A DNA stretch of 64,000 nucleotides from Polaribacter sp. SA4-12 (GTDB lineage Bacteria; Bacteroidota; Bacteroidia; Flavobacteriales; Flavobacteriaceae). The number at the start of each line of letters is the position of its first letter. The stretch's first letter is position 1. The position numbers and the translations under genes are program-made. The notes beneath the pieces were generated by a model. It searched no databases, was not told the DNA's origin, and saw only the letters and a program-made list of their open reading frames with translations. The stretch is from positions 2,771,501 through 2,835,500 of the forward strand of contig NZ_CP019334.1 of NCBI RefSeq assembly GCF_002163675.1, given 5' to 3'. Positions 1 through 64,000 of this stretch are shown piece by piece.

Positions 1-528
1 AACTCAATTATGGATGGTGCAGATGCAGTAATGCTTTCTGGAGAAACATCTGTAGGGAAACACCCAATTAGAGTTATTCAAAAAATGGCAGAAATTATTA
101 AAGCTGTTGAAAACTCTAGAATGATTAAAGTACCACATGAAGCACCACATATTAGAACAAACAGATTTATTACAAAATCAGTTTGTCATCATGCAGCTTT
201 AATGGCAAATGATATAGATGCAGCAGCAATTTCTACACTTACTAGAAGTGGTTATACTGCTTTTCAAATATCTGCTTGGAGACCACAAGCTAAAATATTA
301 GTATTTTCATCAGAAAGAAGAATTTTAGGAAAACTAAACTTACTTTGGGGTGTAAAAGCTTTTTATTATGATGCAAACTTAACTACTGATGCAACAGTTG
401 TTGATATCAATAGAATATCAAAAGAAAAAGGATATGTACAACAAGGAGATCTTATGATTAACCTTACATCTATGCCTGCAAAAGCGCAAGGAATGGTGAA
501 TACATCTAGAGTTTCTGAAATAGAATAA
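1..528 (+). CDS. pyk: Pyruvate kinase, C-terminal part (5' end outside window)
   Basis: The frame is open from base 1, so this is the 3' part of a longer gene. The visible 176 residues carry the end of the catalytic barrel (MDGADAVMLSGETSVGK, the segment around the phosphoenolpyruvate site) and then the C-terminal regulatory domain (residues about 60-170). Pyruvate kinase converts phosphoenolpyruvate and ADP to pyruvate and ATP, the last step of glycolysis, in the cytosol. A strong hairpin terminator follows 22 bases after the stop, so it is the last gene of its transcript. Identification rests on the highly conserved catalytic segment. Confidence 0.96.
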   Translation, partial: NSIMDGADAVMLSGETSVGKHPIRVIQKMAEIIKAVENSRMIKVPHEAPHIRTNRFITKSVCHHAALMANDIDAAAISTLTRSGYTAFQISAWRPQAKILVFSSERRILGKLNLLWGVKAFYYDANLTTDATVVDINRISKEKGYVQQGDLMINLTSMPAKAQGMVNTSRVSEIE

Positions 529-550
529 TTATTAGTTTAAACTATATATT

Positions 551-586
551 AAAAAAGCATTCTGATTTTTCAGAATGCTTTTTTTT
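551..586. terminator. Rho-independent terminator after pyruvate kinase
   Basis: A perfect 14-bp stem (551-564 pairs with 571-584, core GCATTCTG/CAGAATGC) with a 6-nt loop is followed by a T run. The A run on the other side would let it act in both directions. Confidence 0.93.
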
Positions 587-619
587 GCTTTAAATAAAAA
601 TGGGTTAATTTTTTTGAAG

Positions 620-890
620 CTATTTCCTACTTGGAATTTATCTTGAGCGAAGTAGAAAGGCTATATCTTTTCATTATTGTCATTTCGAAGTTTATTTTTT
701 TGTAAACTGTGGCAATCTCATAACTAGAAACGGATTACTTCGTTTCACTCGTAATGATGCTTATTTATTGGTAATAGAAAGGATGTTTTTTCTAATGCGG
801 AGTATTCAACGATTCAATAAAATATTAAAGTAGAGTTAATCAGGGATACCCATTTTACGAACTATTAGTCATTACGAGACACAAAGTAAT
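620..890. repeat. Intergenic repeat remnants in the 529-904 gap
   Basis: The gap between pyruvate kinase and the M28 peptidase holds no gene I can support. It contains pieces typical of dispersed flavobacterial intergenic repeats: TTGAGCGAAGTAGAAAGG near 642-660; an inverted pair starting GTCATTTCGAAG at 679 and ending CACTCGTAATGAT at about 757, with GCAATCTCATAA and GATTACTTCG inside; and a further partial copy, GTCATTACGAGACACAAAG, at 868-886. They look like degraded copies of one palindromic element family. No coding potential is seen. Confidence 0.6.
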
Positions 891-904
891 TTTTTCATGA
901 ACCT

Positions 905-3202
905 TTATAACTTCAGTTTTTTAGATATAATAATAGCATCATTGGTAACAAAAGGCATTGGCATCATTTCTTCTGTTCTTGGAGTTATCGAAAAATTAGA
1001 GTTTTCTAATAAATCATAAGAGATTTCATTCAATATAACATCTAATTCATATGCTGTTAAAACACTAAAAGAAATGGTAACTTCTTTATCTTGGTTTGCT
1101 AAATGATACACTAAAAAAGTACCACTTTTCACATCATAACTCTTTCCATCATTTACCAAAACGTCATTTACTTTAAACTGATATAACTTCAATTTTTTGT
1201 TTGTAATAAATTCTAACTTATTCACTTTTCTGTCGGATGAAATCGTAAATTCTAAAAAACGTTTGTCGCCAATAATTGTATCTAACTCTGTTTCTATGTT
1301 TGCAGATGAAATATTTCTAAACTCCGTTTTTTTATGATACTTAAAACGAGTATTGTATTTACTTTTAGTTTCTGCATTTGCAATACTTCCTTCTGTTGCG
1401 CTTTCATCAAAAATTTGTTTGGTGTAATCATCTAAAGTTGAATTGTAAGTCCCAAAATAAGCTGTTTTATCATCAGAATTTTGAATATAAACAATACTAT
1501 TAGGTTTTTTATTATCAACAGTAAAACCACTATTATAAGTTGCCAAACCAAAGAATAGAATTGCTAAGAAACCAACTGTTTTTTGCATCCAAAAAGTTTT
1601 CTTTTGATGAAATGAGAGTATCATCAACCCAAAAACTAAAGCAATTATAATTCCGCTGACAAACAATATTTTTAAACCTAAACCAACAGGGAACATTTTA
1701 ACTAAAGGAGCAAAAATATAAATAGTCGGAATTGATAAAATAGTAAATAAGATGCGTCTCGATTTTTCTTCCAAATTCATAAAAACAGCAATCGCTAAAA
1801 TGATCAATGCAGAAAATACCGGAATTATAAAAAATCCAGCTCCTTTTAAAGACGCGTTTATAAAGAAATTAATAACCAACCAAATTACAATTGGGGCAAT
1901 TAATAAATCTGTAGTTTTCTCATGTTTAGAAATGTATTTATAGACTTTAAATAAGACCCATAAATTTAAGAATACGAATGCAGTTATATATTGATATCCA
2001 TTATAGGTAAAACCGTGTAAAATGTCTTTATATGCAGGATGAATTATTAATAATAACTTCCAGAGACCAAAAGAAACGCCTCCGCACAAAAGTATAGCGG
2101 TTATAAACACTCCAAAACCTTTTAAAATTCCTTTTAAAGAAAGTTTTCCTTTAGAAAATCCGAAGAAAAGTAAAATTAAAAAAACGATAACTGCGATAAT
2201 TAACATTGGAAAAACCCAAGAAAAAGGATAAGTTGCTAATTTTACAAACGGAAAGTTTACATAGACAAAATCTTCATCAGAATTTAAATCTGACAAATCT
2301 GAATTTGCAAAATAATTTACTGTTGACGTAAAATAATCTGCTTGATGTAATAAAGTTTCTCTGTCTAAACGTTCAAAAGAATCTTGTGCGGTATGATAAT
2401 CGAAATGATCGCCAATAAACGCAAAATTGAAACCATTTATATCTGCATTTTCTCTAAAAACAGTTAAATCTGTATCATTAGGCAACTTTTTATAAATGCT
2501 ATACATTAAAGAATTTGTTGCAGGATAATTAGGTTTTGCTGCCATAAATTCTGACAATAACTTACTGTTTTTTCCATTGGTTTCCATCAACATATAACTT
2601 GGACCACCACTTCCTCGAGCTTCAAAATTTAAAACCAAACCAATATCTTTTGTCCAGGAATGTTCATCAACAAAAGCCTGAGCACCTAATAAACCTAGCT
2701 CTTCAGCATCAGAAATTAAGATAATAATATCATTTTTTGGCTGTTCGTTCTTTTCTAAGAAAACTCTAATTCCTTCTAAAATAGTTACAACTCCAGAACC
2801 AGCATCACTTGCACCTAAAGAAGAATGAGGATTAGAATCGTAATGTGTTAACAACATTAATGCTTTTCCGTTTTCAGAACCTTTAATTCTGGCTAAAATA
2901 TTTTCTGCTGTAGTTGCTGCAAACCATTTTTTATTAATTGCTGTTTGGGTTTGAATTTCTGTATCTAATCCCATTTTATGAAGTTCGTCTACAATATAGT
3001 TTTGAACTTCTTTATGATTTTCAGATCCTGTATAATGTGCCTCTTTACTAATTTTCTTTAGATGAAATAGGGCATTATTAATTGAGAATTCAGTTTTAGA
3101 TGGAGTTTCTTCAGGATAAAAGGTAGGTTTTAAATCAGAAAAACTCCAATAGATAACTCCAATAATTATAAGTACAGAAACAAGAGATGAAAAGGCTTTC
3201 AT
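905..3202 (-). CDS. Membrane-anchored M28 family metallopeptidase
   Basis: A 765-residue protein with an N-terminal membrane anchor (about 5-20), a periplasmic M28 zinc aminopeptidase domain (about 40-300), about eight membrane segments (330-560) and a C-terminal soluble domain. Zinc-site residues are visible: His120 in THYDSNP, Asp133 in ASDAGSG, Glu167/Glu168 in SDAEELG, Glu194 in NFEARG and a His in DYHTAQD. The architecture (M28 domain followed by many helices) resembles the ERMP1/Fxna branch. It probably trims peptides at the outer face of the inner membrane; the substrate is unknown. It stands alone, divergent from the CBS gene. Confidence 0.88.
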   Translation of the reverse strand: MKAFSSLVSVLIIIGVIYWSFSDLKPTFYPEETPSKTEFSINNALFHLKKISKEAHYTGSENHKEVQNYIVDELHKMGLDTEIQTQTAINKKWFAATTAENILARIKGSENGKALMLLTHYDSNPHSSLGASDAGSGVVTILEGIRVFLEKNEQPKNDIIILISDAEELGLLGAQAFVDEHSWTKDIGLVLNFEARGSGGPSYMLMETNGKNSKLLSEFMAAKPNYPATNSLMYSIYKKLPNDTDLTVFRENADINGFNFAFIGDHFDYHTAQDSFERLDRETLLHQADYFTSTVNYFANSDLSDLNSDEDFVYVNFPFVKLATYPFSWVFPMLIIAVIVFLILLFFGFSKGKLSLKGILKGFGVFITAILLCGGVSFGLWKLLLIIHPAYKDILHGFTYNGYQYITAFVFLNLWVLFKVYKYISKHEKTTDLLIAPIVIWLVINFFINASLKGAGFFIIPVFSALIILAIAVFMNLEEKSRRILFTILSIPTIYIFAPLVKMFPVGLGLKILFVSGIIIALVFGLMILSFHQKKTFWMQKTVGFLAILFFGLATYNSGFTVDNKKPNSIVYIQNSDDKTAYFGTYNSTLDDYTKQIFDESATEGSIANAETKSKYNTRFKYHKKTEFRNISSANIETELDTIIGDKRFLEFTISSDRKVNKLEFITNKKLKLYQFKVNDVLVNDGKSYDVKSGTFLVYHLANQDKEVTISFSVLTAYELDVILNEISYDLLENSNFSITPRTEEMMPMPFVTNDAIIISKKLKL

Positions 3203-3308
3203 TTGATGAAATAATTTTTATAAATGTATGAAATAAAAAAAACTTACTTTAAATTGTGAAAAAAACAGAAAAAACAGTAAATTTAAAACAATTAAAAACG
3301 AAACGATT

Positions 3309-3779
3309 ATGGCAATTAAAAGCTTTCAAGGAAAAAGAGATACGAAGCAAGGAAAAGAAGATGCTCAAATTTTAGTGTCTGATTATATGACAACAAAATT
3401 GATAACTTTTAAAGCTGAAGATTCCTTAGATCATGTAATTAATCAATTAATTACATATAAAATTTCTGGTGGCCCCGTTGTAAATGATAAAAATGATTTA
3501 ATAGGTATTATTTCTGAAACGGATTGTATTAAGCATATTTCTGAGAGCAAATATTACAATATGCCTTCTGATATAAATAATACTGTAGGTAAATATATGG
3601 TTACAGATGTTGATACGATTGATAAAGACATGAATATTTTTGATGCCGCTTTTAAATTTATAAGTTCACACAGAAGAAGATTTCCTGTTGTTGAAAACGG
3701 AAAATTAATTGGGCAATTAAGCCAGAAAGATGTTTTAAAAGCTGCAATTAGTGTAAAAGGTAATACTTGGAATAGTTAA
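3309..3779 (+). CDS. CBS-domain pair protein
   Basis: A 156-residue soluble protein made almost only of two CBS motifs (about 25-80 with SDYMTT and GIISETDCI, and 95-150 with YMVTDV and GQLSQKDVL). Such stand-alone Bateman modules bind adenine nucleotides and act as energy sensors; the partner cannot be told here. The last 4 bases overlap the 3' end of the convergent GIDE-like gene. CBS proteins often accompany universal stress proteins in dormancy regulons, but no island-type operator is found upstream of this one. Confidence 0.85.
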   Translation: MAIKSFQGKRDTKQGKEDAQILVSDYMTTKLITFKAEDSLDHVINQLITYKISGGPVVNDKNDLIGIISETDCIKHISESKYYNMPSDINNTVGKYMVTDVDTIDKDMNIFDAAFKFISSHRRRFPVVENGKLIGQLSQKDVLKAAISVKGNTWNS

Positions 3780-4480
3780 AATCGTTTTTTAGATTTAATA
3801 TTAGGTAAATCTGTAATAATTAATTTTTGTTTATCAGAACTCTCTAGTTCGGCTATTTTAGAATATGAATAGCCTTCTATTGGTTCTTTTAAACTTTTCC
3901 ATTTTGCAATTCCAGCAACAGTTATTTGTTCGCCAATTTCTATAATTGCCTCAGAATAACGCAAAGATTTATTGAAGCCAAAAAAACTTTCACTATCAAC
4001 ATTATAGTTTGCTAAAAGCTCATTGAATTCTGGAGTTGGATCATTAAAAGTACCTGAGTTTGTTTTTTTATCAACGACTAAATGACTGATGTAATTTTTA
4101 GGATTTTGAGAAGGCCTTACCATTGCAAAATCTCCATTTTTTTCTAAAAAGAATTCTTGAATTTTTTCTTCTTTAACAATAGTGTCCCAATAAGAGCTTT
4201 TACCATTACTCTTTTTCTTTTCAATTTTCATCACATAAAAAACACATTTCCTTTTACTAAAAGGAGCAATTAAAGGCTCTTTTACATGTAGTGCTTTTCC
4301 TGAAAATCGTGTAAATTCATTATTTCTTAAACTGCCTATTTGTTTAATTGGTAGTTTAGATAGTGTTCTAATAATTCTTTGTTTCGTATTAAAGTAATAG
4401 ATTAAAATACCTACAAGTGCAGCTATAGAAATTACAGTAATTGGAACAAAAAAGGAATTTGAGGATAGAAACATTATCAT
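3776..4480 (-). CDS. GIDE-domain-like membrane protein
   Basis: A 234-residue protein with one N-terminal membrane segment (about 11-28) followed by a cytosolic region with the pattern of the GIDE domain: FSGKALHVKEPLIAPFSKRKCVFY, residues about 58-85, and GEQITVAGIAKW about 182-194. Bacterial GIDE-like proteins are annotated after the eukaryotic MUL1 ligase but lack the RING finger, as here, so a ligase role is not supported. Its 3' end overlaps the CBS gene by 4 bases in convergent orientation. Function unknown. Confidence 0.55.
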   Translation of the reverse strand: MIMFLSSNSFFVPITVISIAALVGILIYYFNTKQRIIRTLSKLPIKQIGSLRNNEFTRFSGKALHVKEPLIAPFSKRKCVFYVMKIEKKKSNGKSSYWDTIVKEEKIQEFFLEKNGDFAMVRPSQNPKNYISHLVVDKKTNSGTFNDPTPEFNELLANYNVDSESFFGFNKSLRYSEAIIEIGEQITVAGIAKWKSLKEPIEGYSYSKIAELESSDKQKLIITDLPNIKSKKRF

Positions 4481-4525
4481 ATAAATTTAACTATTAGTAT
4501 CGTTTTCTGTAAAATAGTTACAGAT

Positions 4526-4876
4526 TTAATCTCTTTTAATCAATAAAAACATTTCATTATCTAAAGGTAAATAACCTTCATCATATATATAAAAATAAGT
4601 GTTTCCTGTTTTTGTTTTATAGATGGATGTAAAAAACTGAAAGTCGAAACCTTTATCGTATAATTTGGTTCTTGTTACTTTGGTTTTACCTGTTGTATTT
4701 AATTCTGATAAAATTTTATGATTTTTTCTAAGACGATTATTAATGTTTCTGATGAGGTTCTTACTGTCTTTATTTACACGATTATTGTATGCGTTTCTGC
4801 AATAATCAGAACAGAATTTCTTATCAATTCTACCTTTTACCACCTCATCACATTCTAAACATTTTTTACTTTCCAT
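4526..4876 (-). CDS. Small zinc-ribbon protein
   Basis: A 116-residue protein with an N-terminal zinc-ribbon (CLECDEVV and FCSDYCRNAYNNR, residues about 6-32), similar to a small family conserved in Bacteroidetes. The remaining part is basic and then beta-rich (YFYIYDEGYLPL). Its start overlaps the end of the upstream acetyltransferase by 11 bases, so the two are co-transcribed. It may bind nucleic acid or a protein partner; no specific function is recognised. Confidence 0.6.
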   Translation of the reverse strand: MESKKCLECDEVVKGRIDKKFCSDYCRNAYNNRVNKDSKNLIRNINNRLRKNHKILSELNTTGKTKVTRTKLYDKGFDFQFFTSIYKTKTGNTYFYIYDEGYLPLDNEMFLLIKRD

Positions 4877-5408
4877 AGTTTTCTTTTTTAAGTTGATACC
4901 AATTTACATTCACGTTTTCATACTCAAATTCATTTACAAATTGCAATCCAATTCTTTGTAAAATTTTATTAGAACCTACATTTTCTACTTCTGCAGCTGC
5001 ATAAATAATATCATAATTTAATGTTTTAAAACCAAAATCTAAACAAGCAATTGCAGCTTCTAAACCATAGCCTTTTTTCCAATACTTAGGAATCAATCGA
5101 TAGCCAATATCAATAAAGTTATCAAAACCATTAAGTGTTTCTTTTTCACCTTTATTCAATTTTAAACCTGACCAACCAATAAATTCGCCTGATTTTTTTT
5201 CTATTACAGCAAAACGTCCAATTCCTCTTTCGTTGTATTGATATCTAATAAACTGAATCACATTTTCAGCTTCCTTTTTCGTTTTTATAGGATGATTCCC
5301 TAAATACTTGTGAACTTCTGCATTTGAGTCTAATTCAAACATTCCCTCAAGATCAGATTCTCTAATTTCTCTAAGGATTAATCTTTCGGTTTCTATATAA
5401 ACTTTCAT
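4866..5408 (-). CDS. GNAT family N-acetyltransferase (RimJ/RimL type)
   Basis: A 180-residue single-domain GNAT protein. Visible marks are the N-terminal ETERLILREIRESDLEGM typical of the RimJ/RimL group, the acetyl-CoA pyrophosphate loop region RLIPKYWKKGYGLEAA (about 108-122) and the C-terminal N-x-GSNKILQRIGL (about 143-155). These enzymes acetylate protein N-termini or small amines; the substrate cannot be told. It is the first gene of a pair with the zinc-ribbon gene. Confidence 0.88.
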   Translation of the reverse strand: MKVYIETERLILREIRESDLEGMFELDSNAEVHKYLGNHPIKTKKEAENVIQFIRYQYNERGIGRFAVIEKKSGEFIGWSGLKLNKGEKETLNGFDNFIDIGYRLIPKYWKKGYGLEAAIACLDFGFKTLNYDIIYAAAEVENVGSNKILQRIGLQFVNEFEYENVNVNWYQLKKENYGK

Positions 5409-5562
5409 ATAGCTAAAGTACCAAAAAATATCCGTTTACAAACGACTACAAATAATTACAACCGAAAGTAATTGTTTTGTAACCGAATAAAATTGTAATG
5501 ATGTCGCAACTTTGCAGTGTCAAAACGAATTGACAAATAATAATAATTTAAAACCTTATCTT

Positions 5563-5901
5563 ATGAGTACGTTAAGAAACAGAGTACAGTTAATTGGAAA
5601 TTTAGGAAACAACCCAGAAATTATCACTTTAGAAAGTGGAAATAAATTAGCAAAATTTTCTATTGCTACAAATGAAAGTTATAAAAATGCTCAAGGCGAA
5701 AAAGTAACAGATACACAATGGCATAATGTTGTAGCTTGGAATAAAACAGCAGAAATTATTGAGAGATATTTAGAAAAAGGAAATGAAGTTGCTATAGAAG
5801 GTAAACTAACTTCTAGATCTTACGAAACCAAAGAAGGCGAAAAAAGATACATTACAGAGGTTGTAGCAAATGAAGTTTTAATGTTAGGAAATAAGCAGTA
5901 A
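5563..5901 (+). CDS. ssb: Single-stranded DNA-binding protein, short form
   Basis: A 112-residue OB-fold protein starting MSTLRNRVQLIGNLGNNPE. The start at 5563 was chosen over an in-frame ATG at 5512 because family members begin with this sequence and the extra 17 residues look non-coding. Conserved marks are LAKFSIATNES, TQWHNVVAWNKTAE and GKLTSRSYE. It ends right after the OB fold (NEVLMLGNKQ), without the acidic DDDIPF-type tip that recruits repair proteins in full-length SSB. It may be a secondary SSB used in recombination or uptake. A terminator follows. Confidence 0.92.
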   Translation: MSTLRNRVQLIGNLGNNPEIITLESGNKLAKFSIATNESYKNAQGEKVTDTQWHNVVAWNKTAEIIERYLEKGNEVAIEGKLTSRSYETKEGEKRYITEVVANEVLMLGNKQ

Positions 5902-5922
5902 AATATATTACTGTAAAAAGAT

Positions 5923-5950
5923 AAAACCCACTTATAAAGAGTGGGTTTTT
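5923..5950 (+). terminator. Terminator after ssb
   Basis: Hairpin AAAACCCACT / AGTGGGTTTTT with a 7-nt loop and a T run, 21 bases after the ssb stop. Confidence 0.9.
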
Positions 5951-5986
5951 CTGTTAAGTTAAATTATTTGATTTTAAGATGTTTAA

Positions 5987-6030
5987 CTGATTGGGGTCAT
6001 TGGTGTAAGTTTTTAATTTTAATAATTTAG
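5987..6030 (+). promoter_or_regulatory. FNR/CRP-like operator plus -7 box of the lipoprotein/dehydrogenase operon
   Basis: Operator CTGATTGGGGTCAT at 5987-6000 (dyad TGAT-N4-GTCA). A -7 box TAATTTAG lies at 6023-6030, its end exactly 36.5 bp from the operator centre. The start point would be near 6035, 15 bases before the ATG. Confidence 0.72.
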
Positions 6031-6049
6031 GAGATGAAAACAAAATACC

Positions 6050-6688
6050 ATGAAAAACTTCATATACCTTTTAGTGATAACAATCTTTTTTAGCTGTTCA
6101 TCAATTAAAACAATAGACAGTTGGAAAAGTAAAAACCATGCAGATTTTAAACCTCAAAAAGTATTAATTATTGGAATTACAGAAAACTTAACAGCAAGAA
6201 GAATCTTTGAAGAGGAATTAAAAGAGGAGCTAAATTTGAAAGGTATTGAAGCCAGAGAAAGCTATGAAATGTTTACACCTAAATTTACAAATGAAAAACA
6301 AACAGAAGAAAATATTCAGGAAGAAATAGAAAAAATTACTAAAAATGGTTTTGATGCAATATTAATTTCTGCTGTTAAAGGAGTAGATGAAGAAGTAAGC
6401 TACAATAATAATTATTACACCAATTATTATTACAGAAGACACCCTTTTAGACGTTATTATTATTTAAATCAAGCCGTATATTTTGATACAGGTTATTATA
6501 ATAAATATAAAATTTATCACGTAGAAACTTCATTATACAAACTAAAAGAAAATAATGATAAATCGTTAGTCTGGGTTATTTCCAATAAAATAATAGAACC
6601 TAGTTCAATAAATACAACTGTTAACGAATATGTAAACGTTATTATTAAATCCTTAAAAAAAGAAGGCATCATTGCATCTAACAAATAG
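6050..6688 (+). CDS. Putative lipoprotein, paralogue of the 27630-28271 gene
   Basis: A 212-residue protein with a lipoprotein signal (MKNFIYLLVITIFFSC, Cys16) and a compact domain. Shared marks with the second copy in this window are IDSWK/VERWK, KVLIIGITENLTARRIFEEEL, YHVETSLY and PSSI-x-TV. The main difference is a tyrosine-rich insert (about 122-145). The repeated pattern suggests a small envelope-anchored alpha/beta domain of unknown function. It is the first gene of an operon with the dehydrogenase (6-bp gap) under an FNR-like promoter. Confidence 0.72.
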   Translation: MKNFIYLLVITIFFSCSSIKTIDSWKSKNHADFKPQKVLIIGITENLTARRIFEEELKEELNLKGIEARESYEMFTPKFTNEKQTEENIQEEIEKITKNGFDAILISAVKGVDEEVSYNNNYYTNYYYRRHPFRRYYYLNQAVYFDTGYYNKYKIYHVETSLYKLKENNDKSLVWVISNKIIEPSSINTTVNEYVNVIIKSLKKEGIIASNK

Positions 6689-6694
6689 TTACTC

Positions 6695-7705
6695 ATGAAA
6701 ACACTTATATACAGTGCTAAAGATTTTGAAATTCCTTATTTAGAAAAAGCGAATTGTAAAAAACATAAATTTACTTTTTTAGAAGAATCATTGTCCTCAG
6801 AATCTGCAATGAAAGCTATTGGGTATAAAGCCATTTCAATCTCTTCAGCAGATGAAGCTTCACCAATTGTAATAGAAAAATTAAAAGATTTTGGAGTAGA
6901 ATATATCACTTTAAGATCTGTAGGACATGATAATGTAAATTTAAACTCAGCAAATACAATTGAAATAAGAGTTGCAAACGTACCCGCTTACTCACCTTAT
7001 GCAATTGCAGAACATGCTGTGGGTTTATTATTAACACTAAATAGAAAATTAATTGAATCAAATAAGAGAGTAAAATCGTTCAATTTTGATTTAAATCATC
7101 TTATTGGTTTTGATATAAACGAAAAGACAGTTGGTATTATAGGTACAGGTAAAATAGGTGCTATTATTACTAAAATAATGCATGGTTTTGGATGTGAATT
7201 ATTGGGTTGTGATGTTGTTAAAAATGAAGAATTAACAAAAAAATATGGAATGCAATATCAGTCTTTGGAAGCTCTTTGTAAAAACTCAGATATTATTTCA
7301 CTACATGTACCTTTAAATAGTGAAACGCATCATTTAATTGATAAAAATTTAATTGATAAAATGAAACCTGGTGTTGTAATAATAAATACTGCAAGAGGTG
7401 CCGTTTTAAATACAAAAGATGTTATTAAAGGTTTAGAAAGGGGAATCATTGGAGCTTTAGGAATAGATGTGTATGAAAAAGAAAGAGGATTATTTTTTAC
7501 AAATCATTCTAATGATATTATTACAGATGAAATGATTATTAAATTAAACGCAATGCCTAATGTACTAATTACAGGTCATCAAGCTTTTTTAACTGATGAA
7601 GCGCTAACAAATATTGCAGAAACAACCATTTATAATTTAGATTGCTGGAGTAAAAATGGAGTAACAGAAAATGAACTAACAAAGATTGTTAGTAAGAAAA
7701 AATGA
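6695..7705 (+). CDS. ldhA: D-2-hydroxyacid dehydrogenase, probably fermentative D-lactate dehydrogenase
   Basis: A 336-residue cytosolic NAD-dependent dehydrogenase of about LdhA length. Visible marks: the nucleotide loop GIIGTGKIGAIITK (about 145-158), catalytic Arg in NTARGAVLNT, Glu in the GLGIDVYEKE-like segment (ALGIDVYEKERG) and catalytic His in TGHQAFLTDEAL. The extended loop ERGLFFTNHSNDIITDEM is typical of the D-lactate dehydrogenase branch rather than of phosphoglycerate dehydrogenase. The reaction would be pyruvate + NADH to D-lactate, which regenerates NAD when respiration is limited and fits control by an FNR-like site. It ends flush against the convergent L,D-transpeptidase gene. 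Substrate is inferred. Confidence 0.82.
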   Translation: MKTLIYSAKDFEIPYLEKANCKKHKFTFLEESLSSESAMKAIGYKAISISSADEASPIVIEKLKDFGVEYITLRSVGHDNVNLNSANTIEIRVANVPAYSPYAIAEHAVGLLLTLNRKLIESNKRVKSFNFDLNHLIGFDINEKTVGIIGTGKIGAIITKIMHGFGCELLGCDVVKNEELTKKYGMQYQSLEALCKNSDIISLHVPLNSETHHLIDKNLIDKMKPGVVIINTARGAVLNTKDVIKGLERGIIGALGIDVYEKERGLFFTNHSNDIITDEMIIKLNAMPNVLITGHQAFLTDEALTNIAETTIYNLDCWSKNGVTENELTKIVSKKK

Positions 7706-8626
7706 TTATTTCTTACTGTAACCATAAATATCTTTTAAAATTATATTACCACCATTAACAGAATCTTTAATTATTAAATCATATCTAATTATTATTTTAG
7801 TGTTTATTGGCGCGTAATAATAAAGTATCCAAATATCTGTTTCGTTCGTACCAATGCAACCATTAGAATAGGCTTTTCCTAATGTTTTAGGATTTGTTGT
7901 TGGGTGTATTAATTGTCCATAACGTAAACCATTAATTTCAGTTTCTATAAAAGGAATTTGAGGTAATTTTGTTACTTTTTTATCATCTCTATTTGTTAGA
8001 TAATATTGATGTCCGTTAGCAGGATTATAGAAATCAGGAAAACGCTCGTGTCTTACAATTGTACCTTCTCCAGTTTTGGTTCTTAAATCTAAAACTCTTC
8101 CTGCCATTTTAAGATACTTTTTTTGATTTCTTCCAACTCTAACAGAAAAACTAAAAAGTTCTTCAGAGTTTTCAAAAATCCGAAGTTTAAATTCAGGGAT
8201 ATTTATATCAATTTTAGTGTTCTCAAATGAAGTATATATTTTCTTTGCTAATTTAGAGTCTGGTAGTATTAGTTGATCTCCTTTTTTTAAAACTATCATT
8301 TTTTTCTGATTATAAACAAAAGAATCTTTTTCTTTCATTAGATAATAATCAGTGTTTTTTAAGGTATTAATAATCCAGGGATTTGCTCTTACTAAAAGGT
8401 GTTCTGTTAATTTGTAGGTGGTTAAAGAATCATATTTTATAACAATAGAATCTAAAAACTGAAAATAATTTTCTACAGTAATATCTTTTTTAACTTTTAT
8501 TTTTTTCGGTGAAATAGTACGAATTATAATATTTTTTATTTGAAGAGGAGCAAAAGTATTTTTAGCACTAATATTAAAACATATTAGCAAAAAGATAATT
8601 ACAGAAAATTTTATTTTATGTCTCAT
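7706..8626 (-). CDS. L,D-transpeptidase (YkuD domain)
   Basis: A 306-residue exported protein with a signal peptide (about 1-21) and a C-terminal YkuD domain (about 140-280). The active-site signature is visible as a His in RYGQLIHPT and the nucleophile in YSNGCIGTNE, where the common S-H-G-C is S-N-G-C. These enzymes make 3-3 cross-links in peptidoglycan or attach proteins to it, in the periplasm. A segment about 60-125 before it may be a LysM-like wall-binding region (KGDQLILPD). It is transcribed alone from an FNR-like promoter, which points to wall hardening in the same state as the other island genes. Confidence 0.87.
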   Translation of the reverse strand: MRHKIKFSVIIFLLICFNISAKNTFAPLQIKNIIIRTISPKKIKVKKDITVENYFQFLDSIVIKYDSLTTYKLTEHLLVRANPWIINTLKNTDYYLMKEKDSFVYNQKKMIVLKKGDQLILPDSKLAKKIYTSFENTKIDINIPEFKLRIFENSEELFSFSVRVGRNQKKYLKMAGRVLDLRTKTGEGTIVRHERFPDFYNPANGHQYYLTNRDDKKVTKLPQIPFIETEINGLRYGQLIHPTTNPKTLGKAYSNGCIGTNETDIWILYYYAPINTKIIIRYDLIIKDSVNGGNIILKDIYGYSKK

Positions 8627-8655
8627 TTCTTCAATGAATTAGAAACGTTCTTTAG

Positions 8656-8699
8656 CTAAGTTATGTTTAATAAAAGAGGGTTCAAATGATTAATATCAG
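8656..8699 (-). promoter_or_regulatory. FNR/CRP-like operator plus -7 box of the L,D-transpeptidase gene
   Basis: On the reverse strand the operator reads CTGATATTAATCAT (8686-8699) and the -7 box TAACTTAG (8656-8663), with the same 36.5-bp spacing. The predicted start near 8651 gives a 24-base leader. The gap 8627-8944 holds only this and the divergent mla promoter. Confidence 0.74.
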
Positions 8700-8879
8700 T
8701 CACCTTAAATTATAGTGAGTTAAAACTTCTTTATCGGTTAATTTTTTTTACAATTTTACCTTTTCCCAAAAGAAGTTTATTATTTCATTGAGCACATTTA
8801 GAAAGTAAATCTGAATTTTATCAAAATTAAAATGAAGCAAAATTGTTATTCTTAAAGTGAAGTATATCAACATAGTAAT

Positions 8880-8923
8880 ATGATGATTGTCATTTGATAC
8901 ATAGTTGATTTAGAATATATTTG
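8880..8923 (+). promoter_or_regulatory. FNR/CRP-like operator plus perfect -7 box of the mla operon
   Basis: Operator ATGATGATTGTCAT at 8880-8893 and TATATTTG, a perfect TAnnTTTG, at 8916-8923; spacing is again 36.5 bp from centre to box end. The start point near 8928 lies 17 bases before the ATG at 8945 and rules out a TTG start at 8921. Confidence 0.78.
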
Positions 8924-8944
8924 GTAGAAGTATATATTAAACGA

Positions 8945-9727
8945 ATGTTTTGGTATAAAAAAATAGAAGTTAAGTTAAAAGCTTTCTTTATGGAAATAGG
9001 AGAGCTTTCTTATTTTGTAGGACGTTTTTTTAAAGAAGTATTTAAATCTCCTTTTGAATCTAAAGAGTTTTTGCGTCAATGTTATAATATGGGAAACCGT
9101 TCATTATTACTTGTATGTGTTACAGGTTTTATTATTGGTTTGGTGTTAACATTACAAACAAGACCAACACTTATGGAGTTTGGAGCAGAATCTTGGATGC
9201 CATCTATGGTTGGAATTTCTATTGTAAGAGAAATAGGACCGATGATAACTGCGTTAGTTTGTGCTGGTAGAATAGGTTCTGGTCTTGGGGCAGAATTAGG
9301 TTCTATGCGTGTAACAGAACAAATTGATGCAATGGAAGTATCTGGCACAAACCCTTTTAAATACCTTGTTGTTACACGAGTTTTGGCTGTTACTATAATG
9401 CTTCCGTTATTGGTAATTGTTGGAGATGCTGTTGGTTTATATGGTTCTTATCTAGTTGAAAATTTAAAAGGAAATGTTTCTTTTCAATTATATTTTAATC
9501 AAGTTTTTAATTCATTAGAATATGGTGATATTATTCCTGCAACAGTTAAATCATTCTTTTTTGGTTTAGCAATCGGAATTGTAGGGTGTTTTAAAGGTTA
9601 TTACTGCGAAAAAGGAACCGTTGGAGTGGGTTTAGCAGCAAATTCGGCAGTAGTATTTACGTCAATGTTATTATTTTTTATAGATTTTATAGCTGTTTTT
9701 GTAACCGATATTTTCTTTGACTTATGA
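8945..9727 (+). CDS. mlaE: MlaE-type lipid ABC transporter permease
   Basis: A 260-residue inner-membrane permease with five or six helices. The MlaE signature SIVREIGPMITALVCAGRIGSGLGAELGSM (about 92-122) and EQIDAMEVSGTNP are clear. It forms the membrane core of an MCE lipid transporter that moves phospholipids between the inner and outer membranes. The ATG at 8945 is preferred over an upstream TTG because the promoter box ends at 8923. The stop overlaps the ATPase start by 4 bases (ATGA). No MlaC or MlaB gene is nearby. Confidence 0.92.
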   Translation: MFWYKKIEVKLKAFFMEIGELSYFVGRFFKEVFKSPFESKEFLRQCYNMGNRSLLLVCVTGFIIGLVLTLQTRPTLMEFGAESWMPSMVGISIVREIGPMITALVCAGRIGSGLGAELGSMRVTEQIDAMEVSGTNPFKYLVVTRVLAVTIMLPLLVIVGDAVGLYGSYLVENLKGNVSFQLYFNQVFNSLEYGDIIPATVKSFFFGLAIGIVGCFKGYYCEKGTVGVGLAANSAVVFTSMLLFFIDFIAVFVTDIFFDL

Positions 9728-10500
9728 AAACAAAAAGCAACATAAAACAACATAAAAAATTTGAAGAACGTGAAGTTGTTCTTCAAGTTAAAGATTTGTA
9801 TAAAAGTTTTGGAGATAACAATGTCTTAAACGGATTTAACATGAAACTTTATCAAGGTGAAAATTTGGTAATTATGGGAAAATCAGGTTCAGGAAAATCG
9901 GTTATGATTAAATGTCTTGTTGGATTAATGGAAGCAGATAGTGGCGTTATTTCTGTAATGCATAATGATATTACTAAGTTAGATAGAGAAGCATTAGATC
10001 ATTTACGAGCAGATATTGGCTTCTTATTTCAAGGAAGTGCATTGTACGATTCCATGACAGTTAGAGAAAATTTAGAATTCCCTTTAAGAAGACATACCAA
10101 TAAATTTGAAAGTAATATAGATACTAATAAAATGATTATTGAAGCTTTAGAAAATGTTGGATTGGCAGCTGCTATAGATTTAATGCCATCAGAATTATCT
10201 GGAGGAATGAAACGACGTGTTGCTTTAGCAAGAACACTTATTTTACTACCAAAAATTATTTTATATGATGAGCCAACAAGTGGTTTAGACCCAATTACAT
10301 CAAAAGAAATCATTATTTTGATGCAAGATATTCAGAAAAAATACAGCACTTCATCATTAATAATTACGCATGATGTAGATTGTGCAAGAGTTATTTCTGA
10401 GAGAATGATTTTATTAATTGATGGAACTAATTACGCTGAAGGAACTTTTGAAGAATTATCTGCATCTAATGACCCAAAAATAAAAGCGTTTTTTAAATAA
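9724..10500 (+). CDS. mlaF: MlaF-type ABC transporter ATPase
   Basis: A 258-residue ATPase with Walker A GKSGSGKSV (about 54-62), Q-loop FLFQGSALYDSMTV, signature LSGGMKRR (about 157-164), Walker B IILYDEPTSGLDP and switch His in IITHDVD. The FQGSALYDS motif is typical of the MlaF family. It powers lipid movement through MlaE. It is translationally coupled to mlaE and followed 15 bases later by mlaD. Confidence 0.93.
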   Translation: MKTKSNIKQHKKFEEREVVLQVKDLYKSFGDNNVLNGFNMKLYQGENLVIMGKSGSGKSVMIKCLVGLMEADSGVISVMHNDITKLDREALDHLRADIGFLFQGSALYDSMTVRENLEFPLRRHTNKFESNIDTNKMIIEALENVGLAAAIDLMPSELSGGMKRRVALARTLILLPKIILYDEPTSGLDPITSKEIIILMQDIQKKYSTSSLIITHDVDCARVISERMILLIDGTNYAEGTFEELSASNDPKIKAFFK

Positions 10501-10515
10501 TTTAAATTTTAATAG

Positions 10516-11505
10516 ATGAAAAATTCAAACTCACAAAAAGTAAGATTAGGTTTTTTTGTTATATTATCGACCATACTATTTGTAGCCGCAGTATACCTAA
10601 TCGGTCAGAAGCAAAATTTGTTTAATAAAACCTATACTCTAAGTGCAAATTTTCAAAATGTAAATGGTTTACAAAAAGGAAATAATGTTCGTTATTCTGG
10701 AATTAATATCGGAACAGTTAAGAATATTTTAATGGTTAATGATTCTACCATAAAAGTAGATATGAATATAGATAAAAAAATTATTAATCATATAAAGAAA
10801 GATGCTATTGCAACTATTGGATCAGATGGTTTGGTTGGTAATATGATTATTAATATAGTACCAGGAAAAGGCACCGCAGAAATTATTAGTAGTGGAGATA
10901 CTATAGAATCTTATAGTAAAATTGGAGCAGATGATATTTTAAGTACGCTAAGTGTTACTAACGAAAATGCTGCAATACTTACATCTGATCTTTTAAAAAT
11001 TACAAATGCAATGATAGAAGGTAAAGGGACTTTGAGTGCTTTACTAAACGATACTATTATGGCAAAAGATTTAAAAAAGACGATTATTAATCTTAAAATT
11101 GCAAGTAGAGGCGCTGTAAAATCAATTAATGAATTAAACGGTTTTGTTACTACATTAAAAACAGATAATGAAACTACTTTAGGTGTATTATTAAATGATT
11201 CAATTTCTGGTCAAAAACTAAAAAATATTGTTGCTAACATTGAAGAATCAAGTATAGAAATTAAAAAAGTTGTTAGTAATATGAATACTGTTGTAAATGA
11301 TATTAACTCAAGCAAAGGAGCTTTAAACTATATTATAAAAGATACCACAATGGTAAATAGTTTAAAATCTACGTTAGACAACATCAATCAAGGTACAGAT
11401 AAATTCGATCAGAATATGGAAGCTTTAAAACACAACTTTTTCTTTAGAGGTTATTTTAGAAAACTAGAGAGACAAGAGAAAAAAATAAAAAAAAAGAATA
11501 ACTAA
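10516..11505 (+). CDS. mlaD: MlaD-type MCE domain lipid-binding protein
   Basis: A 329-residue protein with one N-terminal membrane helix (about 10-28) and an MCE domain (about 36-115: LSANFQNVNGLQKGNNVRYSGINIGTV and GSDGLVGNMIINIVPG). A long, mostly helical C-terminal part (140-315) would extend across the periplasm, and the end is very basic (KKIKKKNN). It is the substrate-binding component on MlaE. It is longer than proteobacterial MlaD, as is usual in Bacteroidetes. Last gene of the operon. Confidence 0.92.
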   Translation: MKNSNSQKVRLGFFVILSTILFVAAVYLIGQKQNLFNKTYTLSANFQNVNGLQKGNNVRYSGINIGTVKNILMVNDSTIKVDMNIDKKIINHIKKDAIATIGSDGLVGNMIINIVPGKGTAEIISSGDTIESYSKIGADDILSTLSVTNENAAILTSDLLKITNAMIEGKGTLSALLNDTIMAKDLKKTIINLKIASRGAVKSINELNGFVTTLKTDNETTLGVLLNDSISGQKLKNIVANIEESSIEIKKVVSNMNTVVNDINSSKGALNYIIKDTTMVNSLKSTLDNINQGTDKFDQNMEALKHNFFFRGYFRKLERQEKKIKKKNN

Positions 11506-11589
11506 AACTAGTAAAATAAAGTTAAGTGTCAAAATCATATTCCTCTCTATCCAAAAAAGGGTATCTCGCCTAATAAATAGCTTAAAATT

Positions 11590-11682
11590 AAGAAATGATT
11601 AAGTTCGTAATTCTAACTTAATCTTTTAGAGCTAATAAAAGATGATGAAAATCATTTCAGAATTACTATTTAATCATTTCTT
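11590..11682. repeat. Nested inverted repeat between mlaD and the next gene
   Basis: The outer arms AAGAAATGATTAA (11590-11602) and TTAATCATTTCTT (11670-11682) are a perfect 13-bp inverted repeat. Inside are a second pair, GTAATTCT (11607-11614) and AGAATTAC (11658-11665), and a third, CTTTTA and TAAAAG. A shorter alternative hairpin GATTAAGTT/AACTTAATC (11597-11623) ends in TTTT and could terminate the mla mRNA. An FNR-like dyad lies inside the structure. It could be a terminator, an mRNA-level switch or a degraded MITE-like element. Confidence 0.6.
11643..11656. promoter_or_regulatory. FNR/CRP-like operator without a matching -7 box
   Basis: ATGATGAAAATCAT is a perfect TGAT-N4-ATCA dyad in front of the 11724 gene, but 36.5 bp downstream there is no TAnnTTTG-like box (TATCTTAA appears 7 bp further on). 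It also lies inside the nested inverted repeat. It may act differently from the other operators, or be accidental. Confidence 0.45.
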
Positions 11683-11723
11683 TTATATCTTAATAAAAAA
11701 CTTTTTTATTAAAGAAACAGATT

Positions 11724-12230
11724 ATGAAAATAGAACATTTAGAAGAGCGCGTTAATGACTATAGAAAATCTATTAAAACAGTTGTTGATAAAAAGACACA
11801 ATGGGAAAATAGTACTAAAAAATTAATAATTAAGACCTTAAAAAATACTGCTAAAAATTATAGTATAGGTTGGAAAGTACAAGAACTCAATTGGATTTAC
11901 AACAATGAAGCTGTAAATATTATATTTGATTCTTTTCCTTCAGATCTTATTGATTGTACAAATAAGATTCCTGCATATCAATTTATACAAGGAGGCGCAT
12001 TAGTTTTTTCACAATCTTATAGTGGAGATGTGTATGTGTTGGTTCTTTTTCCTTTTGTAGATCAATTACAATTAGAAAACACTAGCTTAGATCTTGGAGT
12101 CTATAATCCTACAGAAATTACAGTGAAACTTATTGTTGAAAAAGTAGACGAGTTTTTAAAAGAAATGATAAAATGGGAAGTTCCATCTTATAGAGCCAAG
12201 TTAGGTTTTCAACATAATGTAGATATATAA
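11724..12230 (+). CDS. Conserved hypothetical protein
   Basis: A 168-residue soluble protein not recognised from any named family. It starts with a basic helical region (about 1-48, EERVNDYRKSIKTVVDKKTQWENSTKKL) followed by a mixed beta region with hydrophobic strands (GGALVFSQSYSGDVYVLVLFPFV, about 91-113) and a final helix (KLIVEKVDEFLKEMIKWEVP). No signal peptide or membrane segment. It lies between the mla operon and the FMN-binding gene in the stress island, behind a possible FNR-like site, so a stress-related role is only inferred. Confidence 0.6.
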   Translation: MKIEHLEERVNDYRKSIKTVVDKKTQWENSTKKLIIKTLKNTAKNYSIGWKVQELNWIYNNEAVNIIFDSFPSDLIDCTNKIPAYQFIQGGALVFSQSYSGDVYVLVLFPFVDQLQLENTSLDLGVYNPTEITVKLIVEKVDEFLKEMIKWEVPSYRAKLGFQHNVDI

Positions 12231-12264
12231 TTTTTATAGACACTATCTTAAAAACGGTGAAAGT

Positions 12265-12729
12265 TTAAGAATATTTTCTTGTAATTTCTTTACCCGTCAT
12301 TTCATCAATAGTTATTTTAAATATAATAGGAATCTTTTGAGTATTTACTTTATGTGAAAAATCGCTAATACAATCTAAGTTTTTTTCTTCTTTTCTTAAG
12401 ATAAGATTTTTAATACCCTTTGTAAATTCATGTAAATATTTTTTTGCTTCAGAGCCAGAAAATTCTTTATAAAGACCATGAACCAAAACAGAATTGCAGT
12501 TATCATTGTTTTCTTTTTCTGAAACATGTAGAGAAACTTTTCTGTATTTTCTCATCGACATTGTTTTGTGTCCATTTTCTGAATAACCAATAATAATATG
12601 ATTTTCCTTATCAAAATAATAAGTCATTGGTACAATAAAAGGTCTGCCAATATAAATATAACCAAGTTGACCTACATAATTATTTGCTAATAGGTTTACA
12701 CATTTATTGTCTTTTAAATCAGTTATCAT
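12265..12729 (-). CDS. Pyridoxamine 5'-phosphate oxidase-like FMN-binding protein (Nim-like)
   Basis: A 154-residue split-barrel flavin-binding protein. The N-terminal LLANNYVGQLGYIYIGRPFIVPMTYYFD (about 13-40), GYSENGHKTMSMRKYRKVSLHV (about 48-69) and VLVHGLYKEF match the Nim/PNPOx-like group. Such proteins bind FMN, F420 or haem and reduce small electrophiles. It is preceded by an FNR-like promoter on the reverse strand. A detoxifying role under low oxygen fits the island; the real substrate is unknown. Confidence 0.8.
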   Translation of the reverse strand: MITDLKDNKCVNLLANNYVGQLGYIYIGRPFIVPMTYYFDKENHIIIGYSENGHKTMSMRKYRKVSLHVSEKENNDNCNSVLVHGLYKEFSGSEAKKYLHEFTKGIKNLILRKEEKNLDCISDFSHKVNTQKIPIIFKITIDEMTGKEITRKYS

Positions 12730-12756
12730 AGTGCAATTTTTAGGTAAAATGAGTTG

Positions 12757-12800
12757 CTAAGATATTTTTAATACAATAAAATAAAAATGATGTAGATCAG
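12757..12800 (-). promoter_or_regulatory. FNR/CRP-like operator plus -7 box of the PNPOx-like gene
   Basis: Reverse-strand operator CTGATCTACATCAT (12787-12800) and box TATCTTAG (12757-12764), centre to box end 36.5 bp. The predicted start near 12752 gives a leader of about 23 bases. Confidence 0.74.
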
Positions 12801-12810
12801 TTTGGTAAAT

Positions 12811-14028
12811 TTATTTTTTCAGTAACTCAAATACTGTAATTTCTGGTCTCATTCCTAATCTACCAGGAAAACCATGCCAACCTAAACCACGATTAACGTA
12901 TAAATACTGTTCATTTTTATGATACAATCCTGCCCAATGTTTGTATTTGTATTTAATAGGGCTCCATTTCATTTTTTTATATTGAAAACCAGCTTGCATT
13001 CCATGTGTATGACCAGAAAGGGTTAATGAAATAGTTGTTTTCTGTATAACTTCTTCTGTCCAATGTGAAGGGTCGTGAGATAATAATACTTTAAAAGGAA
13101 TTGCTGCAACATTATTTAGCGCTTTGTTTAGGTTTCCATATTGTTTAAAAGGTGGTTTTCCCCAATTTTCAACTCCAATTATTGCTATTTTTTGTTGATT
13201 TAACTCAATTATTTCAGATTGATTTAACAAAAGTTTGAAATCAATATTTTTATAAAATCGTTTTATTTTTTCAAAATTATCTTGCTTTTCTTCTGTAGAA
13301 TTCCATTGACTATAATCTCCATAATCATGATTCCCTAAAACTGAATATTTACCTTGTTTTGCTTCTAATTTTTCGAATACTTTTTTCCAACCTCTTAATT
13401 CCCAAGCATAATTATTAACCAAATCTCCAGTAAAAAATATAAAGTCTGGTTTAGAATCGTTAATTATTTTAATAGCTTTATCTAAAATGCGATACTTAAA
13501 ATTAAAACTACCTAAATGAAGATCTGATATTTGAACAATTTTTAAGCCGTTAAAAGAAGTTGGTAGGTTTTTAAATCTAATAGTAACATGATGTACTTTA
13601 AATCTGTATAAAGACCTAAAAACACCATACATAATTACAAAAAAGGGAAGAAACCCAGAAAACAAACCAATAACTGGAACAATAATTAATGATTCTTGTT
13701 CCGAAAAGACATAGTTAGAAAAAAACAGTATTGAAATTACAACAACAAATATAAATTTAGGAACAAAAGAAGAAATAGTTAATCCGTATAAAGAAGAAAC
13801 TAATAGGTGTTTTCTCTTTGGATTTATATCATCTAAAGTAACTTTAAGAATTATTATTAAGGCGATTAAACCAATCGTAAAAATCCAGAAAATTACATTT
13901 ATTGTAGTTTTTAGAATTTCTGAAGTGATCAATTGTGTAATAGATTGTAGCCAATAAAAAGCTAAAGTATCTACAATGAAAATTGCGAAACACAATAGTG
14001 AAATTGTAAATAAAGAGTAGCTTTTCAT
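12811..14028 (-). CDS. Membrane-anchored metallophosphoesterase
   Basis: A 405-residue protein with about four N-terminal membrane helices (1-145) and a calcineurin-like phosphoesterase domain (about 155-395). Metal-binding motifs are all present: ISDLHLGS, FTGDLVNN, LGNHDYGD, LLSHDPSHW and LSGHTHGMQ. The fold matches the YkuE/YaeI branch, which cleaves phosphate bonds such as those of UDP-diacylglucosamine or nucleotides near the membrane. It follows the CDP-alcohol phosphotransferase with a 6-base gap, so both are likely expressed from the promoter at 14635-14678. Substrate unknown; a lipid role is suggested by its partner. Confidence 0.87.
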   Translation of the reverse strand: MKSYSLFTISLLCFAIFIVDTLAFYWLQSITQLITSEILKTTINVIFWIFTIGLIALIIILKVTLDDINPKRKHLLVSSLYGLTISSFVPKFIFVVVISILFFSNYVFSEQESLIIVPVIGLFSGFLPFFVIMYGVFRSLYRFKVHHVTIRFKNLPTSFNGLKIVQISDLHLGSFNFKYRILDKAIKIINDSKPDFIFFTGDLVNNYAWELRGWKKVFEKLEAKQGKYSVLGNHDYGDYSQWNSTEEKQDNFEKIKRFYKNIDFKLLLNQSEIIELNQQKIAIIGVENWGKPPFKQYGNLNKALNNVAAIPFKVLLSHDPSHWTEEVIQKTTISLTLSGHTHGMQAGFQYKKMKWSPIKYKYKHWAGLYHKNEQYLYVNRGLGWHGFPGRLGMRPEITVFELLKK

Positions 14029-14034
14029 AAGAGA

Positions 14035-14619
14035 TTACTTTAGTTTTCTTCGTTTATCCTTAAAAGCCCAAAAAATACTTTTTACATCAGAAACCCAATT
14101 TTTATACATAAATATTAAAGAAATTTCTTCTATAGTTTCTAAAATCCCTATAACAATCATTATATAAAATAATGAATATTCAGGATTAAAAAATAAAGAC
14201 CAAAGAATAAATGCACTTTGCAAAACAGCAGATGTTTTTGCTAAATAGGTATGAAAAGCAGTCGCTTTTCCATATTTTAGAAATGCTATTATCATTTGAA
14301 AAATATAAGGGATAAATGCAATTAATATTAATGTAATATTTGTTTTTATGAATTCTTTTTCAAAAGAAAATAAACCAATAAGTCCAATAATTAAAGTTAT
14401 TTGATCGCCAAAAGAATCTAATTGAGAACCTCTTGCACTTGTAATTTTTAGTTTTCTGGCCAAATAACCATCAATTGCATCTGTTAAATAACTAATTAAT
14501 AAAAAACATGTAAAAACTAACTGAGCATCAAACCAAATTAAGAGTAGTAAAAATGGAGCTGCAAAAATTCTATAAAAAGAAAACCAATCTGCAATGTTAA
14601 AATTTTTAAAAGCTAGCAT
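14035..14619 (-). CDS. CDP-alcohol phosphatidyltransferase
   Basis: A 194-residue integral membrane enzyme with about five helices. The full signature of the family, D-G-x2-A-R-x8-G-x3-D-x3-D, is seen as DGYLARKLKITSARGSQLDS followed by FGD (about 49-72). It transfers a phosphoalcohol from a CDP-lipid, most likely making phosphatidylglycerol phosphate or a similar lipid; the acceptor cannot be told from sequence alone. First gene of a two-gene operon with the metallophosphoesterase. It carries the FNR-like promoter of the island. Confidence 0.85.
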   Translation of the reverse strand: MLAFKNFNIADWFSFYRIFAAPFLLLLIWFDAQLVFTCFLLISYLTDAIDGYLARKLKITSARGSQLDSFGDQITLIIGLIGLFSFEKEFIKTNITLILIAFIPYIFQMIIAFLKYGKATAFHTYLAKTSAVLQSAFILWSLFFNPEYSLFYIMIVIGILETIEEISLIFMYKNWVSDVKSIFWAFKDKRRKLK

Positions 14620-14634
14620 TTTTGTTTTTTTTGA

Positions 14635-14678
14635 TAAAAATAGGAGATATTATTCTTTTGGAAAATGACAAACATCAC
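14635..14678 (-). promoter_or_regulatory. FNR/CRP-like operator plus -7 box of the phosphatidyltransferase operon
   Basis: On the reverse strand GTGATGTTTGTCAT (14665-14678) and TATTTTTA (14635-14642), again 36.5 bp from centre to box end. The predicted start near 14630 leaves only about 10 bases before the ATG. The outer base of the operator deviates, so it is one of the weaker copies. Confidence 0.65.
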
Positions 14679-14737
14679 TTCAAAAGCTTGATTTACATTT
14701 TTTCGAAATTCATGAAATTCGTAAATAAAATCAAGAA

Positions 14738-15031
14738 TTAATCTTCATAAAAACGTAATTTATTTTTTAATATTAGAATTTCGTCTTGCAAAGAGGTTAC
14801 TTGTTTTAAAAGCCCAGAAATTACATCAACTCCTTCTAAATTTATATTGAGATCATAATGTAAACGAATTATTTTTTCTACTTTATTAATCTGCGTTATT
14901 TTTATATAATCTTCATTGTCTTCTACAATAGTTTCTATTAATTCGTATTCTTTTAATTCGTTCATAAAATGAATAGGAATACTATAATGTTCACAAAAAC
15001 GCTGTATAGATATTAAATTTTGAGTTTCCAT
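14738..15031 (-). CDS. cbpM: Chaperone modulator CbpM-like protein
   Basis: A 97-residue protein with a MerR-like helical start (LISIQRFCEHYSIPIHFMNELKEYELIE, about 5-32) and a C-terminal coiled coil (VTSLQDEILILKNKLRFY). It lies 2 bases after the cbpA stop, the usual arrangement. CbpM binds the J domain of CbpA and tunes its co-chaperone activity in stationary phase. Assigned from context and the helical pattern. Confidence 0.8.
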   Translation of the reverse strand: METQNLISIQRFCEHYSIPIHFMNELKEYELIETIVEDNEDYIKITQINKVEKIIRLHYDLNINLEGVDVISGLLKQVTSLQDEILILKNKLRFYED

Positions 15032-15033
15032 AA

Positions 15034-15918
15034 TTAGCGTAGTTTTTGTAATTCTTTAATTAATTCTATTTCTTTTTCGGTTAATTTGGTAGGAATTTTA
15101 AGTTGATATGTTATATACAAATCACCAAACTGACCTTCTTTTTTGTATTTAGGAAAACCTTTGCCTTTTAACTTAACTTTAGCTCCGTTTTCTGTTTCTG
15201 GCTTAATTGTAAGTTTCACTTTTCCATCAAAAGTATCAACCATTAATTCTCCTCCCAATAAAGCAGTATATAAATCTAAATCTATTGTTTGGTGTAAGTT
15301 GTTATGGTCTCTTTTAAATTTTGTGTTGTTTATTATTGAAAACTGAATGTATAAATCTCCATTCGGACCATTATTTACACCTTTTCCTCCATGACCTTTT
15401 ATTTTAATAGTTTGCCCGTTTTCTACTCCTGCAGGAATTGTAATTCTAATATTTTTTCCATTAACAGTAATAACTTGTTTTTGAGTTTTGTAAACATCTT
15501 TTAAACTTAATTGAATCTCAGAGTTGTAATCTTGCCCTCTAAACCTAGCGTTTGTTCTTCTTCCGGATGAAGCACCTCCAAATATGTCTCCAAATATGTC
15601 AGAAAAATCTTCTTGAGAATATCCACCAGAAGAACCTTGTGAGCTTCTTTGATATTGTTGTTGCCGTTGTTTTTCTTGTTCATAAGCCTCTCCATTTTTC
15701 CAATGCTCACCGTATTTATCGTATTTCTTACGGTTTTCTGGATTGCTTAAAACTTCATTTGCTTCATTAATTTCTTTAAATTTTTTTTCAGCAGTTTTAT
15801 TATTTGGGTTTAAATCTGGATGGTATTTTCGCGCCATTTTTCTGTAGGCTTTTTTAATATCACCCTCAGAAGCACTTTTAGTAATTCCTAATATTTTATA
15901 ATAATCTACAGATGCCAT
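15034..15918 (-). CDS. cbpA: DnaJ-family co-chaperone CbpA
   Basis: A 294-residue J-domain protein: J domain at 1-70 with YYKILGI and the HPD motif ([10 protein letters not shown]), a Gly/Ser/Gln-rich linker (about 75-120), then the C-terminal substrate-binding domains (about 125-290). There is no Cys-rich zinc finger, which separates it from DnaJ. It stimulates DnaK ATPase and, in some bacteria, binds curved DNA. It lies between the WG-repeat gene (8-base gap) and cbpM and is clearly in one operon with them. Confidence 0.93.
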
Positions 15919-15926
15919 TGATTAAG

Positions 15927-16526
15927 TTATTTTATTATTTTAATCATTAATTTATTATCTTTTCCTACAATAGAATATAAATTTTTTTCAATAAGTTTAC
16001 TGTATATTTTTGGAGGTTTACTTAAATATTCTTTTAAAAGTAGAAGACCTTTTGGTTCATTTAAGCTATGTTTAATTACACCAGATTTATTAATTAAAAC
16101 TTCTGTAGTTTCATATCGTACAACATGTTTTTTTAATACATCATTTTCACCTAAAGGTTCTTTGTATAGCTTAATTACTATTGCAAACTCTGTATAAAAA
16201 TTAGTTGCATTTAAAAACCGAGGTTTAATTACTGTTTTCCCAGAGGTATCAATAAATCCAAAATAAGAGATTCCATCTTTTATTTCTGAAATTAAACATC
16301 TTTTATTTATAAAAATAGGATACTTTTTATTGTCTGTTTCTGTTAAAACTAAGTCATCTCTAAAGTTGATAACAATGTCTCCTTTATGGTTGATAAATGC
16401 CCATTGATCTCCTTTTTGTACTGCAGAATAACCTTCATTAAAAGGAGAAATATAATCAAGTTTATCAGTGATTTGAGAAAATCCTAAAAAAGGAATTAGA
16501 ATAAATAATAGTACAACTTTCTTCAT
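15927..16526 (-). CDS. Exported WG-repeat protein
   Basis: A 199-residue protein with a signal peptide (MKKVVLLFILIPFLGFSQ) and at least two WG-type repeats: GYSAVQKGDQWAFINHKGDIV (about 33-53) and a degenerate copy with FGFIDTSGKTVIKPRF (about 89-104). WG repeats are beta-rich and bind proteins or surfaces; no function is known for this one. It is the first gene of the operon with cbpA and cbpM (8-base gap). No FNR-like operator was found in front. Confidence 0.72.
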   Translation of the reverse strand: MKKVVLLFILIPFLGFSQITDKLDYISPFNEGYSAVQKGDQWAFINHKGDIVINFRDDLVLTETDNKKYPIFINKRCLISEIKDGISYFGFIDTSGKTVIKPRFLNATNFYTEFAIVIKLYKEPLGENDVLKKHVVRYETTEVLINKSGVIKHSLNEPKGLLLLKEYLSKPPKIYSKLIEKNLYSIVGKDNKLMIKIIK

Positions 16527-16653
16527 GACTAAAATATTTTAAGTTTAAATCTTGTAATTATCGTGCAATAAGAGGTATAGAGGACTACTTTTTTGAGTAG
16601 AGTTTTCTGGTTGATTTTATTATCAACTACAGTAGCGTTATGGTAATAACTAT

Positions 16654-17061
16654 TTACTTTTTAAATTCAATACTAAGTCTTGCAACTAGCATTAATTCCG
16701 ATTTATTTAAATCGGCAACAGAAGCAGCTATCTTTGTAGCTGTTTGTAGAATAAGACTTTTAATACTTTTTGTAAACAAAGAAGGATGCTCGTTTTTAAA
16801 CTCTAAAAACTCATTATAACAAGTTTCAGAATTAGAAAAACCTTCATTATTTAACCAATCAAAAACGGTTTCTATTTTATATGCTGCATCAGAATGAAAA
16901 TCATCATCAATAGAATCAATTTTAGTCCATTTATTTTTTACTATTTCTTTTAAAACATTAAATTCAATTTCTTCAACAACATTATCTGCTGCAGCTACTG
17001 CATAAAATAATTTACCAAGATTTTCATAAAAAGAAATAACTGTATTTTGTGAAGGTTTCAT
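16654..17061 (-). CDS. TerB-like helical protein
   Basis: A 135-residue, all-helical cytosolic protein. The N-terminal YENLGKLFYAVAAADNVVEEIEFNVLKEIV (about 11-41) has the TerB pattern of a helix with A-A-A-D before an acidic turn, usually a metal site. Members of this family are linked to stress responses and tellurite resistance clusters but lack a defined activity. It has its own FNR-like promoter on the reverse strand. The operator lies between it and the kinase gene. Confidence 0.68.
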   Translation of the reverse strand: MKPSQNTVISFYENLGKLFYAVAAADNVVEEIEFNVLKEIVKNKWTKIDSIDDDFHSDAAYKIETVFDWLNNEGFSNSETCYNEFLEFKNEHPSLFTKSIKSLILQTATKIAASVADLNKSELMLVARLSIEFKK

Positions 17062-17086
17062 AACCTTATGAATTTATGAATATGAG

Positions 17087-17130
17087 TAAAGTTAAAATAT
17101 TAGATGTTATTAAATTATGACTTAAGTCAT
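17087..17130 (-). promoter_or_regulatory. Perfectly palindromic FNR/CRP-like operator plus -7 box of the TerB-like gene
   Basis: ATGACTTAAGTCAT (17117-17130) is a perfect palindrome. On the reverse strand TAACTTTA (17087-17094) sits exactly 36.5 bp from the centre, and the predicted start near 17082 lies 21 bases before the ATG. The site is also 72 bases upstream of the kinase start, so the two-component operon could be autoregulated, but no box in the forward direction matches. Confidence 0.74.
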
Positions 17131-17201
17131 AAATAACCACATTTTTTACATAAAATGTAGTATTTTTAAATCCTTATTTAACCCAATAATTTATTACCAA
17201 A

Positions 17202-18443
17202 ATGCTAAATAAAGAGCAAGATATTTTTAACGTACTTTTTGAAGCAGTCTCTGAAGGTGTTGTGGTTGTTGATGATCAGCAAAAAATAGTTTCTGTAAAT
17301 ACTTCTGTAGAAAAAATGTTTGGTTATGAGAAAGATGAACTTGTTAAACAAAAATTAGATATTTTAATTCCTAAAAATTATCATGCTGGTCATGGAGCTC
17401 ATTTTAATGGGTTTATGAAAAATAAGGAAAAAAGGCAGATGGGAAATGGGAGAGATCTTTATGGTGCTCGAAAAAACGGAGATGTTTTTCCTTTAGAAGC
17501 AGGTTTAAATCCGTTTGAAATTTACGGAAAAACGTTTGTAATGGCTTTAGTTATAGATATTTCTGTTAGAAAACAACAAGAACAAGAAATCTATAAATTA
17601 AATGAAGAGCTAGAAAAGAAGGTTAATGAAAGAACAAAAGAGTTAAGTAAAACCGTTAATGAGTTAAAGGTTGTAAATGTTGAGTTAGATGAAGAAAACC
17701 AAAAAAGAATTGAAGCGGAGAATCAAATAAAAGATGCTCTAAAGAAAGAAAAAGAATTGAATGAATTAAAGACAAAGTTTTTGTCGTTAGTTTCTCATGA
17801 ATTTAAGACACCTTTAAGTGGTATTTTAACATCTACAATGTTGTTGGGTAAGTATAAATTAGCGGAACAACAAGAAAAAAGAGATAAGCATTTAGAAACT
17901 ATTACCAATAAAGTTCATTATTTAAATAATATTCTAAATGACTTTTTATCTGTCGAAAAATTAGAAACAGGTAAAATAAATTATAAATTTCAAACATTTA
18001 AACTAAGTAAAGTTGTAGATGAGGTAATTTATAATGCAAATATGCTTTTAAAAGGAGGACAAAGAATTAAATATCCAGAGGATATAGGCGAACTTTCTTT
18101 AACGCAAGATGAAAAAACAATAGAACTAGCTTTATCTAATTTAGTAAATAATGCTATTAAATATTCGCCAGAAAATACAGAGATTAACATCAACATACAA
18201 CAAGATAATAAGTTTACTACTTTTAAGATTATAGATAAAGGAATTGGAATTCCGAAAGCAGATCAGAAAAATATATTTAATCGTTATTTTAGAGCAGAAA
18301 ATGCTTTATTAAGTCAAGGAACAGGAATTGGTTTAAATATTATTAAAAGCCATTTAGAAAATTTAGGAGGAACTATTACCTTTGAAAGCGAAGAGAATGT
18401 AGGTTCTACTTTTACGATGAAGATTATTAATAAAGCAAAATGA
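17202..18443 (+). CDS. Soluble PAS-domain sensor histidine kinase
   Basis: A 413-residue kinase without membrane segments. Order: PAS domain (about 8-125), coiled coil (126-185), dimerisation/phosphoacceptor region with His199 in SLVSHEFKTPLSG, and ATPase domain (about 285-412) with N box NLVNNAIKYSPE, G1 DKGIGIP and G2 GTGIGLNI. The PAS domain is of the FixL type: His64 in KNYHAGHGAHF aligns with the haem ligand of FixL and Arg84 in GNGRDLYG with its distal arginine. This fit is also seen in many PAS domains without haem, so oxygen sensing is only a hypothesis. The gene overlaps the regulator by 4 bases (ATGA). Confidence 0.9.
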   Translation: MLNKEQDIFNVLFEAVSEGVVVVDDQQKIVSVNTSVEKMFGYEKDELVKQKLDILIPKNYHAGHGAHFNGFMKNKEKRQMGNGRDLYGARKNGDVFPLEAGLNPFEIYGKTFVMALVIDISVRKQQEQEIYKLNEELEKKVNERTKELSKTVNELKVVNVELDEENQKRIEAENQIKDALKKEKELNELKTKFLSLVSHEFKTPLSGILTSTMLLGKYKLAEQQEKRDKHLETITNKVHYLNNILNDFLSVEKLETGKINYKFQTFKLSKVVDEVIYNANMLLKGGQRIKYPEDIGELSLTQDEKTIELALSNLVNNAIKYSPENTEININIQQDNKFTTFKIIDKGIGIPKADQKNIFNRYFRAENALLSQGTGIGLNIIKSHLENLGGTITFESEENVGSTFTMKIINKAK

Positions 18444-19489
18444 GAAAAATACTATTAATTGAGGATGATGTAGTTTTAAGAGAAAACACTTCAGAACTTT
18501 TAGAATTATCAAACTACGAGGTTGTTAATGCACCCAATGGTAAAATTGGTGTAGAAGTAGCAAAAGAAACATTGCCAGACATTATTGTTTGTGATATTAT
18601 GATGCCAGAACTAGATGGTTATGGTGTGCTAGAAGCTTTAACTAAAAACGAAAGTACCCAACATATTCCTTTTATATTTTTATCTGCAAAAACAGAAAGA
18701 AAAGATGTTAGAAAAGGAATGGATTTAGGAGCTGATGACTATATAACGAAACCTTTTAGCGAAGACGAATTGATAAGCGCTATAGAAAGTAGGTTAGCAA
18801 AAGCATCCATCCTAAAAGATCTTAGAGAAAAAAAAGACGAAAATAAAGAAGATACAGAAGCCTTAAGAAGTCTTAATGATTTAAAAAATTATTTTGAAGA
18901 TAATGGAGAAACTTTTCGTTATGCTAAAGAAACAAGTATATATAAAGAAGGTAAAAACTCTAATTATATTTATTTAATAACTAGTGGACTCATAAAATGC
19001 CATAAGTTAGACGAGCAAGGAAAACAACTTACTACTGCTTTGTATAAAGAAGACGATCTGTTTGGTTACACATCTTTTAGTCAAAATTTAGCGTATCAAG
19101 AATCTGCAACTACAATTCAGGAAACAGAATTAGTAGGTCTTTCTAAAAAAGCACTAACAAACGTTTTAGATAAAAACCATAAAGTAACTTTAGAATTAAT
19201 AGAGTTGTTAACAGAAGATTTGGCAATTGTAAAAGACCAACTTTTACAAATGGCTTATAGTTCTGTAAGTAAAAAGACAGCAAATACAATTTTAATGTTT
19301 GCAGAAAAACTAAATCGAAAACCAGAAGAGCAAATAAAAATTTCTAGAAACGATTTAGCTAGTGTTGCTGGTATTGCAACAGAAACATTAATTAGAACAA
19401 TGTCTAGCTTTAAAAAACAAGGTATCATTGAGATTGAAGGCAGAACTATTAGAATTTTAGACCTAGAAAAACTAAAAGAAATCTGCTGA
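18440..19489 (+). CDS. Response regulator with CRP/FNR output domain (REC-cNMP-HTH)
   Basis: A 349-residue regulator: receiver domain (1-122) with acidic pair Glu8/Asp9/Asp10, phosphoacceptor Asp52 in IVCDIMMPELDG, Ser82 and Lys104 in ITKPF; linker; cyclic-nucleotide-binding-type beta barrel (about 150-265); and a CRP-type winged helix (about 295-345). The recognition helix reads GIATETLIRTMSSFKKQG, with the Glu and Arg that contact TGA half-sites in FNR and CRP. It lacks the Cys cluster of FNR, so its signal should come by phosphorylation from the kinase. It is the natural candidate for the TGAT-N4-ATCA operators on both sides. Confidence 0.93.
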   Translation: MRKILLIEDDVVLRENTSELLELSNYEVVNAPNGKIGVEVAKETLPDIIVCDIMMPELDGYGVLEALTKNESTQHIPFIFLSAKTERKDVRKGMDLGADDYITKPFSEDELISAIESRLAKASILKDLREKKDENKEDTEALRSLNDLKNYFEDNGETFRYAKETSIYKEGKNSNYIYLITSGLIKCHKLDEQGKQLTTALYKEDDLFGYTSFSQNLAYQESATTIQETELVGLSKKALTNVLDKNHKVTLELIELLTEDLAIVKDQLLQMAYSSVSKKTANTILMFAEKLNRKPEEQIKISRNDLASVAGIATETLIRTMSSFKKQGIIEIEGRTIRILDLEKLKEIC

Positions 19490-19511
19490 TATTGATATAA
19501 TTACGGTCGAT

Positions 19512-19555
19512 ATGACCAATATCATTTTTTAAAATGCCCTATAACTATAAATTTG
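19512..19555 (+). promoter_or_regulatory. FNR/CRP-like operator plus perfect -7 box of the first USP gene
   Basis: Operator ATGACCAATATCAT (19512-19525) and box TAAATTTG, a perfect TAnnTTTG (19548-19555), 36.5 bp from centre to box end. The start near 19560 gives an 18-base leader. Confidence 0.78.
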
Positions 19556-19577
19556 TCTATTACAAAGATGAATTTTA

Positions 19578-20420
19578 ATGAAAACTATTTTATTACCTAC
19601 AGACTTTTCAGACAATTCTTGGAATGCTATTGAGTACGCTTTAAATTTTTATAAAGACTCAGTTTGCAATTTTTATTTATTACATGTACTTAGATTAAGT
19701 AATGCTGTAACAGAAGATTATTTATATTCTTCTGCTCAAGATGTTCTTGTTGATACAGATGTGCAACAAGCCAAAAAGCAATTAAAAACAATTCTAAAGA
19801 AAATATCAGAAAAATTTCCTAATAGTAAAAAACATAAATTTTACACCTTAGCAGATAGCAATTTCTTTATTGAATCTATAAGAAAACATATAGAAGAAAA
19901 AAAAGTTGATGTAATTGTTATGGGAACAAAAGGAGCAAGTGGATTAAGTAAATTCATTATTGGTAGTAATACAGGAGATGTTATTACTCAAGTAAAATGT
20001 ACAACGTTGGTTGTGCCTGAAAATGCAAAATTTAATAAGATAGAAGAGGTAGCGTTTCCTACAGATTTTTCATTATCTAATGGTTTACATGTTTTACAAC
20101 CGATAACAGAAATATTAGATAAAAATAAAGCGTGTTTAAAAATATTAAATATTACTAAAAAATCTTCTAAATTAAACCCTCAACAACAAAAAAGCAAAGA
20201 ATTACTAGAAGATTATTTTTATAATTACTCACATAGTTTTCATTTTTTAACAAACAAAAAAGTAGAAGATGCTGTACAGGGTTTTGTTAAAAACAGAAAT
20301 ATCAATATGATTGCCATGGTAGCAAAAAACCTTAATTATTTTCAACAAATACTATTTCACAATAAAGTTGAAGAAATTAGTTATCATACAGATATTCCAT
20401 TTTTGGTACTACATGAATAA
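19578..20420 (+). CDS. Universal stress protein, two tandem Usp domains
   Basis: A 280-residue cytosolic protein of two Usp folds. The first (about 1-150) begins MKTILLPTDFSDNSWNAI and has the ATP-binding motif GTKG-x9-GS (GTKGASGLSKFIIGS) followed by TLVVPE. The second (about 155-280) begins with VAFPTDFSL but has lost the glycine motif, so only one nucleotide site per chain is likely. Such proteins promote survival under starvation or low oxygen. It has its own FNR-like promoter and is followed 12 bases later by a small membrane protein. Confidence 0.93.
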   Translation: MKTILLPTDFSDNSWNAIEYALNFYKDSVCNFYLLHVLRLSNAVTEDYLYSSAQDVLVDTDVQQAKKQLKTILKKISEKFPNSKKHKFYTLADSNFFIESIRKHIEEKKVDVIVMGTKGASGLSKFIIGSNTGDVITQVKCTTLVVPENAKFNKIEEVAFPTDFSLSNGLHVLQPITEILDKNKACLKILNITKKSSKLNPQQQKSKELLEDYFYNYSHSFHFLTNKKVEDAVQGFVKNRNINMIAMVAKNLNYFQQILFHNKVEEISYHTDIPFLVLHE

Positions 20421-20432
20421 AAACAATAAGTT

Positions 20433-20819
20433 ATGGATAATTCAATTTTTTTAGCAAAGTTTTGGGGATATTATTTACTTATTTTTTTCGTTATACTGAG
20501 TTTTAATCCCAAGAGAATAAGACAAATATTTAATGATTTAGAGGATCAAAAATTTCTAATCATTTTATCATTTTTATCAATTATTATAGGGTTGATAAAT
20601 ATTTTATTCCATAATATTTGGGAATCTAATTGGAAACTTATAATTACATTAATTGGTTGGATTGCATTGCTTATAGGGTTGTTCCTTTTTATTTTTCCGA
20701 AACAAACAATAAATTGGTTAAAATTTATAAACATAAAATTTGTACAAGTAATATATACACTACTTTTTCTGATAGGATTATACCTATTAAATATAGCTTA
20801 TGCTATCGTTCTAATTTAA
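20433..20819 (+). CDS. Small four-helix membrane protein
   Basis: A 128-residue protein with four hydrophobic segments (about 8-26, 41-63, 67-91 and 102-127) and short loops. No family is recognised. It begins 12 bases after the USP stop and so belongs to that transcript. A role in the membrane during stress is inferred from location only. Confidence 0.65.
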   Translation: MDNSIFLAKFWGYYLLIFFVILSFNPKRIRQIFNDLEDQKFLIILSFLSIIIGLINILFHNIWESNWKLIITLIGWIALLIGLFLFIFPKQTINWLKFINIKFVQVIYTLLFLIGLYLLNIAYAIVLI

Positions 20820-20830
20820 TCAAAAAATTA

Positions 20831-20893
20831 TTCCTCTAGGCTTCTGCCCGAGGTTTCTATTGAAATTGTCATTTCCGTAAAAACGGGAATCTA
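20831..20893. repeat. Dispersed intergenic repeat / hairpin
   Basis: Two hairpins follow each other: TTCCTCTAGG/CCCGAGG (about 20831-20852), which may also terminate the USP transcript, and ATTTCCGT/ACGGGAAT (about 20871-20890), part of the widespread GTCATTTCCGT..ACGGGAATCT repeat type. Confidence 0.6.
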
Positions 20894-20916
20894 TAATAAC
20901 TTAAAACACCATAAAG

Positions 20917-21219
20917 ATGAAAGTAAATATTCAGTTTGTTAACATGTCTACAAGTGAAACTATGGAAGCTTATACTTTAAGTAAGTTAGATAGTTTGGTT
21001 AAAAAATTTGATAAAATTATTAAAGCAAACGTGTTCTTTAAAAAAGAAAATGACTCTAAAGATAAAGGGGTAATTTGTGAAATAGAGTTAAGCGCACCAG
21101 GACCAAGGTTGTTTGCTTCTTCTAATGAGAAAAATTATGAACTTGCTGTAAAAAACACCATAAAAGATTTACAAATACAATTAAAAAAGAGAAAAGGAAT
21201 TACAAAACCTTATATGTAA
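20917..21219 (+). CDS. hpf: Ribosome hibernation promoting factor (HPF/RaiA family)
   Basis: A 100-residue short-form protein: KVNIQFVNMSTSETMEAYTLSKLDSLVKKFDKIIKANVFFKKEN at the start and GPRLFASSNEKNYELAVKNTIKDLQIQLKKRKG towards the end have the basic alpha/beta pattern that binds the 30S decoding region. It inactivates or dimerises ribosomes to save energy in stationary phase or low oxygen. No exact FNR-like operator was found in front; the upstream region is filled by the repeat. Its place among USP genes supports co-function. Confidence 0.9.
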   Translation: MKVNIQFVNMSTSETMEAYTLSKLDSLVKKFDKIIKANVFFKKENDSKDKGVICEIELSAPGPRLFASSNEKNYELAVKNTIKDLQIQLKKRKGITKPYM

Positions 21220-21266
21220 ATTAAATACAGGTTTAAATATTCATTAATTAAAAAAACTTTCTTAAT

Positions 21267-21310
21267 CTGATGAATGTCATTGTCTTATTGTAAATATAGG
21301 TGTAGCTTTA
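21267..21310 (+). promoter_or_regulatory. FNR/CRP-like operator plus -7 box of the second USP operon
   Basis: Operator CTGATGAATGTCAT (21267-21280) and box TAGCTTTA (21303-21310), 36.5 bp apart as elsewhere. The start near 21315 lies 19 bases before the ATG at 21334, which settles the start codon against an upstream ATG at 21274. Confidence 0.78.
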
Positions 21311-21333
21311 GGTACGCCTTAAATATACTTACA

Positions 21334-22182
21334 ATGAAAAAGATATTAATTCCTATCGATTTTTCAGAAAATGCAATAAATGCTATCAATTATGCTTTTG
21401 CATTATTTAAAGATGAGTTCTGCAAGTTTTATATTTTACATGCATATCAAGAAGATATTTATTTAGGTAAACCTCCTATTACTAAAGAAGTCATTAAAGA
21501 GGTTATTAGAACTGTAGGTAAAGACTCTCAATTACAACTAAAAAACACGCTAAAGCTAATTAAGAAGCTTTCGCCAAATTCTAAACATGTGTTTAAAATT
21601 TTATCTGCCAATAACATTCTTGTTGATGAGGCAGATAAAGTTGTGGATGAAAAAAATATAGATCTCATTATTATGGGAACTCATGGTAAAACAAATGATA
21701 AAGAACGAACCTTTGGAAGCCATACTTTACAGGTTTTAAAATATGTTAAATGCCCTGTTTTGGTTATTCCAGAAAATTATTCTTATAAAAAACCAAATCA
21801 TATTCTTTTTGCTACAGATTATAGCATGCCTTATCAACAAAGAGAGTTAGAGCTTTTAAATAAAATTGCTTTAGATAATAGTGCTATAGTAGATATACTC
21901 CACATTTCAGACGATAATTATTTATCTCTTAGACAAGAAGCCAACCGATCTTTTATTAAAGAAAATCTAAGAAATAGAAAGGTTCATTTTAAAATTACAA
22001 AAGATAAAAATATTGCAAACGAAATTTACTCGTACATAAAAAATTATGAAACAGATATTCTAGTTATGATAAATAGAAGACATTCTTTTTTAGAAAATAT
22101 TCTATTTCAAGATAATGTAGATAAAATAAGTTTATCCATAGATATTCCTTTTTTGGCGTTACAAAATATGAGACGGAATTAA
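21334..22182 (+). CDS. Universal stress protein, two tandem Usp domains
   Basis: A 282-residue protein beginning MKKILIPIDFSENAINAI. The first Usp domain has GTHG-x9-GS (GTHGKTNDKERTFGS) followed by CPVLVIPE; the second begins ILFATDYS and lacks the glycine motif. The start at 21334 is taken because a longer reading from 21274 would begin inside the promoter. It is followed after 21 bases by another USP, in one operon. Confidence 0.93.
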   Translation: MKKILIPIDFSENAINAINYAFALFKDEFCKFYILHAYQEDIYLGKPPITKEVIKEVIRTVGKDSQLQLKNTLKLIKKLSPNSKHVFKILSANNILVDEADKVVDEKNIDLIIMGTHGKTNDKERTFGSHTLQVLKYVKCPVLVIPENYSYKKPNHILFATDYSMPYQQRELELLNKIALDNSAIVDILHISDDNYLSLRQEANRSFIKENLRNRKVHFKITKDKNIANEIYSYIKNYETDILVMINRRHSFLENILFQDNVDKISLSIDIPFLALQNMRRN

Positions 22183-22203
22183 TAAATTATTAAAACATAT
22201 ATC

Positions 22204-23043
22204 ATGAAAAATATACTTTTACCTACCGATTTTTCAGATAATTCATGGAATGCAATTCAATATGCAATTGAATTATTTAAAGATGAAAAATGTAATTTCT
22301 TTTTACTGAATACATATACTCCAATGATTTATAATTTAGAGTATACTTCTAGGTTTGGCTTGGTTGAAGTAATGAGAGATATATCAAAAAAGAACATAAA
22401 TGATATTCAGCAAAGAATTGAAAGTAAATTTAAGAATCCTAATCACAATTATAATCAAATCTCTTCATTTAACACCTTAACAAATGAGATACAACAGCTT
22501 CATGAAGGAAATGTAATGGATCTTATTGTTATGGGAACCAAAGGAGCAACTGGTTTAGGCGAAATTTTATTTGGATCTAATACTGTACATGTAATTAAAA
22601 GCGCAAAATGTCCTGTGTTAGCAATACCTAGTGATTTTATTTTTGAACCTCCGAATGAAATTTTATTTCCATCAGATTATGATGTTTCTTTTAATGAAAA
22701 TCGTGTAAAGCAAATTATAGATATAGCTGTTACTCATAATTCAAGAATCAATATTTTAAATGTTTCTGATGGGTATGAATTATCTGATGAACAAGAAGAA
22801 AATAAACAAAAATTAGCCAAGTTATTCAAAAATGTTACCCATTTATTTCATAGCGTAAATAATGAAAGTGTAACAGGAGCAATTTCTGAATTTCAATTAA
22901 GTAGGCAAATTAACTTGTTAGTTATGATTAATAATAAACATTCTTTTTTCGAAAATCTATTTTTTAAATCAAAAATTAATCAAATAGGCTTTCATTTAAA
23001 TACCCCTTTTTTAGTAATTCCTTCAGGGACAAAAAAGAACTAA
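22204..23043 (+). CDS. Universal stress protein, two tandem Usp domains
   Basis: A 279-residue protein beginning MKNILLPTDFSDNSWNAI, very similar at the start to the 19578 copy. ATP motif GTKGATGLGEILFGS in the first domain, CPVLAIPSD at its end; the second domain starts ILFPSDYD and is degenerate. Second gene of the USP operon. The paralogy of these genes points to local duplications. Confidence 0.92.
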   Translation: MKNILLPTDFSDNSWNAIQYAIELFKDEKCNFFLLNTYTPMIYNLEYTSRFGLVEVMRDISKKNINDIQQRIESKFKNPNHNYNQISSFNTLTNEIQQLHEGNVMDLIVMGTKGATGLGEILFGSNTVHVIKSAKCPVLAIPSDFIFEPPNEILFPSDYDVSFNENRVKQIIDIAVTHNSRINILNVSDGYELSDEQEENKQKLAKLFKNVTHLFHSVNNESVTGAISEFQLSRQINLLVMINNKHSFFENLFFKSKINQIGFHLNTPFLVIPSGTKKN

Positions 23044-23044
23044 A

Positions 23045-23088
23045 CTGATTGAGGTCATTTTGTTTTTTTTAATCATTAGTTAATTTTA
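23045..23088 (+). promoter_or_regulatory. FNR/CRP-like operator plus -7 box of the fourth USP operon
   Basis: Operator CTGATTGAGGTCAT (23045-23058) starts just after the previous stop; box TAATTTTA (23081-23088), spacing 36.5 bp. The predicted start near 23093 gives a 22-base leader. Confidence 0.76.
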
Positions 23089-23114
23089 TACCAGAATCTA
23101 TAACAAAACAAATT

Positions 23115-23969
23115 ATGAAACGGAGAATATTATTACCAACAGACTTTTCAAAAAATTCATGGCATGCTATAAAGTATGCTTTAGAGCTTTATAAAAATGA
23201 TCATTGTAATTTTTATCTTTTAAATGTTTTTTACGCTACAGGAAATATAATGGAAAGTCTTGCTCGTTTAGAACCTGGAAGCGAGTTATACGAAGCAGCA
23301 AAATCTGAATCTGAAAAAGGCTTAAATAAAATTATTGATTTACTTGATGTACAGGGATATAATAACCCTAATCATCATATTGAAACAATTTCAACTTTTA
23401 ATAACCCATTACAAGCAATTAAGAATATTGTTGAAACCAAAGATATTGAAATGATAGTAATGGGTACTAAAGGAGCAAGCAATTCTAGAGGGATAGCTTA
23501 TGGAAGTACAGCAATTTATGTGATGGAAAAAGTTAGAAATTGCCCCGTAATTGTTGTTCCAAAAGAAGCAAAACATAATTTACCTAAAGAGATTGTATTT
23601 CCAACAAGTTATAAAACACATTATAAAAGACGTGAGTTAAATTATTTAATAGAAATAGCTGTAAAATGCGACGCGAAAATTGAAGTATTACATGTTTCTG
23701 AAGGAAGAAAACTAGATAAAAACCAAGAAGAGCATAAGGAAATGCTTAAAGAAATTTTTGAAGATGTACCTCATTCTTTTCACGAATTAAGTATTAATTC
23801 ATTAGAGTCTGCAATTAGCATTTTTGTAGAAAGTAGAGATGCTGATATGGTTGCATTTATAAATAAAAAACATATTTTCTTTAGTAGTAAATTAACACAA
23901 CCATTAGTTAAAGAAATGGGTTTTAATTCTAAAGTTCCGGTACTTGTAATGCACGATTTAAGAAACTAA
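23115..23969 (+). CDS. Universal stress protein, two tandem Usp domains
   Basis: A 284-residue protein beginning MKRRILLPTDFSKNSWHAI. The first domain has GTKGASNSRGIAYGS and CPVIVVPKE; the second, starting IVFPTSYK, lacks the ATP motif. Downstream, five or more genes follow in the same direction with small gaps, so the FNR-like promoter may drive a long operon up to about 27.1 kb. Confidence 0.92.
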   Translation: MKRRILLPTDFSKNSWHAIKYALELYKNDHCNFYLLNVFYATGNIMESLARLEPGSELYEAAKSESEKGLNKIIDLLDVQGYNNPNHHIETISTFNNPLQAIKNIVETKDIEMIVMGTKGASNSRGIAYGSTAIYVMEKVRNCPVIVVPKEAKHNLPKEIVFPTSYKTHYKRRELNYLIEIAVKCDAKIEVLHVSEGRKLDKNQEEHKEMLKEIFEDVPHSFHELSINSLESAISIFVESRDADMVAFINKKHIFFSSKLTQPLVKEMGFNSKVPVLVMHDLRN

Positions 23970-23980
23970 AAACAGATAAG

Positions 23981-24388
23981 ATGAAAAACATAGGAATTTG
24001 GTTAGACAAAGACAAAGCACTTATTTTTAAATTAACAGATGATATGGAAGTGTTTGAAACAATTATATCGAACATAGAAAACTTTCATATTCATGGAGGA
24101 TCTGGAACACGTTTTAAAGGAGGACCTCAAGATGTAATACAGGATAGTAAATATTTAGAAAGAGAAAAGCATCAATTTAAAGCATATTTTAAAGAAATAG
24201 CTTTAGAAATAGAAAATGCAGATGGAATTCTAATTTTTGGACCAGCAGAAGCAAAAGATAAATTAAAAAAAGAATTAGAAGACTCTTATAAAGATATTAA
24301 TGCAAAAGTAAAAGCTGTTCAAATAGCAGATAGTATGACAGACAATCAAGTAAAAGCATGGGTTAGAGATTTCTTTAAATCGAACTAG
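23981..24388 (+). CDS. Conserved protein with eRF1-like (baeRF-type) features
   Basis: A 135-residue cytosolic protein. It starts IGIWLDKDKALIFKL, has a Gly-rich stretch HIHGGSGTRFKGG (about 37-49), a charged helix KYLEREKHQFKAYFKEIA and a strand-turn ILIFGPAEAKDKLKKEL (about 86-102), a pattern recalling the second domain of eRF1/Pelota-like bacterial proteins. That would fit a translation-related role, but the similarity is only by eye. It lies 11 bases after a USP gene and is probably in its operon. Confidence 0.55.
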   Translation: MKNIGIWLDKDKALIFKLTDDMEVFETIISNIENFHIHGGSGTRFKGGPQDVIQDSKYLEREKHQFKAYFKEIALEIENADGILIFGPAEAKDKLKKELEDSYKDINAKVKAVQIADSMTDNQVKAWVRDFFKSN

Positions 24389-24416
24389 TTTGTTTATAAT
24401 TTTTTGATTTTTAAAT

Positions 24417-25268
24417 ATGAATGATAAAGACATAGATATCATAAAATATTCTGGAGAAAAAGTAAAGTTTTCTACTAATAAGCTATATGCTTCATTAAAA
24501 AAAACGGGTGCAGAAGATGCTATTATAAATCAAATTATAGATAAAGTAAGAGACGATTTATATCAAGGTATATCAACAAAAGAAATTTATAATAGAGCCT
24601 TTTCGTTACTCAAAAAGAAGAAAAGTTATTTTGCTTCTAAATACAAACTTAAAAAAGCTATTTACGAATTAGGACCAACTGGTTTTCCTTTTGAAAGGTT
24701 TGTTGCCTCAATTTTAAAATATTCTGGATACAACATAGAAGTAGGAACAATTTTAAACGGTAAGTGTGTTGCTCACGAAATAGATGTTATTGCAAAGAAA
24801 AACAATGAAACTACAATTGTAGAATGTAAGTTTCATGGAGAGCAAGGTCTTAATTGTAACGTTAAAGTTCCTTTATACATTAACTCTCGTTATTTAGATG
24901 TGGAGGCACAATGGGATAAAAGCACAAAAAATAAAAATAAATTAATAGAATGTTGGGTGGTAACTAATACTAGATTTACAAAAGACGCATTAGCATACGG
25001 TAAATGTTGTGGTTTGTATTTATTAAGTTGGGATTACCCAAAAGATGATGCTTTAAAAGACAGAATAGATCGTTTAGGATTGTACCCAATAACAGTATCT
25101 ACATTACTTACAAATAGAGAAAAACAGTTTTTATTAAATAGAAATATCGTTTTATGTAGAGAATTAATAAATGACGTTTTTTACTTAGACCATTTAGAGA
25201 TTTCTACAACCAGAAAAGAAAAAATATTAAATGAAATAAAGCAGTTGTGTAACGGTAAAAATCACTAA
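24417..25268 (+). CDS. ATP-cone and restriction endonuclease-like fusion protein
   Basis: A 283-residue protein with two domains. Residues about 5-85 are an ATP-cone (IIKYSGEKVKFSTNKLYASLKKTGA and GISTKEIYNRAFSLL), the nucleotide-sensing module known from ribonucleotide reductase and NrdR. Residues about 95-200 have the PD-(D/E)xK nuclease pattern: EIDVIAKKNNETTIVECKFHG with the Asp and Glu-x-Lys residues in place. The remaining part (200-283) may be helical. This suggests a nuclease regulated by ATP/dATP level. Two bases before the RNase-like gene, so both are translated together. Confidence 0.72.
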   Translation: MNDKDIDIIKYSGEKVKFSTNKLYASLKKTGAEDAIINQIIDKVRDDLYQGISTKEIYNRAFSLLKKKKSYFASKYKLKKAIYELGPTGFPFERFVASILKYSGYNIEVGTILNGKCVAHEIDVIAKKNNETTIVECKFHGEQGLNCNVKVPLYINSRYLDVEAQWDKSTKNKNKLIECWVVTNTRFTKDALAYGKCCGLYLLSWDYPKDDALKDRIDRLGLYPITVSTLLTNREKQFLLNRNIVLCRELINDVFYLDHLEISTTRKEKILNEIKQLCNGKNH

Positions 25269-25270
25269 AA

Positions 25271-26644
25271 ATGGAACATTTTGTAAAAGTCAAATTTTTG
25301 GGAGCTTCAGGTGTTGTAACTGGCTCAAAATTTATTATTGAAACTTCAGAAAAAAATATACTTATAGATTGTGGTATGTTTCAGGGGGTTAAAGAACTTA
25401 GAGAGCTTAATTGGAAAAACTTATCTGTAAATGTAAAAGAGATTGATGTTGTATTATTAACTCATGGTCATTTAGATCATGTTGGTTATTTGCCAAGATT
25501 GGTAAAACAAGGTTTTAAAGGCAAAATTATTGGTACAGCACCAACATTAGCTATTGCTCAGATTATTTTGAATGACAGTGCTAAAATTAACGAGGAAGAA
25601 GCAGAAAAAGCAAACAAAGAGCAGTATTCTTCTCATAAACCTGCTTTACCATTTTACACAATTGAAGAAGCAGAAAAAACAATAAATCAATTTGAAGTAG
25701 AAGTAGAAAATAAGTGGATTGTTTTATCAGAAAACATTAAATATCGTTTTCAATATAATGGTCATATTATCGGCGCAACTTTTATAGAATTAGATATTAA
25801 TCGAAAACGTTTTGTATTTTCTGGAGACATTGGTAGAAGTAACGATTATCTTTTAGAAGACCCAAAAACTCCTGAATGGGCAGACTATTTATTTCTTGAA
25901 AGTACCTACGGTAACAAACTGCATCCAGAAGAAGATGTTGAGCGTAAACTAGCAAATATTATTAGAGACACTATTCAGAATAAAGGAAACCTTATTATTC
26001 CGAGTTTTGCAGTAGAACGCTTGCAAACATTGATGTATATTTTATGGAAATTGTATAAGGAAAATAAGATTCCTAATATTCCAATATTTGTTGATAGCCC
26101 AATGGGAAATAGAGTTTTAGATGTTTTTAAACGCTTTCCTAATTGGCATAAGTTATCGATGGAATCGTATAATGAAATGTGTAATCACATAAATATTATT
26201 CAATCTTATAAAGAAACCTGGGAAACGATTGATAATAAAAGGTCTAAAATAGTTATTGCTGGAAGCGGAATGGTAACAGGAGGTAGAGTGTTAACTTATT
26301 TACAACAATTAATAGAAGAACCTTCTACAACTGTTTTATTAGTTGGTTATCAAGCAGAAGGAACTCGTGGAAGACAATTATTAGAAGGTGCTCATGAAAT
26401 TCGTATTTATGGCAAATATTATCCTATAAAAGCAACTATTATAAGTATAGATAGTTTATCAGCTCATGCAGATCAGCAAGATTTGTTAAACTGGGTAAAA
26501 AATATTAAAAATATTCCAGAAAAAGTATTTTTAATTCATGGAGAGCCAACTGCTTTAGATGCTTTTCGAGTAAAAATAAAAGACACTTATAATTGGAATG
26601 TAGTTATCCCTAAACTAGATAGTATTGAAGAGGTGATGGTTTAA
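25271..26644 (+). CDS. MBL-fold beta-CASP ribonuclease-like protein
   Basis: A 457-residue protein with a metallo-beta-lactamase core (FLGASGVVTGSKFII, LTHGHLDHVGYLPRL, FSGDIGRSN), a beta-CASP insertion (about 195-375: LESTYGNK, IIPSFAVERLQ, AGSGMVTGGRVLTYL) and a C-terminal motif SAHADQQDL plus LIHGEPTALDAF. This is the CPSF73/YSH1-type arrangement of RNA nucleases. It would cut or trim RNA in the cytosol. In many bacteria similar genes sit next to USP and ATP-cone genes, as here. Confidence 0.9.
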   Translation: MEHFVKVKFLGASGVVTGSKFIIETSEKNILIDCGMFQGVKELRELNWKNLSVNVKEIDVVLLTHGHLDHVGYLPRLVKQGFKGKIIGTAPTLAIAQIILNDSAKINEEEAEKANKEQYSSHKPALPFYTIEEAEKTINQFEVEVENKWIVLSENIKYRFQYNGHIIGATFIELDINRKRFVFSGDIGRSNDYLLEDPKTPEWADYLFLESTYGNKLHPEEDVERKLANIIRDTIQNKGNLIIPSFAVERLQTLMYILWKLYKENKIPNIPIFVDSPMGNRVLDVFKRFPNWHKLSMESYNEMCNHINIIQSYKETWETIDNKRSKIVIAGSGMVTGGRVLTYLQQLIEEPSTTVLLVGYQAEGTRGRQLLEGAHEIRIYGKYYPIKATIISIDSLSAHADQQDLLNWVKNIKNIPEKVFLIHGEPTALDAFRVKIKDTYNWNVVIPKLDSIEEVMV

Positions 26645-26659
26645 TTAATACTTAATAAA

Positions 26660-27076
26660 ATGGAGGCAAAAAACAGTTATAAATGCTTTAATGAAAATAA
26701 ATCTATTGAAGAATTAAAGTATAATATGCTTCAATTTAAAACAAGAATAGAAGAAGAAATTATTGAATATAAATTTTATAAGAATCTCTTAGAGGCATCA
26801 ATTTATAAATCAAAAACAATCAATTTATTTGAAAACTTAGAGAAGTATAAGAAAGGTATTAATGCCACAGAAAAAGAAGCTTTAGAGTTATTAAAAGAAA
26901 TTAATTTGCACTCAAACTCAATTACAAATAAAATTGAATGCCAAGACTTGTTTTGCGATAATTTTTTTATAAAAGGTCATGATAAATTAGAAGAAAAAAC
27001 TCAAAAATTCTTTATTGAATGTACCAGTTTTAAAATTCAATTATTTCAATATCTAGAAAGTGTGTTAAAAGGTTAA
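26660..27076 (+). CDS. Helical hypothetical protein
   Basis: A 138-residue protein of helical composition with coiled-coil tendencies (ELKYNMLQFKTRIEEEIIEYKFYKNLLEA, about 18-47; HDKLEEKTQKFFIE, about 113-126). It is not recognised. It follows the RNase-like gene by 15 bases. It resembles the 27168 product in overall helix pattern and could be a distant paralogue. Confidence 0.55.
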   Translation: MEAKNSYKCFNENKSIEELKYNMLQFKTRIEEEIIEYKFYKNLLEASIYKSKTINLFENLEKYKKGINATEKEALELLKEINLHSNSITNKIECQDLFCDNFFIKGHDKLEEKTQKFFIECTSFKIQLFQYLESVLKG

Positions 27077-27098
27077 ATTTCAAAAACAATGTAACAAT

Positions 27099-27112
27099 CT
27101 GATATTTATCAT
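27099..27112 (+). promoter_or_regulatory. FNR/CRP-like operator before the 27168 gene
   Basis: CTGATATTTATCAT is a perfect TGAT-N4-ATCA dyad 56 bases upstream of the start. No -7 box at the common spacing is visible (the nearest is TAAAAGTTTCG at 27137), so its use is less certain than that of the other operators. Confidence 0.5.
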
Positions 27113-27167
27113 TTTATAAATGTAAATTTAAAAGAGTAAAAGTTTCGTCTAAATTAAAAAAGTCATT

Positions 27168-27617
27168 ATGAAAACAAAACAAGAAAATCCGAATTTTATA
27201 AAATGGTTAACTGCAGCAGATATGCACAATGATTCAAAAGAATGGCTTTTAGAGTTAGCGTTTTTAAAAGATGAATATCTGTTTTTTGTAGATTTAGTAA
27301 ATTGGAATACAATTCAATTAATTGATGTTCAGGCTTATTATAAAAGTAAAAGAATCATTGATACTTTAAGTAAATTAAAAAAAACCAATGAAGAATTATA
27401 TAAATTGGTTCAAAAACACGAAAATAATCTTGAAGTTTTAGTTCTTGAAATAGAGCATCCTGAAAAAGAAGAAGCCTATAAAAAGGAACATAAAGCACTC
27501 TTAATGTCGTTTAAAAATCATTTAAAAAAACACAGAGAATTAAAAGCAAATTTATTTGATATTCTAAAAAAAATTAAGAAAAATGAGAAACAAAAAAAGC
27601 TAATAGATATAGAATAA
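27168..27617 (+). CDS. Helical hypothetical protein
   Basis: A 149-residue protein, highly charged and almost fully helical, with a long Lys/Glu-rich C-terminal half (LSKLKKTNEELYKLVQKHENN, about 65-85, and KNHLKKHRELKANLFDILKKIKK). No motif recognised; the first third (SKEWLLELAFLKDEYLFFVDL) resembles the 26660 product. It may form a bundle or dimer. Operon mate of the lipoprotein gene 12 bases downstream. Confidence 0.55.
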   Translation: MKTKQENPNFIKWLTAADMHNDSKEWLLELAFLKDEYLFFVDLVNWNTIQLIDVQAYYKSKRIIDTLSKLKKTNEELYKLVQKHENNLEVLVLEIEHPEKEEAYKKEHKALLMSFKNHLKKHRELKANLFDILKKIKKNEKQKKLIDIE

Positions 27618-27629
27618 AAACACCACAAG

Positions 27630-28271
27630 ATGAAAAAATTTCTTTTTTTACTATCGGCATTATTATTAATGAATTGTACCACTACAGAGCTTGTAGAAAG
27701 ATGGAAAAACCCTACAATAGATTCACTTTCTGTAAATAAAGTGTTAATAGTTGGTATGACTTCTAATATTGAAGCTAGAAAACAATTTGAAGAAAAATTA
27801 AAAAATGAATATGAAGCTAGGGGTGTAGAAGCTGTAATGAGTTTAGAGTTATTTGAGCCAACGTTTACAGCTGAAAAGAAATCTAAGTTAGAGCTAAGAA
27901 TTGTTGAGCAAATTTTAGCAACTAGTTATTTTGATGCTATCTTATTTACAAAGATTCAAGGAGTAGAAAGTAAAGTAGCTTATACAAAAACGTTTAAAAA
28001 TAAAGAATATCTAGATATAAGATTTAAAGATGATTATTATAAGAATCAAGAAATTTATTATAATCCAGACTATAATAGGAAGTTTAATATTTACCATGCA
28101 GAAACCTCATTATACTGTATTTGTCCTATAAAAGAAAGAGAATTAGTTTGGAAAGGATCTATAGATATTGTTGATCCTTCTTCTATACAAGAAACTGTAG
28201 ATGATTATGTGAATTTGCTGATTTTTACTTTAGAGGAAGAAAATCTTTTGAAGAAAATGGAGATAGAATAA
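27630..28271 (+). CDS. Putative lipoprotein, paralogue of the 6050-6688 gene
   Basis: A 213-residue protein with a lipoprotein signal (MKKFLFLLSALLLMNC, Cys16) and the same domain as the 6050 product: VERWKNPT, NKVLIVGMTSNIEARKQFEEKL, FDAILFTKIQGVES, YHAETSLY and DPSSIQETVDDYVNLL. The tyrosine-rich insert of the other copy is replaced by KEYLDIRFKDDYYKNQEIYYNPDYNR. Function unknown; the two copies lie near the two ends of the regulated island. Confidence 0.72.
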   Translation: MKKFLFLLSALLLMNCTTTELVERWKNPTIDSLSVNKVLIVGMTSNIEARKQFEEKLKNEYEARGVEAVMSLELFEPTFTAEKKSKLELRIVEQILATSYFDAILFTKIQGVESKVAYTKTFKNKEYLDIRFKDDYYKNQEIYYNPDYNRKFNIYHAETSLYCICPIKERELVWKGSIDIVDPSSIQETVDDYVNLLIFTLEEENLLKKMEIE

Positions 28272-28302
28272 TGAACTTCTAAAATTGCTATGAAAAAGAA
28301 TA

Positions 28303-28332
28303 ATCCGATCATTTTTGGTTGGATTTTTTTTT
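28303..28332 (+). terminator. Terminator at the end of the island
   Basis: Stem ATCCGA/TTGGAT (one G-T pair) with a 10-nt loop, followed by a run of nine T. It ends the transcript of the lipoprotein gene. Confidence 0.72.
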
Positions 28333-28513
28333 GTTCTTTAGAAATCAAATAAAGCTAAAAATAATTATAATTGAGAAGGTTTACGTATTTCATTTCTAAT
28401 TATATAGGTTGGTCTTTTTGTTAAAAGCTTCCCAAAACAACCCCATTTTGGACTTAGATAAATATTAGAAAGCATTTTTATGTAACTTACAACTTAAATT
28501 TAAACTGAATTTC

Positions 28514-28975
28514 ATGCCAAATTACACACTTCATATTAACGGAAAACAACGTTCTGTTACAGCTGACGCAGATACACCTTTGTTATGGGTTTTAAGAGAT
28601 GAGCTTAATTTAGTGGGCACAAAATTTGGATGCGGAATAGCACAATGTGGCGCTTGTACAGTTCATATAGATGGTGTTGCAACAAGAAGTTGTCAGATGC
28701 AAGTTTCTTTTTTAGATGATGTGAAAATTACTACAATAGAAGGCCTTTCTGAAGAAGGAAAGCATCCAGTACAAGAAGCTTGGAAAGAGATTGATGTCCC
28801 ACAATGTGGATATTGTCAAGCAGGACAAATTATGACAGCTTCTGCCTTTTTAGAAGAGAATAAAAATCCTTCAGAAGACGAAATTAGAAAAGCTATGAAT
28901 GGTAATATTTGTAGATGTGCTTCTTACAATAGAATTGAAAAAGCAGTGAAAGTTGCTGCAGAAAAAATGTCTTAA
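28514..28975 (+). CDS. iorA: 2Fe-2S subunit of a molybdenum hydroxylase (IorA-like)
   Basis: A 153-residue electron-transfer subunit with the plant-type 2Fe-2S motif (GTKFGCGIAQCGACTVHIDG, about 35-55, then a Cys in TRSCQM) and the second cluster motif (CGYCQAGQIMTASAFL and GNICRCASYNRI). It passes electrons from the molybdenum subunit of an isoquinoline 1-oxidoreductase-like aldehyde/heterocycle dehydrogenase. It lies 21 bases before the large subunit. The real substrate is unknown. Confidence 0.92.
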   Translation: MPNYTLHINGKQRSVTADADTPLLWVLRDELNLVGTKFGCGIAQCGACTVHIDGVATRSCQMQVSFLDDVKITTIEGLSEEGKHPVQEAWKEIDVPQCGYCQAGQIMTASAFLEENKNPSEDEIRKAMNGNICRCASYNRIEKAVKVAAEKMS

Positions 28976-28996
28976 ACTTTAAAACTACTTCAAGAA

Positions 28997-31213
28997 ATGA
29001 AATCTCAAAACAAAAATAATTTTAGTAGAAGAAACTTTTTAAAGACATCTGTTTTAGCAAGTGGAGGCCTGTTAATTGGGTTTAATCTAATTACTGCATG
29101 CAAACCAGAAGCAGTAATGCCTGTTGATATTGAAAAACTAAATTTCAATGATTTTAACGCGTTTATTAAGATTTCTGATGAAGGATATGTCACTATTTTT
29201 TCTCCAAACCCAGAAATTGGTCAAGGTGTAAAAACATCGATGCCAATGATTATTGCTGAAGAATTAGATGTAGAATGGAGTAAAGTAAACGTTGTTCAAG
29301 GTGCATTAGATACAGACAATTTTAAAAGACAAATGGCTGGTGGAAGTCAATCTATACGTTTTGGATGGAAAGCTTTAAGAGAAACAGGAGCTACTACAAA
29401 ACAAATGTTGATAAATGCTGCTGCGGCAAAATGGAATGTAAATGCATCAACTTGTAAAGCTTCAAAAGGAATTATAACAAACACAAAAGGAGATAAATTA
29501 GGTTATGGAGAAGTTGTAAAAGAAGCAGCTTTATTAGAGGTTCCTGAAGATGTACAACTTAAGAAAATTAAAGATTTTACAATTATAGGACAAGAAATTG
29601 TAAATGTAGATATTGATAAAATTATTACTGGAGAACCACTTTTTGGATTGGATTATAAAACAGAAGGAATGGTATATGCATCAGTTCTAAGGCCTCCAGT
29701 TTTTGGACAAGTTTTAGAATCTTTTGACGCTTCAGAAGCGAAGTCTATTAATGGTGTAATAGATGTTTTTACTATTGGTGATAAAGCAAGAAATTTTTTA
29801 GATAAAGGATATGTTAGTTGGACAGCAGTTTTAAATAATAGCGATAAAATAGTAGTTATTGCTAACTCAACTTGGGCTGCAATCAAAGCAAAAAAAGCAA
29901 TTAAAGCAGTTTGGAAAGAAGAATCTGTTGCAGAAAGTACAGCATTTCATAATAAGAAGTTATTAGCAATTTTAGACAGTAAAAAACTGAACACATCTAG
30001 AGAAGATGGTACTATTGAAAAAGCTTTTAAGGAAGCTGATAAAATTATAGAAAGAACATATTCCTCTCCTTTTTTACCTCATAATTGCATGGAACCTATG
30101 AATTTTTATGCAAATGTAACATCAGATAAAATTGAGTTGGTTGGACCAACCCAAACACCAAATGAAGTTGCTAAATCTGTTGCTGTTTTATTAGATAGAA
30201 AAGTTGAAGATATTAGTGTAGAAATGACTAGAATGGGTGGCGGTTTCGGAAGAAGATTATATTCAGATTTTGCATTAGAAGTTGCAGAAATTTCAAATAA
30301 AATTAGAAAACCAGTAAAAATGATTTCTACAAGAGAAGATGATATGACTACAGGAGTCTACAAACCTTCTGTAAAATACAGGATTACTGCATCATTAAAA
30401 GATGGTAAAATTACAGGTTATCATTTAAAAGAAGCTGCAATAAATGGAAATATGTATGGTATCATTCCTGATTTTTTTCCTGCTGGATGTATTCCAAATT
30501 ACAAAGTAGATTTAGGTAATTATAAAAGTAATGTTACAACGGGTGCTTGGAGAGCGCCTTATACCAACTTCTTAGCATTTGCAGAACAAAGTTTCTTTGA
30601 TGAAGTAGCTAAAGAGTTAAGTATAGATCCAATTCAATTACGTTTAGATTTACTTCAAAATGTAAAAGGAACTACAGATAAAAGCATTAAGTATTCTGGA
30701 CAAAGAATGGAAGACACTATTAAGTTAGTGAGAGAAAAAGCAAATTGGGGAAAAACTAAAGAAGGAACTTATCAAGGTTTTTCTGCATATTATAGTCATA
30801 ATACTCATGTTGCAGAAGTTGCAGAAATTGAATTAAAAGATGGTTTTCCGGTGATTAAAAAAGTAATTGTTGCTGTAGATTGTGGAGTTGTAGTAAACCC
30901 AACAGGAGCAAGAAACCAAGTTGAAGGTGGTGTTATAGATGGAATTAGTCATGCAATGTATGCTGCTTTTACTTTTAAAGATGGAAAGCCAAAGCATAAT
31001 AATTTTGACACTTATAGAATGATTAGAATGCAAGAAACGCCACAAGTTGAGGTTCATTTTGTAGAAAACGAATTATCTCCAACAGGTTTAGGAGAACCAG
31101 GTTTACCTCCTGCAGGAGGAGCTGTTGCAAATGCAATTAATACTGCTCTTGGCAAAAGAATGTATAGTCAACCTTTTGTAAAGGAGCTGAAGAAGAATAG
31201 TGTTTTGGGATAA
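28997..31213 (+). CDS. iorB: Molybdopterin-binding subunit of an exported molybdenum hydroxylase (IorB-like)
   Basis: A 738-residue catalytic subunit with a twin-arginine signal (SRRNFLKTSVLASGGLLIGF, about 10-30), so it is folded with its cofactor before export. Cofactor-binding stretches include GQGVKTSMPMIIAEELDVEW, GGGFGRRLYSDFALEVA and a C-terminal GLGEPGLPPAGGAVANAI, with the catalytic Glu in GEPGLPP. It belongs to the xanthine oxidase family of the membrane-bound aldehyde/isoquinoline type and would oxidise an aldehyde or N-heterocycle in the periplasm. It pairs with the small 2Fe-2S subunit; no cytochrome subunit is found nearby. Confidence 0.9.
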   Translation: MKSQNKNNFSRRNFLKTSVLASGGLLIGFNLITACKPEAVMPVDIEKLNFNDFNAFIKISDEGYVTIFSPNPEIGQGVKTSMPMIIAEELDVEWSKVNVVQGALDTDNFKRQMAGGSQSIRFGWKALRETGATTKQMLINAAAAKWNVNASTCKASKGIITNTKGDKLGYGEVVKEAALLEVPEDVQLKKIKDFTIIGQEIVNVDIDKIITGEPLFGLDYKTEGMVYASVLRPPVFGQVLESFDASEAKSINGVIDVFTIGDKARNFLDKGYVSWTAVLNNSDKIVVIANSTWAAIKAKKAIKAVWKEESVAESTAFHNKKLLAILDSKKLNTSREDGTIEKAFKEADKIIERTYSSPFLPHNCMEPMNFYANVTSDKIELVGPTQTPNEVAKSVAVLLDRKVEDISVEMTRMGGGFGRRLYSDFALEVAEISNKIRKPVKMISTREDDMTTGVYKPSVKYRITASLKDGKITGYHLKEAAINGNMYGIIPDFFPAGCIPNYKVDLGNYKSNVTTGAWRAPYTNFLAFAEQSFFDEVAKELSIDPIQLRLDLLQNVKGTTDKSIKYSGQRMEDTIKLVREKANWGKTKEGTYQGFSAYYSHNTHVAEVAEIELKDGFPVIKKVIVAVDCGVVVNPTGARNQVEGGVIDGISHAMYAAFTFKDGKPKHNNFDTYRMIRMQETPQVEVHFVENELSPTGLGEPGLPPAGGAVANAINTALGKRMYSQPFVKELKKNSVLG

Positions 31214-31260
31214 AAAAAATTAGTTGATAAAAAATAAACATCACACAAAAGTAGTATATA

Positions 31261-31302
31261 AAAAAAGTTCCTTTTATCGATTTTGATAAAAGGAACTTTT
31301 TT
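31261..31302. terminator. Bidirectional terminator between iorB and metG
   Basis: A perfect 18-bp stem (31261-31278 with 31285-31302, core GTTCCTTTTATC) with a 6-nt loop and A/T runs at both ends. It serves both convergent genes. Confidence 0.93.
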
Positions 31303-31327
31303 TTTAAATGAATTGAGATAGATTAGT

Positions 31328-33382
31328 TTAACTCACTTGTTGTCCGTTTTTAACTTCTTTTGTAGGTTCTACGAAAGCTAATTTACCATCAGGAGTATCT
31401 GTCATTAAAATCATTCCTTGGCTTTCTACGCCTCTAATTTTTCTTGGCGCTAAGTTTACTAAAACAGAAACTTGCTGACCAATAATTTCTTCTGGAGAAA
31501 AACTTTCTGCAATACCAGAAACGATGGTTCTTGTATCAATACCAACATCAACCTTTAATTTTAAAAGTTTTTTAGTTTTTGCTACTTTTTCAGCTTCTAA
31601 GATAGTACCAATTCTAATATCTAATTTTGTAAAATCATCAAATTCAATGGTTTCTTTTTGAGCCTCTACAACTTTGTTTTCTTGCTCGTTGGCAAGTTTA
31701 GTTGCTTGTAATTTTTCAATTTGAGCTTCAATCGTTTTATCTTCAATTTTAGAAAATAATAATTCAGCTTTGTTTATTTGATGAGCTCCAGGTAATAAAA
31801 CGTCTTTTGTAGTTATATCTTCCCAAGACAAGTTTTCATCAACATTTAAAATACCTTTTAATTTATCTGAAGTAAAAGGTAAAAATGGTTTAGAAACTAC
31901 TGCTAAAGCTGCAGAAATTTGCAAAGCAACATACATAATTGTTTTTACGCGTTCTGCATCAACTTTTATCACTTTCCAAGGCTCTTCATCAGCTAAATAC
32001 TTGTTGCCAAGTCTTGCTAAGTTCATTAATTCTTGAGAAGCTTCTCTAAATCTGTATCTTTCAATTGACTTACCAATAATATTTGGAAACTCTTTTACAG
32101 CAGCTAAAACATCTTCATCTACTTCTGTAAAATCATTTGGTTCAGGTACAATTCCTTCATAATATTTGTTAGTTAAAACGACAACTCTGTTAATAAAATT
32201 ACCAAAAATGGCAACTAATTCGTTGTTGTTTTTTGCCTGAAAATCTTTCCAAGTAAAATCGTTGTCTTTACTTTCTGGCGCGTTTGCTGTTAATGTATAA
32301 CGTAAAACATCTTGCTGATTTGGAAATTCTTCTAAATACTCATGTAACCAAACTGCCCAATTTTTAGAAGTCGATAATTTATTTCCTTCTAAATTTAAGA
32401 ATTCATTTGCTGGTACATTATCAGGTAAAATATAATCGCCATGTGCTTTTAACATCGCAGGAAAAATAATACAGTGAAAAACAATATTGTCTTTCCCTAT
32501 AAAATGAACCAACTTTGTATCGTCTTTTTTCCAATAATCTTCCCAGTTTTTTCCTTCTCTTGCTGCCCATTCTTTGGTTGATGAAATGTATCCAATAGGT
32601 GCATCAAACCAAACATATAAAACTTTTCCTTCAGCATCTTTTAAAGGAACAGGAATTCCCCAATCTAAATCTCTGGTTACAGCTCTTGGTCTTAAACCAT
32701 CATCTACCCAACTTTTTACTTGTCCGTAAACATTCGGTTTCCAATCTTTTTTATGACCTTCTAAAATCCATTCACGTAAAAAACCTTCGTGTTTATCTAA
32801 AGGTAAAAACCAGTGTTTTGTTTCTTTTACTGTTGGTACATTTCCTGTAATTGCAGATTTAGGGTTAATTAAATCTGTTGCGTTATGAGAAGTTCCACAA
32901 TTTTCACATTGATCTCCATAACTTTCTTCAAAACCACATTTAGGACAAGTTCCTACCACAAAACGATCTGCTAAGAACTGATTTGCTTCTGCATCATACA
33001 ATTGTGCAGAAACTTCTTCAATAAACTCACCATCATTATACATCTTTGTAAAGAATTCTGATGCAGTTTCATGATGAATCTTAGATGAGGTTCTTGAGTA
33101 ATTATCAAAAGAAATACCAAAATCTGCAAAAGATTTTTTAATAATTCCATGATATTTATCGATAATAACTTGCGGAGAAACGCCTTCTTTTTTTGCTCTC
33201 ATTGGTATGGCAGCACCATGTTCATCAGAACCAGAAATGTAAGCAACATCATTACCAGTTAAGCGTAAATAACGCGCATAAATATCTGCAGGAACGTAAA
33301 CGCCTGCTAAATGCCCAATATGAATTGGACCATTTGTATAAGGTAAAGCTGCTGTAATTGTATATCTTTTTGGAGCACTCAT
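31328..33382 (-). CDS. metG: Methionyl-tRNA synthetase
   Basis: A 684-residue class I synthetase. HIGH motif as [14 protein letters not shown] (about 16-29), a Cys4 zinc knuckle [17 protein letters not shown] (about 145-161), KMSKS variant [11 protein letters not shown], and a C-terminal tRNA-binding OB domain (about 580-684, with [17 protein letters not shown] and ESQGMILM). It charges tRNA-Met. A perfect -7 box lies in front. Single gene. Confidence 0.97.
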
Positions 33383-33419
33383 GAGTTTCTCTTAGTTTTA
33401 TGGACTGATTTTTGAAGTG

Positions 33420-33427
33420 CAAAAGTA
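33420..33427 (-). promoter_or_regulatory. Probable metG promoter (-7 box)
   Basis: TACTTTTG on the reverse strand is a perfect TAnnTTTG, with a weak GTT element about 20 bp upstream. The predicted start near 33415 gives a 33-base leader to the metG ATG. Confidence 0.6.
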
Positions 33428-33518
33428 CAAAAAAGGGAGTTTTAATAACGATGGAATTTTGATACATTTACATTGAAATTGCTTTTAGGTTTTAAAAGTG
33501 ATGTAAAAAGATGCTATT

Positions 33519-34133
33519 TTGAAAATAAGAACAGTTTTTATCGTTATTTTATTGATGCTATTTTCATCAATAAATGCTCAGGAAAAATTAGATTCTTTAC
33601 AGCAAAAAGAGAACTCTATTGTATTTGTAGATTTAAATGTTAGTTATTTAGAAGGAACTTCGAGTAAGATTTCTGCGGGTTTAAGTATCAATTATCAATT
33701 TAAAAAAAATCTATTTTCATTTCGATTTATTCAAAATCATCAGGTTGAAACAGCTCGAGATTTTTTATTTGGTTTAATTCCTACAGATGTGGTAACAAAT
33801 ACATTATCTGAATATTCTTTATTATATGGAAAACGATTTATTAAAGATGATTTTTCTTATCACATTTCAGCCGGTATTTCTTATAATGATTATACAAGAG
33901 ATGATAATGGTGAGATCACAACAAAAATATCTACAGGGTTTCCATTGCAAATTGGTGTAACCTGGTTTAATGCTAAAAAAGAACAATATAGAATTTTTGA
34001 CCTAATTCCTGTTGGAAAACCTACTGGATTTGGAAGATCTGCTGGTATAAATTTATACGCAAATATTGGAAAGAAATCTTATATTGGTTTAGGTTTTAGT
34101 TTTGGTCTAGGATGGTATAAAAAATATAAATAA
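33519..34133 (+). CDS. Putative outer-membrane beta-barrel protein
   Basis: A 204-residue exported protein with a signal peptide (KIRTVFIVILLMLFSSINAQ) and a C-terminal part with alternating, aromatic-rich strands (YSLLYGKRFIKDDFSYHISAGISYNDY, SYIGLGFSFGLGWYKKY) as in small barrels. It starts with TTG, since no ATG in frame precedes the signal peptide. The stop overlaps the start of the LD-carboxypeptidase gene (TAATG), so the two are co-translated. Function not recognised. Confidence 0.6.
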   Translation: MKIRTVFIVILLMLFSSINAQEKLDSLQQKENSIVFVDLNVSYLEGTSSKISAGLSINYQFKKNLFSFRFIQNHQVETARDFLFGLIPTDVVTNTLSEYSLLYGKRFIKDDFSYHISAGISYNDYTRDDNGEITTKISTGFPLQIGVTWFNAKKEQYRIFDLIPVGKPTGFGRSAGINLYANIGKKSYIGLGFSFGLGWYKKYK

Positions 34134-35122
34134 TGAAAAATAAAATTGCAATTACTACTTTATTTCTGATGATTTTTTCATCACTATTTGCTCAAGAAAA
34201 AACGAATGAATTAATAAGGCCTCCTTATTTACATAAAGGAGATACAATTGCAATTGTTGCGCCTGCAGGGATTTTAAAAAACCGACAAGAAACAATCCAA
34301 AAAGCGAAAAGATTAGTAGAAGGTTGGGGTTTGTGTGTTGTTTTGGGTGATAATTTATTTAAAAACGGACATCATTTTTCAGGTTCTGATTTACAAAGAA
34401 CTGCAGATTTTCAAAAAGCATTAGACAACCCAAATATTAAAGCAATTTGGGCTGCAAGAGGAGGCTATGGTTCTGTTAGAATTTTAGATAAATTGAATTA
34501 CAAGAAGTTTAAGAAAAGCCCAAAATGGATTATTGGTTATTCAGATATTACTGCTTTTCACAATCATATACATAATTTAGGCGTTGAAACCATTCATGGA
34601 ATGATGGCAACTAGTGTAGAGGAGAAGCCAGAAGAAATTATTAAAACAATTTCTAGTTTTAAGAAAGCGTTATTTGGTCAAGATATTTCTTATACTATTG
34701 CTTCTTCAACATACAATAAAGAAGGAATTGTAGAAGGACAATTAATAGGAGGTAACCTTGCTATTTTAACATCTATGTTGGGTTCTAAAAGCCAATTAAA
34801 TACAGATGGGAAGATTCTTTTTCTTGAAGAAATTGGTGAATACAAATATTCTATTGACAGAATGTTACAAAGTTTAAAACGTGCAGGTTATTTCGAAAAT
34901 GTAAACGGATTAATTATTGGGGATATTTCTTCTATTAAAAAGAATTCTACAAAATGGGGACATTCTATTGAGCAACTTATTTTAGAGGTTGTTCCTAAAA
35001 ACATTCCAGTCTTGTTTGATTTTCCAGCAGGACATAAAGCAGATAATAGAGCTTTAATTTTTGGAAGAAAAGTGAAATTGTCAGTTGGCAGTATACAATC
35101 TTCGGTGATTTTTAAAAATTAA
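34133..35122 (+). CDS. ldcA: Exported LD-carboxypeptidase (S66 family)
   Basis: A 329-residue peptidase with a signal peptide (about 1-20). The S66 features are present: GDTIAIVAPAG, AARGGYGSVRIL, nucleophile Ser in IGYSDITAFHN, Glu in LFLEEIGEYKYSIDRML and His in PAGHKADNRALIFG. It removes the terminal D-alanine from tetrapeptides in peptidoglycan recycling. The signal peptide places it in the periplasm, unlike the cytosolic enzyme of E. coli. It follows the barrel-like gene directly. Confidence 0.92.
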   Translation: MKNKIAITTLFLMIFSSLFAQEKTNELIRPPYLHKGDTIAIVAPAGILKNRQETIQKAKRLVEGWGLCVVLGDNLFKNGHHFSGSDLQRTADFQKALDNPNIKAIWAARGGYGSVRILDKLNYKKFKKSPKWIIGYSDITAFHNHIHNLGVETIHGMMATSVEEKPEEIIKTISSFKKALFGQDISYTIASSTYNKEGIVEGQLIGGNLAILTSMLGSKSQLNTDGKILFLEEIGEYKYSIDRMLQSLKRAGYFENVNGLIIGDISSIKKNSTKWGHSIEQLILEVVPKNIPVLFDFPAGHKADNRALIFGRKVKLSVGSIQSSVIFKN

Positions 35123-35469
35123 ACTAAAGTTTTAACGTCGATAATTATATGCTCAATTTTTTCTGAAATTGTTTTGAGTTTTTTAGCCATAATTTCTTCT
35201 CTTTGTTTGCTATTTGACCACTGATTACCAATAATGTAAGCTAATAGGTTAATTCCTTTATATTTTGGAAGTGATAAATCAAAATCAATAGTATTTACTT
35301 TTTGTTTTATAATTGGTTTTAATTCTGATTGATTGAAAAGAGATTTAAATTTATCAACTTCAAGTTTAAAAAGTTGAAGTTCATTTTCATCAACGACTTT
35401 ATCTCTAGAATACCTTAAACATTCAGTTTTTAGAAATTCTAAATATTTAATTAAAGTTTCTTCAGTCAT
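35119..35469 (-). CDS. Hypothetical helical protein
   Basis: A 116-residue soluble protein, mostly helical (EETLIKYLEFLKTECLRYSRDKV, IIGNQWSNSKQREEIMAKKLKTISEKIEHI). No motif is recognised. Its stop overlaps the 3' end of ldcA by 4 bases, and it begins 4 bases after the end of the 35474 gene, so it is the second gene of a reverse-strand pair. Confidence 0.55.
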   Translation of the reverse strand: MTEETLIKYLEFLKTECLRYSRDKVVDENELQLFKLEVDKFKSLFNQSELKPIIKQKVNTIDFDLSLPKYKGINLLAYIIGNQWSNSKQREEIMAKKLKTISEKIEHIIIDVKTLV

Positions 35470-35473
35470 AAAT

Positions 35474-36370
35474 TTATAATTCTAAATTATAATAAAAAGC
35501 CAAAGACAACCAACTTGTTTTTATTTCTTTTTCTAATCTACTATAAGGTAAATAACCATTATAATATTCTAGACGTAAACTGTTATTATTTTTAAAAGCA
35601 TATCCAAATCCGCCATTAAAATCTAAATTGTAATCGTTGTTTTCTAAAAAACGAAGATCATAACCAATAAAAACTCTATTTAATAATTCACTATCAGTTT
35701 CGAAATTTTTAAAAACTCCACCTGTTTGAAAACTTACTTTTTTACGATTACCTCCCGTTCTTACAATGTAAGAAGCACCAGCATATAAACCAATTTTCTC
35801 TTTGTTGTATGCATATAAAACTTCTACAGTTTCATAATTAGCAGGATCATTAGACCAATAATCTGAGTTTTCTGTTCTTGTATAATCGTTTTTCAACAGA
35901 AAATCATCACCTAAATGAGAAGATCTATGGTATAAATTAATTCTTAAAAAATTATTTTCATTCAACACAAAATCATTGTGAAAATAGATAAAATAATCTG
36001 TGTTAAATAACGAATGGGTTACACCATTAAAGTTGTCAGATTTTTCTTCTCTGAACACAAATTGATTGTCTATATGGCCACTAATTGCTAACTGATAATT
36101 ATCTTTAGAATAGATTTTCTTAAAAACATTTGCTTTTAAATTTACCAATACTTTGTAGGAATTGAATTGAAAATCGCTTGCACTTTTTGCTGTTAAAGGA
36201 CTTACCTTAAAAGCACTACTATTATCTGTTGGACTGAATAATAAAAAAGGAAAACTCCTATTTTTCTGACTTAGAAAAGGCTCAAATTCATTAGAATTGG
36301 TTTGACCAAAACTTGTAAAAGAGTAGAAAATAATGAGTAAAAGAGATAGTTTACTTTTGATAAAAGTCAT
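35474..36370 (-). CDS. Putative outer-membrane beta-barrel protein (DUF1207-like)
   Basis: A 298-residue exported protein with a signal peptide (about 1-22, ending SFG-Q) and many aromatic, alternating strands as in barrels (FLRINLYHRSSHLGDDFLL, IGLYAGASYIVRT, NLDFNGGFGYAF, and a C-terminal LSLAFYYNLEL). The RSSHLGD segment recalls DUF1207 proteins. The role is unknown. Confidence 0.6.
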   Translation of the reverse strand: MTFIKSKLSLLLIIFYSFTSFGQTNSNEFEPFLSQKNRSFPFLLFSPTDNSSAFKVSPLTAKSASDFQFNSYKVLVNLKANVFKKIYSKDNYQLAISGHIDNQFVFREEKSDNFNGVTHSLFNTDYFIYFHNDFVLNENNFLRINLYHRSSHLGDDFLLKNDYTRTENSDYWSNDPANYETVEVLYAYNKEKIGLYAGASYIVRTGGNRKKVSFQTGGVFKNFETDSELLNRVFIGYDLRFLENNDYNLDFNGGFGYAFKNNNSLRLEYYNGYLPYSRLEKEIKTSWLSLAFYYNLEL

Positions 36371-36417
36371 TTAATTAATTTTGAATAAAAGTAATTAATA
36401 ATTTGTAATTTGAGGCT

Positions 36418-36774
36418 ATGGCAGAACATAATGAATTAGGAAAAAAAGGAGAAGAACTAGCCATCAAATTTCTGATTGATAAAGGCTATAAAATTCTCGA
36501 AAAAAATTATCGTTATTTAAAAGCAGAAGTAGATATTATTGCCCAAAAAGAAAACACTTTAGCTGTTGTAGAAGTAAAAACACGTTCTTCAGATTATTTT
36601 GGAAATCCGCAAGACTTTGTAAATCCAAAGAAAATAAAATTGTTGCTTTCTGCAATTGATTATTATGTTAATGAAAAAGATTTAGACGTAGAAGTCCGTT
36701 TTGATATTATTGCGATTATTCATCAAAAAACAATTAAAATTGAGCATTTAGAAGATGCTTTTCTCCATTTTTAA
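36418..36774 (+). CDS. yraN: YraN family (UPF0102) nuclease-fold protein
   Basis: A 118-residue protein with the UPF0102 pattern: HNELGKKGEELAIKFLIDKGYKILEKNYR at the start and the PD-(D/E)xK residues in AEVDIIAQKENTLAVVEVKTRSS, followed by GNPQDFVNPKKIKLL. The nuclease fold is clear but no activity is well established. Single gene. Confidence 0.92.
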   Translation: MAEHNELGKKGEELAIKFLIDKGYKILEKNYRYLKAEVDIIAQKENTLAVVEVKTRSSDYFGNPQDFVNPKKIKLLLSAIDYYVNEKDLDVEVRFDIIAIIHQKTIKIEHLEDAFLHF

Positions 36775-36853
36775 GCAATTATTCATCTACTGAACATCGT
36801 AATCAATACATCTAAAAGCAACTTTCTAAAACAGTAAGTTTTAGTTTCGTTTT

Positions 36854-37756
36854 ATGGTAACAAAAAGGTTTTGGTTTGGTGTGTTTTTAGGCGTTTTGGG
36901 TATTGTACTCTTTTCTTCTAAAGCAGTTATGGTTAAACTTGCCTACAATTACAATGTAGATGCAATTACTATGTTGCTATTAAGAATGTTGTTTTCTTTT
37001 CCTTTTTATGTGGTTATTGCATATTTATATCGAAATAAAAATCAAGAAATAAAAACGACTAAAATAGATTATGCTTGGGTTGTATTTTTTGGTGTGGTAG
37101 GTTATTATTTAGCAAGTTTTTTTGATTTTGTAGGTTTAACATATATAAAGGCAAGTTTAGAACGCATCATTTTATTTGTATATCCAACAATTGTAATTCT
37201 TTTAAATCGACTTTTTTTTAAACAACCAATTACAAAAATTCAAGCGCTTGCCATCTTTTTATCCTATTTAGGAATTGTAATTGCTTTTTCTGATGAAGTT
37301 GATATTTCTGGAAACAATGTGTATTTAGGAGGCTTTTTTGTGCTTTTATGTGCTATTACTTACGCCTCTTATTTGGTAGGAAGTGGTTGGTTAATTCCAA
37401 AATTTGGAGTTGTAAAATTCACTGCTTATGCAATGTTGGTTTCTTGTTTTTGTGTATTTATACACTTTAGTGTTATTGGTGAAACAGATTTATTTAATTT
37501 ACCTTGGCAAGTATATGGTTTTGGTGGTTTAATAGCTATTTTTGCAACTGTAATTCCCTCTTTTTTAGTGAGTGCTTCTATAAAAATAATTAGTTCTTCT
37601 AATTTTGCAATCGTTGCAGGAGTTGGCCCAATATCTACAATTATATTAGCTTCTTTTTTTCTAAACGAAAGTTTAACTTTATTTCAATTTTTTGGCGCAC
37701 TTTTGGTTATATTAGGTATTGTTATAACCTCATTAAACCAAGCTAAGAAAAAGTAA
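36854..37756 (+). CDS. DMT family transporter (EamA)
   Basis: A 300-residue inner-membrane protein with ten predicted helices in two EamA halves (about 8-140 and 155-295). Motifs such as FFDFVGLTYIKASLERIILFVYPTIVILLNR and the second-half AGVGPISTIILASFFLNE fit drug/metabolite exporters. Substrate unknown. It stands alone. Confidence 0.9.
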   Translation: MVTKRFWFGVFLGVLGIVLFSSKAVMVKLAYNYNVDAITMLLLRMLFSFPFYVVIAYLYRNKNQEIKTTKIDYAWVVFFGVVGYYLASFFDFVGLTYIKASLERIILFVYPTIVILLNRLFFKQPITKIQALAIFLSYLGIVIAFSDEVDISGNNVYLGGFFVLLCAITYASYLVGSGWLIPKFGVVKFTAYAMLVSCFCVFIHFSVIGETDLFNLPWQVYGFGGLIAIFATVIPSFLVSASIKIISSSNFAIVAGVGPISTIILASFFLNESLTLFQFFGALLVILGIVITSLNQAKKK

Positions 37757-37776
37757 TTGATAAAGAAATTAAATCT

Positions 37777-39141
37777 TTAAAGTTTATTAATGATGTTCTT
37801 TACATCTTTTAAATCATCTGGCTTTGCAATAATTTTTTTGTCAGCATCTAACACAAAATAACTAGGTGTAGATACTATGTTATAAGTTCTTGCGGTTTTG
37901 TTTTCCCATTTATTTAAGCCCAAAACATGATGCCAATTTGGTAGTGTTTTCTTGTAATTTTTCCAACCAAAGTCATTTTTTTCTAAAGAAAAAGCTATCA
38001 CTTTTACTTTTTTGTTTTCCTTTAAAAATTTATGTATCTGAGGAATTTCTCTTAAACAATGAGAACAACTTGTACTCCAAAAAATTAATAAATAATTTTC
38101 AGCGTCATCTAATTTAGAAAGCGTTAATGTTTTATCATTTTCTTTCCAAGAAAAGTCTGGAGCTATTCTGCCAACTTCCGCAGCAAATAATGATAATTTA
38201 TCTTCTTTAAACTTTTTACTTTGAACATCAATTGGTAATTTATTGTAATGATTTTCGAATAAATAATCTATTAATTCTAAATTCATTGACATTTCAAATT
38301 GGCTAATTAAAAACTCAATTGCATCCTTTTTAAAAGGAATTGTTTCAATTTTAGATAAGACTTTATCTACAGATTCTTTATATAATCCTTGTTGTATTGT
38401 TGCGTCATCAGCATAATTAATAGAAAAAACATAATCTGTAATTCTATCAATTAGAAAAGAAGAGTTTAAAAGTGTTTTATTATTAAAGTCCATTTTGTCA
38501 AAAAAAGTATCGATCATATTTGACATGTACTTTTGTGGAGTACTTATAATTTCTGAAGGACTATTTCTTAATGAAGCTTTAATAAAAGGTTGAACATACA
38601 TGCCTTTTGAGGCGTCTAAATATTCTTTCTGAACACTGTTTACGTTCTTTAGAGCTTTTTTGTATTTTCTATTTAAATCTAAATCAGGGTTTTGTATAGC
38701 TGTAACTTGTATAGAGTCTAATGTTTGTTGCGCATCCGCAATTTTATCTAAATAGTTTCTGTAAATTATATTCTCTTTAGACTCTGTAAAAGTTACAGAT
38801 TGATTGGGATATTCAGGATGAAAACCAAAATTAACATCTTCATTATTATAAATAAAATCGACAAAACCTGCTCCTTCTAATCTATAAGTTATTCTATATG
38901 AACCTACTTTTGTGTTTTTAGGAAGTATAAAATGAAAACTACCTAAAGCTTGTTTTTTTCCATCAACATCAAATGAATCAATTTTTATTTTAGTATTCTT
39001 AACAAACGTTTGTTTTGCTCCTTCTACCTTATATAAAAGAACCCAATCACTTTTTATTGTTGGAGACATTGTTCCACTAATAGTATGTTGTGCTTGTGCA
39101 AATGCTGAAATTAAGAATATAAAAGCGAGTATTTTTTTCAT
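37777..39141 (-). CDS. Exported thioredoxin-fold protein (TlpA-like)
   Basis: A 454-residue protein with a signal peptide (about 1-17), an N-terminal beta domain similar to the DUF4369 type (about 20-115), a helical middle and a C-terminal thioredoxin domain (about 325-454) with the redox motif FWSTSCSHCLREIP and the cis-proline segment VSTPSYFVLDADKK. It would reduce or form disulfides in the periplasm. Common in Bacteroidetes; client unknown. Confidence 0.85.
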   Translation of the reverse strand: MKKILAFIFLISAFAQAQHTISGTMSPTIKSDWVLLYKVEGAKQTFVKNTKIKIDSFDVDGKKQALGSFHFILPKNTKVGSYRITYRLEGAGFVDFIYNNEDVNFGFHPEYPNQSVTFTESKENIIYRNYLDKIADAQQTLDSIQVTAIQNPDLDLNRKYKKALKNVNSVQKEYLDASKGMYVQPFIKASLRNSPSEIISTPQKYMSNMIDTFFDKMDFNNKTLLNSSFLIDRITDYVFSINYADDATIQQGLYKESVDKVLSKIETIPFKKDAIEFLISQFEMSMNLELIDYLFENHYNKLPIDVQSKKFKEDKLSLFAAEVGRIAPDFSWKENDKTLTLSKLDDAENYLLIFWSTSCSHCLREIPQIHKFLKENKKVKVIAFSLEKNDFGWKNYKKTLPNWHHVLGLNKWENKTARTYNIVSTPSYFVLDADKKIIAKPDDLKDVKNIINKL

Positions 39142-39245
39142 TATTTTAAAGTTGATTTTGTTCTTGCTATACTATTTTCAAGAAGTGTACCAAAAATACT
39201 ATTTCTCTATTAAAAAAAGTATATTGTAGCATAAAAAACTAAGTT

Positions 39246-40040
39246 ATGCCTTTTAATAATAAAGTTGTTTGGATAACTGGTGCTTCTTCTGGAATCGGAA
39301 AAGCGTTAGCCATTGAGTTATCTCATCAAAAAGCAACACTAATTTTATCATCAAGAAATAAAACCGAATTAGAGTTGGTAAAGAGTGAATGTAATAATTC
39401 ATCCGAAGTAAAAATTATCACAGTAGATTTAGAAAATTATACCAATTTACAACCAAAGGTTGATGAAGCTCTTGCTTGTTTTGGTAGGGTTGATGTTTTG
39501 GTAAACAATGGAGGGATTAGTCAGCGTTCTTTGGTAAAAGACACACAAGTTTCGGTTGATAAACGGATTATGGATATAAATTATCTAGGAACTGTAGCTT
39601 TGTCTAAAGCAATATTGCCTCATTTTATAGAAAACAAAAGCGGTCAATTTGTTGTTACAACAAGTATTGTTGGTAAAATAGGAACTCCTTTACGTTCTTC
39701 ATACGCAGCAAGTAAACATGCTTTACATGGTTTTTTTGATAGCTTACGAGCAGAAAATCACAAAAATAATATTGTAGTAACTTTAGTTTGTCCTGGTTTT
39801 GTAAACACAAATGTTTCTAAGAATGCTCTAATTGGTGATGGTTCTTCACAAGGAAAAATGGATGTTGCTACCGAAAATGGAATTCATCCAGACCACTTTG
39901 CAAAATTGATGGCAAAAGCAATTAGAAAGAAAAAAGAGGAAGTTTATATCGCAGGAGCAAAAGAAAAGTTAGGTGTTTTTGCAAAGCGCTTTTTTCCAAA
40001 GTTATTATCTATAATGATTAGAAAACTAAGCGTTACTTAA
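39246..40040 (+). CDS. Short-chain dehydrogenase/reductase
   Basis: A 264-residue classical SDR. Cofactor loop TGASSGIGKA (about 11-20), NNGG, catalytic Ser in TTSIVGK and the YAASK motif (Tyr about 157, Lys 161). The segment PLRSSYAASKHALHGFFDSLRAE is typical of the DltE/SDR7-like branch acting on lipid or ketone substrates. Substrate unknown. Confidence 0.9.
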   Translation: MPFNNKVVWITGASSGIGKALAIELSHQKATLILSSRNKTELELVKSECNNSSEVKIITVDLENYTNLQPKVDEALACFGRVDVLVNNGGISQRSLVKDTQVSVDKRIMDINYLGTVALSKAILPHFIENKSGQFVVTTSIVGKIGTPLRSSYAASKHALHGFFDSLRAENHKNNIVVTLVCPGFVNTNVSKNALIGDGSSQGKMDVATENGIHPDHFAKLMAKAIRKKKEEVYIAGAKEKLGVFAKRFFPKLLSIMIRKLSVT

Positions 40041-40066
40041 AATACTTTAATAAAGATAAAAAGAAC

Positions 40067-40423
40067 CTAATCAAAATAGTTTAATGCCTCAAAATAGGTA
40101 ATAATAGCTTCTTTCATTAACACAGTTTGTTCTCCGGGTTTTAAGTTTGGTAACTCAGTAATTGTTTTATAATGCGGCCAGCTGTCATCATCAAAATAAT
40201 CGAATTCGTAATAACCATAAGGTTCTAAAAGTTTACAAATTGCAATATGCATTAAGTTTACTTTATCGTCTTTTTTAAATTCAGGATGGCTTTGTCCTAA
40301 TTCTTGTACACCAATTAAATAGATAATACCATCCATATTTAATTCGTCACCATCTGCAAATTGATTGGTTAATTTGTTCACTAATAAATCCCATTTTTCT
40401 TTTAGGGTGATTATTTTTGGCAT
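40067..40423 (-). CDS. Small conserved hypothetical protein
   Basis: A 118-residue cytosolic protein. The start at 40423 (MPKIITLKEKWDLL) is preferred to an in-frame ATG at 40453, which would lie upstream of the predicted transcription start. It is acidic, with FDYFDDDSWPHY in the middle and helices at both ends. Homologues are common in Flavobacteriia as unnamed proteins, to my memory; no function is assigned. Confidence 0.65.
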   Translation of the reverse strand: MPKIITLKEKWDLLVNKLTNQFADGDELNMDGIIYLIGVQELGQSHPEFKKDDKVNLMHIAICKLLEPYGYYEFDYFDDDSWPHYKTITELPNLKPGEQTVLMKEAIITYFEALNYFD

Positions 40424-40442
40424 GTTACTTATTTTTAAAATG

Positions 40443-40450
40443 TAAAGATA
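40443..40450 (-). promoter_or_regulatory. Probable -7 box of the 40067-40423 gene
   Basis: TATCTTTA on the reverse strand differs from TAnnTTTG by one base. The start point would be near 40438, about 15 bases before the chosen ATG. Confidence 0.55.
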
Positions 40451-40484
40451 CAACCGACATTTTTAAATTGTGAAAAAAAAAATG

Positions 40485-40492
40485 TAGGTTTG
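40485..40492 (+). promoter_or_regulatory. Probable promoter of the cvpA-like gene
   Basis: TAGGTTTG is a perfect TAnnTTTG, with TTTT 20 bp upstream (40461-40464). The start near 40497 lies about 10 bases before the ATG at 40507. Confidence 0.68.
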
Positions 40493-40506
40493 AAAAAATT
40501 AATTTC

Positions 40507-41028
40507 ATGAATGTTTTTGATATTATTATAGCTGCTTTATTACTCTTTGGCTTTGTTAGAGGCTTAATGAAAGGCTTATTTGTAGAGGTTGCTTCTTTGG
40601 TTGCATTGATTGGTGGAGTGTATGGAGCTATTCATTTTTCTTATTTTGTTTCTAATTTCCTAAAAGAATATGTATCTTGGAAGCCAGAATACATCTCTTT
40701 AGCGTCTTTTGCAATAACTTTTGTAATAATTATTGTTGTAATTGCGCTTCTTGGAAAAGCATTAACAAAAATTGCAGATTTCGCTTCTCTAGGAATTATT
40801 AATAAAATATTAGGAGGCGTATTTGGAGCTTTAAAAATTGGACTAATTTTAAGTGTTGTTTTTATTTTCTTTGGAAAAATGAATGATACAATTCCTTTTA
40901 TTAAAAAGGAAACATTAGATGATTCTATTTTATATAGCCCTGTTAAAAAAATTGCCCCTACGATTTTCCCCTCTATTATTAAAGAAGAAAAACAGGAAAA
41001 AACCCTGTTAAATAACATTGAAATTTAA
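40507..41028 (+). CDS. cvpA: CvpA family membrane protein
   Basis: A 173-residue inner-membrane protein with four helices: FDIIIAALLLFGFVRGLMKGLFVEVASLVALIGGVYGA at the start and GIINKILGGVFGALKIGLILSVVFIFF later are the CvpA hallmark. Linked to colicin V production and purine-related phenotypes in E. coli; its biochemical role is unclear. It has a perfect -7 box close to the start. Confidence 0.9.
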   Translation: MNVFDIIIAALLLFGFVRGLMKGLFVEVASLVALIGGVYGAIHFSYFVSNFLKEYVSWKPEYISLASFAITFVIIIVVIALLGKALTKIADFASLGIINKILGGVFGALKIGLILSVVFIFFGKMNDTIPFIKKETLDDSILYSPVKKIAPTIFPSIIKEEKQEKTLLNNIEI

Positions 41029-41065
41029 GTTGTAATTATGTAAATTGCGACTTTTAAAAAGGCAC

Positions 41066-41455
41066 ATGATGAGAAAAATTTATAAACTTTTAATGTTATT
41101 TAGTATAACATTGTTGATGTCTTTTAGTTCTTCTAAAGACTGTGGTATTTTAAAGGATAATACTTTTACCTACAGAAATTCAAAGAAAGAGGTTATTGTT
41201 GTTTTTAAAGATAATAAACATGTAGAATATCATAATAACGAAGAGTATTATATTAAGTCTGATATAGAGTGGGTAAATAATTGTGAATATTATTTAATAA
41301 TAAAAGAATCTACTCTGCCCAATTTTCCATTCAAAATGGGAACAAAGATGCATATTGTTGTAAATAAAGTTAGAGGTAAAAAAGTTTATTATACTTCCTC
41401 TTTAGGAGGAAGATCTTGGGAAGGAAGATTAACAAAAAGAGCACCTAAGAAATAG
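41066..41455 (+). CDS. Exported or membrane-anchored hypothetical protein
   Basis: A 129-residue protein with an N-terminal hydrophobic signal (MMRKIYKLLMLFSITLLMSFSSS) and a compact beta-rich domain (CGILKDNTFTYRNSKKEVIVVFKDNKHVEYHNN and HIVVNKVRGKKVYYTSSLGG). Two Cys residues (CGIL and NNCEYY) could form a disulfide. ATG at 41066 or 41069 is preferred over a TTG at 41045, because the signal then begins normally. Not recognised. Confidence 0.65.
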   Translation: MMRKIYKLLMLFSITLLMSFSSSKDCGILKDNTFTYRNSKKEVIVVFKDNKHVEYHNNEEYYIKSDIEWVNNCEYYLIIKESTLPNFPFKMGTKMHIVVNKVRGKKVYYTSSLGGRSWEGRLTKRAPKK

Positions 41456-41508
41456 ATAATTTACTTACTTTTAATCATATTAAAATTTCTTTTTTCCGAA
41501 GTTTATGT

Positions 41509-42135
41509 TTAATCTAAATGATAAATTTCCATTATATCTTCTAAGTATTTTTCGAAATCAATTTTAAGATCTATTAATTTTCCAGTATGAATATCAAGAA
41601 CCCAACCATGTACCTTTAAACCACGGTCTCTAAAAGCTTTTTGTATAGCAGCTGTTTTAATTAAATTAACACATTGTTCTTTAACATTTAACTCTACTAA
41701 ACGTTCGTATTTTTTCTCTTCATCCTTTATAGCATTAAGTTCTTCTGAATGAATTCTATAAACATCTCTAATATTTCTTAACCATGGGTTTAAAATACCC
41801 AGATCTGCAGATTGCATAGCAGCTTTAACACCACCACAACCATAATGACCACAAACAATAACATGCTTAACTTTTAATATATCTACAGCGTAATTTATAA
41901 CTGACATTGCATTTAGATCTATACTAATAACCATATTAGCTATATTTCTATGCACAAAAACCTCTCCTGGTTTTGCTCCCATTAACTCCTCGGCAGTAAC
42001 TCTACTGTCTGAACAACCAATATATAATAATTCAGGATTTTGACCTTTTCCTAACTCTTCGAAATAATTTTTATCTTCAGATAATTTATCTTTTATCCAT
42101 TTATCATTATTCTGAAATACTTTATCTAAATCCAT
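41509..42135 (-). CDS. can: Beta-class carbonic anhydrase
   Basis: A 208-residue cytosolic enzyme with the zinc ligands Cys in YIGCSDSRVTAEE, His and Cys in CGHYGCGGVKAAM, and HRNIANMV. It interconverts CO2 and bicarbonate. It is 13 bases after the SulP transporter gene, so the transported bicarbonate is the likely substrate. Different branch from the second carbonic anhydrase at 44105. Confidence 0.95.
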   Translation of the reverse strand: MDLDKVFQNNDKWIKDKLSEDKNYFEELGKGQNPELLYIGCSDSRVTAEELMGAKPGEVFVHRNIANMVISIDLNAMSVINYAVDILKVKHVIVCGHYGCGGVKAAMQSADLGILNPWLRNIRDVYRIHSEELNAIKDEEKKYERLVELNVKEQCVNLIKTAAIQKAFRDRGLKVHGWVLDIHTGKLIDLKIDFEKYLEDIMEIYHLD

Positions 42136-42148
42136 TTTTTTTAAAGTT

Positions 42149-43999
42149 TTAATTATTTTCTTTTATCCAACTTACACATTTTTTAAAAGTCTTAAAGATG
42201 TGTTCTTCGGGGATAAAATCAGGAATAATATCAATTCTTTCCATCATGTATTTTGGCTGTGGTAATAGCCCTACAAATAAAACCTCAACGTTTTTTCTCT
42301 TTAAATCTTGCAGCATATCTTCCATAGCATATAAACCAGATTGATCCATATATTGCATTCTTCCTAAACGTAGAATTACTGTTTTTGCTGTATCAGGAAT
42401 CTGAAGATATAGCGCTTGAAAATCACTAGTTGAACCAAAAAATAGAGGTCCTTTTATGTGTTTTATAAAAACTTTTTCTTTTAAGCTTTCAGGAAAACTT
42501 GTTTCATCATCCCAAGCTTCTTCTTTTAAAGTTTTAACATCTGAACGTTCTGCAGTTAAATCTCCAATTTTTTTCATAAACATTAAGGAAGCTATTACTA
42601 AACCTATACCAACTGCGTAAACTAAATTCCAGAATGTTGATAGTAATAAAACAATCATCATAATTAATACTTCAGAACTTAATTTAATCGGTCCAAATTT
42701 AATGTCTCTTGGTAAAAATGGTATTGCTTTTAGTCCTTTATAATCCATTACTCCAATACCAACTGTTATTAAAATACCCGCTAAAACTGCTGCCGGAATC
42801 TTAGAAGCAATAGGTCCTAAACCTAGCATGATAATTAATAACATAATTCCTGCTATCATACCAGAAAGCTTTGTTTTACCACCAGCATTAATGTTCACTA
42901 CAGTTCTTATTGTTGCTCCTGCTCCTGGAATTCCACCAAACAAAGCAGCAATACTGTTCCCTATTCCTTGACCAATTAACTCTCTATTAGGCTTATGTTT
43001 TGTTTTGGTCATATTATCTGCAACAACACTTGTTAAAAGCGAATCTATTGCTCCCAAAAGGGATAATGTTAAGGCTGTAAAAATATAGGGAGTAATGTTG
43101 TTCAAAGAAAAAGTTGTAAATATTTCCCACTTTATTTGTGGTATTCCACCAGGAATTTCTTGAATGGTTCTATATTCTAAGTTAAAAGCAACTGCAATTC
43201 CAGACATTACAATAAGTGCAACTAATGTGCTAGGAACCTTTGTTGTTATTCGCTTAAAACCATAAATAATTATAATTGTACCTAAAGCAAGTAAAAGTTC
43301 TAGCCAATTAATAAATTGTAGAGCTCTTGGTATTGCTTTTATAGCGCCTAAAGCACCAGAAGTTTCTTTAGCCGCTAGCGTTTGAGATTCTGTTGTTATA
43401 TCAGAAGAAGATATTAATTTACCTCTTCTATTTGTTTCTTCAAAATTTTCTAAAACTAATATACCTTCACCTGCTTCTTCTTTTAAGATGTTTTTGAGAA
43501 TTACTTCTTGGGCTTGTGTATTAAATTTTGATACAAATTCTATATCTTCTTTTGGGTAATAACCAACAGAAGGTAGTATTTGAGTCAATAAAATAATTAA
43601 TCCAATTGCTGTCATAAAACCAGACACAACTGGGTAAGGAATGTACCTAATATATTTACCCAATCCAATAAGTCCTAATCCTATTTGAAATAAACCAGCT
43701 AATACAAATACCGTTAAAATTGCTGGTAACGCTTTAGTTACATCACCATCATTTGCGGCAATTATACCTGCAATAACAACCATACTTACTGCAGTCATTG
43801 GTGCAGTTGGTCCAGATATTTGAGTACTTGTTCCTCCAAATAAAGCAGCAAAGAAACTAATAAAAATTGCTCCATAAAGTCCTGCAGTTGGTCCTAGTCC
43901 AGAAGAAACCCCAAAAGCTAATGCTAAAGGTAGGGCAACAATACCTGCAGTTATTCCACCAAATGCATCACCTTTTATATTTGAAAATAATTTTTTCAT
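42149..43999 (-). CDS. SulP family anion (probably bicarbonate) transporter with STAS domain
   Basis: A 616-residue membrane transporter: SulP core with 12-14 helices (about 1-480, FGGITAGIVALPLALAFGVSSGLGPTAGLYGA and GAIDSLLTSVVADNMTKTKHKPNRELIGQG) and a C-terminal STAS domain (about 505-605, TVILRLGRMQYMDQSG). An insert of about 60 residues in a loop (160-215) is unusual. SulP proteins carry sulfate or bicarbonate; the linked carbonic anhydrase argues for bicarbonate, as reported for BicA-like proteins of marine flavobacteria. Confidence 0.9.
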   Translation of the reverse strand: MKKLFSNIKGDAFGGITAGIVALPLALAFGVSSGLGPTAGLYGAIFISFFAALFGGTSTQISGPTAPMTAVSMVVIAGIIAANDGDVTKALPAILTVFVLAGLFQIGLGLIGLGKYIRYIPYPVVSGFMTAIGLIILLTQILPSVGYYPKEDIEFVSKFNTQAQEVILKNILKEEAGEGILVLENFEETNRRGKLISSSDITTESQTLAAKETSGALGAIKAIPRALQFINWLELLLALGTIIIIYGFKRITTKVPSTLVALIVMSGIAVAFNLEYRTIQEIPGGIPQIKWEIFTTFSLNNITPYIFTALTLSLLGAIDSLLTSVVADNMTKTKHKPNRELIGQGIGNSIAALFGGIPGAGATIRTVVNINAGGKTKLSGMIAGIMLLIIMLGLGPIASKIPAAVLAGILITVGIGVMDYKGLKAIPFLPRDIKFGPIKLSSEVLIMMIVLLLSTFWNLVYAVGIGLVIASLMFMKKIGDLTAERSDVKTLKEEAWDDETSFPESLKEKVFIKHIKGPLFFGSTSDFQALYLQIPDTAKTVILRLGRMQYMDQSGLYAMEDMLQDLKRKNVEVLFVGLLPQPKYMMERIDIIPDFIPEEHIFKTFKKCVSWIKENN

Positions 44000-44050
44000 A
44001 TTTTTTTTAATAGAATATTTTTATTAACCCACAATTTAGTACTTATTATT

Positions 44051-44085
44051 TAAAAAAAAGCCAATCCTAAAAAGGATTGGCTTTT
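44051..44085 (-). terminator. Terminator between the two SulP/carbonic anhydrase units
   Basis: Stem AAAAGCCAATCC/GGATTGGCTTTT with a 6-nt loop; the T run on the reverse strand ends the transcript of the 44105-47110 operon. Confidence 0.92.
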
Positions 44086-44104
44086 CTAAACAATTAATTT
44101 TTAA

Positions 44105-44731
44105 TTAGTAAAAGGTTACTAAACCGTCGGTAATATCATACATAGCTCCAACAATTGCAATTTCTCCATTATCTTCCATTTCCTTTAAAACAGGGCTTTG
44201 AACACGAATATTATCAATTGTCATATGAACATTTTTATCAGAAACTTCATTTACAAAATCCATGTTGCTAGAGTTTCTTAAGCTTGGATCTTTTGGTTCT
44301 ATTACTGCCTTAACTGCTGGTTTTATTTTACTAATTAAAGCAGTTAAGTTTCCTAACTTTGCATCATCACAAGCACCCTTTATTGCTCCACAAGCTGTAT
44401 GCCCTAAAACAACAATTACTTTGGTTCCTGCTAATTTACAAGCAAACTCCATACTTCCTAAAATATCTTCATTTACAAAATTACCTGCAATTCTTACACT
44501 AAAAACATCTCCGAAACCTTGATCAAAAATTAATTCTGCAGAAACTCTAGAGTCTATACAACTTAAAATAGTAGCGAAAGGAAACTGACCTTCGCTAGTA
44601 TCATTTACTTGTTCTAAAAGGTTTCTATTTATTTTTAAATTATTTTGAAATCTTTGGTTACCTTCTTTTAAAAAATCTAACGCTTTTTTAGGCGTCATGG
44701 TTGCTTGAGTTTCTTTTGTATGTGCTTTCAT
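44105..44731 (-). CDS. Beta-class carbonic anhydrase
   Basis: A 208-residue enzyme with zinc ligands Cys in LSCIDSRVSAEL, His and Cys in GHTACGAIKGAC, and a C-terminal GAMYDITDGLVTFY. The ATG at 44731 (MKAHTKETQATMTP) is used because the longer start at 44764 would overlap the USP-like gene. It belongs to the CynT-like branch, unlike the 41509 copy. Third gene of its operon. Confidence 0.94.
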   Translation of the reverse strand: MKAHTKETQATMTPKKALDFLKEGNQRFQNNLKINRNLLEQVNDTSEGQFPFATILSCIDSRVSAELIFDQGFGDVFSVRIAGNFVNEDILGSMEFACKLAGTKVIVVLGHTACGAIKGACDDAKLGNLTALISKIKPAVKAVIEPKDPSLRNSSNMDFVNEVSDKNVHMTIDNIRVQSPVLKEMEDNGEIAIVGAMYDITDGLVTFY

Positions 44732-44739
44732 GGTGTTTT

Positions 44740-45525
44740 TTATGTTGTTAAAATTAATGAACAATCAAGGTTTTTGATTATACTTTTAATGTCTGGTTTT
44801 ACTGAGTTTATCTCTTGTCCTTCTCTATTAATAAAAAGTAAGTTTACTTTACTTTTAGATAAGTAGTTAGAAATGTTTTTTATTACGTTATCACCTTTTT
44901 CAAAAACAAATTCTACAATCTTCTTAGATGAATCGGTAGTATTATTAGAATTTAATTTATCATCATTGATACAAAAAGATGTTAAAGATTTATCTGAATA
45001 AGAAACTATAGTTTCTGCAAATTTATTTGAAAACGTATTTATATTATCTAATACACCTAAAGAAATATCTGAACTTGCATCTAATAAATTATTATCTGAA
45101 GCAATCATAACAGTACCAGAATATTCTTTTAATACATGACTTATAATATTATCTCCAATAAAAGACAAAACTTTAGATTTACTTTTACCTAAAACAATAA
45201 TGTCTGGGTTGGTTTCTTTAATTTCTTTACTAATTTCATTTTTTAAATTACCAAAAGAAATTTTGTAATCAATTTTTACATCTTCATTTTTAGATTGCTC
45301 TTTAATAATTTTTTTAATTTTATTATCTGCTTCTAAAAATTTCTCATTTATGGTTCTCATTGCAGAAAGCTGACTTTCTTTTTCTACAATATCTATAGCT
45401 TTTTTAACACAGAAAAAGTTAATTTCTCCATCTACTATTTTAGCTAAATTTACACCATTTTTTATAATTTTTTCTGTTGATGAATCTATATCTGAAAGTA
45501 CCAATATTTTACATTTCTGTTTCAT
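44740..45525 (-). CDS. Universal stress protein-like protein, two domains
   Basis: A 261-residue protein of two Usp-like folds. The first (about 1-145) starts CKILVLSDIDSSTEKII and has IIVLGKSKSKVLSFIGDN in the place of the ATP motif, without the glycines, so it probably does not bind ATP in the usual way. The second half is more degenerate. It is placed between the SulP transporter (4-base gap) and carbonic anhydrase, as SulP-USP-CA units do in other marine bacteria; a regulatory role on transport is inferred. Confidence 0.78.
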   Translation of the reverse strand: MKQKCKILVLSDIDSSTEKIIKNGVNLAKIVDGEINFFCVKKAIDIVEKESQLSAMRTINEKFLEADNKIKKIIKEQSKNEDVKIDYKISFGNLKNEISKEIKETNPDIIVLGKSKSKVLSFIGDNIISHVLKEYSGTVMIASDNNLLDASSDISLGVLDNINTFSNKFAETIVSYSDKSLTSFCINDDKLNSNNTTDSSKKIVEFVFEKGDNVIKNISNYLSKSKVNLLFINREGQEINSVKPDIKSIIKNLDCSLILTT

Positions 45526-45529
45526 ATAT

Positions 45530-47110
45530 TTAGGCTGATTTTTTTCTTAAATTAAAAAATTCTATATAACTTGGTGGGTTTTCAACAATTCCTCTTTCAG
45601 AAGTTAATTGAATATCGATGTTTCTTTCTGTTGCTTTAAAAGCAAAATCTTCTAAAATTTCTATAATATCATTATCTAAATATCTAGTTTTTCTAACATC
45701 TAATTCTAAAAAAGTATCTCTTGGTAAACTGTCTAATTCTTTTAAAATAGCACCTTTGTTAAAGAAAGTAACTTCTTCTGCAAGTGTCATTTTAATTCTG
45801 TGTTTTCCATTACTTTTATCTTCAATATGAAGAAAGTGAGAATTTTGAAAACTCTTTATTAATATTACTACAATACCAACTGCTAAACCTAAACCAATAC
45901 CAACTAATAAATCTGTAAAAACAATACCTACAACAGTTACTGTAAAAGGGATCCATTGTTTCCATCCCAATTGTACCATTTCTTTAAAAACACTAGGTTT
46001 TGCTAATTTGTAACCAACAATTAATAAGATTGCAGCTAAAACAGATAAAGGAATTTTATTTAATAAAGTAGGAATTAAAATTACAGAAATTAATAATAAT
46101 AAACCATGAATAATTGCAGAGATCTTTGTTCTACCACCAGATTGTATATTTGCAGAACTCCTTACAATTACTTGTGTAATTGGCAAACCACCAATTAAAC
46201 CAGAAATAATATTTCCTGTTCCTTGTGCTAATAATTCTCTATTTGTTGGTGTTACATTTTTATGCGGATCTAATTTATCAGTAGCTTCTACACACAATAA
46301 AGTTTCTAAACTTGCAACTAAAGCTATCGTAAAACCTGTTACCCAAACTTGTGGATTTGAAATTGCACTAAAATTAGGAAAACTAAATTGTCCTAAAAAA
46401 GAATCTAAACTATCAGGAACAGGCACACTTACTAAATGTTGTGAGCTGATACCGTATTTAGAACTTCCACTTGTTGCAAAATAGTAAACAATACCAGCAA
46501 CAACTGCTACTAAAGGACCTTGTATTATCTGAAAAAACTTACCTTTTTTAGATAAAACATTACTCCAAAGTATTAAAATTGCTAAACCAATAAAACCTAC
46601 AATTGTAGCACCTAAACTAATATTGTTAAGTGAACTAAAAATTTCTGAGAATGTGTTTTGTCCATCTACTTGAAAGAATGCAAAATCTCCTTCAGGATCT
46701 GAATCATAGCCAAAAAAGTGAGGAATTTGTTTTAAGATGATAATGATACCAATACCTGTTAACATTCCTTTAATTACCGATGAAGGAAAATAATAACCAA
46801 TAATTCCTGCTTTTAGTAAACCAAAAATTAATTGAATAATTCCTCCTAAAACTACTGCTACTAAAAAATTTTCATAACTACCTAAAGTTCCAATAGCTGT
46901 TAAGACTATTGCAGCTAAACCTGCTGCAGGACCACTTACTCCTATTTTAGAGCCACTTAAAGCTCCAACTATTGTACCTCCAATAATTCCGGAAATTAGA
47001 CCAGCAAAAAGTGGTGCACCACTTGCTAATGCAATACCTAAACATAATGGTAATGCTACGAAAAATACTACTACACTTGCTGGTAGGTCGTTTTTAATGT
47101 ACTTAAACAT
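45530..47110 (-). CDS. SulP family anion (probably bicarbonate) transporter
   Basis: A 526-residue membrane protein with the SulP core (DLPASVVVFFVALPLCLGIALASGAP, GVSGPAAGLAAIVLTAIG, VASLETLLCVEATDKLDPHKNVTPTNRELLAQG) and a shortened C-terminal STAS-like end (about 425-520). It has no loop insert like the 42149 copy. First gene of the operon with the USP-like and carbonic anhydrase genes, which supports bicarbonate as the substrate. Confidence 0.9.
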   Translation of the reverse strand: MFKYIKNDLPASVVVFFVALPLCLGIALASGAPLFAGLISGIIGGTIVGALSGSKIGVSGPAAGLAAIVLTAIGTLGSYENFLVAVVLGGIIQLIFGLLKAGIIGYYFPSSVIKGMLTGIGIIIILKQIPHFFGYDSDPEGDFAFFQVDGQNTFSEIFSSLNNISLGATIVGFIGLAILILWSNVLSKKGKFFQIIQGPLVAVVAGIVYYFATSGSSKYGISSQHLVSVPVPDSLDSFLGQFSFPNFSAISNPQVWVTGFTIALVASLETLLCVEATDKLDPHKNVTPTNRELLAQGTGNIISGLIGGLPITQVIVRSSANIQSGGRTKISAIIHGLLLLISVILIPTLLNKIPLSVLAAILLIVGYKLAKPSVFKEMVQLGWKQWIPFTVTVVGIVFTDLLVGIGLGLAVGIVVILIKSFQNSHFLHIEDKSNGKHRIKMTLAEEVTFFNKGAILKELDSLPRDTFLELDVRKTRYLDNDIIEILEDFAFKATERNIDIQLTSERGIVENPPSYIEFFNLRKKSA

Positions 47111-47197
47111 ATATATATAATATTTTATCCCTAAATAATTTGATTTAGAGATTTTGAATTTTAAAAAATAATTGAATTTGTCTTAATTAACCAGATG

Positions 47198-47500
47198 TTA
47201 CGACAAGAATTCTGGTGGTGGAGTGGTATTCTTTGGGTATTCTGAAATATAAGTTTTAGATTGAAAACTTACATTTTTCTTTTTCTGAATTCTATTTAAG
47301 AATAAAGAACTGAATTGTTCAGTTGGATTAATTTTAACTTCTAAGTCCTTAGAAGCTTCTTTACCTTTATTTTCTTCTTCTTCAGTCATATCAAGAAATA
47401 ACGCAACATCCTGACCGTCATCAAAAAAACTAATTACTGTAGGAGTAATTAAGGCTGTTGAAAACATAAGGATAAAAAAAAGTGCAATTTTAACTCTCAA
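47198..47500 (-). CDS. Small signal-peptide or membrane-anchored hypothetical protein
   Basis: A 100-residue protein with an N-terminal hydrophobic segment (RVKIALFFILMFSTALITPTVISFF), an acidic stretch (DMTEEEENKGKEASKD) and the C-terminal PPPEFLS. Similar small proteins are found in other flavobacteria as unnamed proteins. It stands between the SulP operon and the bat genes. Confidence 0.6.
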   Translation of the reverse strand: MRVKIALFFILMFSTALITPTVISFFDDGQDVALFLDMTEEEENKGKEASKDLEVKINPTEQFSSLFLNRIQKKKNVSFQSKTYISEYPKNTTPPPEFLS

Positions 47501-47560
47501 TGATTATCTGGATTTGTTGCGAAAATAGTAAAGGTTTTCTGAATAATTGTTAAATAAAAA

Positions 47561-48319
47561 TTAAAAATTGTTCAACAGTTTTATGTCTTCAGCAATTATC
47601 CAACCTAATTTTCCGTCGTTAATTTTAACTTTCTTCCAATTATCAACAGCATCTAAAACAATAACTTTTGTTCCTTCGTGTAACGTAAAAACGATTTCAG
47701 AATTTAAAGTAGGTGCATTTCTAATTTCAGTTTTCTCAGCAAAAACAATCGCTTCTTTATTTTTCTTAGAGATATTATATTGATTATAAGTAATAAATAG
47801 AGAAGCTAATAAGAATATAAAACTACCAATACTCGTAACAAAGTAGAATCGTTTTCTTGATGGAACTTCAGCAAAATAAAATAGTAAAAACAATAAACTA
47901 CCTAGTATTGAAAAGACAATTACAACAATTGCCCATTCGTTGTAAGTTAGTTTTTGTAAATAATTTGTATTAAATTTTTGCAAAACAGTTTGCGGTAACA
48001 CTTCGATGTTGTCTAGTGCCAATCTTTTTGCAAAGACCAAATTATTTTTTACATCTTCATTAGAAGGATCTAATTTTAGAGCCTTTTCATAATAATAAAT
48101 TGAAGGTCCAACCTTGTTTAGTTTGTAATACGAATTTCCTAAATTATAATACAATTCTGTAGATACTAATTCTTTAGCTTCTACTTTTTTATATTTTTCT
48201 ATTGCTTCTTCGAATTTGCCATTTTTATACAAATTGTTTGCAGCAACAAATAAGCTATCTACATCTTGTGCAGTAACTGAATTGGTAATTATCAATAATA
48301 AAAATAAGATTTTTTTCAT
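47561..48319 (-). CDS. batE: BatE-like protein: TPR plus SH3 domain
   Basis: A 252-residue exported protein: signal peptide (1-17), two TPR motifs (about 20-95: FVAANNLYKNGKFEEAIEKYKKVEA and TELYYNLGNSYYKLNK), two membrane helices (about 130-185) and a C-terminal bacterial SH3 domain (ETRNAPTLNSEIVFTLHEGTKVIVLDAVDNWKKV-type, about 195-250). Last gene of the bat operon. Bat proteins form an envelope complex with a MoxR ATPase linked to oxygen or stress tolerance in Bacteroides. Confidence 0.85.
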   Translation of the reverse strand: MKKILFLLLIITNSVTAQDVDSLFVAANNLYKNGKFEEAIEKYKKVEAKELVSTELYYNLGNSYYKLNKVGPSIYYYEKALKLDPSNEDVKNNLVFAKRLALDNIEVLPQTVLQKFNTNYLQKLTYNEWAIVVIVFSILGSLLFLLFYFAEVPSRKRFYFVTSIGSFIFLLASLFITYNQYNISKKNKEAIVFAEKTEIRNAPTLNSEIVFTLHEGTKVIVLDAVDNWKKVKINDGKLGWIIAEDIKLLNNF

Positions 48320-48363
48320 TTTTTGAGTAAATAATTTTACTTAATCCTCAGTGAGGGTCATTT

Positions 48364-50136
48364 TTATAATTGTTTATCTAACTGAACAATAACTTGTTTC
48401 GCTCTTTCAAATTCGGCTTCCATTTCTGTATTTGTTATTTGTGAATAACGAGCCATATCAGAATGTTTTAGAACTTCAATAAATTGATTAATAGTTGTTG
48501 TTTCAATATTTTTATTCTTTAAGATATCTGTAATTTTTTCCTTACTGATATCTGCAGTTTCAATACCTAATTTCGCTTTTAAGTAATTGTGTAGAGCGCG
48601 TTCTAAAGCTTCATAGAAAGCGTCTTTTTTACCTAGTTGCTTCTGAGCTTCAGATAAATATTTCTTTGCTAAACGCTCTGCTTTTCTTTGTTTGTTACCG
48701 ATTAGATCATTACTTCTTTTTTCATTCTTTTTAGCGATGAAAATACCAATAGGAATTGTAATTAATGGTAGTAATAATAAAATATAAAACAAGTTTGATT
48801 TAAAGAAATCATCAGTATCTACAACTTCTAAACTACTTTTTGTTTGAATATATCTAAAGTTCTTACCTGTAGAAGTTACTGTTTGCTTTCTTACAGCATT
48901 TGTGTCTACAATTGGTTTTAATTCTTTTCCTTCTAAAACATCAACAAAGAAATCATCCGTAACAATTATATGATATTTTTTCTCTTTTGGGTTGAAGTAC
49001 GAAAATGAAACGTTAGGTATTTTATATTTTCCTTTATATTGAGGAACCACAGTATATAAATCTGAAATAGCACCTGTAATTCCACCAGAATTTACACGAA
49101 CACTTTCTTTTCTTTCTGGTTGATATTTTTCTAACTCAACAGGGGTAGTGATTTCTGGTAATTCAAATAATTTAAGGTTTCCTTTTCCTGAAACAGCTAC
49201 TTTTATTTGAGAACTTTCATTTGCCTTTAAAGTTTCTTTACTTAATGAAACATCAAATTTAAAATCACCAACTGCACCATTAAAGTTTGCTGGTTTTCCT
49301 TCTAAAGGAAGACTTTTTGGACTAACAATCTTTTTTGCTGAAGCAAATTCTTTTTTTACATTTCTAGTAATTACATTTCCAAAAAAATCTGATCTTCCTG
49401 TAGGAACTCCAATAACAACATCCATTTTCATCGGATCAATTGTCAGTTTACCAGTTTTTGTAGGAATCAATAAAGCTTTCTGAAGTACAATATATCTATA
49501 ATCTTCTCCATTATACTTACCCATTTTAACAGGCGATTGTCCTTGTATTTTTATTACTTGATTCCAGAAACCATTGTATTTAGGAGCTTCTGTAACTCCA
49601 TAATTATATACACTAACATTTTCGCTTACATATAACCTATATTCTACATAAACACCTTCACCAACGTAAGGTCTATCTTTAGAAATTTCTGCTACTAAAT
49701 GTATGTTTTGTTGCGCAACGTAATTCGGGTCATTAGGATTTTTTGGAATATCTACAGCATCTAAAACTATAATTTTTATCGGTTTAGAGGTTATTGTTTT
49801 TCCTCCAATTTTTATACTAGCAGTTCCAATAATTAATTCACCTTTTACTTTTGGTTGAATAATGTAACTATAAGATTGAGAAAATGTTGCTTTTCCGTTA
49901 ATCCAAGATTGACTTACAGACTGACTTGGGCCACCAACTACTTTAAAGTTTGAGAAATTAGGAGGCGAAAAATGATCTCCACCTTGTTTATCTATTGAGA
50001 ATTCAATACGTAAACGTTGGTTAACACCCAACTTGTTTTTACTCACTTTTGCTATTAAAGTTGCTTCTTGAGCAGCTATCGTAAGCGAAAGCAAACTTAT
50101 AAATATTGTTATGTAAAATTTCAACTTCATCTTCAT
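48364..50136 (-). CDS. batD: BatD-like protein
   Basis: A 590-residue protein with a signal peptide (1-21), three Ig-like beta domains in the periplasm (about 22-400), one membrane helix (about 445-465) and a cytosolic C-terminal domain. Motifs such as KNKLGVNQRLRIEFSIDKQGGDHFSPPNFSNFKVVGGPSQSVSQS are typical of the oxygen tolerance BatD family. It probably scaffolds the Bat complex. Followed after 44 bases by batE. Confidence 0.9.
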   Translation of the reverse strand: MKMKLKFYITIFISLLSLTIAAQEATLIAKVSKNKLGVNQRLRIEFSIDKQGGDHFSPPNFSNFKVVGGPSQSVSQSWINGKATFSQSYSYIIQPKVKGELIIGTASIKIGGKTITSKPIKIIVLDAVDIPKNPNDPNYVAQQNIHLVAEISKDRPYVGEGVYVEYRLYVSENVSVYNYGVTEAPKYNGFWNQVIKIQGQSPVKMGKYNGEDYRYIVLQKALLIPTKTGKLTIDPMKMDVVIGVPTGRSDFFGNVITRNVKKEFASAKKIVSPKSLPLEGKPANFNGAVGDFKFDVSLSKETLKANESSQIKVAVSGKGNLKLFELPEITTPVELEKYQPERKESVRVNSGGITGAISDLYTVVPQYKGKYKIPNVSFSYFNPKEKKYHIIVTDDFFVDVLEGKELKPIVDTNAVRKQTVTSTGKNFRYIQTKSSLEVVDTDDFFKSNLFYILLLLPLITIPIGIFIAKKNEKRSNDLIGNKQRKAERLAKKYLSEAQKQLGKKDAFYEALERALHNYLKAKLGIETADISKEKITDILKNKNIETTTINQFIEVLKHSDMARYSQITNTEMEAEFERAKQVIVQLDKQL

Positions 50137-50155
50137 TTTCTATGATATTGCTAAT

Positions 50156-50962
50156 CTACCAATCTTTTTCTTGTTTTACTTTTTTCCCTTTTGCTTTTTT
50201 AGCATTCATCTTCTTTTGGGTCTTTTTCTCTTCATTATTTAAACTTTCTAAAAGTTGTTTAATTTGCTGAGGAGTCATTTTTCCCTGTTGAGGCTTAGGT
50301 TTTTGTTTTTCTTTATTCTCGTCCTTTTTAGGATCTTTATTTTTATCCTTGTCTTTATCTCCTTCACCATCTTTGTCTTTGTCCTTCTTCTTGTCCTTAT
50401 CGTCGCCGTCTTTCTTATCTTTATTTTTGTCTTTGTTCTTGTCGTCTTTATCTTTTTTATCCTTGTCTTTGTTGTCCTTATTATCTTTGTTGTCTTGTTT
50501 TTCTTTCTCAAGTAATTTTTGAGCAACAGCTAAATTATAACGAGTTTCATCGTCATTAGGATTATTTCTTAACGAGTTTTTATAAGCATCTACTGCTGGT
50601 TGATATTGTTTACCTTCCATCATAGCATTACCAATATTATGGTAAGCTTCAGCTTTTGTAAATTTATCTTTCGCAGTTTTTGCTGTTAATTCATATTGAG
50701 GAACAGCCTCTTTATAATTTTTATTTTGATATAAAGCATTCCCTAAATTATAAGTTGCTTTGTCGTATTTAGTATTGCTGGCTAATGATTTCTGATAAGC
50801 AACAGAAGCATCTGTGTACTGCTTTTTGCTATATAATTCATTTCCTTGTCTTAACAATTTTCTAGCTTTACGTTGTAGAGCAATAGAATCTTTTTGTGCT
50901 ATAACTTCTGCGGATGAAAATAGCATCAAGAAAACAATCAATATGTATTGTAAACGCTTCAT
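50156..50962 (-). CDS. batC: BatC-like TPR protein with Lys/Asp-rich linker
   Basis: A 268-residue protein: signal peptide (about 1-21), three or four TPR motifs (about 35-150), then a long linker of alternating K and D residues (about 160-225; for example KDNKDNKDKDKKDKDDKNKD) and a helical end (KMTPQQIKQLLESLNNEEKKTQKKM). The start at 50962 (MKRLQYIL) avoids overlap with the batB gene. The linker is a low-complexity DNA stretch. It probably joins Bat partners. Confidence 0.85.
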   Translation of the reverse strand: MKRLQYILIVFLMLFSSAEVIAQKDSIALQRKARKLLRQGNELYSKKQYTDASVAYQKSLASNTKYDKATYNLGNALYQNKNYKEAVPQYELTAKTAKDKFTKAEAYHNIGNAMMEGKQYQPAVDAYKNSLRNNPNDDETRYNLAVAQKLLEKEKQDNKDNKDNKDKDKKDKDDKNKDKNKDKKDGDDKDKKKDKDKDGEGDKDKDKNKDPKKDENKEKQKPKPQQGKMTPQQIKQLLESLNNEEKKTQKKMNAKKAKGKKVKQEKDW

Positions 50963-50963
50963 A

Positions 50964-52010
50964 TTATTTTTTTGTTTTTTCTTCATTAAACAAATCAACT
51001 TTTGTTAACCATTTTGTTTTCTTTTCAAATAAGAAAATATCAACAATTATAAAGAACAACCCGATTGCTAAAAACCATTGAAATTGGTCTTTATAATCAG
51101 AGAATTGTTTTGTTTCAAACTCACTTTTTTCTGCATTTGCAATAATTTCAGCAATCACTTTTACAGGTCTTTCTGTAACATTACCATCTATATATTCTCC
51201 ATCTGCAGCATCTGCAATACCTTGTAAAACCTCTGGCATACGTTTGGTAAGTACAGTTTCTCCTTTTCTGTCTTTTTTATAACCAATCATAGAGCCATTC
51301 ATACGAATTGGAATTGGGCTACCAGCTTCTAAACCAACACCAATTGTATAAATCTTTACACCTTCGTTTGCTAAATTTTGAGCTACTTGTTTTGTTTCTT
51401 CTTGATGATCTTCACCATCAGAAATAATAATTAAAAAACGATTTGTTTGTTCATCATTATTATAATACGTTTTTGCCAATTCTAGCGCTCCATTAATATC
51501 TGTTCCTTGACTAGAAACCATATCTGGATTCGCATTTTGCAAAAACATATGTGCTGCAGCGTGATCTGTTGTTATTGGTAAAAGCGGATAAGAATTACCT
51601 GCGTAAATTATAATTCCAACTCTATCAGAACCTAATTTATCTATTGTTTTTGATATAATTTGTTTTGCTTTTTCTAATCTATTAGGCGCAATATCTTCTG
51701 CCAACATACTTCTAGAAACATCTAAAGCAAATACAATATCTACACCTTCTCTTTTTACAGTTTTTAGTTTGGTTCCCATTTTTGGGTTTACTAAAGAAAT
51801 TACTAAAAAAGTGATTCCTAAAAGTAAGATTATTAACTTTAAAACCGATTTAAAAGTGGACGAATTTGGCGCTAGTTTTTTAAGTAAATTTAAATCTGAA
51901 AATTTACGTTGAGTTCTTTTTTTCCACCATAAAACCAACAAGAAAATAACAATCATTGCTGGAATGATTATTAGTAAGGAAAAATAAATTGGTTCTTCAA
52001 TCTTATACAT
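50964..52010 (-). CDS. batB: BatB-like von Willebrand factor A protein
   Basis: A 348-residue protein with membrane helices at 10-28, 58-76 and near the C-terminus (about 315-333) and a VWA domain (about 88-290) with the metal-binding motif DVSRSML (DxSxS), Thr in QGTDINGAL and Asp in ISDGEDHQEE. It sits in the inner membrane and binds partners through the VWA face. It precedes batC and follows the inserted four-helix gene. Confidence 0.9.
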   Translation of the reverse strand: MYKIEEPIYFSLLIIIPAMIVIFLLVLWWKKRTQRKFSDLNLLKKLAPNSSTFKSVLKLIILLLGITFLVISLVNPKMGTKLKTVKREGVDIVFALDVSRSMLAEDIAPNRLEKAKQIISKTIDKLGSDRVGIIIYAGNSYPLLPITTDHAAAHMFLQNANPDMVSSQGTDINGALELAKTYYNNDEQTNRFLIIISDGEDHQEETKQVAQNLANEGVKIYTIGVGLEAGSPIPIRMNGSMIGYKKDRKGETVLTKRMPEVLQGIADAADGEYIDGNVTERPVKVIAEIIANAEKSEFETKQFSDYKDQFQWFLAIGLFFIIVDIFLFEKKTKWLTKVDLFNEEKTKK

Positions 52011-52067
52011 TGTGTAATTGTTTAAGCGGTTAATTGTTTAATTGTTGATTCGCGTTGCTAAACATAT

Positions 52068-52095
52068 ACACGTTTAAACAATTAAACAGTTACAC
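52068..52095. repeat. 28-bp flanking repeat, left copy
   Basis: ACACGTTTAAACAATTAA.. at 52068-52095 matches the right copy (52479-52506) in 26 of 28 positions, in the same orientation. It lies 5 bases after the stop of the four-helix gene. An inverted partial copy (GTGTAATTGTTTAA) lies at about 52012-52025. Confidence 0.8.
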
Positions 52096-52099
52096 TTTT

Positions 52100-52465
52100 T
52101 TACTCTTTTTTTAATTGTGATTTTCTTAATGCATTTAGCATATTAGAAATCTTATATATTCTTTCTCTTAAATTTAGATATTCCTCTTCAGAAATAAATT
52201 CTAATTCTTTTGATAGTATTAAATGATTTAATACTTCCATTGTTGTACTAAAAGCAATTGTTGTAAAATGTGCTTTGTCTTTGTTTGTAATTCTAGATGT
52301 TCCTTCTGCTAAATTAGCGCCAATTGAATTAGTAGCTCGTCTAATTTGACTTACTAACCCAAATTTTTCATCCGAAGGAAAAGAAGAAGTAACCTTATAA
52401 ACGTCTTTAGAAAGCTTTGTTGCTTCTTTCCAAACTTCTAATTTTTCAAATGAAAATATATACAT
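52100..52465 (-). CDS. Four-helix bundle protein (S23/23S intervening-sequence type)
   Basis: A 121-residue protein of the four-helix group first seen in 23S rRNA intervening sequences: FEKLEVWKEATKLSKDVYKVTSSFPSDEKFGLVSQIRRATNSIGANLAEGTSR is the family core, followed by FISEEEYLNLRERIYKISNMLNAL. Start at 52465 (MYIFSFEKLEVW) is favoured over 52492. It is inserted between two bat genes and framed by 28-bp direct repeats, so it looks like a cassette. Function unknown; the relatives bind nucleic acid in diversity-generating retroelements. Confidence 0.85.
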   Translation of the reverse strand: MYIFSFEKLEVWKEATKLSKDVYKVTSSFPSDEKFGLVSQIRRATNSIGANLAEGTSRITNKDKAHFTTIAFSTTMEVLNHLILSKELEFISEEEYLNLRERIYKISNMLNALRKSQLKKE

Positions 52466-52478
52466 CCTTTTTACAATT

Positions 52479-52506
52479 ACACGTTTAAACAATTCAACAT
52501 TTACAC
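52479..52506. repeat. 28-bp flanking repeat, right copy
   Basis: ACACGTTTAAACAATTCA.. at 52479-52506, 14 bases upstream of the four-helix gene start; two mismatches to the left copy. The inner dyad GTTTAAAC is palindromic. Confidence 0.8.
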
Positions 52507-52512
52507 AATTTT

Positions 52513-53529
52513 TTAAATAAAACTCTTAAAAATTGTGTTTCTTAAAATAAATTCTAATAATAAAAAGCCTAATCCCAAGAAAACAAAAATTCTGTATTTT
52601 TCTTGATAATTATAGTATTTGAATTCTTCTATTTTTGTTTTTTCAAGCTTATCAATTTCATCATAAATCTTTTTTAATGATGTATTATCTGTTGCTCTAA
52701 AGTACTTTCCTTCAGTTTCTGAAGCAATTTCTTTTAGCAAAGCTTCGTCTATTTCAACTTGTTGTTTTCTAAACTGTAATTTTCCTGTTCTTGGATCTCT
52801 ACTCCAAGGAAAATCGGCCATTCCATTTGTTCCAATACCAATTGTGTAGGTTTTAATGCCTAACTCTTTTGCTAATTCTGTAGCTGTTCTTGGATCTATG
52901 TTTCCTGAATTATTTACACCATCCGTCAATAAAATAATAACCTTACTTTTTGCAGTACTTTCTTTTAATCGGTTTACAGCAGAACCTAATCCCATTCCTA
53001 TGGCAGTTCCTCCTTCTAATTGTCCCCATTTTAGTTCAGAAATGGTACGTTTTACAATTCCTTTATCACTCGTAATTGGTGTTTGTGTAAAACTTTCACC
53101 AGCATAAACAACGATTCCTATTCTGTCATTTGGCCTTCTATCAACAAAATCTACAGCAACTTTTTTTAATGCTTCTAATCTGTTTGGTTTTAAATCTCTA
53201 GCCAACATACTTGCAGAAACATCAATTGCCATAACAATATCAATCCCTTTATTTGTCTTCGTTTTTTTACTTACAGAAACATTTCTAGGTCTTGCCAAAG
53301 CAACTATAATTGCTGCTAATGCTAACAATCTTAATACATATAAAATTGGTTTTATTTTTGATAAAATAGAATCTGGTTTAAAACCTTTTATACTCGGCAT
53401 TGTTAAGACTGCAGCTTCTTTTTTGCGCATAAAAAAATGCCAAACTGCAACCAATGGAATTACGATGAGTAACCATAAAAATTCCGGATTATTAAATTCA
53501 AAATTATTCCAATTCATCATCTTCTTCAA
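52513..53529 (-). CDS. batA: BatA-like von Willebrand factor A protein
   Basis: A 338-residue membrane protein with helices at about 15-32 and 58-78, a VWA domain (about 90-290) with DVSASMLARDL (DxSxS), Thr in EGGTAIGMGL and Asp in LLTDGVNN, and a C-terminal helix (about 315-333). It is the paralogue of batB. The start overlaps the end of the preceding gene by 26 bases; a start at 53517 is also possible. Works with the MoxR ATPase. Confidence 0.9.
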   Translation of the reverse strand: MKKMMNWNNFEFNNPEFLWLLIVIPLVAVWHFFMRKKEAAVLTMPSIKGFKPDSILSKIKPILYVLRLLALAAIIVALARPRNVSVSKKTKTNKGIDIVMAIDVSASMLARDLKPNRLEALKKVAVDFVDRRPNDRIGIVVYAGESFTQTPITSDKGIVKRTISELKWGQLEGGTAIGMGLGSAVNRLKESTAKSKVIILLTDGVNNSGNIDPRTATELAKELGIKTYTIGIGTNGMADFPWSRDPRTGKLQFRKQQVEIDEALLKEIASETEGKYFRATDNTSLKKIYDEIDKLEKTKIEEFKYYNYQEKYRIFVFLGLGFLLLEFILRNTIFKSFI

Positions 53530-54421
53530 TAATTGGTTTAGGTTTTAAACTACTCACAATATCTTGAGCATCTTTTCTGTCTTCTTCTATTTCTAAAGCT
53601 AAAGGTTTCGATTTTGCAAACTTTACTAAATCTGCTTCACGTAATAAATCTCTTAACTTTTTAATAGTGTCTTCTGAAGTTTGAATCACTTCTGAATCTT
53701 TAAAATCTTTTAGCATATCTAAAACCTGATCCGTAGTTTTTTCTAAAGCAGGAACTTTTAATTCTCGCTCAATATAACCACGTACAATTTCCGTCAATTC
53801 GCTATAATATTCTTTTACTTTATTGTTTTGCCACAATAATTTTTCGTCTAATTCATTCAGTTTAAAAATAGCTTCTTCATAAGGAGGTAAAGCTCTATAA
53901 GTAGCTTCTTCTACTTCTTCTTTTCTTTTTCTGATAACAAACCAGTAAATCCAGAAACCAATGATTGCTAAAGCAGCTAATAAGATATAAACGTAGATTC
54001 TAAAATCATCAAAAGTATAAGGTTCACTTTTAATAGACTTAATAGGAAACTTCTTCACTTTTGTGGTGTCAATTGCAATTGTTGCCACATTTACCAATAA
54101 TGAATCTGTTAAAAACGCTTGATTCTTTACAAATATTTGTTGTTGCGGAATGTAAAAAGCACCGCTATCAAAACCTGTTAAAATATACTTTCTGATTAAA
54201 CTGTTTTTTACGGTATCTGTTTTGGTAGAATCTATTATTTCTAAACCTCTTAATTCCAATTTAGGAATGATAACATTCTGAGTTTCATCAACAGAAATCT
54301 TTAAATTGAATTGCTCACCAATTCTAATATTTATGGTGTCAATTTCTGCTTTAACCATAGGTTTTTGAGCAAAACTTATAGTTGAAACTAATAATAGTAT
54401 GTAGAGTATTTGTTTTTTCAT
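53504..54421 (-). CDS. Bat-operon membrane protein (BatD-like N-terminus, DUF4381-like)
   Basis: A 305-residue protein with a signal peptide (1-18), an Ig-like domain (about 22-130, KPMVKAEIDTINIRIGEQFNLKISVDE), one membrane helix (about 147-168) and a cytosolic helical end (170-305, RALPPYEEAIFKLNELDEKLLWQNNKVKEYY). This set is typical of the small protein between the DUF58 and batA genes in Bacteroidetes. Role presumed structural. Confidence 0.8.
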   Translation of the reverse strand: MKKQILYILLLVSTISFAQKPMVKAEIDTINIRIGEQFNLKISVDETQNVIIPKLELRGLEIIDSTKTDTVKNSLIRKYILTGFDSGAFYIPQQQIFVKNQAFLTDSLLVNVATIAIDTTKVKKFPIKSIKSEPYTFDDFRIYVYILLAALAIIGFWIYWFVIRKRKEEVEEATYRALPPYEEAIFKLNELDEKLLWQNNKVKEYYSELTEIVRGYIERELKVPALEKTTDQVLDMLKDFKDSEVIQTSEDTIKKLRDLLREADLVKFAKSKPLALEIEEDRKDAQDIVSSLKPKPIIEEDDELE

Positions 54422-54441
54422 TTTTAAAAGTAACTGAGTTA

Positions 54442-55311
54442 CTATCTCCCTTTATGTTTAAAATAACCTAATAATTTTTTCACGTAGTTTTCATCAACTC
54501 TTGTGTTAACAGTTCCTGCGCCACTTCTTTTAAACATGTTTATATAATAATCTGTTAAACGTAAAGCATTTGCTTTATAGCTTGTTCTTACAGATTTCGA
54601 TGCTGTATTTATCAACTGAACATTATCCGTTTCTGAATCTAACATTGGTACCATTCCTAAATTAGGAATTTCCTCATCATGTTTATCAAAAATTCTAATT
54701 CCTGTTAAATCGTGTTTTTTTGCTGCAATTTTTAATGTTTTTTCATAATCATCATCCATAAAATCGGATAACATAAAAACAATCGCTCTTTTTTTCATCA
54801 CACTAGATAAAAACTTTAAAGCAGCAGCAATATTGGTTTTTTTACTCTTTGGTTTAAATTCTATTAACTCTCTAATAATTCTTAAAACGTGACTTTTTCC
54901 TTTTTTAGGAGGAATAAAAAGTTCTACATCATCAGAAAATAAAATTAAACCCACTTTATCGTTATTCTGAGTTGCAGAAAAAGCTAATGTTGCAGCAATT
55001 TCTGTAACAGTATCTTTTTTAAACTGCGTTGATGTTCCGAATAATTCTGATCCAGAAACATCTACCAAAAGCATCATTGTTAATTCACGTTCTTCTTCGA
55101 AAACTTTTATATAAGGCTCGTTATAACGTGCAGTAACATTCCAGTCAATGGCTCTTACATCATCACCAAATTGGTATTGTCTTACTTCAGAAAAAGTCAT
55201 ACCTCGTCCTTTGAATGATGAATGATATTCACCTCCAAAAATATCATTAGACAAACGTTTTGTCTTAATTTCTATTTTACGAACCTTTTTAAGTATTTCT
55301 TTAGTTTCCAT
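54442..55311 (-). CDS. DUF58 protein of the MoxR/Bat system
   Basis: A 289-residue cytosolic protein with the DUF58 hallmark YHSSFKGRGMTFSEVRQYQFGDDVRAIDWNVTARYNEPYIKVFEEERELTMMLLVD (about 26-80) followed by a VWA-like fold with DVSGSELFG. It probably acts as an adaptor of the MoxR ATPase. It is 21 bases before the next bat gene. The gap to the MoxR gene (106 bases) carries a repeat. Confidence 0.92.
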   Translation of the reverse strand: METKEILKKVRKIEIKTKRLSNDIFGGEYHSSFKGRGMTFSEVRQYQFGDDVRAIDWNVTARYNEPYIKVFEEERELTMMLLVDVSGSELFGTSTQFKKDTVTEIAATLAFSATQNNDKVGLILFSDDVELFIPPKKGKSHVLRIIRELIEFKPKSKKTNIAAALKFLSSVMKKRAIVFMLSDFMDDDYEKTLKIAAKKHDLTGIRIFDKHDEEIPNLGMVPMLDSETDNVQLINTASKSVRTSYKANALRLTDYYINMFKRSGAGTVNTRVDENYVKKLLGYFKHKGR

Positions 55312-55317
55312 TTTTTC

Positions 55318-55402
55318 AGTATGCAGTATTCAGTCAGCAGTTTGCAGTCATAATATTCAGTAGATCAGATTCGAGTAAGTAACTGCCTACTGAATACTAA
55401 TT
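55318..55402. repeat. Inverted repeat inside the bat operon
   Basis: Arms 55325-55342 (AGTATTCAGTCAGCAGTT) and 55381-55398 (AACTGCCTACTGAATACT) are complementary in 16 of 18 positions. The sequence is rich in CAGTATTCAGT/GCAGT units, a type scattered in flavobacterial genomes. It fills the gap between the MoxR and DUF58 genes and would form a hairpin in the mRNA. Confidence 0.75.
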
Positions 55403-55417
55403 TTACTGTTAACTTCT

Positions 55418-56407
55418 TTATGGTACTTCAATTTCGTTTATAATTGAATTGATAATGTCTACAGAAGTTACATTTTCTGCTTCAGCTTCATAGGTAATTC
55501 CTATTCTGTGACGTAAAATATCAAAAACAACCGCTCTAACATCTTCTGGTATTACATAACCTCTTCGTTTGATAAAAGCATAACATTTTGCAGCTTTTGC
55601 AAGGTTAATACTTCCACGAGGTGAAGCTCCAAAACTGATTAAGTCTTTTAATTGTGGTAAGTTGTATTTTTCTGGATAACGAGTTGCAAAGATGATATCA
55701 AGAATATATTTCTCAATTTTTTCATCCATATAAACTTCGTTAGCAACTTCTCTTGCTCTTAAAATTTCTGCTACTGTAACAACAGGATTTACTTTTGCAA
55801 ATCCGCCAGATAAATTCTGACGCATAATAATTTGTTCGTCTTGTAATTTTGGATAATCAATAACCACTTTTAGCATAAATCTATCAACCTGTGCTTCTGG
55901 TAAAGGGTATGTTCCTTCTTGTTCTACAGGATTTTGAGTTGCCATTACTAAGAAAGGTTCGTCTAACTTAAAAGTAGTGTCACCAATTGTAATTTGACGC
56001 TCTTGCATTGCTTCTAATAAAGCAGATTGCACTTTTGCAGGTGCTCTGTTAATCTCATCTGCTAAAACAAAGTTTGCAAAAATCGGACCTTTTTTAATCA
56101 TGAAGTCATTTTCCTTCATGTTATAAATCATAGTACCAACAACATCTGCAGGTAATAAATCTGGTGTAAACTGAACTCTACTAAAACTTGCATCAATAGC
56201 TTTAGATAATGTATTAATTGCTAATGTTTTTGCTAATCCAGGAACTCCTTCTAATAGAATGTGACCATTTCCTATCAGTCCAATTAACAAACTTTCTATC
56301 ATTTGTTTTTGACCAACAATTACTTTATTCATTTCTAAAGTAAGAATGTCTATAAAGGCACTTTCTCTTTCTATTTTCTCATTAATCGCTCTTACATCTA
56401 CATCCAT
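55418..56407 (-). CDS. moxR: MoxR-family AAA+ ATPase
   Basis: A 329-residue ATPase with Walker A EGVPGLAKT (about 54-62), Walker B FVLADEINRAP, sensor 1 VMATQNP and sensor 2 region SFGASPRGSINLAKAAKCYA. MoxR proteins act as chaperones for VWA proteins, here the Bat set. First gene of the operon, which runs through DUF58, the DUF4381-like gene, batA, batB, batC, batD and batE. Confidence 0.93.
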   Translation of the reverse strand: MDVDVRAINEKIERESAFIDILTLEMNKVIVGQKQMIESLLIGLIGNGHILLEGVPGLAKTLAINTLSKAIDASFSRVQFTPDLLPADVVGTMIYNMKENDFMIKKGPIFANFVLADEINRAPAKVQSALLEAMQERQITIGDTTFKLDEPFLVMATQNPVEQEGTYPLPEAQVDRFMLKVVIDYPKLQDEQIIMRQNLSGGFAKVNPVVTVAEILRAREVANEVYMDEKIEKYILDIIFATRYPEKYNLPQLKDLISFGASPRGSINLAKAAKCYAFIKRRGYVIPEDVRAVVFDILRHRIGITYEAEAENVTSVDIINSIINEIEVP

Positions 56408-56511
56408 TGTAATATTGTATTAAGTGTTATTTAAAGTGAAGCAAATCTACAATTTTAACATATTGATATTTGTTAAAAGTAGGTTAAAGATTTCGTAAGT
56501 TTTTGTTTATT

Positions 56512-57288
56512 TTAAAGGGAATTATCGTTGAAATTTAACAATTTGAATTCAGAATCATTAAATTCTCCATAGGTAAAGTATTGAATCCAGTCTCCTAGAT
56601 TTATATATGTGCTGTTTTCTTGAAGCTTTATTTCTAAAGGAAGGTGTCTGTGACCAAACACAAAATAATCGTACTGTTTTTCAGTTAGCTTTTCTTTACA
56701 GTATTGCACTAACCACTCATTATCATCACCTAAATATTTAGCATCATCATCACCAGAAATTAGTTTGTTTTTTACGGACATATAATGACCTAAACTTACA
56801 CCTAAATCTGGGTGCAGCCATTTAAACATCCATTTAAATAAAGGAAAAGTAAATACTTTTTTCATTCTTTTATAACCTAGGTCTCCAGGACCTAAACCAT
56901 CTCCATGACCAATAAGAAAATTTTTATTGTTGATTAAAAACTCTTGTGGTTCATGATAAACAGGAATGTTGAGTTCTTTCTCGAAATAATCATTCATCCA
57001 TAAATCATGATTACCAATAAAAAAGTAAATAGGAATTCCGGAATCTTTTATTTCTGCTAATTTCCCAAGAACTCTTACAAAACCTTTTGGAACAACTGTT
57101 TTATATTCGAACCAAAAATCGAATAAATCACCCAGTAAAAAAATTGCTTCTGCATCTTTTTTTACTTCATCTAACCAAGCAACAAACTTTTTTTCACGAG
57201 GAAAACTAAGTTCTGGAGTTGGAGCACCAAAATGTTGGTCTGAAGCAAAATAGATTTTTTTATTTTCTGAAGTAGTTATGGAAATCAA
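56512..57288 (-). CDS. lpxH: UDP-2,3-diacylglucosamine hydrolase-like phosphoesterase
   Basis: A 258-residue calcineurin-type enzyme with metal motifs FASDQHFGAPT (Asp-x-His), LGDLFDFWFEY, GNHDLWMNDY, IGHGDGLGPGD and FGHRHLPLE. The GDLFDFWFEY motif is characteristic of LpxH, which cleaves UDP-2,3-diacylglucosamine to lipid X in lipid A synthesis at the inner face of the inner membrane. Stand-alone gene. Confidence 0.9.
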   Translation of the reverse strand: MISITTSENKKIYFASDQHFGAPTPELSFPREKKFVAWLDEVKKDAEAIFLLGDLFDFWFEYKTVVPKGFVRVLGKLAEIKDSGIPIYFFIGNHDLWMNDYFEKELNIPVYHEPQEFLINNKNFLIGHGDGLGPGDLGYKRMKKVFTFPLFKWMFKWLHPDLGVSLGHYMSVKNKLISGDDDAKYLGDDNEWLVQYCKEKLTEKQYDYFVFGHRHLPLEIKLQENSTYINLGDWIQYFTYGEFNDSEFKLLNFNDNSL

Positions 57289-57336
57289 ATAATTGTTTAT
57301 TTATATCGGTAAAAATAGAAAAACTTATTTATAAAG

Positions 57337-59256
57337 TTAATCTTTAATAATTTTTTTGTGGAAGTACCCATGATCCGTAAAAATCGTAATAAAATAAATT
57401 CCTGTATTAAGTTGCCTCAAGTTTATTTGTTTGTTGGTAGCTTCAATCATTTTCTTACCCAAAGTGTTGTAAATAATACTACTATTTATTTTGATATTTT
57501 CTGATGCTTGAATCGATAAAATATCATTTATTGGATTGGGAAATAATGAAATGTTTTCTGTTACAAAACTATTATTTTCTAAGCCTAGAGTTACATTATT
57601 GTTCTTAGAAATTAAATGAAGATCTGGGTCAAATTCAACAGAACTTATCGTGAAATTTACATTTTCTACAAACGTTTGCTCATTATTTATGTTGTTTAAA
57701 ACAAGATCTAACACTTCTCCATTTGTTCCATTTAAACGAATAGGAACTTTGTTTTCGAAGAAAGAAACAGAACTATGACTTTGGGTTTGATTTAATTGAA
57801 TACTAACTGAGTTTGATGTTGGTTGATGCCATGCTACGTTATAAGTAGGATATCCTTGATTGTAAACCCAATCGTTAAAAAATTCACCTAACTCTAAACC
57901 ACTAGCTGTTTCTAAATGTGCCATTAAATCTGGAGTTTTAGCATAACCATACTCTAAATTTGGGTCAGTAATGTAATTTTTTACGCCACTAAAAAAGTTA
58001 GTATCACCTAGTTTTTTACGCAACATGTGTAAAACCATTGCGCCTTTATTGTAAGATAATCTACTATTAAAAATTCTATTAACATTTGTGGTGTCAACAT
58101 CTGTGAGGTAAACTGCACCACTTGTAGATGAAGTTACCGAATTTACGGTAGAACTTCTCCAACTTTTAAAGGAAGATTCACCATCTAAATGTTCAATCGT
58201 TAAGCCAGATAAATAGGTTGCAAAACCTTCATTTAACCAAATGTCTTTCCAACTTCCACAAGTAACTTTATCACCAAACCATTGATGCGCCAATTCATGT
58301 GCAATTAAACCTCTACTAAAGCTTCCCATAAAAGAAATAGTGGTGTGTTCCATTCCTCCACCCCAACCAAATTGAGCATGACCATATTTTTCATTTTCAT
58401 ATGGATAATTTCCAAATAAATTGATAAAATGATTCATAATATCAACAGTAATACCTGTACTATTTTGTGCGCTAGTTAAGCTTTCTGGATATACATAATT
58501 TACAATAGGAAATGGTTTTCCGTTATTTGCAACTGTATGAGAATAGGTTGCATAATTGGTCACTGCAAAAGCAATTAAATATGCAGGAATCGGGTATTGA
58601 TGTTTAAAATGCGTGGTTTTCTTACCATTATTTATTGTTACATTTTGTTCTAAACCATTAGAAGCCGAAGTGTAAATTTCTGGAGCAGTTATATAAACAT
58701 CAATTTCATTAATTTTATCATTTAAATCTTGTTTACAAGGCCACCAATCTAAAGCTCCATAAGGTTCAGAAAGTGTCCAAAGTATTGGTGTTGCATCTAC
58801 ACCATGAGTTGATGCTTCAAAAGAATCAAACCCAGAACTTGTAGGAGTTCCATTGTATTCTATTAAAACGGATGCTGAATTTCCTTGATTTATAGTGTTT
58901 TGAAGTGTAATTACTAGTTCATCATTTGAGTTTTGAGTAAATGATAAGGTATTTCCATTTTCAGTAACAGAAGTTACCATCATATTATCATTTAAATCAA
59001 AAGTGATGGTAGTTAGGTTTTCTAAAGCAGTAAAAGTAGTCGTTACTTTCCCTGCAATATCTGCTACTGCAGGATCTACAGTAAACTCTAATTTATGATA
59101 GGTAATATCGTAATTTGATGTGTTTGGATTTACTCTAAAATGAACTTTTGATGCGGCAGATTTTGCTTCAGCTTCAGAAATTTCAATAATTTCTTGGGCA
59201 GTTGTTATAGATATATTGATGAAAACAAAAAGGCAAATCAAAATAAAACGAATCAT
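57337..59256 (-). CDS. M1 family aminopeptidase with T9SS sorting domain
   Basis: A 639-residue secreted peptidase. Signal peptide (1-20), N-terminal beta domain with the exopeptidase motif GGMEHTT (Gly-x-Met-Glu-Asn type) and zinc motif HELAHQWFGDKVTCGSWKDIWLNEGFA (HExxH, then Glu 18 residues further on). The C-terminal part (about 560-639) is a type A sorting domain with LFPNPINDILSI, YNTLGKKM and NTGIYFITIF, ending KKIIKD. It is exported by the type IX system and anchored at the surface or released. It degrades peptides for nutrition. Confidence 0.93.
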   Translation of the reverse strand: MIRFILICLFVFINISITTAQEIIEISEAEAKSAASKVHFRVNPNTSNYDITYHKLEFTVDPAVADIAGKVTTTFTALENLTTITFDLNDNMMVTSVTENGNTLSFTQNSNDELVITLQNTINQGNSASVLIEYNGTPTSSGFDSFEASTHGVDATPILWTLSEPYGALDWWPCKQDLNDKINEIDVYITAPEIYTSASNGLEQNVTINNGKKTTHFKHQYPIPAYLIAFAVTNYATYSHTVANNGKPFPIVNYVYPESLTSAQNSTGITVDIMNHFINLFGNYPYENEKYGHAQFGWGGGMEHTTISFMGSFSRGLIAHELAHQWFGDKVTCGSWKDIWLNEGFATYLSGLTIEHLDGESSFKSWRSSTVNSVTSSTSGAVYLTDVDTTNVNRIFNSRLSYNKGAMVLHMLRKKLGDTNFFSGVKNYITDPNLEYGYAKTPDLMAHLETASGLELGEFFNDWVYNQGYPTYNVAWHQPTSNSVSIQLNQTQSHSSVSFFENKVPIRLNGTNGEVLDLVLNNINNEQTFVENVNFTISSVEFDPDLHLISKNNNVTLGLENNSFVTENISLFPNPINDILSIQASENIKINSSIIYNTLGKKMIEATNKQINLRQLNTGIYFITIFTDHGYFHKKIIKD

Positions 59257-59304
59257 AAATAAAAAATATTTGATGATTAAAAGTACTTAAATTTTATTGC
59301 TTTA

Positions 59305-60519
59305 CTATGATTTACTTTTTCTGATGATAAATAAACCGTTGTTAAAATCACTAATAATAATGTTTCCACTTGGTAAAAAAGGATACACATTCCAAGCCCC
59401 ATTAGTTTCTGTATTGTTGTTTTCTGGATACGTATCAAAATAACCAACTTCTGTAAATGTTTTCGTATCGATATTAGAAATATCAATAATTCTTGCACCA
59501 TTTGTATAATTTGCTTGATAATAAAGATTGTCTTTTACGTAACCATTATGATCAATTGCAAGCGTATTTCCTTCATAATTAAAATGATGAATAGGATTGT
59601 CTAAATCTGTAAAACCGAAAACAATCGTTGTAGAATTAACTCCGTTATTTACTTCATCTAAGGCATCACCCAAAAGAAAATATCTAAAATCTTCTGTAAA
59701 CCAACCTTGATTTGTTTTACCAATATTTGGATAAGAAATTGTTGATATTTTTACAGGATTCTCTTTATCTGTAACATCTAAAATTACAATTTCGGTTTCA
59801 TTACTACCAATTAAAATTTCTTTGTCTGTGTAATCTGTATCTGGACCATTGTAAGTTAATACTTGTGCATCATGAGCATATTTGCCTTCTGCATAACCTC
59901 CAGCTGCTGTTGGTTTAAAAGGTGTATTTATATCCACAAAATGTGGACCGCCATCAAAAGTATTAGAACCTACTACATAGGCAAAACCAGAATCTTCATT
60001 AATAACAATATTATGTGCATTTCCAAAACCAGTATAATCTCTATCTGAAGTAAATTCTACAGGAGGATTTTTAACATCTTTTAATTTACCTAGATTAAAA
60101 GTTTGCATTCCATGACCTGCTGCTTCACTAACAATGTAAGCAATAGATTCATGAACCTTTATATTTCTCGAGGCATTATTTTCTGTTCTGGTATTTAATG
60201 TTCCTAAAATTACGGCATTTGCAGGGTCTGTAATATCTATAAAAGTAACCCCTTTATTTGTAGACATTAAAGCATATTCATTTTGACTAATTGGGTCTGT
60301 CCAACCCCAACAATTACTTCCTGTAGTATCTGCACCACCAATATCTTCTAAAGAAATATGAGTTAATAAATCATAATCATTACAAGGATATTCTCCTGCA
60401 AAACCGTTTTCACATTTAGCTATCGGGTTAATTATAATTTGATTATCTCTATTAAAAACGTCTGTTTTAGAGCAGCTTATAAACACAATTATTATAAGAA
60501 AGAAACTCTTTTTAATCAT
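59305..60519 (-). CDS. Choice-of-anchor B family lipoprotein
   Basis: A 404-residue lipoprotein (MIKKSFFLIIIVFISC, Cys16) made of beta-propeller-like LVIVD repeats: GVTFIDITDPANAVILGTL, HFVDINTPFKPTAAGGY, IVILDVTDKENPVKIST and ARIIDISNIDTKTFTEVGYFDTYP, ending GLFIIRKSKS. The set matches the choice-of-anchor B group common in marine Bacteroidetes. Function unknown, likely a surface-exposed recognition protein. Confidence 0.85.
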   Translation of the reverse strand: MIKKSFFLIIIVFISCSKTDVFNRDNQIIINPIAKCENGFAGEYPCNDYDLLTHISLEDIGGADTTGSNCWGWTDPISQNEYALMSTNKGVTFIDITDPANAVILGTLNTRTENNASRNIKVHESIAYIVSEAAGHGMQTFNLGKLKDVKNPPVEFTSDRDYTGFGNAHNIVINEDSGFAYVVGSNTFDGGPHFVDINTPFKPTAAGGYAEGKYAHDAQVLTYNGPDTDYTDKEILIGSNETEIVILDVTDKENPVKISTISYPNIGKTNQGWFTEDFRYFLLGDALDEVNNGVNSTTIVFGFTDLDNPIHHFNYEGNTLAIDHNGYVKDNLYYQANYTNGARIIDISNIDTKTFTEVGYFDTYPENNNTETNGAWNVYPFLPSGNIIISDFNNGLFIIRKSKS

Positions 60520-60656
60520 TTTATTACTTTTTAGAACTATTAAACGTTTTTTGTAAAAATATTATTGTTGCAGACTTCTTATCAAAAATACTATTTAAAA
60601 TATAAAATAAATAAATATAGGTGTTAAAGTAGTTCTGTCCTTTTTTAGAATGTAAC

Positions 60657-60664
60657 TATCTTTG
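60657..60664 (+). promoter_or_regulatory. thiL promoter giving a leaderless mRNA
   Basis: TATCTTTG is a perfect TAnnTTTG with TTCTG 19 bp upstream (60633-60637). The start point about 5 bases after the box falls at 60669, the A of the thiL ATG. Confidence 0.68.
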
Positions 60665-60668
60665 CAAT

Positions 60669-61715
60669 ATGTTAGAAGACAAAAATACACAAAAGACATC
60701 GTTAGCTGAACTAGGTGAGTTTGGTTTAATCAATCATATTACACAATATTTTAAAGTACAAAATACATCAACAATTAAAGCTATTGGAGATGATGCAGCT
60801 GTTTTAGATGCTTCAGAAAAACAAACGTTGGTTACAACAGATTTGTTGATAGAAGGTGTGCATTTCGATTTAAGTTATATGCCGCTTAAGCATTTAGGAT
60901 ACAAAGCTGTGATGGTAAATTTATCTGACGTGTATGCAATGAATGGGGTTGCAGAACAAATTACGGTTTCTATTGCTGTTTCTAATCGATTTACTTTAGA
61001 AGCAATTGAAGAATTGTATGCGGGTATTCAGTTAGCTTGTGATACTTATAAAGTAGATTTAATTGGTGGTGACACTACTTCATCTACCAAAGGAATTTTA
61101 ATTTCTGTTACTGCAATTGGTAAGGTTGATAAAGACGAAGCTGTATACAGAAATACTGCAAAAGAAACAGATTTAATTGTGGTTTCTGGAGATTTAGGTG
61201 CAGCTTATTTAGGATTACAAGTCTTAGAAAGAGAAAAGCAAGTTTTTAATGTTGATCCAAATAATCAACCAGATTTAGATAATTACACGTATTTAATTGA
61301 GCGTCAATTAAAACCAGAAGCACGTAAAGATGTTGCAGGTTTATTGAAAGATTTAGAAGTAAAACCAACTTCTATGATTGATATTTCTGATGGACTTTCA
61401 TCAGAACTTTTTCATATTTGTACACAAAGTAAAGTAGGTTGTAAGGTGTATGAAGATAAATTGCCTTTAGACCCTCAAGTAATTTCTGCTTGTGAAGAAT
61501 TTGAGTTAGATTCTACAATGGTTGCTTTAAGTGGAGGTGAAGATTACGAACTTTTATTTACAGTGCCAATTGCTGATTTTGATAAAATACAAACAAACCC
61601 AAATTTTTCTATTATTGGTCATATTACAGCAGAAAACCAAGGTTTAAATTTAGTAACAAGAGCTGAACAAGAAATTGAATTAAAAGCACAAGGTTGGAAT
61701 TCTTTAGATAGTTAA
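60669..61715 (+). CDS. thiL: Thiamine-monophosphate kinase
   Basis: A 348-residue kinase of the PurM fold: ELGEFGLINHITQYF at the start, KAIGDDAAVLD, TTDLLIEGVHFDLSYMPLKHLGYKAVMVNLSDVYAMNGV, GGDTTSS and DISDGLSSELFHI are the ThiL signature. It phosphorylates thiamine monophosphate to the diphosphate cofactor. Mono-cistronic, with a terminator 25 bases downstream. Confidence 0.96.
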   Translation: MLEDKNTQKTSLAELGEFGLINHITQYFKVQNTSTIKAIGDDAAVLDASEKQTLVTTDLLIEGVHFDLSYMPLKHLGYKAVMVNLSDVYAMNGVAEQITVSIAVSNRFTLEAIEELYAGIQLACDTYKVDLIGGDTTSSTKGILISVTAIGKVDKDEAVYRNTAKETDLIVVSGDLGAAYLGLQVLEREKQVFNVDPNNQPDLDNYTYLIERQLKPEARKDVAGLLKDLEVKPTSMIDISDGLSSELFHICTQSKVGCKVYEDKLPLDPQVISACEEFELDSTMVALSGGEDYELLFTVPIADFDKIQTNPNFSIIGHITAENQGLNLVTRAEQEIELKAQGWNSLDS

Positions 61716-61740
61716 CTAGAACAAGATAAATCTATATATT

Positions 61741-61774
61741 AAAAAAGCGAAAATTTTAAATTTTCGCTTTTTTT
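61741..61774 (+). terminator. Terminator after thiL
   Basis: Stem AAAAAAGCGAAAATT / AATTTTCGCTTTTTT with a 3-nt loop, followed by further T. Confidence 0.92.
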
Positions 61775-61792
61775 TGTTTTTTTGGAAGGTTC

Positions 61793-61864
61793 GTTTAACG
61801 AGTTTTTATAAGATTTGTGCGACTTAAAAATCGGAGATTTTTCGGTTGTAACAAATCGTTAGTT
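61793..61864 (-). other. attC-like imperfect hairpin (weak)
   Basis: GTTTAACG (61793-61800) and CGTTAGTT (61857-61864) flank an imperfect stem with an inner AAAATC/GATTTT hairpin. On the reverse strand the outer end reads CGTTAAAC, which fits the GTTRRRY rule of integron attC sites; the inner end is one base off. It lies directly downstream of the 61938 gene on that strand. No integrase is seen, so this is a hint only. Confidence 0.25.
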
Positions 61865-61937
61865 GAATGTTTGTCGGTTTATATTTAGTTTAAGTAAGCA
61901 TAAATTTTATGAGGTGTTGTAAGGCGTTAATTATTTT

Positions 61938-62417
61938 CTAGGTTGTTAAAGACTTCGTTAATACTTTCCATAGATTTTCATGCTCATAAGAATTTCCATC
62001 CATCAATTCTATTTTAATATGGTTTATATTCCAGTAGTCAGGATGATTAATGAATCTCAAATATGGAGCTACATCTTTTTCTTTTTTCTGAAGTTTAGGC
62101 TTTTCAATGTAAACGTTTAACTCTGCGTATTCCATACTTCCAAATTCATTTTTCATTTTTGGTATTATCACGTTTAAAACTTGTTTTTCAAACGATTTGG
62201 TATAGCAAAATATTAAGTAACTCATTTGTCCGAAACCAAATTTATTATTGCCTTTAAATGAATACATAGTCCTAATATCATTATTCGAATTGATTAGGTC
62301 AATATATTTGTCAATTCCATTGTCTAAATCCCAAAAATCATTAGGACAAGCTCTGATCAATTTCAAAGCATCATCATAGAACTTTCTTTTTACATCATTC
62401 AAATAATATTGACTCAT
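61938..62417 (-). CDS. Hypothetical protein
   Basis: A 159-residue soluble protein without a recognised motif: helical start (SQYYLNDVKRKFYDDALKLIRACPNDF), then mixed alpha/beta with aromatic residues (YLIFCYTKSFEKQVLNVIIPKM, APYLRFINHPDYWNINHIKIEL). One gene in a run of three reverse-strand genes of unknown role near the window end, in a less conserved, cassette-like region. Confidence 0.6.
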   Translation of the reverse strand: MSQYYLNDVKRKFYDDALKLIRACPNDFWDLDNGIDKYIDLINSNNDIRTMYSFKGNNKFGFGQMSYLIFCYTKSFEKQVLNVIIPKMKNEFGSMEYAELNVYIEKPKLQKKEKDVAPYLRFINHPDYWNINHIKIELMDGNSYEHENLWKVLTKSLTT

Positions 62418-62569
62418 AAGGTTACAATGACTTACAACTATAAAGATATCGAACGTTTTAATGTTTTATATCAGAAGTTAAACGAAGTTAGTTGATTTTT
62501 TTTAGAAAGTCAAGTTTACAAACCCATCAACATTTAGATATGTTTTATCAATAGTTATACTTTTTCCAT

Positions 62570-62944
62570 TTAGTGAAAATCACTATACCTTACTTTTTCA
62601 TCATAACCTAAGTTCGGATATTTATCATCAAAACTATTATGAAGAACAATATGTAATCGTTTAAAAAGAAGGTCAATAATTTCTTTTTCGGTTTCTACTT
62701 CACAAGACATATTTACAATGTGTTCTTTTTCTTCTGTACTTCTTTCTTTGTCAACACAAATAAGAGAAATACTAAATCCATCAGTTCCATAAAGTGATAT
62801 TCCAACTGGTTTAAATCGATTAAGATTCAATTTAAAAATTCTTGCTAAGTTTTTAATATCATCTCCACAAGAACCACCAAATGCGTCAGGTATATCTGCA
62901 GAAACGGTTCCTTTAAAATCGTTATACTGAGTACTAGCTATCAT
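62570..62944 (-). CDS. Hypothetical protein
   Basis: A 124-residue soluble protein of alpha/beta composition (FKGTVSADIPDAFGGSCGDDIKNLARIF; VGISLYGTDGFSISLICVDKE; EIIDLLFKRLHIVLHN). No named family. Size and composition resemble immunity-type or accessory proteins of variable regions, but no toxin is next to it. Codon use is like the neighbours. Confidence 0.55.
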   Translation of the reverse strand: MIASTQYNDFKGTVSADIPDAFGGSCGDDIKNLARIFKLNLNRFKPVGISLYGTDGFSISLICVDKERSTEEKEHIVNMSCEVETEKEIIDLLFKRLHIVLHNSFDDKYPNLGYDEKVRYSDFH

Positions 62945-63414
62945 ACTTTTTTAATTTCAATTTTTATTTTCGTTCTGTTACTTTTAATTATTGTTAACAA
63001 TTTATAACTAAAAAATAGTTTTTTTAGTAGTTAACTTTAATACAAAAATAGAAGATAAAAGAGTATCTGTCAATCACTGAAAACAGTTGAATTTTCTCTT
63101 CACTGAAAGTAGTGAATCCCCTCACTGTTTTCAGTGAGAAAATTTAAGTAGCATAATAATTGATAATTATAAATTGAAGTAAATTAGGTTATTACCTATT
63201 AAGCGTTGGGTTTTGTAATTTTTTATTTTGTCAGAATTAATACAAAAGTTATTCATTCTAAGTTTACAAAAACATCAAATTACAACTTATAATATCTAAA
63301 TTGTCAAAAAGACCAATAATTTCAAAAGTTCAGTTTTCGTGAATTTCGCATCGATTTTGAGCTGCAATAAATGAACAAGAATTGTAATTATTTAAAGAAA
63401 AGTAAAAGAATCTA
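62945..63414. other. Gene-free 470-base gap with three CACTG palindromes
   Basis: No coding region is supported. Between 63075 and 63136 are three related dyads: CACTGAAAACAGTTG (63075-63089), CACTGAAAGTAGTG (63101-63114) and CACTGTTTTCAGTG (63123-63136). The first and third are complementary over 13 bases and could pair. Next to them AATTTTCTC (63091-63099) and GAGAAAATT (63135-63143) are complementary. The remaining part is AT-rich without clear signals. Confidence 0.6.
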
Positions 63415-64000
63415 TTAGTACTTTAACTTTAGTTCTTTTCTTTTAGATTTATCTGTTAATTTCTTTTGTTTCCAATAAGGTTCATTACTACTTGCTTTTA
63501 GTTCAGCAGTTGTTATTAAACCAGTTGCATTATCTTCTGACCAACCTAAAATTTTATAAGGAAATTCTTTTTCTACATCAATAGAAATCGTTCTATCAAT
63601 ATTTAGGTATTTTATATTATAAATTAGCTTGTTCTTTGATGTTGTTTTGCTAATGATGGCTTTTTCTACGTCCATCTTTTTGTAATTAAAACGACTATAG
63701 ATTGTAGATGGAATTAAGTTTATTTCTCCTTCTGGTAATTGCCCTTTTTGAATACGAATTCTCGTCATTAAATCTTCTTCTAATAAAGCTGCATTTATTG
63801 TTTTTTCTTCATCACCATCAGCTTCAAAATAAGAGAATTGTTTAAAATTATAGGAATTATCACCAAGGTTTAATTGGGTAAAAGTATGTCCACACCATTC
63901 TTGTATACTTGTGGTTGCTTTTAGAGTAAATGGATGTTTTTTAAAGTTGATTGGCGTAAAAGTAGAAGTGATAATAGAATAATCATAAATACCTGTATTA
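63415..64000 (-). CDS. C-terminal part of a Maf-annotated Bacteroidetes lipoprotein (N-terminus outside window)
   Basis: The reverse frame is open from the stop at 63415 to the window edge (195 codons), beyond the ATG at 63768, which is internal. The residues GIYDYSIITSTFTPI, SIQEWCGHTFTQLN, NFKQFSYFEADGDEE, LLEEDLMTRIRIQKGQLPEG and FPYKILGWSED match the Bacteroidetes lipoprotein group often called septum formation inhibitor Maf, although it is not related to the true Maf nucleotidase. Function unknown. The gene is partial at its 5' end. Confidence 0.72.
   Translation of the reverse strand, partial: NTGIYDYSIITSTFTPINFKKHPFTLKATTSIQEWCGHTFTQLNLGDNSYNFKQFSYFEADGDEEKTINAALLEEDLMTRIRIQKGQLPEGEINLIPSTIYSRFNYKKMDVEKAIISKTTSKNKLIYNIKYLNIDRTISIDVEKEFPYKILGWSEDNATGLITTAELKASSNEPYWKQKKLTDKSKRKELKLKY

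Follow-up and report, generated by a model that had tools for sequence, protein, structure and literature searches.

A candidate receiver-CRP regulon with operators at a fixed distance from promoter boxes in Polaribacter sp. SA4-12

Repeated copies of the dyad TGAY-N4-RTCA in a stretch of Polaribacter sp. SA4-12 DNA (64,000 nt, hereafter the window) raise the question whether they are the operators of one regulon and, if so, which protein reads them. A sequence-only reading had listed eleven of these dyads, nearly all intergenic, as a local regulon of FNR/CRP type at class II spacing. An exact 12-mer scan of the window recovered all eleven, although most of the coordinates first given lie one base ahead of TGAY. 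Altogether, the dyad occurs 14 times in the window versus 3.8 expected, and the three further copies (7087, 36358, 47412) all lie within reading frames. Ten of the eleven are intergenic; the only overlap of the remaining one, at 21268, is with an ORF start that was set too far upstream. Because the Usp domain begins about 20 residues into this ORF, ATG 21334 is the better start. The dyads, the boxes found with them and the genes that they may control are:

5988-6030, plus strand: operator 5988-5999, box TAATTTAG 6023-6030, predicted +1 6035, ATG 6050; gene 6050-6688 (no Pfam match), then 2-hydroxyacid dehydrogenase 6695-7705
8656-8698, minus strand: operator 8687-8698, box TAACTTAG 8656-8663, predicted +1 8651, ATG 8626; YkuD L,D-transpeptidase-like gene 7706-8626
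8881-8923, plus strand: operator 8881-8892, box TATATTTG 8916-8923, predicted +1 8928, ATG 8945; MlaE-like gene, then ABC ATPase and MlaD-like genes
11643-11654, plus strand: dyad ahead of the gene at 11724, uncertain member
12757-12799, minus strand: operator 12788-12799, box TATCTTAG 12757-12764, predicted +1 12752, ATG 12729; pyridoxamine-oxidase-like gene 12265-12729
14635-14677, minus strand: operator 14666-14677, box TATTTTTA 14635-14642, predicted +1 14630, ATG 14619; CDP-alcohol phosphatidyltransferase, then metallophosphatase 12811-14028
17087-17129, minus strand: operator 17118-17129, box TAACTTTA 17087-17094, predicted +1 17082, ATG 17061; gene 16654-17061 (135 aa, no Pfam match)
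19513-19555, plus strand: operator 19513-19524, box TAAATTTG 19548-19555, predicted +1 19560, ATG 19578; Usp gene directly behind the regulator gene
21268-21310, plus strand: operator 21268-21279, box TAGCTTTA 21303-21310, predicted +1 21315, ATG 21334; Usp genes
23046-23088, plus strand: operator 23046-23057, box TAATTTTA 23081-23088, predicted +1 23093, ATG 23115; Usp gene, then closely spaced genes up to 27076 (ATP-cone, beta-CASP)
27100-27111, plus strand: dyad ahead of the gene at 27168, uncertain member

For 16654-17061, the proposed label "TerB-like" finds no support in Pfam even at E = 1. Two dyads of the cluster are without a perfect box, which fits a single regulon less well: at 11643 the box position at 23 bp is taken by TTCTTTTA with one mismatch, and at 27100 there is no box at 23 bp, while the matching site of a relative (L008, 18661) has one.

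Spacing, promoter position and operator flanks

For the spacing analysis, the box was defined as TANNTTNR, the distance was counted from the dyad to the box start and each dyad was read in both orientations, giving 28 oriented dyads in the window. Nine of the 28 have a box exactly 23 bp downstream (its end follows after 31 bases, as had been claimed), compared with three at the next best spacing and about 0.18 expected from the box density (28 x 0.0064). Over 300 dinucleotide shuffles, the mean count at 23 bp was 0.07 and the maximum 2, and the best count over all spacings from 5 to 49 was always 3 or less. Since box and spacing had been picked from the window itself, the independent tests are those at other loci, which are described below.

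The promoter section of a study of Flavobacterium psychrophilum (PMC9723704) gives -12 to -5 as the box position in mapped promoters, and the dyad centre therefore falls at -41.5, in agreement with the class II position proposed before. All nine composites of operator and box in the window accordingly show TGA-N6-TCA centred at about -41.5, a centre that is derived from the published box position. Placing +1 five bases past the box end, the leaders from this predicted start to the ATG are short, as anticipated, with 11-25 nt in nine of nine composites and a median of 18 in the loci of 80 relatives (255/301 within 10-25). The region between the operator and its box shows a single enriched feature, a T-rich stretch at -34 to -30, which is what one would expect if an activator substitutes for the -33 contact. 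The sign of regulation is not fixed by position alone, and a repressor could act from -41.5; against this, a single fixed class II register is kept across hundreds of sites with nothing but the T-rich stretch enriched in between, and we regard repression as improbable. We also considered two divergent promoters per dyad; boxes occur on both sides in 6 of 501 dyads versus about 3 expected, and such an arrangement is not claimed.

The flanks set these sites apart from FNR sites, which read TTGAT-N4-ATCAA. Over 354 sites the flanked consensus is (A/C)TGAY-N4-RTCAT, the base before the left arm being T in 5% and the base after the right arm being T, not A, in 98%, and the FNR-type flanks were not found. 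The shared TGAY-N4-RTCA operator stands as first described, with flanks of the type (A/C)TGAY...RTCAT instead of TTGA...TCAA.

The candidate regulator and its probable sensor kinase

Two overlapping genes in the middle of the cluster provide the candidate regulatory proteins:

17202-18443, plus strand: probable sensor, PAS histidine kinase with a FixL/DosP-like PAS carrying His64 and Arg84
18440-19489, plus strand: candidate regulator, response regulator made of receiver, cNMP-binding fold and HTH_Crp_2

The proposal that the 18440-19489 protein acts on the dyads is supported, but this protein is not a plain FNR/CRP regulator; it is a receiver-CRP fusion beside a FixL-like kinase. It begins with the receiver and has three scattered Cys, the N-terminal [4Fe-4S] cysteines of FNR type being absent. 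Neither does it carry the cAMP-pocket Glu/Arg of CRP, where the aligned residues are Tyr210 and Tyr219, and Arg is not among the commonest residues at 219-221 in 81 regulator sequences. In these 81 sequences, the phospho-acceptor Asp52 and Lys104 of the receiver as well as Glu315 and Arg319 of the recognition helix are invariant. The acidic pair of the receiver is likewise invariant (81/81) and a kinase adjoins in 78 of 80 loci, as befits a response regulator. For the PAS part of the kinase, all 13 PDB matches at E <= 1e-8 are FixL or DosP (YddU) entries, and the putative heme ligand His64 is conserved in 77 of 79 kinases with an equivalent in 18 of 20 distant ones. By its heme-PAS homology and proximal His, the kinase PAS is a predicted FixL-type sensor.

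Judged from sequence, we consider it likely that the dyads are the operators of this regulator and that it is switched by the neighboring kinase. The kinase, with heme and oxygen as the signal read by its PAS, would phosphorylate the 18440-19489 protein; the phosphorylated dimer would bind (A/C)TGAY-N4-RTCAT centred at -41.5 and would activate the housekeeping sigma factor at the TAnnTTTG box in the manner of class II activators. Such a circuit is best read as a FixL-FixJ-FixK-type relay that may have been compressed into two proteins.

Conservation, competing regulators and targets

The comparison with homologous loci, suggested as a check at the outset, revealed the same architecture around regulator relatives in 80 of 80 named loci, where 356 oriented dyads have a box at 23 bp versus 2-23 for every other distance. 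A set of 20 more distant loci contained 20 composites, spread over 12 of the 20, and 13 further loci contained 41 (12/13). The eight distant loci without a composite count against the proposed circuit, and so does the distal Arg, which is present in 64 of 79 close kinases and in only 6 of 20 distant ones. Besides, the regulon is not only local: 40 even blocks of the genome (800 kb, 20%) contained 7 more composites versus about 1 expected, 4 of which precede an ORF start within 250 bp. The regulator gene nevertheless marks a hotspot, with composite density falling from 0.48/kb within 1 kb to 0.11/kb at 9 kb (71 full-length loci). The 14-mer MTGAYNWATRTCAT shows no enrichment in the own genome (6 versus 7 reversed).

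Over-representation of the dyad does not require the box, as seen in a genome with two fusions (G316) that has 62 dyads versus 4 reversed and yet a box on only 4 of 40, an observation that also runs against the preferred reading. For the composite site, the shuffles rule out chance or base composition, as do the sharp 23-bp peak in the window and in the 80, 20 and 13 loci and the lower peak of the genome sample, and the probability of this reading is practically negligible.

A second receiver-CRP fusion (L003) at 1.81 Mb of the own genome follows its own kinase and has a similar recognition helix (TATETAIR). Composites also surround this fusion, with a box at 23 bp in 5 of 14 oriented dyads, which fits our main reading less well. 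That L003, or both fusions, use the operators of the window is nevertheless unlikely, as it is the first fusion around which the cluster lies, and composite density drops with distance from that fusion's orthologues.

Standalone FNR-like proteins are further competitors, with the fusion merely nearby or sharing a subset of the sites. In relatives, nearly the same helix (TATESxIR or IASESLIR) is found in standalone Crp proteins that carry a Cys pair at the N-terminus, and some of these occur in dyad-rich genomes without the fusion (G356, G314, G302, G371), a finding that counts against the preferred explanation; in G371, composites precede such a standalone gene and the Usp-like gene behind it. 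L002, a protein of 256 aa in the own genome, likewise has cysteines near its N-terminus, and 2 composites lie within 20 kb at its locus, but its helix differs (EEQVIR). Moreover, the 13 further loci were taken from family genomes in which the tested standalone FNR-like query had no match at E <= 1e-30, and the architecture around the fusion gene is nonetheless found in 12 of them; since G301 and G350 carry other standalone Crp proteins, some competitors stay conceivable. Across 80 genomes of the family, the dyad ratio goes with the fusion more than with the FNR-like protein alone: for MTGAYN4RTCAT the median ratio is 2.20 with the fusion (33 genomes) versus 1.34 without (47; p = 0.0004, kinship ignored), and by group 2.2 for the fusion alone, 2.4 for both, 1.41 for the FNR-like protein alone and 1.27 for neither, the last two not differing significantly (p = 0.26). 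Because phylogeny is uncontrolled and G316 has so few boxes, this genome-wide enrichment is a weak proxy and indicates a trend only. Taken together, some relatives seem to have standalone FNR-like proteins that use the operator as well, and we rate such proteins as main users of these sites slightly below the second fusion, as rather improbable.

As a negative control, Usp genes were inspected in 15 genomes of the family that lack both types of regulator, 12 of which have a Usp match (loci for 30 of 32 matches listed). Among the matches listed, three composites were found, all in G342 (82% complete), and a composite precedes 0 of 5 distinct Usp starts outside G342 and 2 of 4 within it. In regulator loci, the corresponding numbers are 19 of 41 (13 loci) and 150 of 233 (80 loci), giving Fisher p = 0.067 (0/5 vs 19/41) and 0.015 (2/9 vs 150/233) with few control starts among the matches listed.

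Among 342 targets in the window and in relatives, 172 are Usp, 14 Hsp20 and 5 Hpf-like genes, and several Usp together with Hsp20- and Hpf-type genes stand behind one operator, as in the DosR regulon. The relatives' targets also include FixS-, CcoN/FixO- (cbb3 oxidase), Hsp20-, S30AE-type and HemN-like genes. With the Usp, envelope and lipid genes of the window, this gene set probably serves survival under energy stress, probably at low oxygen, and its recurrence beside the same regulator in many relatives probably reflects a shared low-oxygen or energy-stress response. In the same circuit, the PAS of the kinase could instead respond to redox state, NO, flavin or light, so that the regulon would not be oxygen-controlled. 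Heme is predicted from sequence and the distal residue varies, as stated above, but the putative heme His is nearly invariant and cbb3 oxidase genes are among the targets; a signal other than oxygen is the less probable alternative.

Comparison with known systems

Our search, which covered open-access papers and little of the subscription literature, turned up no account from Bacteroidota of such an operator, of its register or of a regulon under a receiver-CRP protein. If the proposed circuit is true, the composite site would be a readable code that predicts responsive operons in public flavobacterial genomes, and low-oxygen control in flavobacteria would become directly testable.

E. coli-type FNR/CRP class II promoters have a TGA-N6-TCA core centred at -41.5, and their regulators have a Glu and an Arg in the recognition helix. 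The dyad core, the centre and the helix residues are common to the system in the window. Unlike these regulators, the protein described here carries a receiver in place of Fe-S cysteines or cAMP-pocket residues and would work on a Bacteroidota TAnnTTTG promoter; it would be a CRP-fold activator switched by phosphorylation, not by a small ligand. DosR is a LuxR-type regulator, whereas the output of the candidate regulator is Crp-type. Clustered Usp genes with Hsp20/alpha-crystallin, as found here, are likewise described for the DosR dormancy regulon and the Burkholderia lxa locus, which are induced at low oxygen, and for a relative the account given connects the latter with a CRP protein of FixK type that is controlled by FixLJ (PMC6127331). 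The sigma-A promoters of F. psychrophilum share TAnnTTTG at -12 to -5 and short leaders (median 24 there); their promoter section describes no such operator, and a term search of the main text gave zero occurrences of FNR, CRP and universal stress (PMC9723704).

The closest parallel is FixL-FixJ-FixK of Alphaproteobacteria, which, as outlined in the cited accounts, has in common a FixL-like heme PAS kinase, a receiver, an output of the CRP/FNR family and a TGA-N6-TCA dyad, and whose microoxic gene sets likewise hold cbb3 oxidase, Usp, DnaJ and MlaE genes (PMC4999443, PMC6515984). The published FnrN/FixK consensus is TTGANCNNGATCAANG, compared with (A/C)TGAY-N4-RTCAT here (PMC4999443, PMC6515984). 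Chances are about even, in our view, that the arrangement extends across Bacteroidia: a FixL-like heme kinase would read low oxygen or energy limitation and phosphorylate the receiver-CRP fusion, phosphorylation would replace cAMP or Fe-S, and the fusion would act in a strict -41.5 register on TAnnTTTG promoters, in distant lineages also at -63.5, two helical turns upstream. In this Bacteroidia-wide form, the proteobacterial FixJ and FixK steps would be merged in one protein. In Alphaproteobacteria, FixJ and FixK are separate and transcription of fixK forms the relay (PMC4999443, PMC6515984); here, receiver and Crp output lie in one protein, no intermediate FixK is needed and the three-step relay would have been turned into two proteins.

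Spacing between dyad and promoter box in the window

All eleven TGAY-N4-RTCA dyads listed in the sequence-only reading are among the 14 occurrences of TGAYNNNNRTCA in the 64-kb window, where shuffled sequence yields 3.8 ± 1.9 and none of 100 shuffles reaches 14. Since the entire genome (3.99 Mb) holds 343 occurrences versus 212 for the reversed pattern used as background control, the window represents a dyad hotspot. The dyads at 7087, 36358 and 47412 lie within reading frames. The fixed box distance claimed for nine dyads was recovered as well: TANNTTNR starts exactly 23 bp downstream in 9 of the 28 oriented dyads, while the second-best spacing is found in 3 of 28, and 300 dinucleotide shuffles of the window gave at most two boxes at 23 bp and at most three at any spacing. 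A perfect box is absent at the dyads 11643 and 27100.

In passages of a start-mapping study on Flavobacterium psychrophilum, the sigma-A box TAnnTTTG is located at -12 to -5 (PMC9723704). Because of this position and the 23-bp gap, the 12-bp dyad would cover -47 to -36 with its centre at -41.5, so that the proposed class II operator, assigned in the sequence-only reading to a local regulon, stands as a prediction transferred from F. psychrophilum. Counted from the inferred start, leaders in the window are 11-25 nt long. For the Usp gene 21274-22182, the mechanically called start overlaps the operator, and the ATG at 21334 fits better to the start of the Usp domain.

A candidate receiver-CRP regulator and its probable sensor kinase

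Pfam assigns two neighbouring genes of the window as follows:
17202-18443, PAS histidine kinase
18440-19489, protein with receiver, cNMP-binding fold and HTH_Crp_2 domain (the fusion)

The closest named relatives of the regulator come from Polaribacter. Its own genome contains seven HTH_Crp_2 matches, comprising 18440-19489, another receiver-CRP fusion located at 1.81 Mb (L128, 1801001-1821000), which lies directly behind a kinase gene, a protein of 256 aa with N-terminal cysteines (L002) and four others. Among the best 60 of 248 PDB matches, no chain spans receiver and Crp parts, each covering one part. None of 81 aligned fusion sequences departs from Asp52 and Lys104 in the receiver or from Glu315 and Arg319 in the recognition helix. 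The best-matching CRP/FNR-type chain is 4cyd, which we take to be a cAMP-type CRP. As the pocket Glu and Arg of 4cyd correspond to Tyr210 and Tyr219 of the regulator, a switch by cAMP appears unlikely.

For the PAS part of the kinase, all 13 PDB matches at E <= 1e-8 are FixL or DosP (YddU), the best at 1.6e-13. His64 aligns with the FixL histidine that presumably binds heme; the residue aligned with Arg84 is an arginine that we assume to be distal. The kinase adjoins the regulator gene in 78 of 80 related loci; both exceptions have a regulator gene that begins less than 200 bp from a contig end. His64 is conserved in 77 and Arg84 in 64 of 79 aligned kinases; among the kinases of 20 distant loci the histidine is found in 18 and the arginine in 6. 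The kinase is likely to sense oxygen.

Conservation of the composite and its probable user

Of 521 stretches confirmed in a scan with the regulator, the 80 best were analysed (64-92% identity over the best segment), and the composite of dyad and box recurs in them. These loci (1.6 Mb) contain 487 dyads versus 64 reversed controls, and 356 oriented dyads have a box at 23 bp versus 2-23 at every other spacing; at least one composite occurs in 80/80 loci and at least three in 50/80. As the loci are related and the counts not independent, three further sets were examined. Twenty hand-picked distant receiver-CRP loci, 18 of them outside the family and all with a related kinase, hold 75 dyads (control: 21); the 23-bp box occurs 20 times, distributed over 12 of these loci. 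The second set includes all genomes of 80 sampled from the family that have the fusion and are devoid of an FNR-like query match at E <= 1e-30; these 13 loci contain 60 dyads (control: 8), 41 with the box at 23 bp, in 12/13 loci, and at most three at any other spacing. Sampling the own genome in forty even blocks, 800 kb in total, gave 110 oriented dyads, of which 7 are followed by the box at 23 bp, and any other spacing reaches at most three.

The motif derived from 354 distinct composite sites is (A/C)TGAY-N4-RTCAT, with T following the right arm in 98% and preceding the left arm in just 5%; between operator and box, enrichment is confined to T-rich sequence from -34 to -30. At L142 (10693), a fusion with the helix ETVSR, the single composite has GTGA...TCAC instead of (A/C)TGA...TCAT flanks, a hint from one case that recognition helix and operator flank co-vary.

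In the 20 distant loci, a box also lies 45 bp downstream (centre -63.5) of 12 oriented dyads in 8 loci, while every spacing apart from 23 and 45 bp reaches at most four. Six of these sites precede small genes (122-134 aa or similar sequence start), directly or via a tandem site, two a gene we take to encode a dehydrogenase and one a Usp-like gene. In four loci, a second dyad 22-23 bp closer to the same box occupies the 23-bp register:
L131, 9271 and 9293
L136, 6055 and 6033
L138, 8126 and 8104
L144, 8348 and 8325
Such tandems may reflect a second register near -63.5 in distant receiver-CRP loci, which would lie two helical turns upstream of the class II position. The 45-bp spacing does not stand out in the 80 closer loci (10 oriented dyads).

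Composite density declines with distance from the fusion gene, from 0.48/kb inside the first kb to 0.11/kb at 9 kb (71 full-length loci), and in 80 family genomes the median dyad-to-control ratio is 2.20 with (n=33) versus 1.34 without the fusion (n=47; p = 0.0004). Split by FNR-like homologue, the ratio is 2.2 for fusion only (17), 2.4 for both (16), 1.41 for FNR-like only (32) and 1.27 for neither (15). Against exclusive use by the fusion, dyads are abundant in four genomes that lack it, and the standalone Crp proteins of these genomes carry a pair of N-terminal cysteines and an almost identical helix; FNR-like proteins can probably use the same operator code elsewhere. In genome G371 (L155), composites at 1001 and 1745 precede a standalone FNR-like gene and the following Usp-like gene; this layout equals that of fusion, operator and Usp in the window. 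An HTH_Crp_2 check of four genomes of the second set revealed other standalone Crp proteins in G301 and G350 (helix-domain scores of ~50 bits) and none in G316 and G335. G316 has 62 MTGAYN4RTCAT sites versus 4 reversed controls, yet the box at 23 bp in just 4 of 40 dyads. Of 14 oriented dyads around the second own-genome fusion, 5 are followed by the box at 23 bp, compared to 2/8 and 0/2 at the L002 locus. The protein 18440-19489, already named for footprinting, is most likely the user of the window operators, perhaps sharing them with the paralogue at 1.81 Mb.

Predicted target genes and related systems

Behind the 5988 operator, Pfam identifies a D-2-hydroxyacid dehydrogenase as second gene downstream. 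Further matches in the window gene set are YkuD, MlaE with ABC ATPase and MlaD, a pyridoxamine-oxidase-like protein, a metallophosphatase, CDP-alcohol phosphatidyltransferase, MerR_2, DnaJ, four Usp proteins, S30AE (Hpf-like), ATP-cone and beta-CASP proteins. In contrast, the earlier label "TerB-like" for a 135-aa protein lacks Pfam support even at E up to 1. Shared transcripts of downstream genes are deduced from gene order.

The window and the 80 loci together provide 342 first genes of at least 60 codons, with 23 sites devoid of one. Usp proteins account for 172 targets, in 78 loci, followed by the 135-aa family (34), FixS-like (17), pyridoxamine-oxidase-like (15), Hsp20 (14), WG-repeat (13), Hpf-like (5), the kinase itself (5), MlaE (4) and CcoN/FixO (4), the rest being many small clusters and singletons. 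Labels outside the window rely on Pfam for one representative per cluster, of which 9/10 matched. The CcoN/FixO representative starts ~200 nt downstream of its site, and perhaps a short gene precedes it. One target is presumably HemN-like, for which Pfam gives just radical SAM.

Titles, abstract beginnings and passages of the papers searched describe neither the operator nor its spacing, and report no regulon of a receiver-CRP protein for Bacteroidota. Term searches found neither CRP nor cNMP in the text of a survey of two-component proteins (PMC4558063) and no CRP in PMC6365647; on the same basis, PMC1183210 omitted DNA-binding response regulators and PMC8510549 applied a MalR matrix to its Flavobacteriales and Saprospiraceae genomes. 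The components are of known kinds, and their combination appears to be new. The FnrN/FixK consensus, in a passage of PMC4999443, is TTGANCNNGATCAANG, compared to (A/C)TGAY-N4-RTCAT in the 354 composites. Downstream of the 17118 operator, a MerR_2 gene adjoins a DnaJ gene on the same strand (14738-15918), a pair resembling CbpM-CbpA. As far as the passages of these sources go, the target set as a whole resembles the microoxic proteins of Bradyrhizobium, with Usp, DnaJ, MlaE and cbb3 (PMC6515984), and also the lxa locus and the DosR regulon (PMC6127331).
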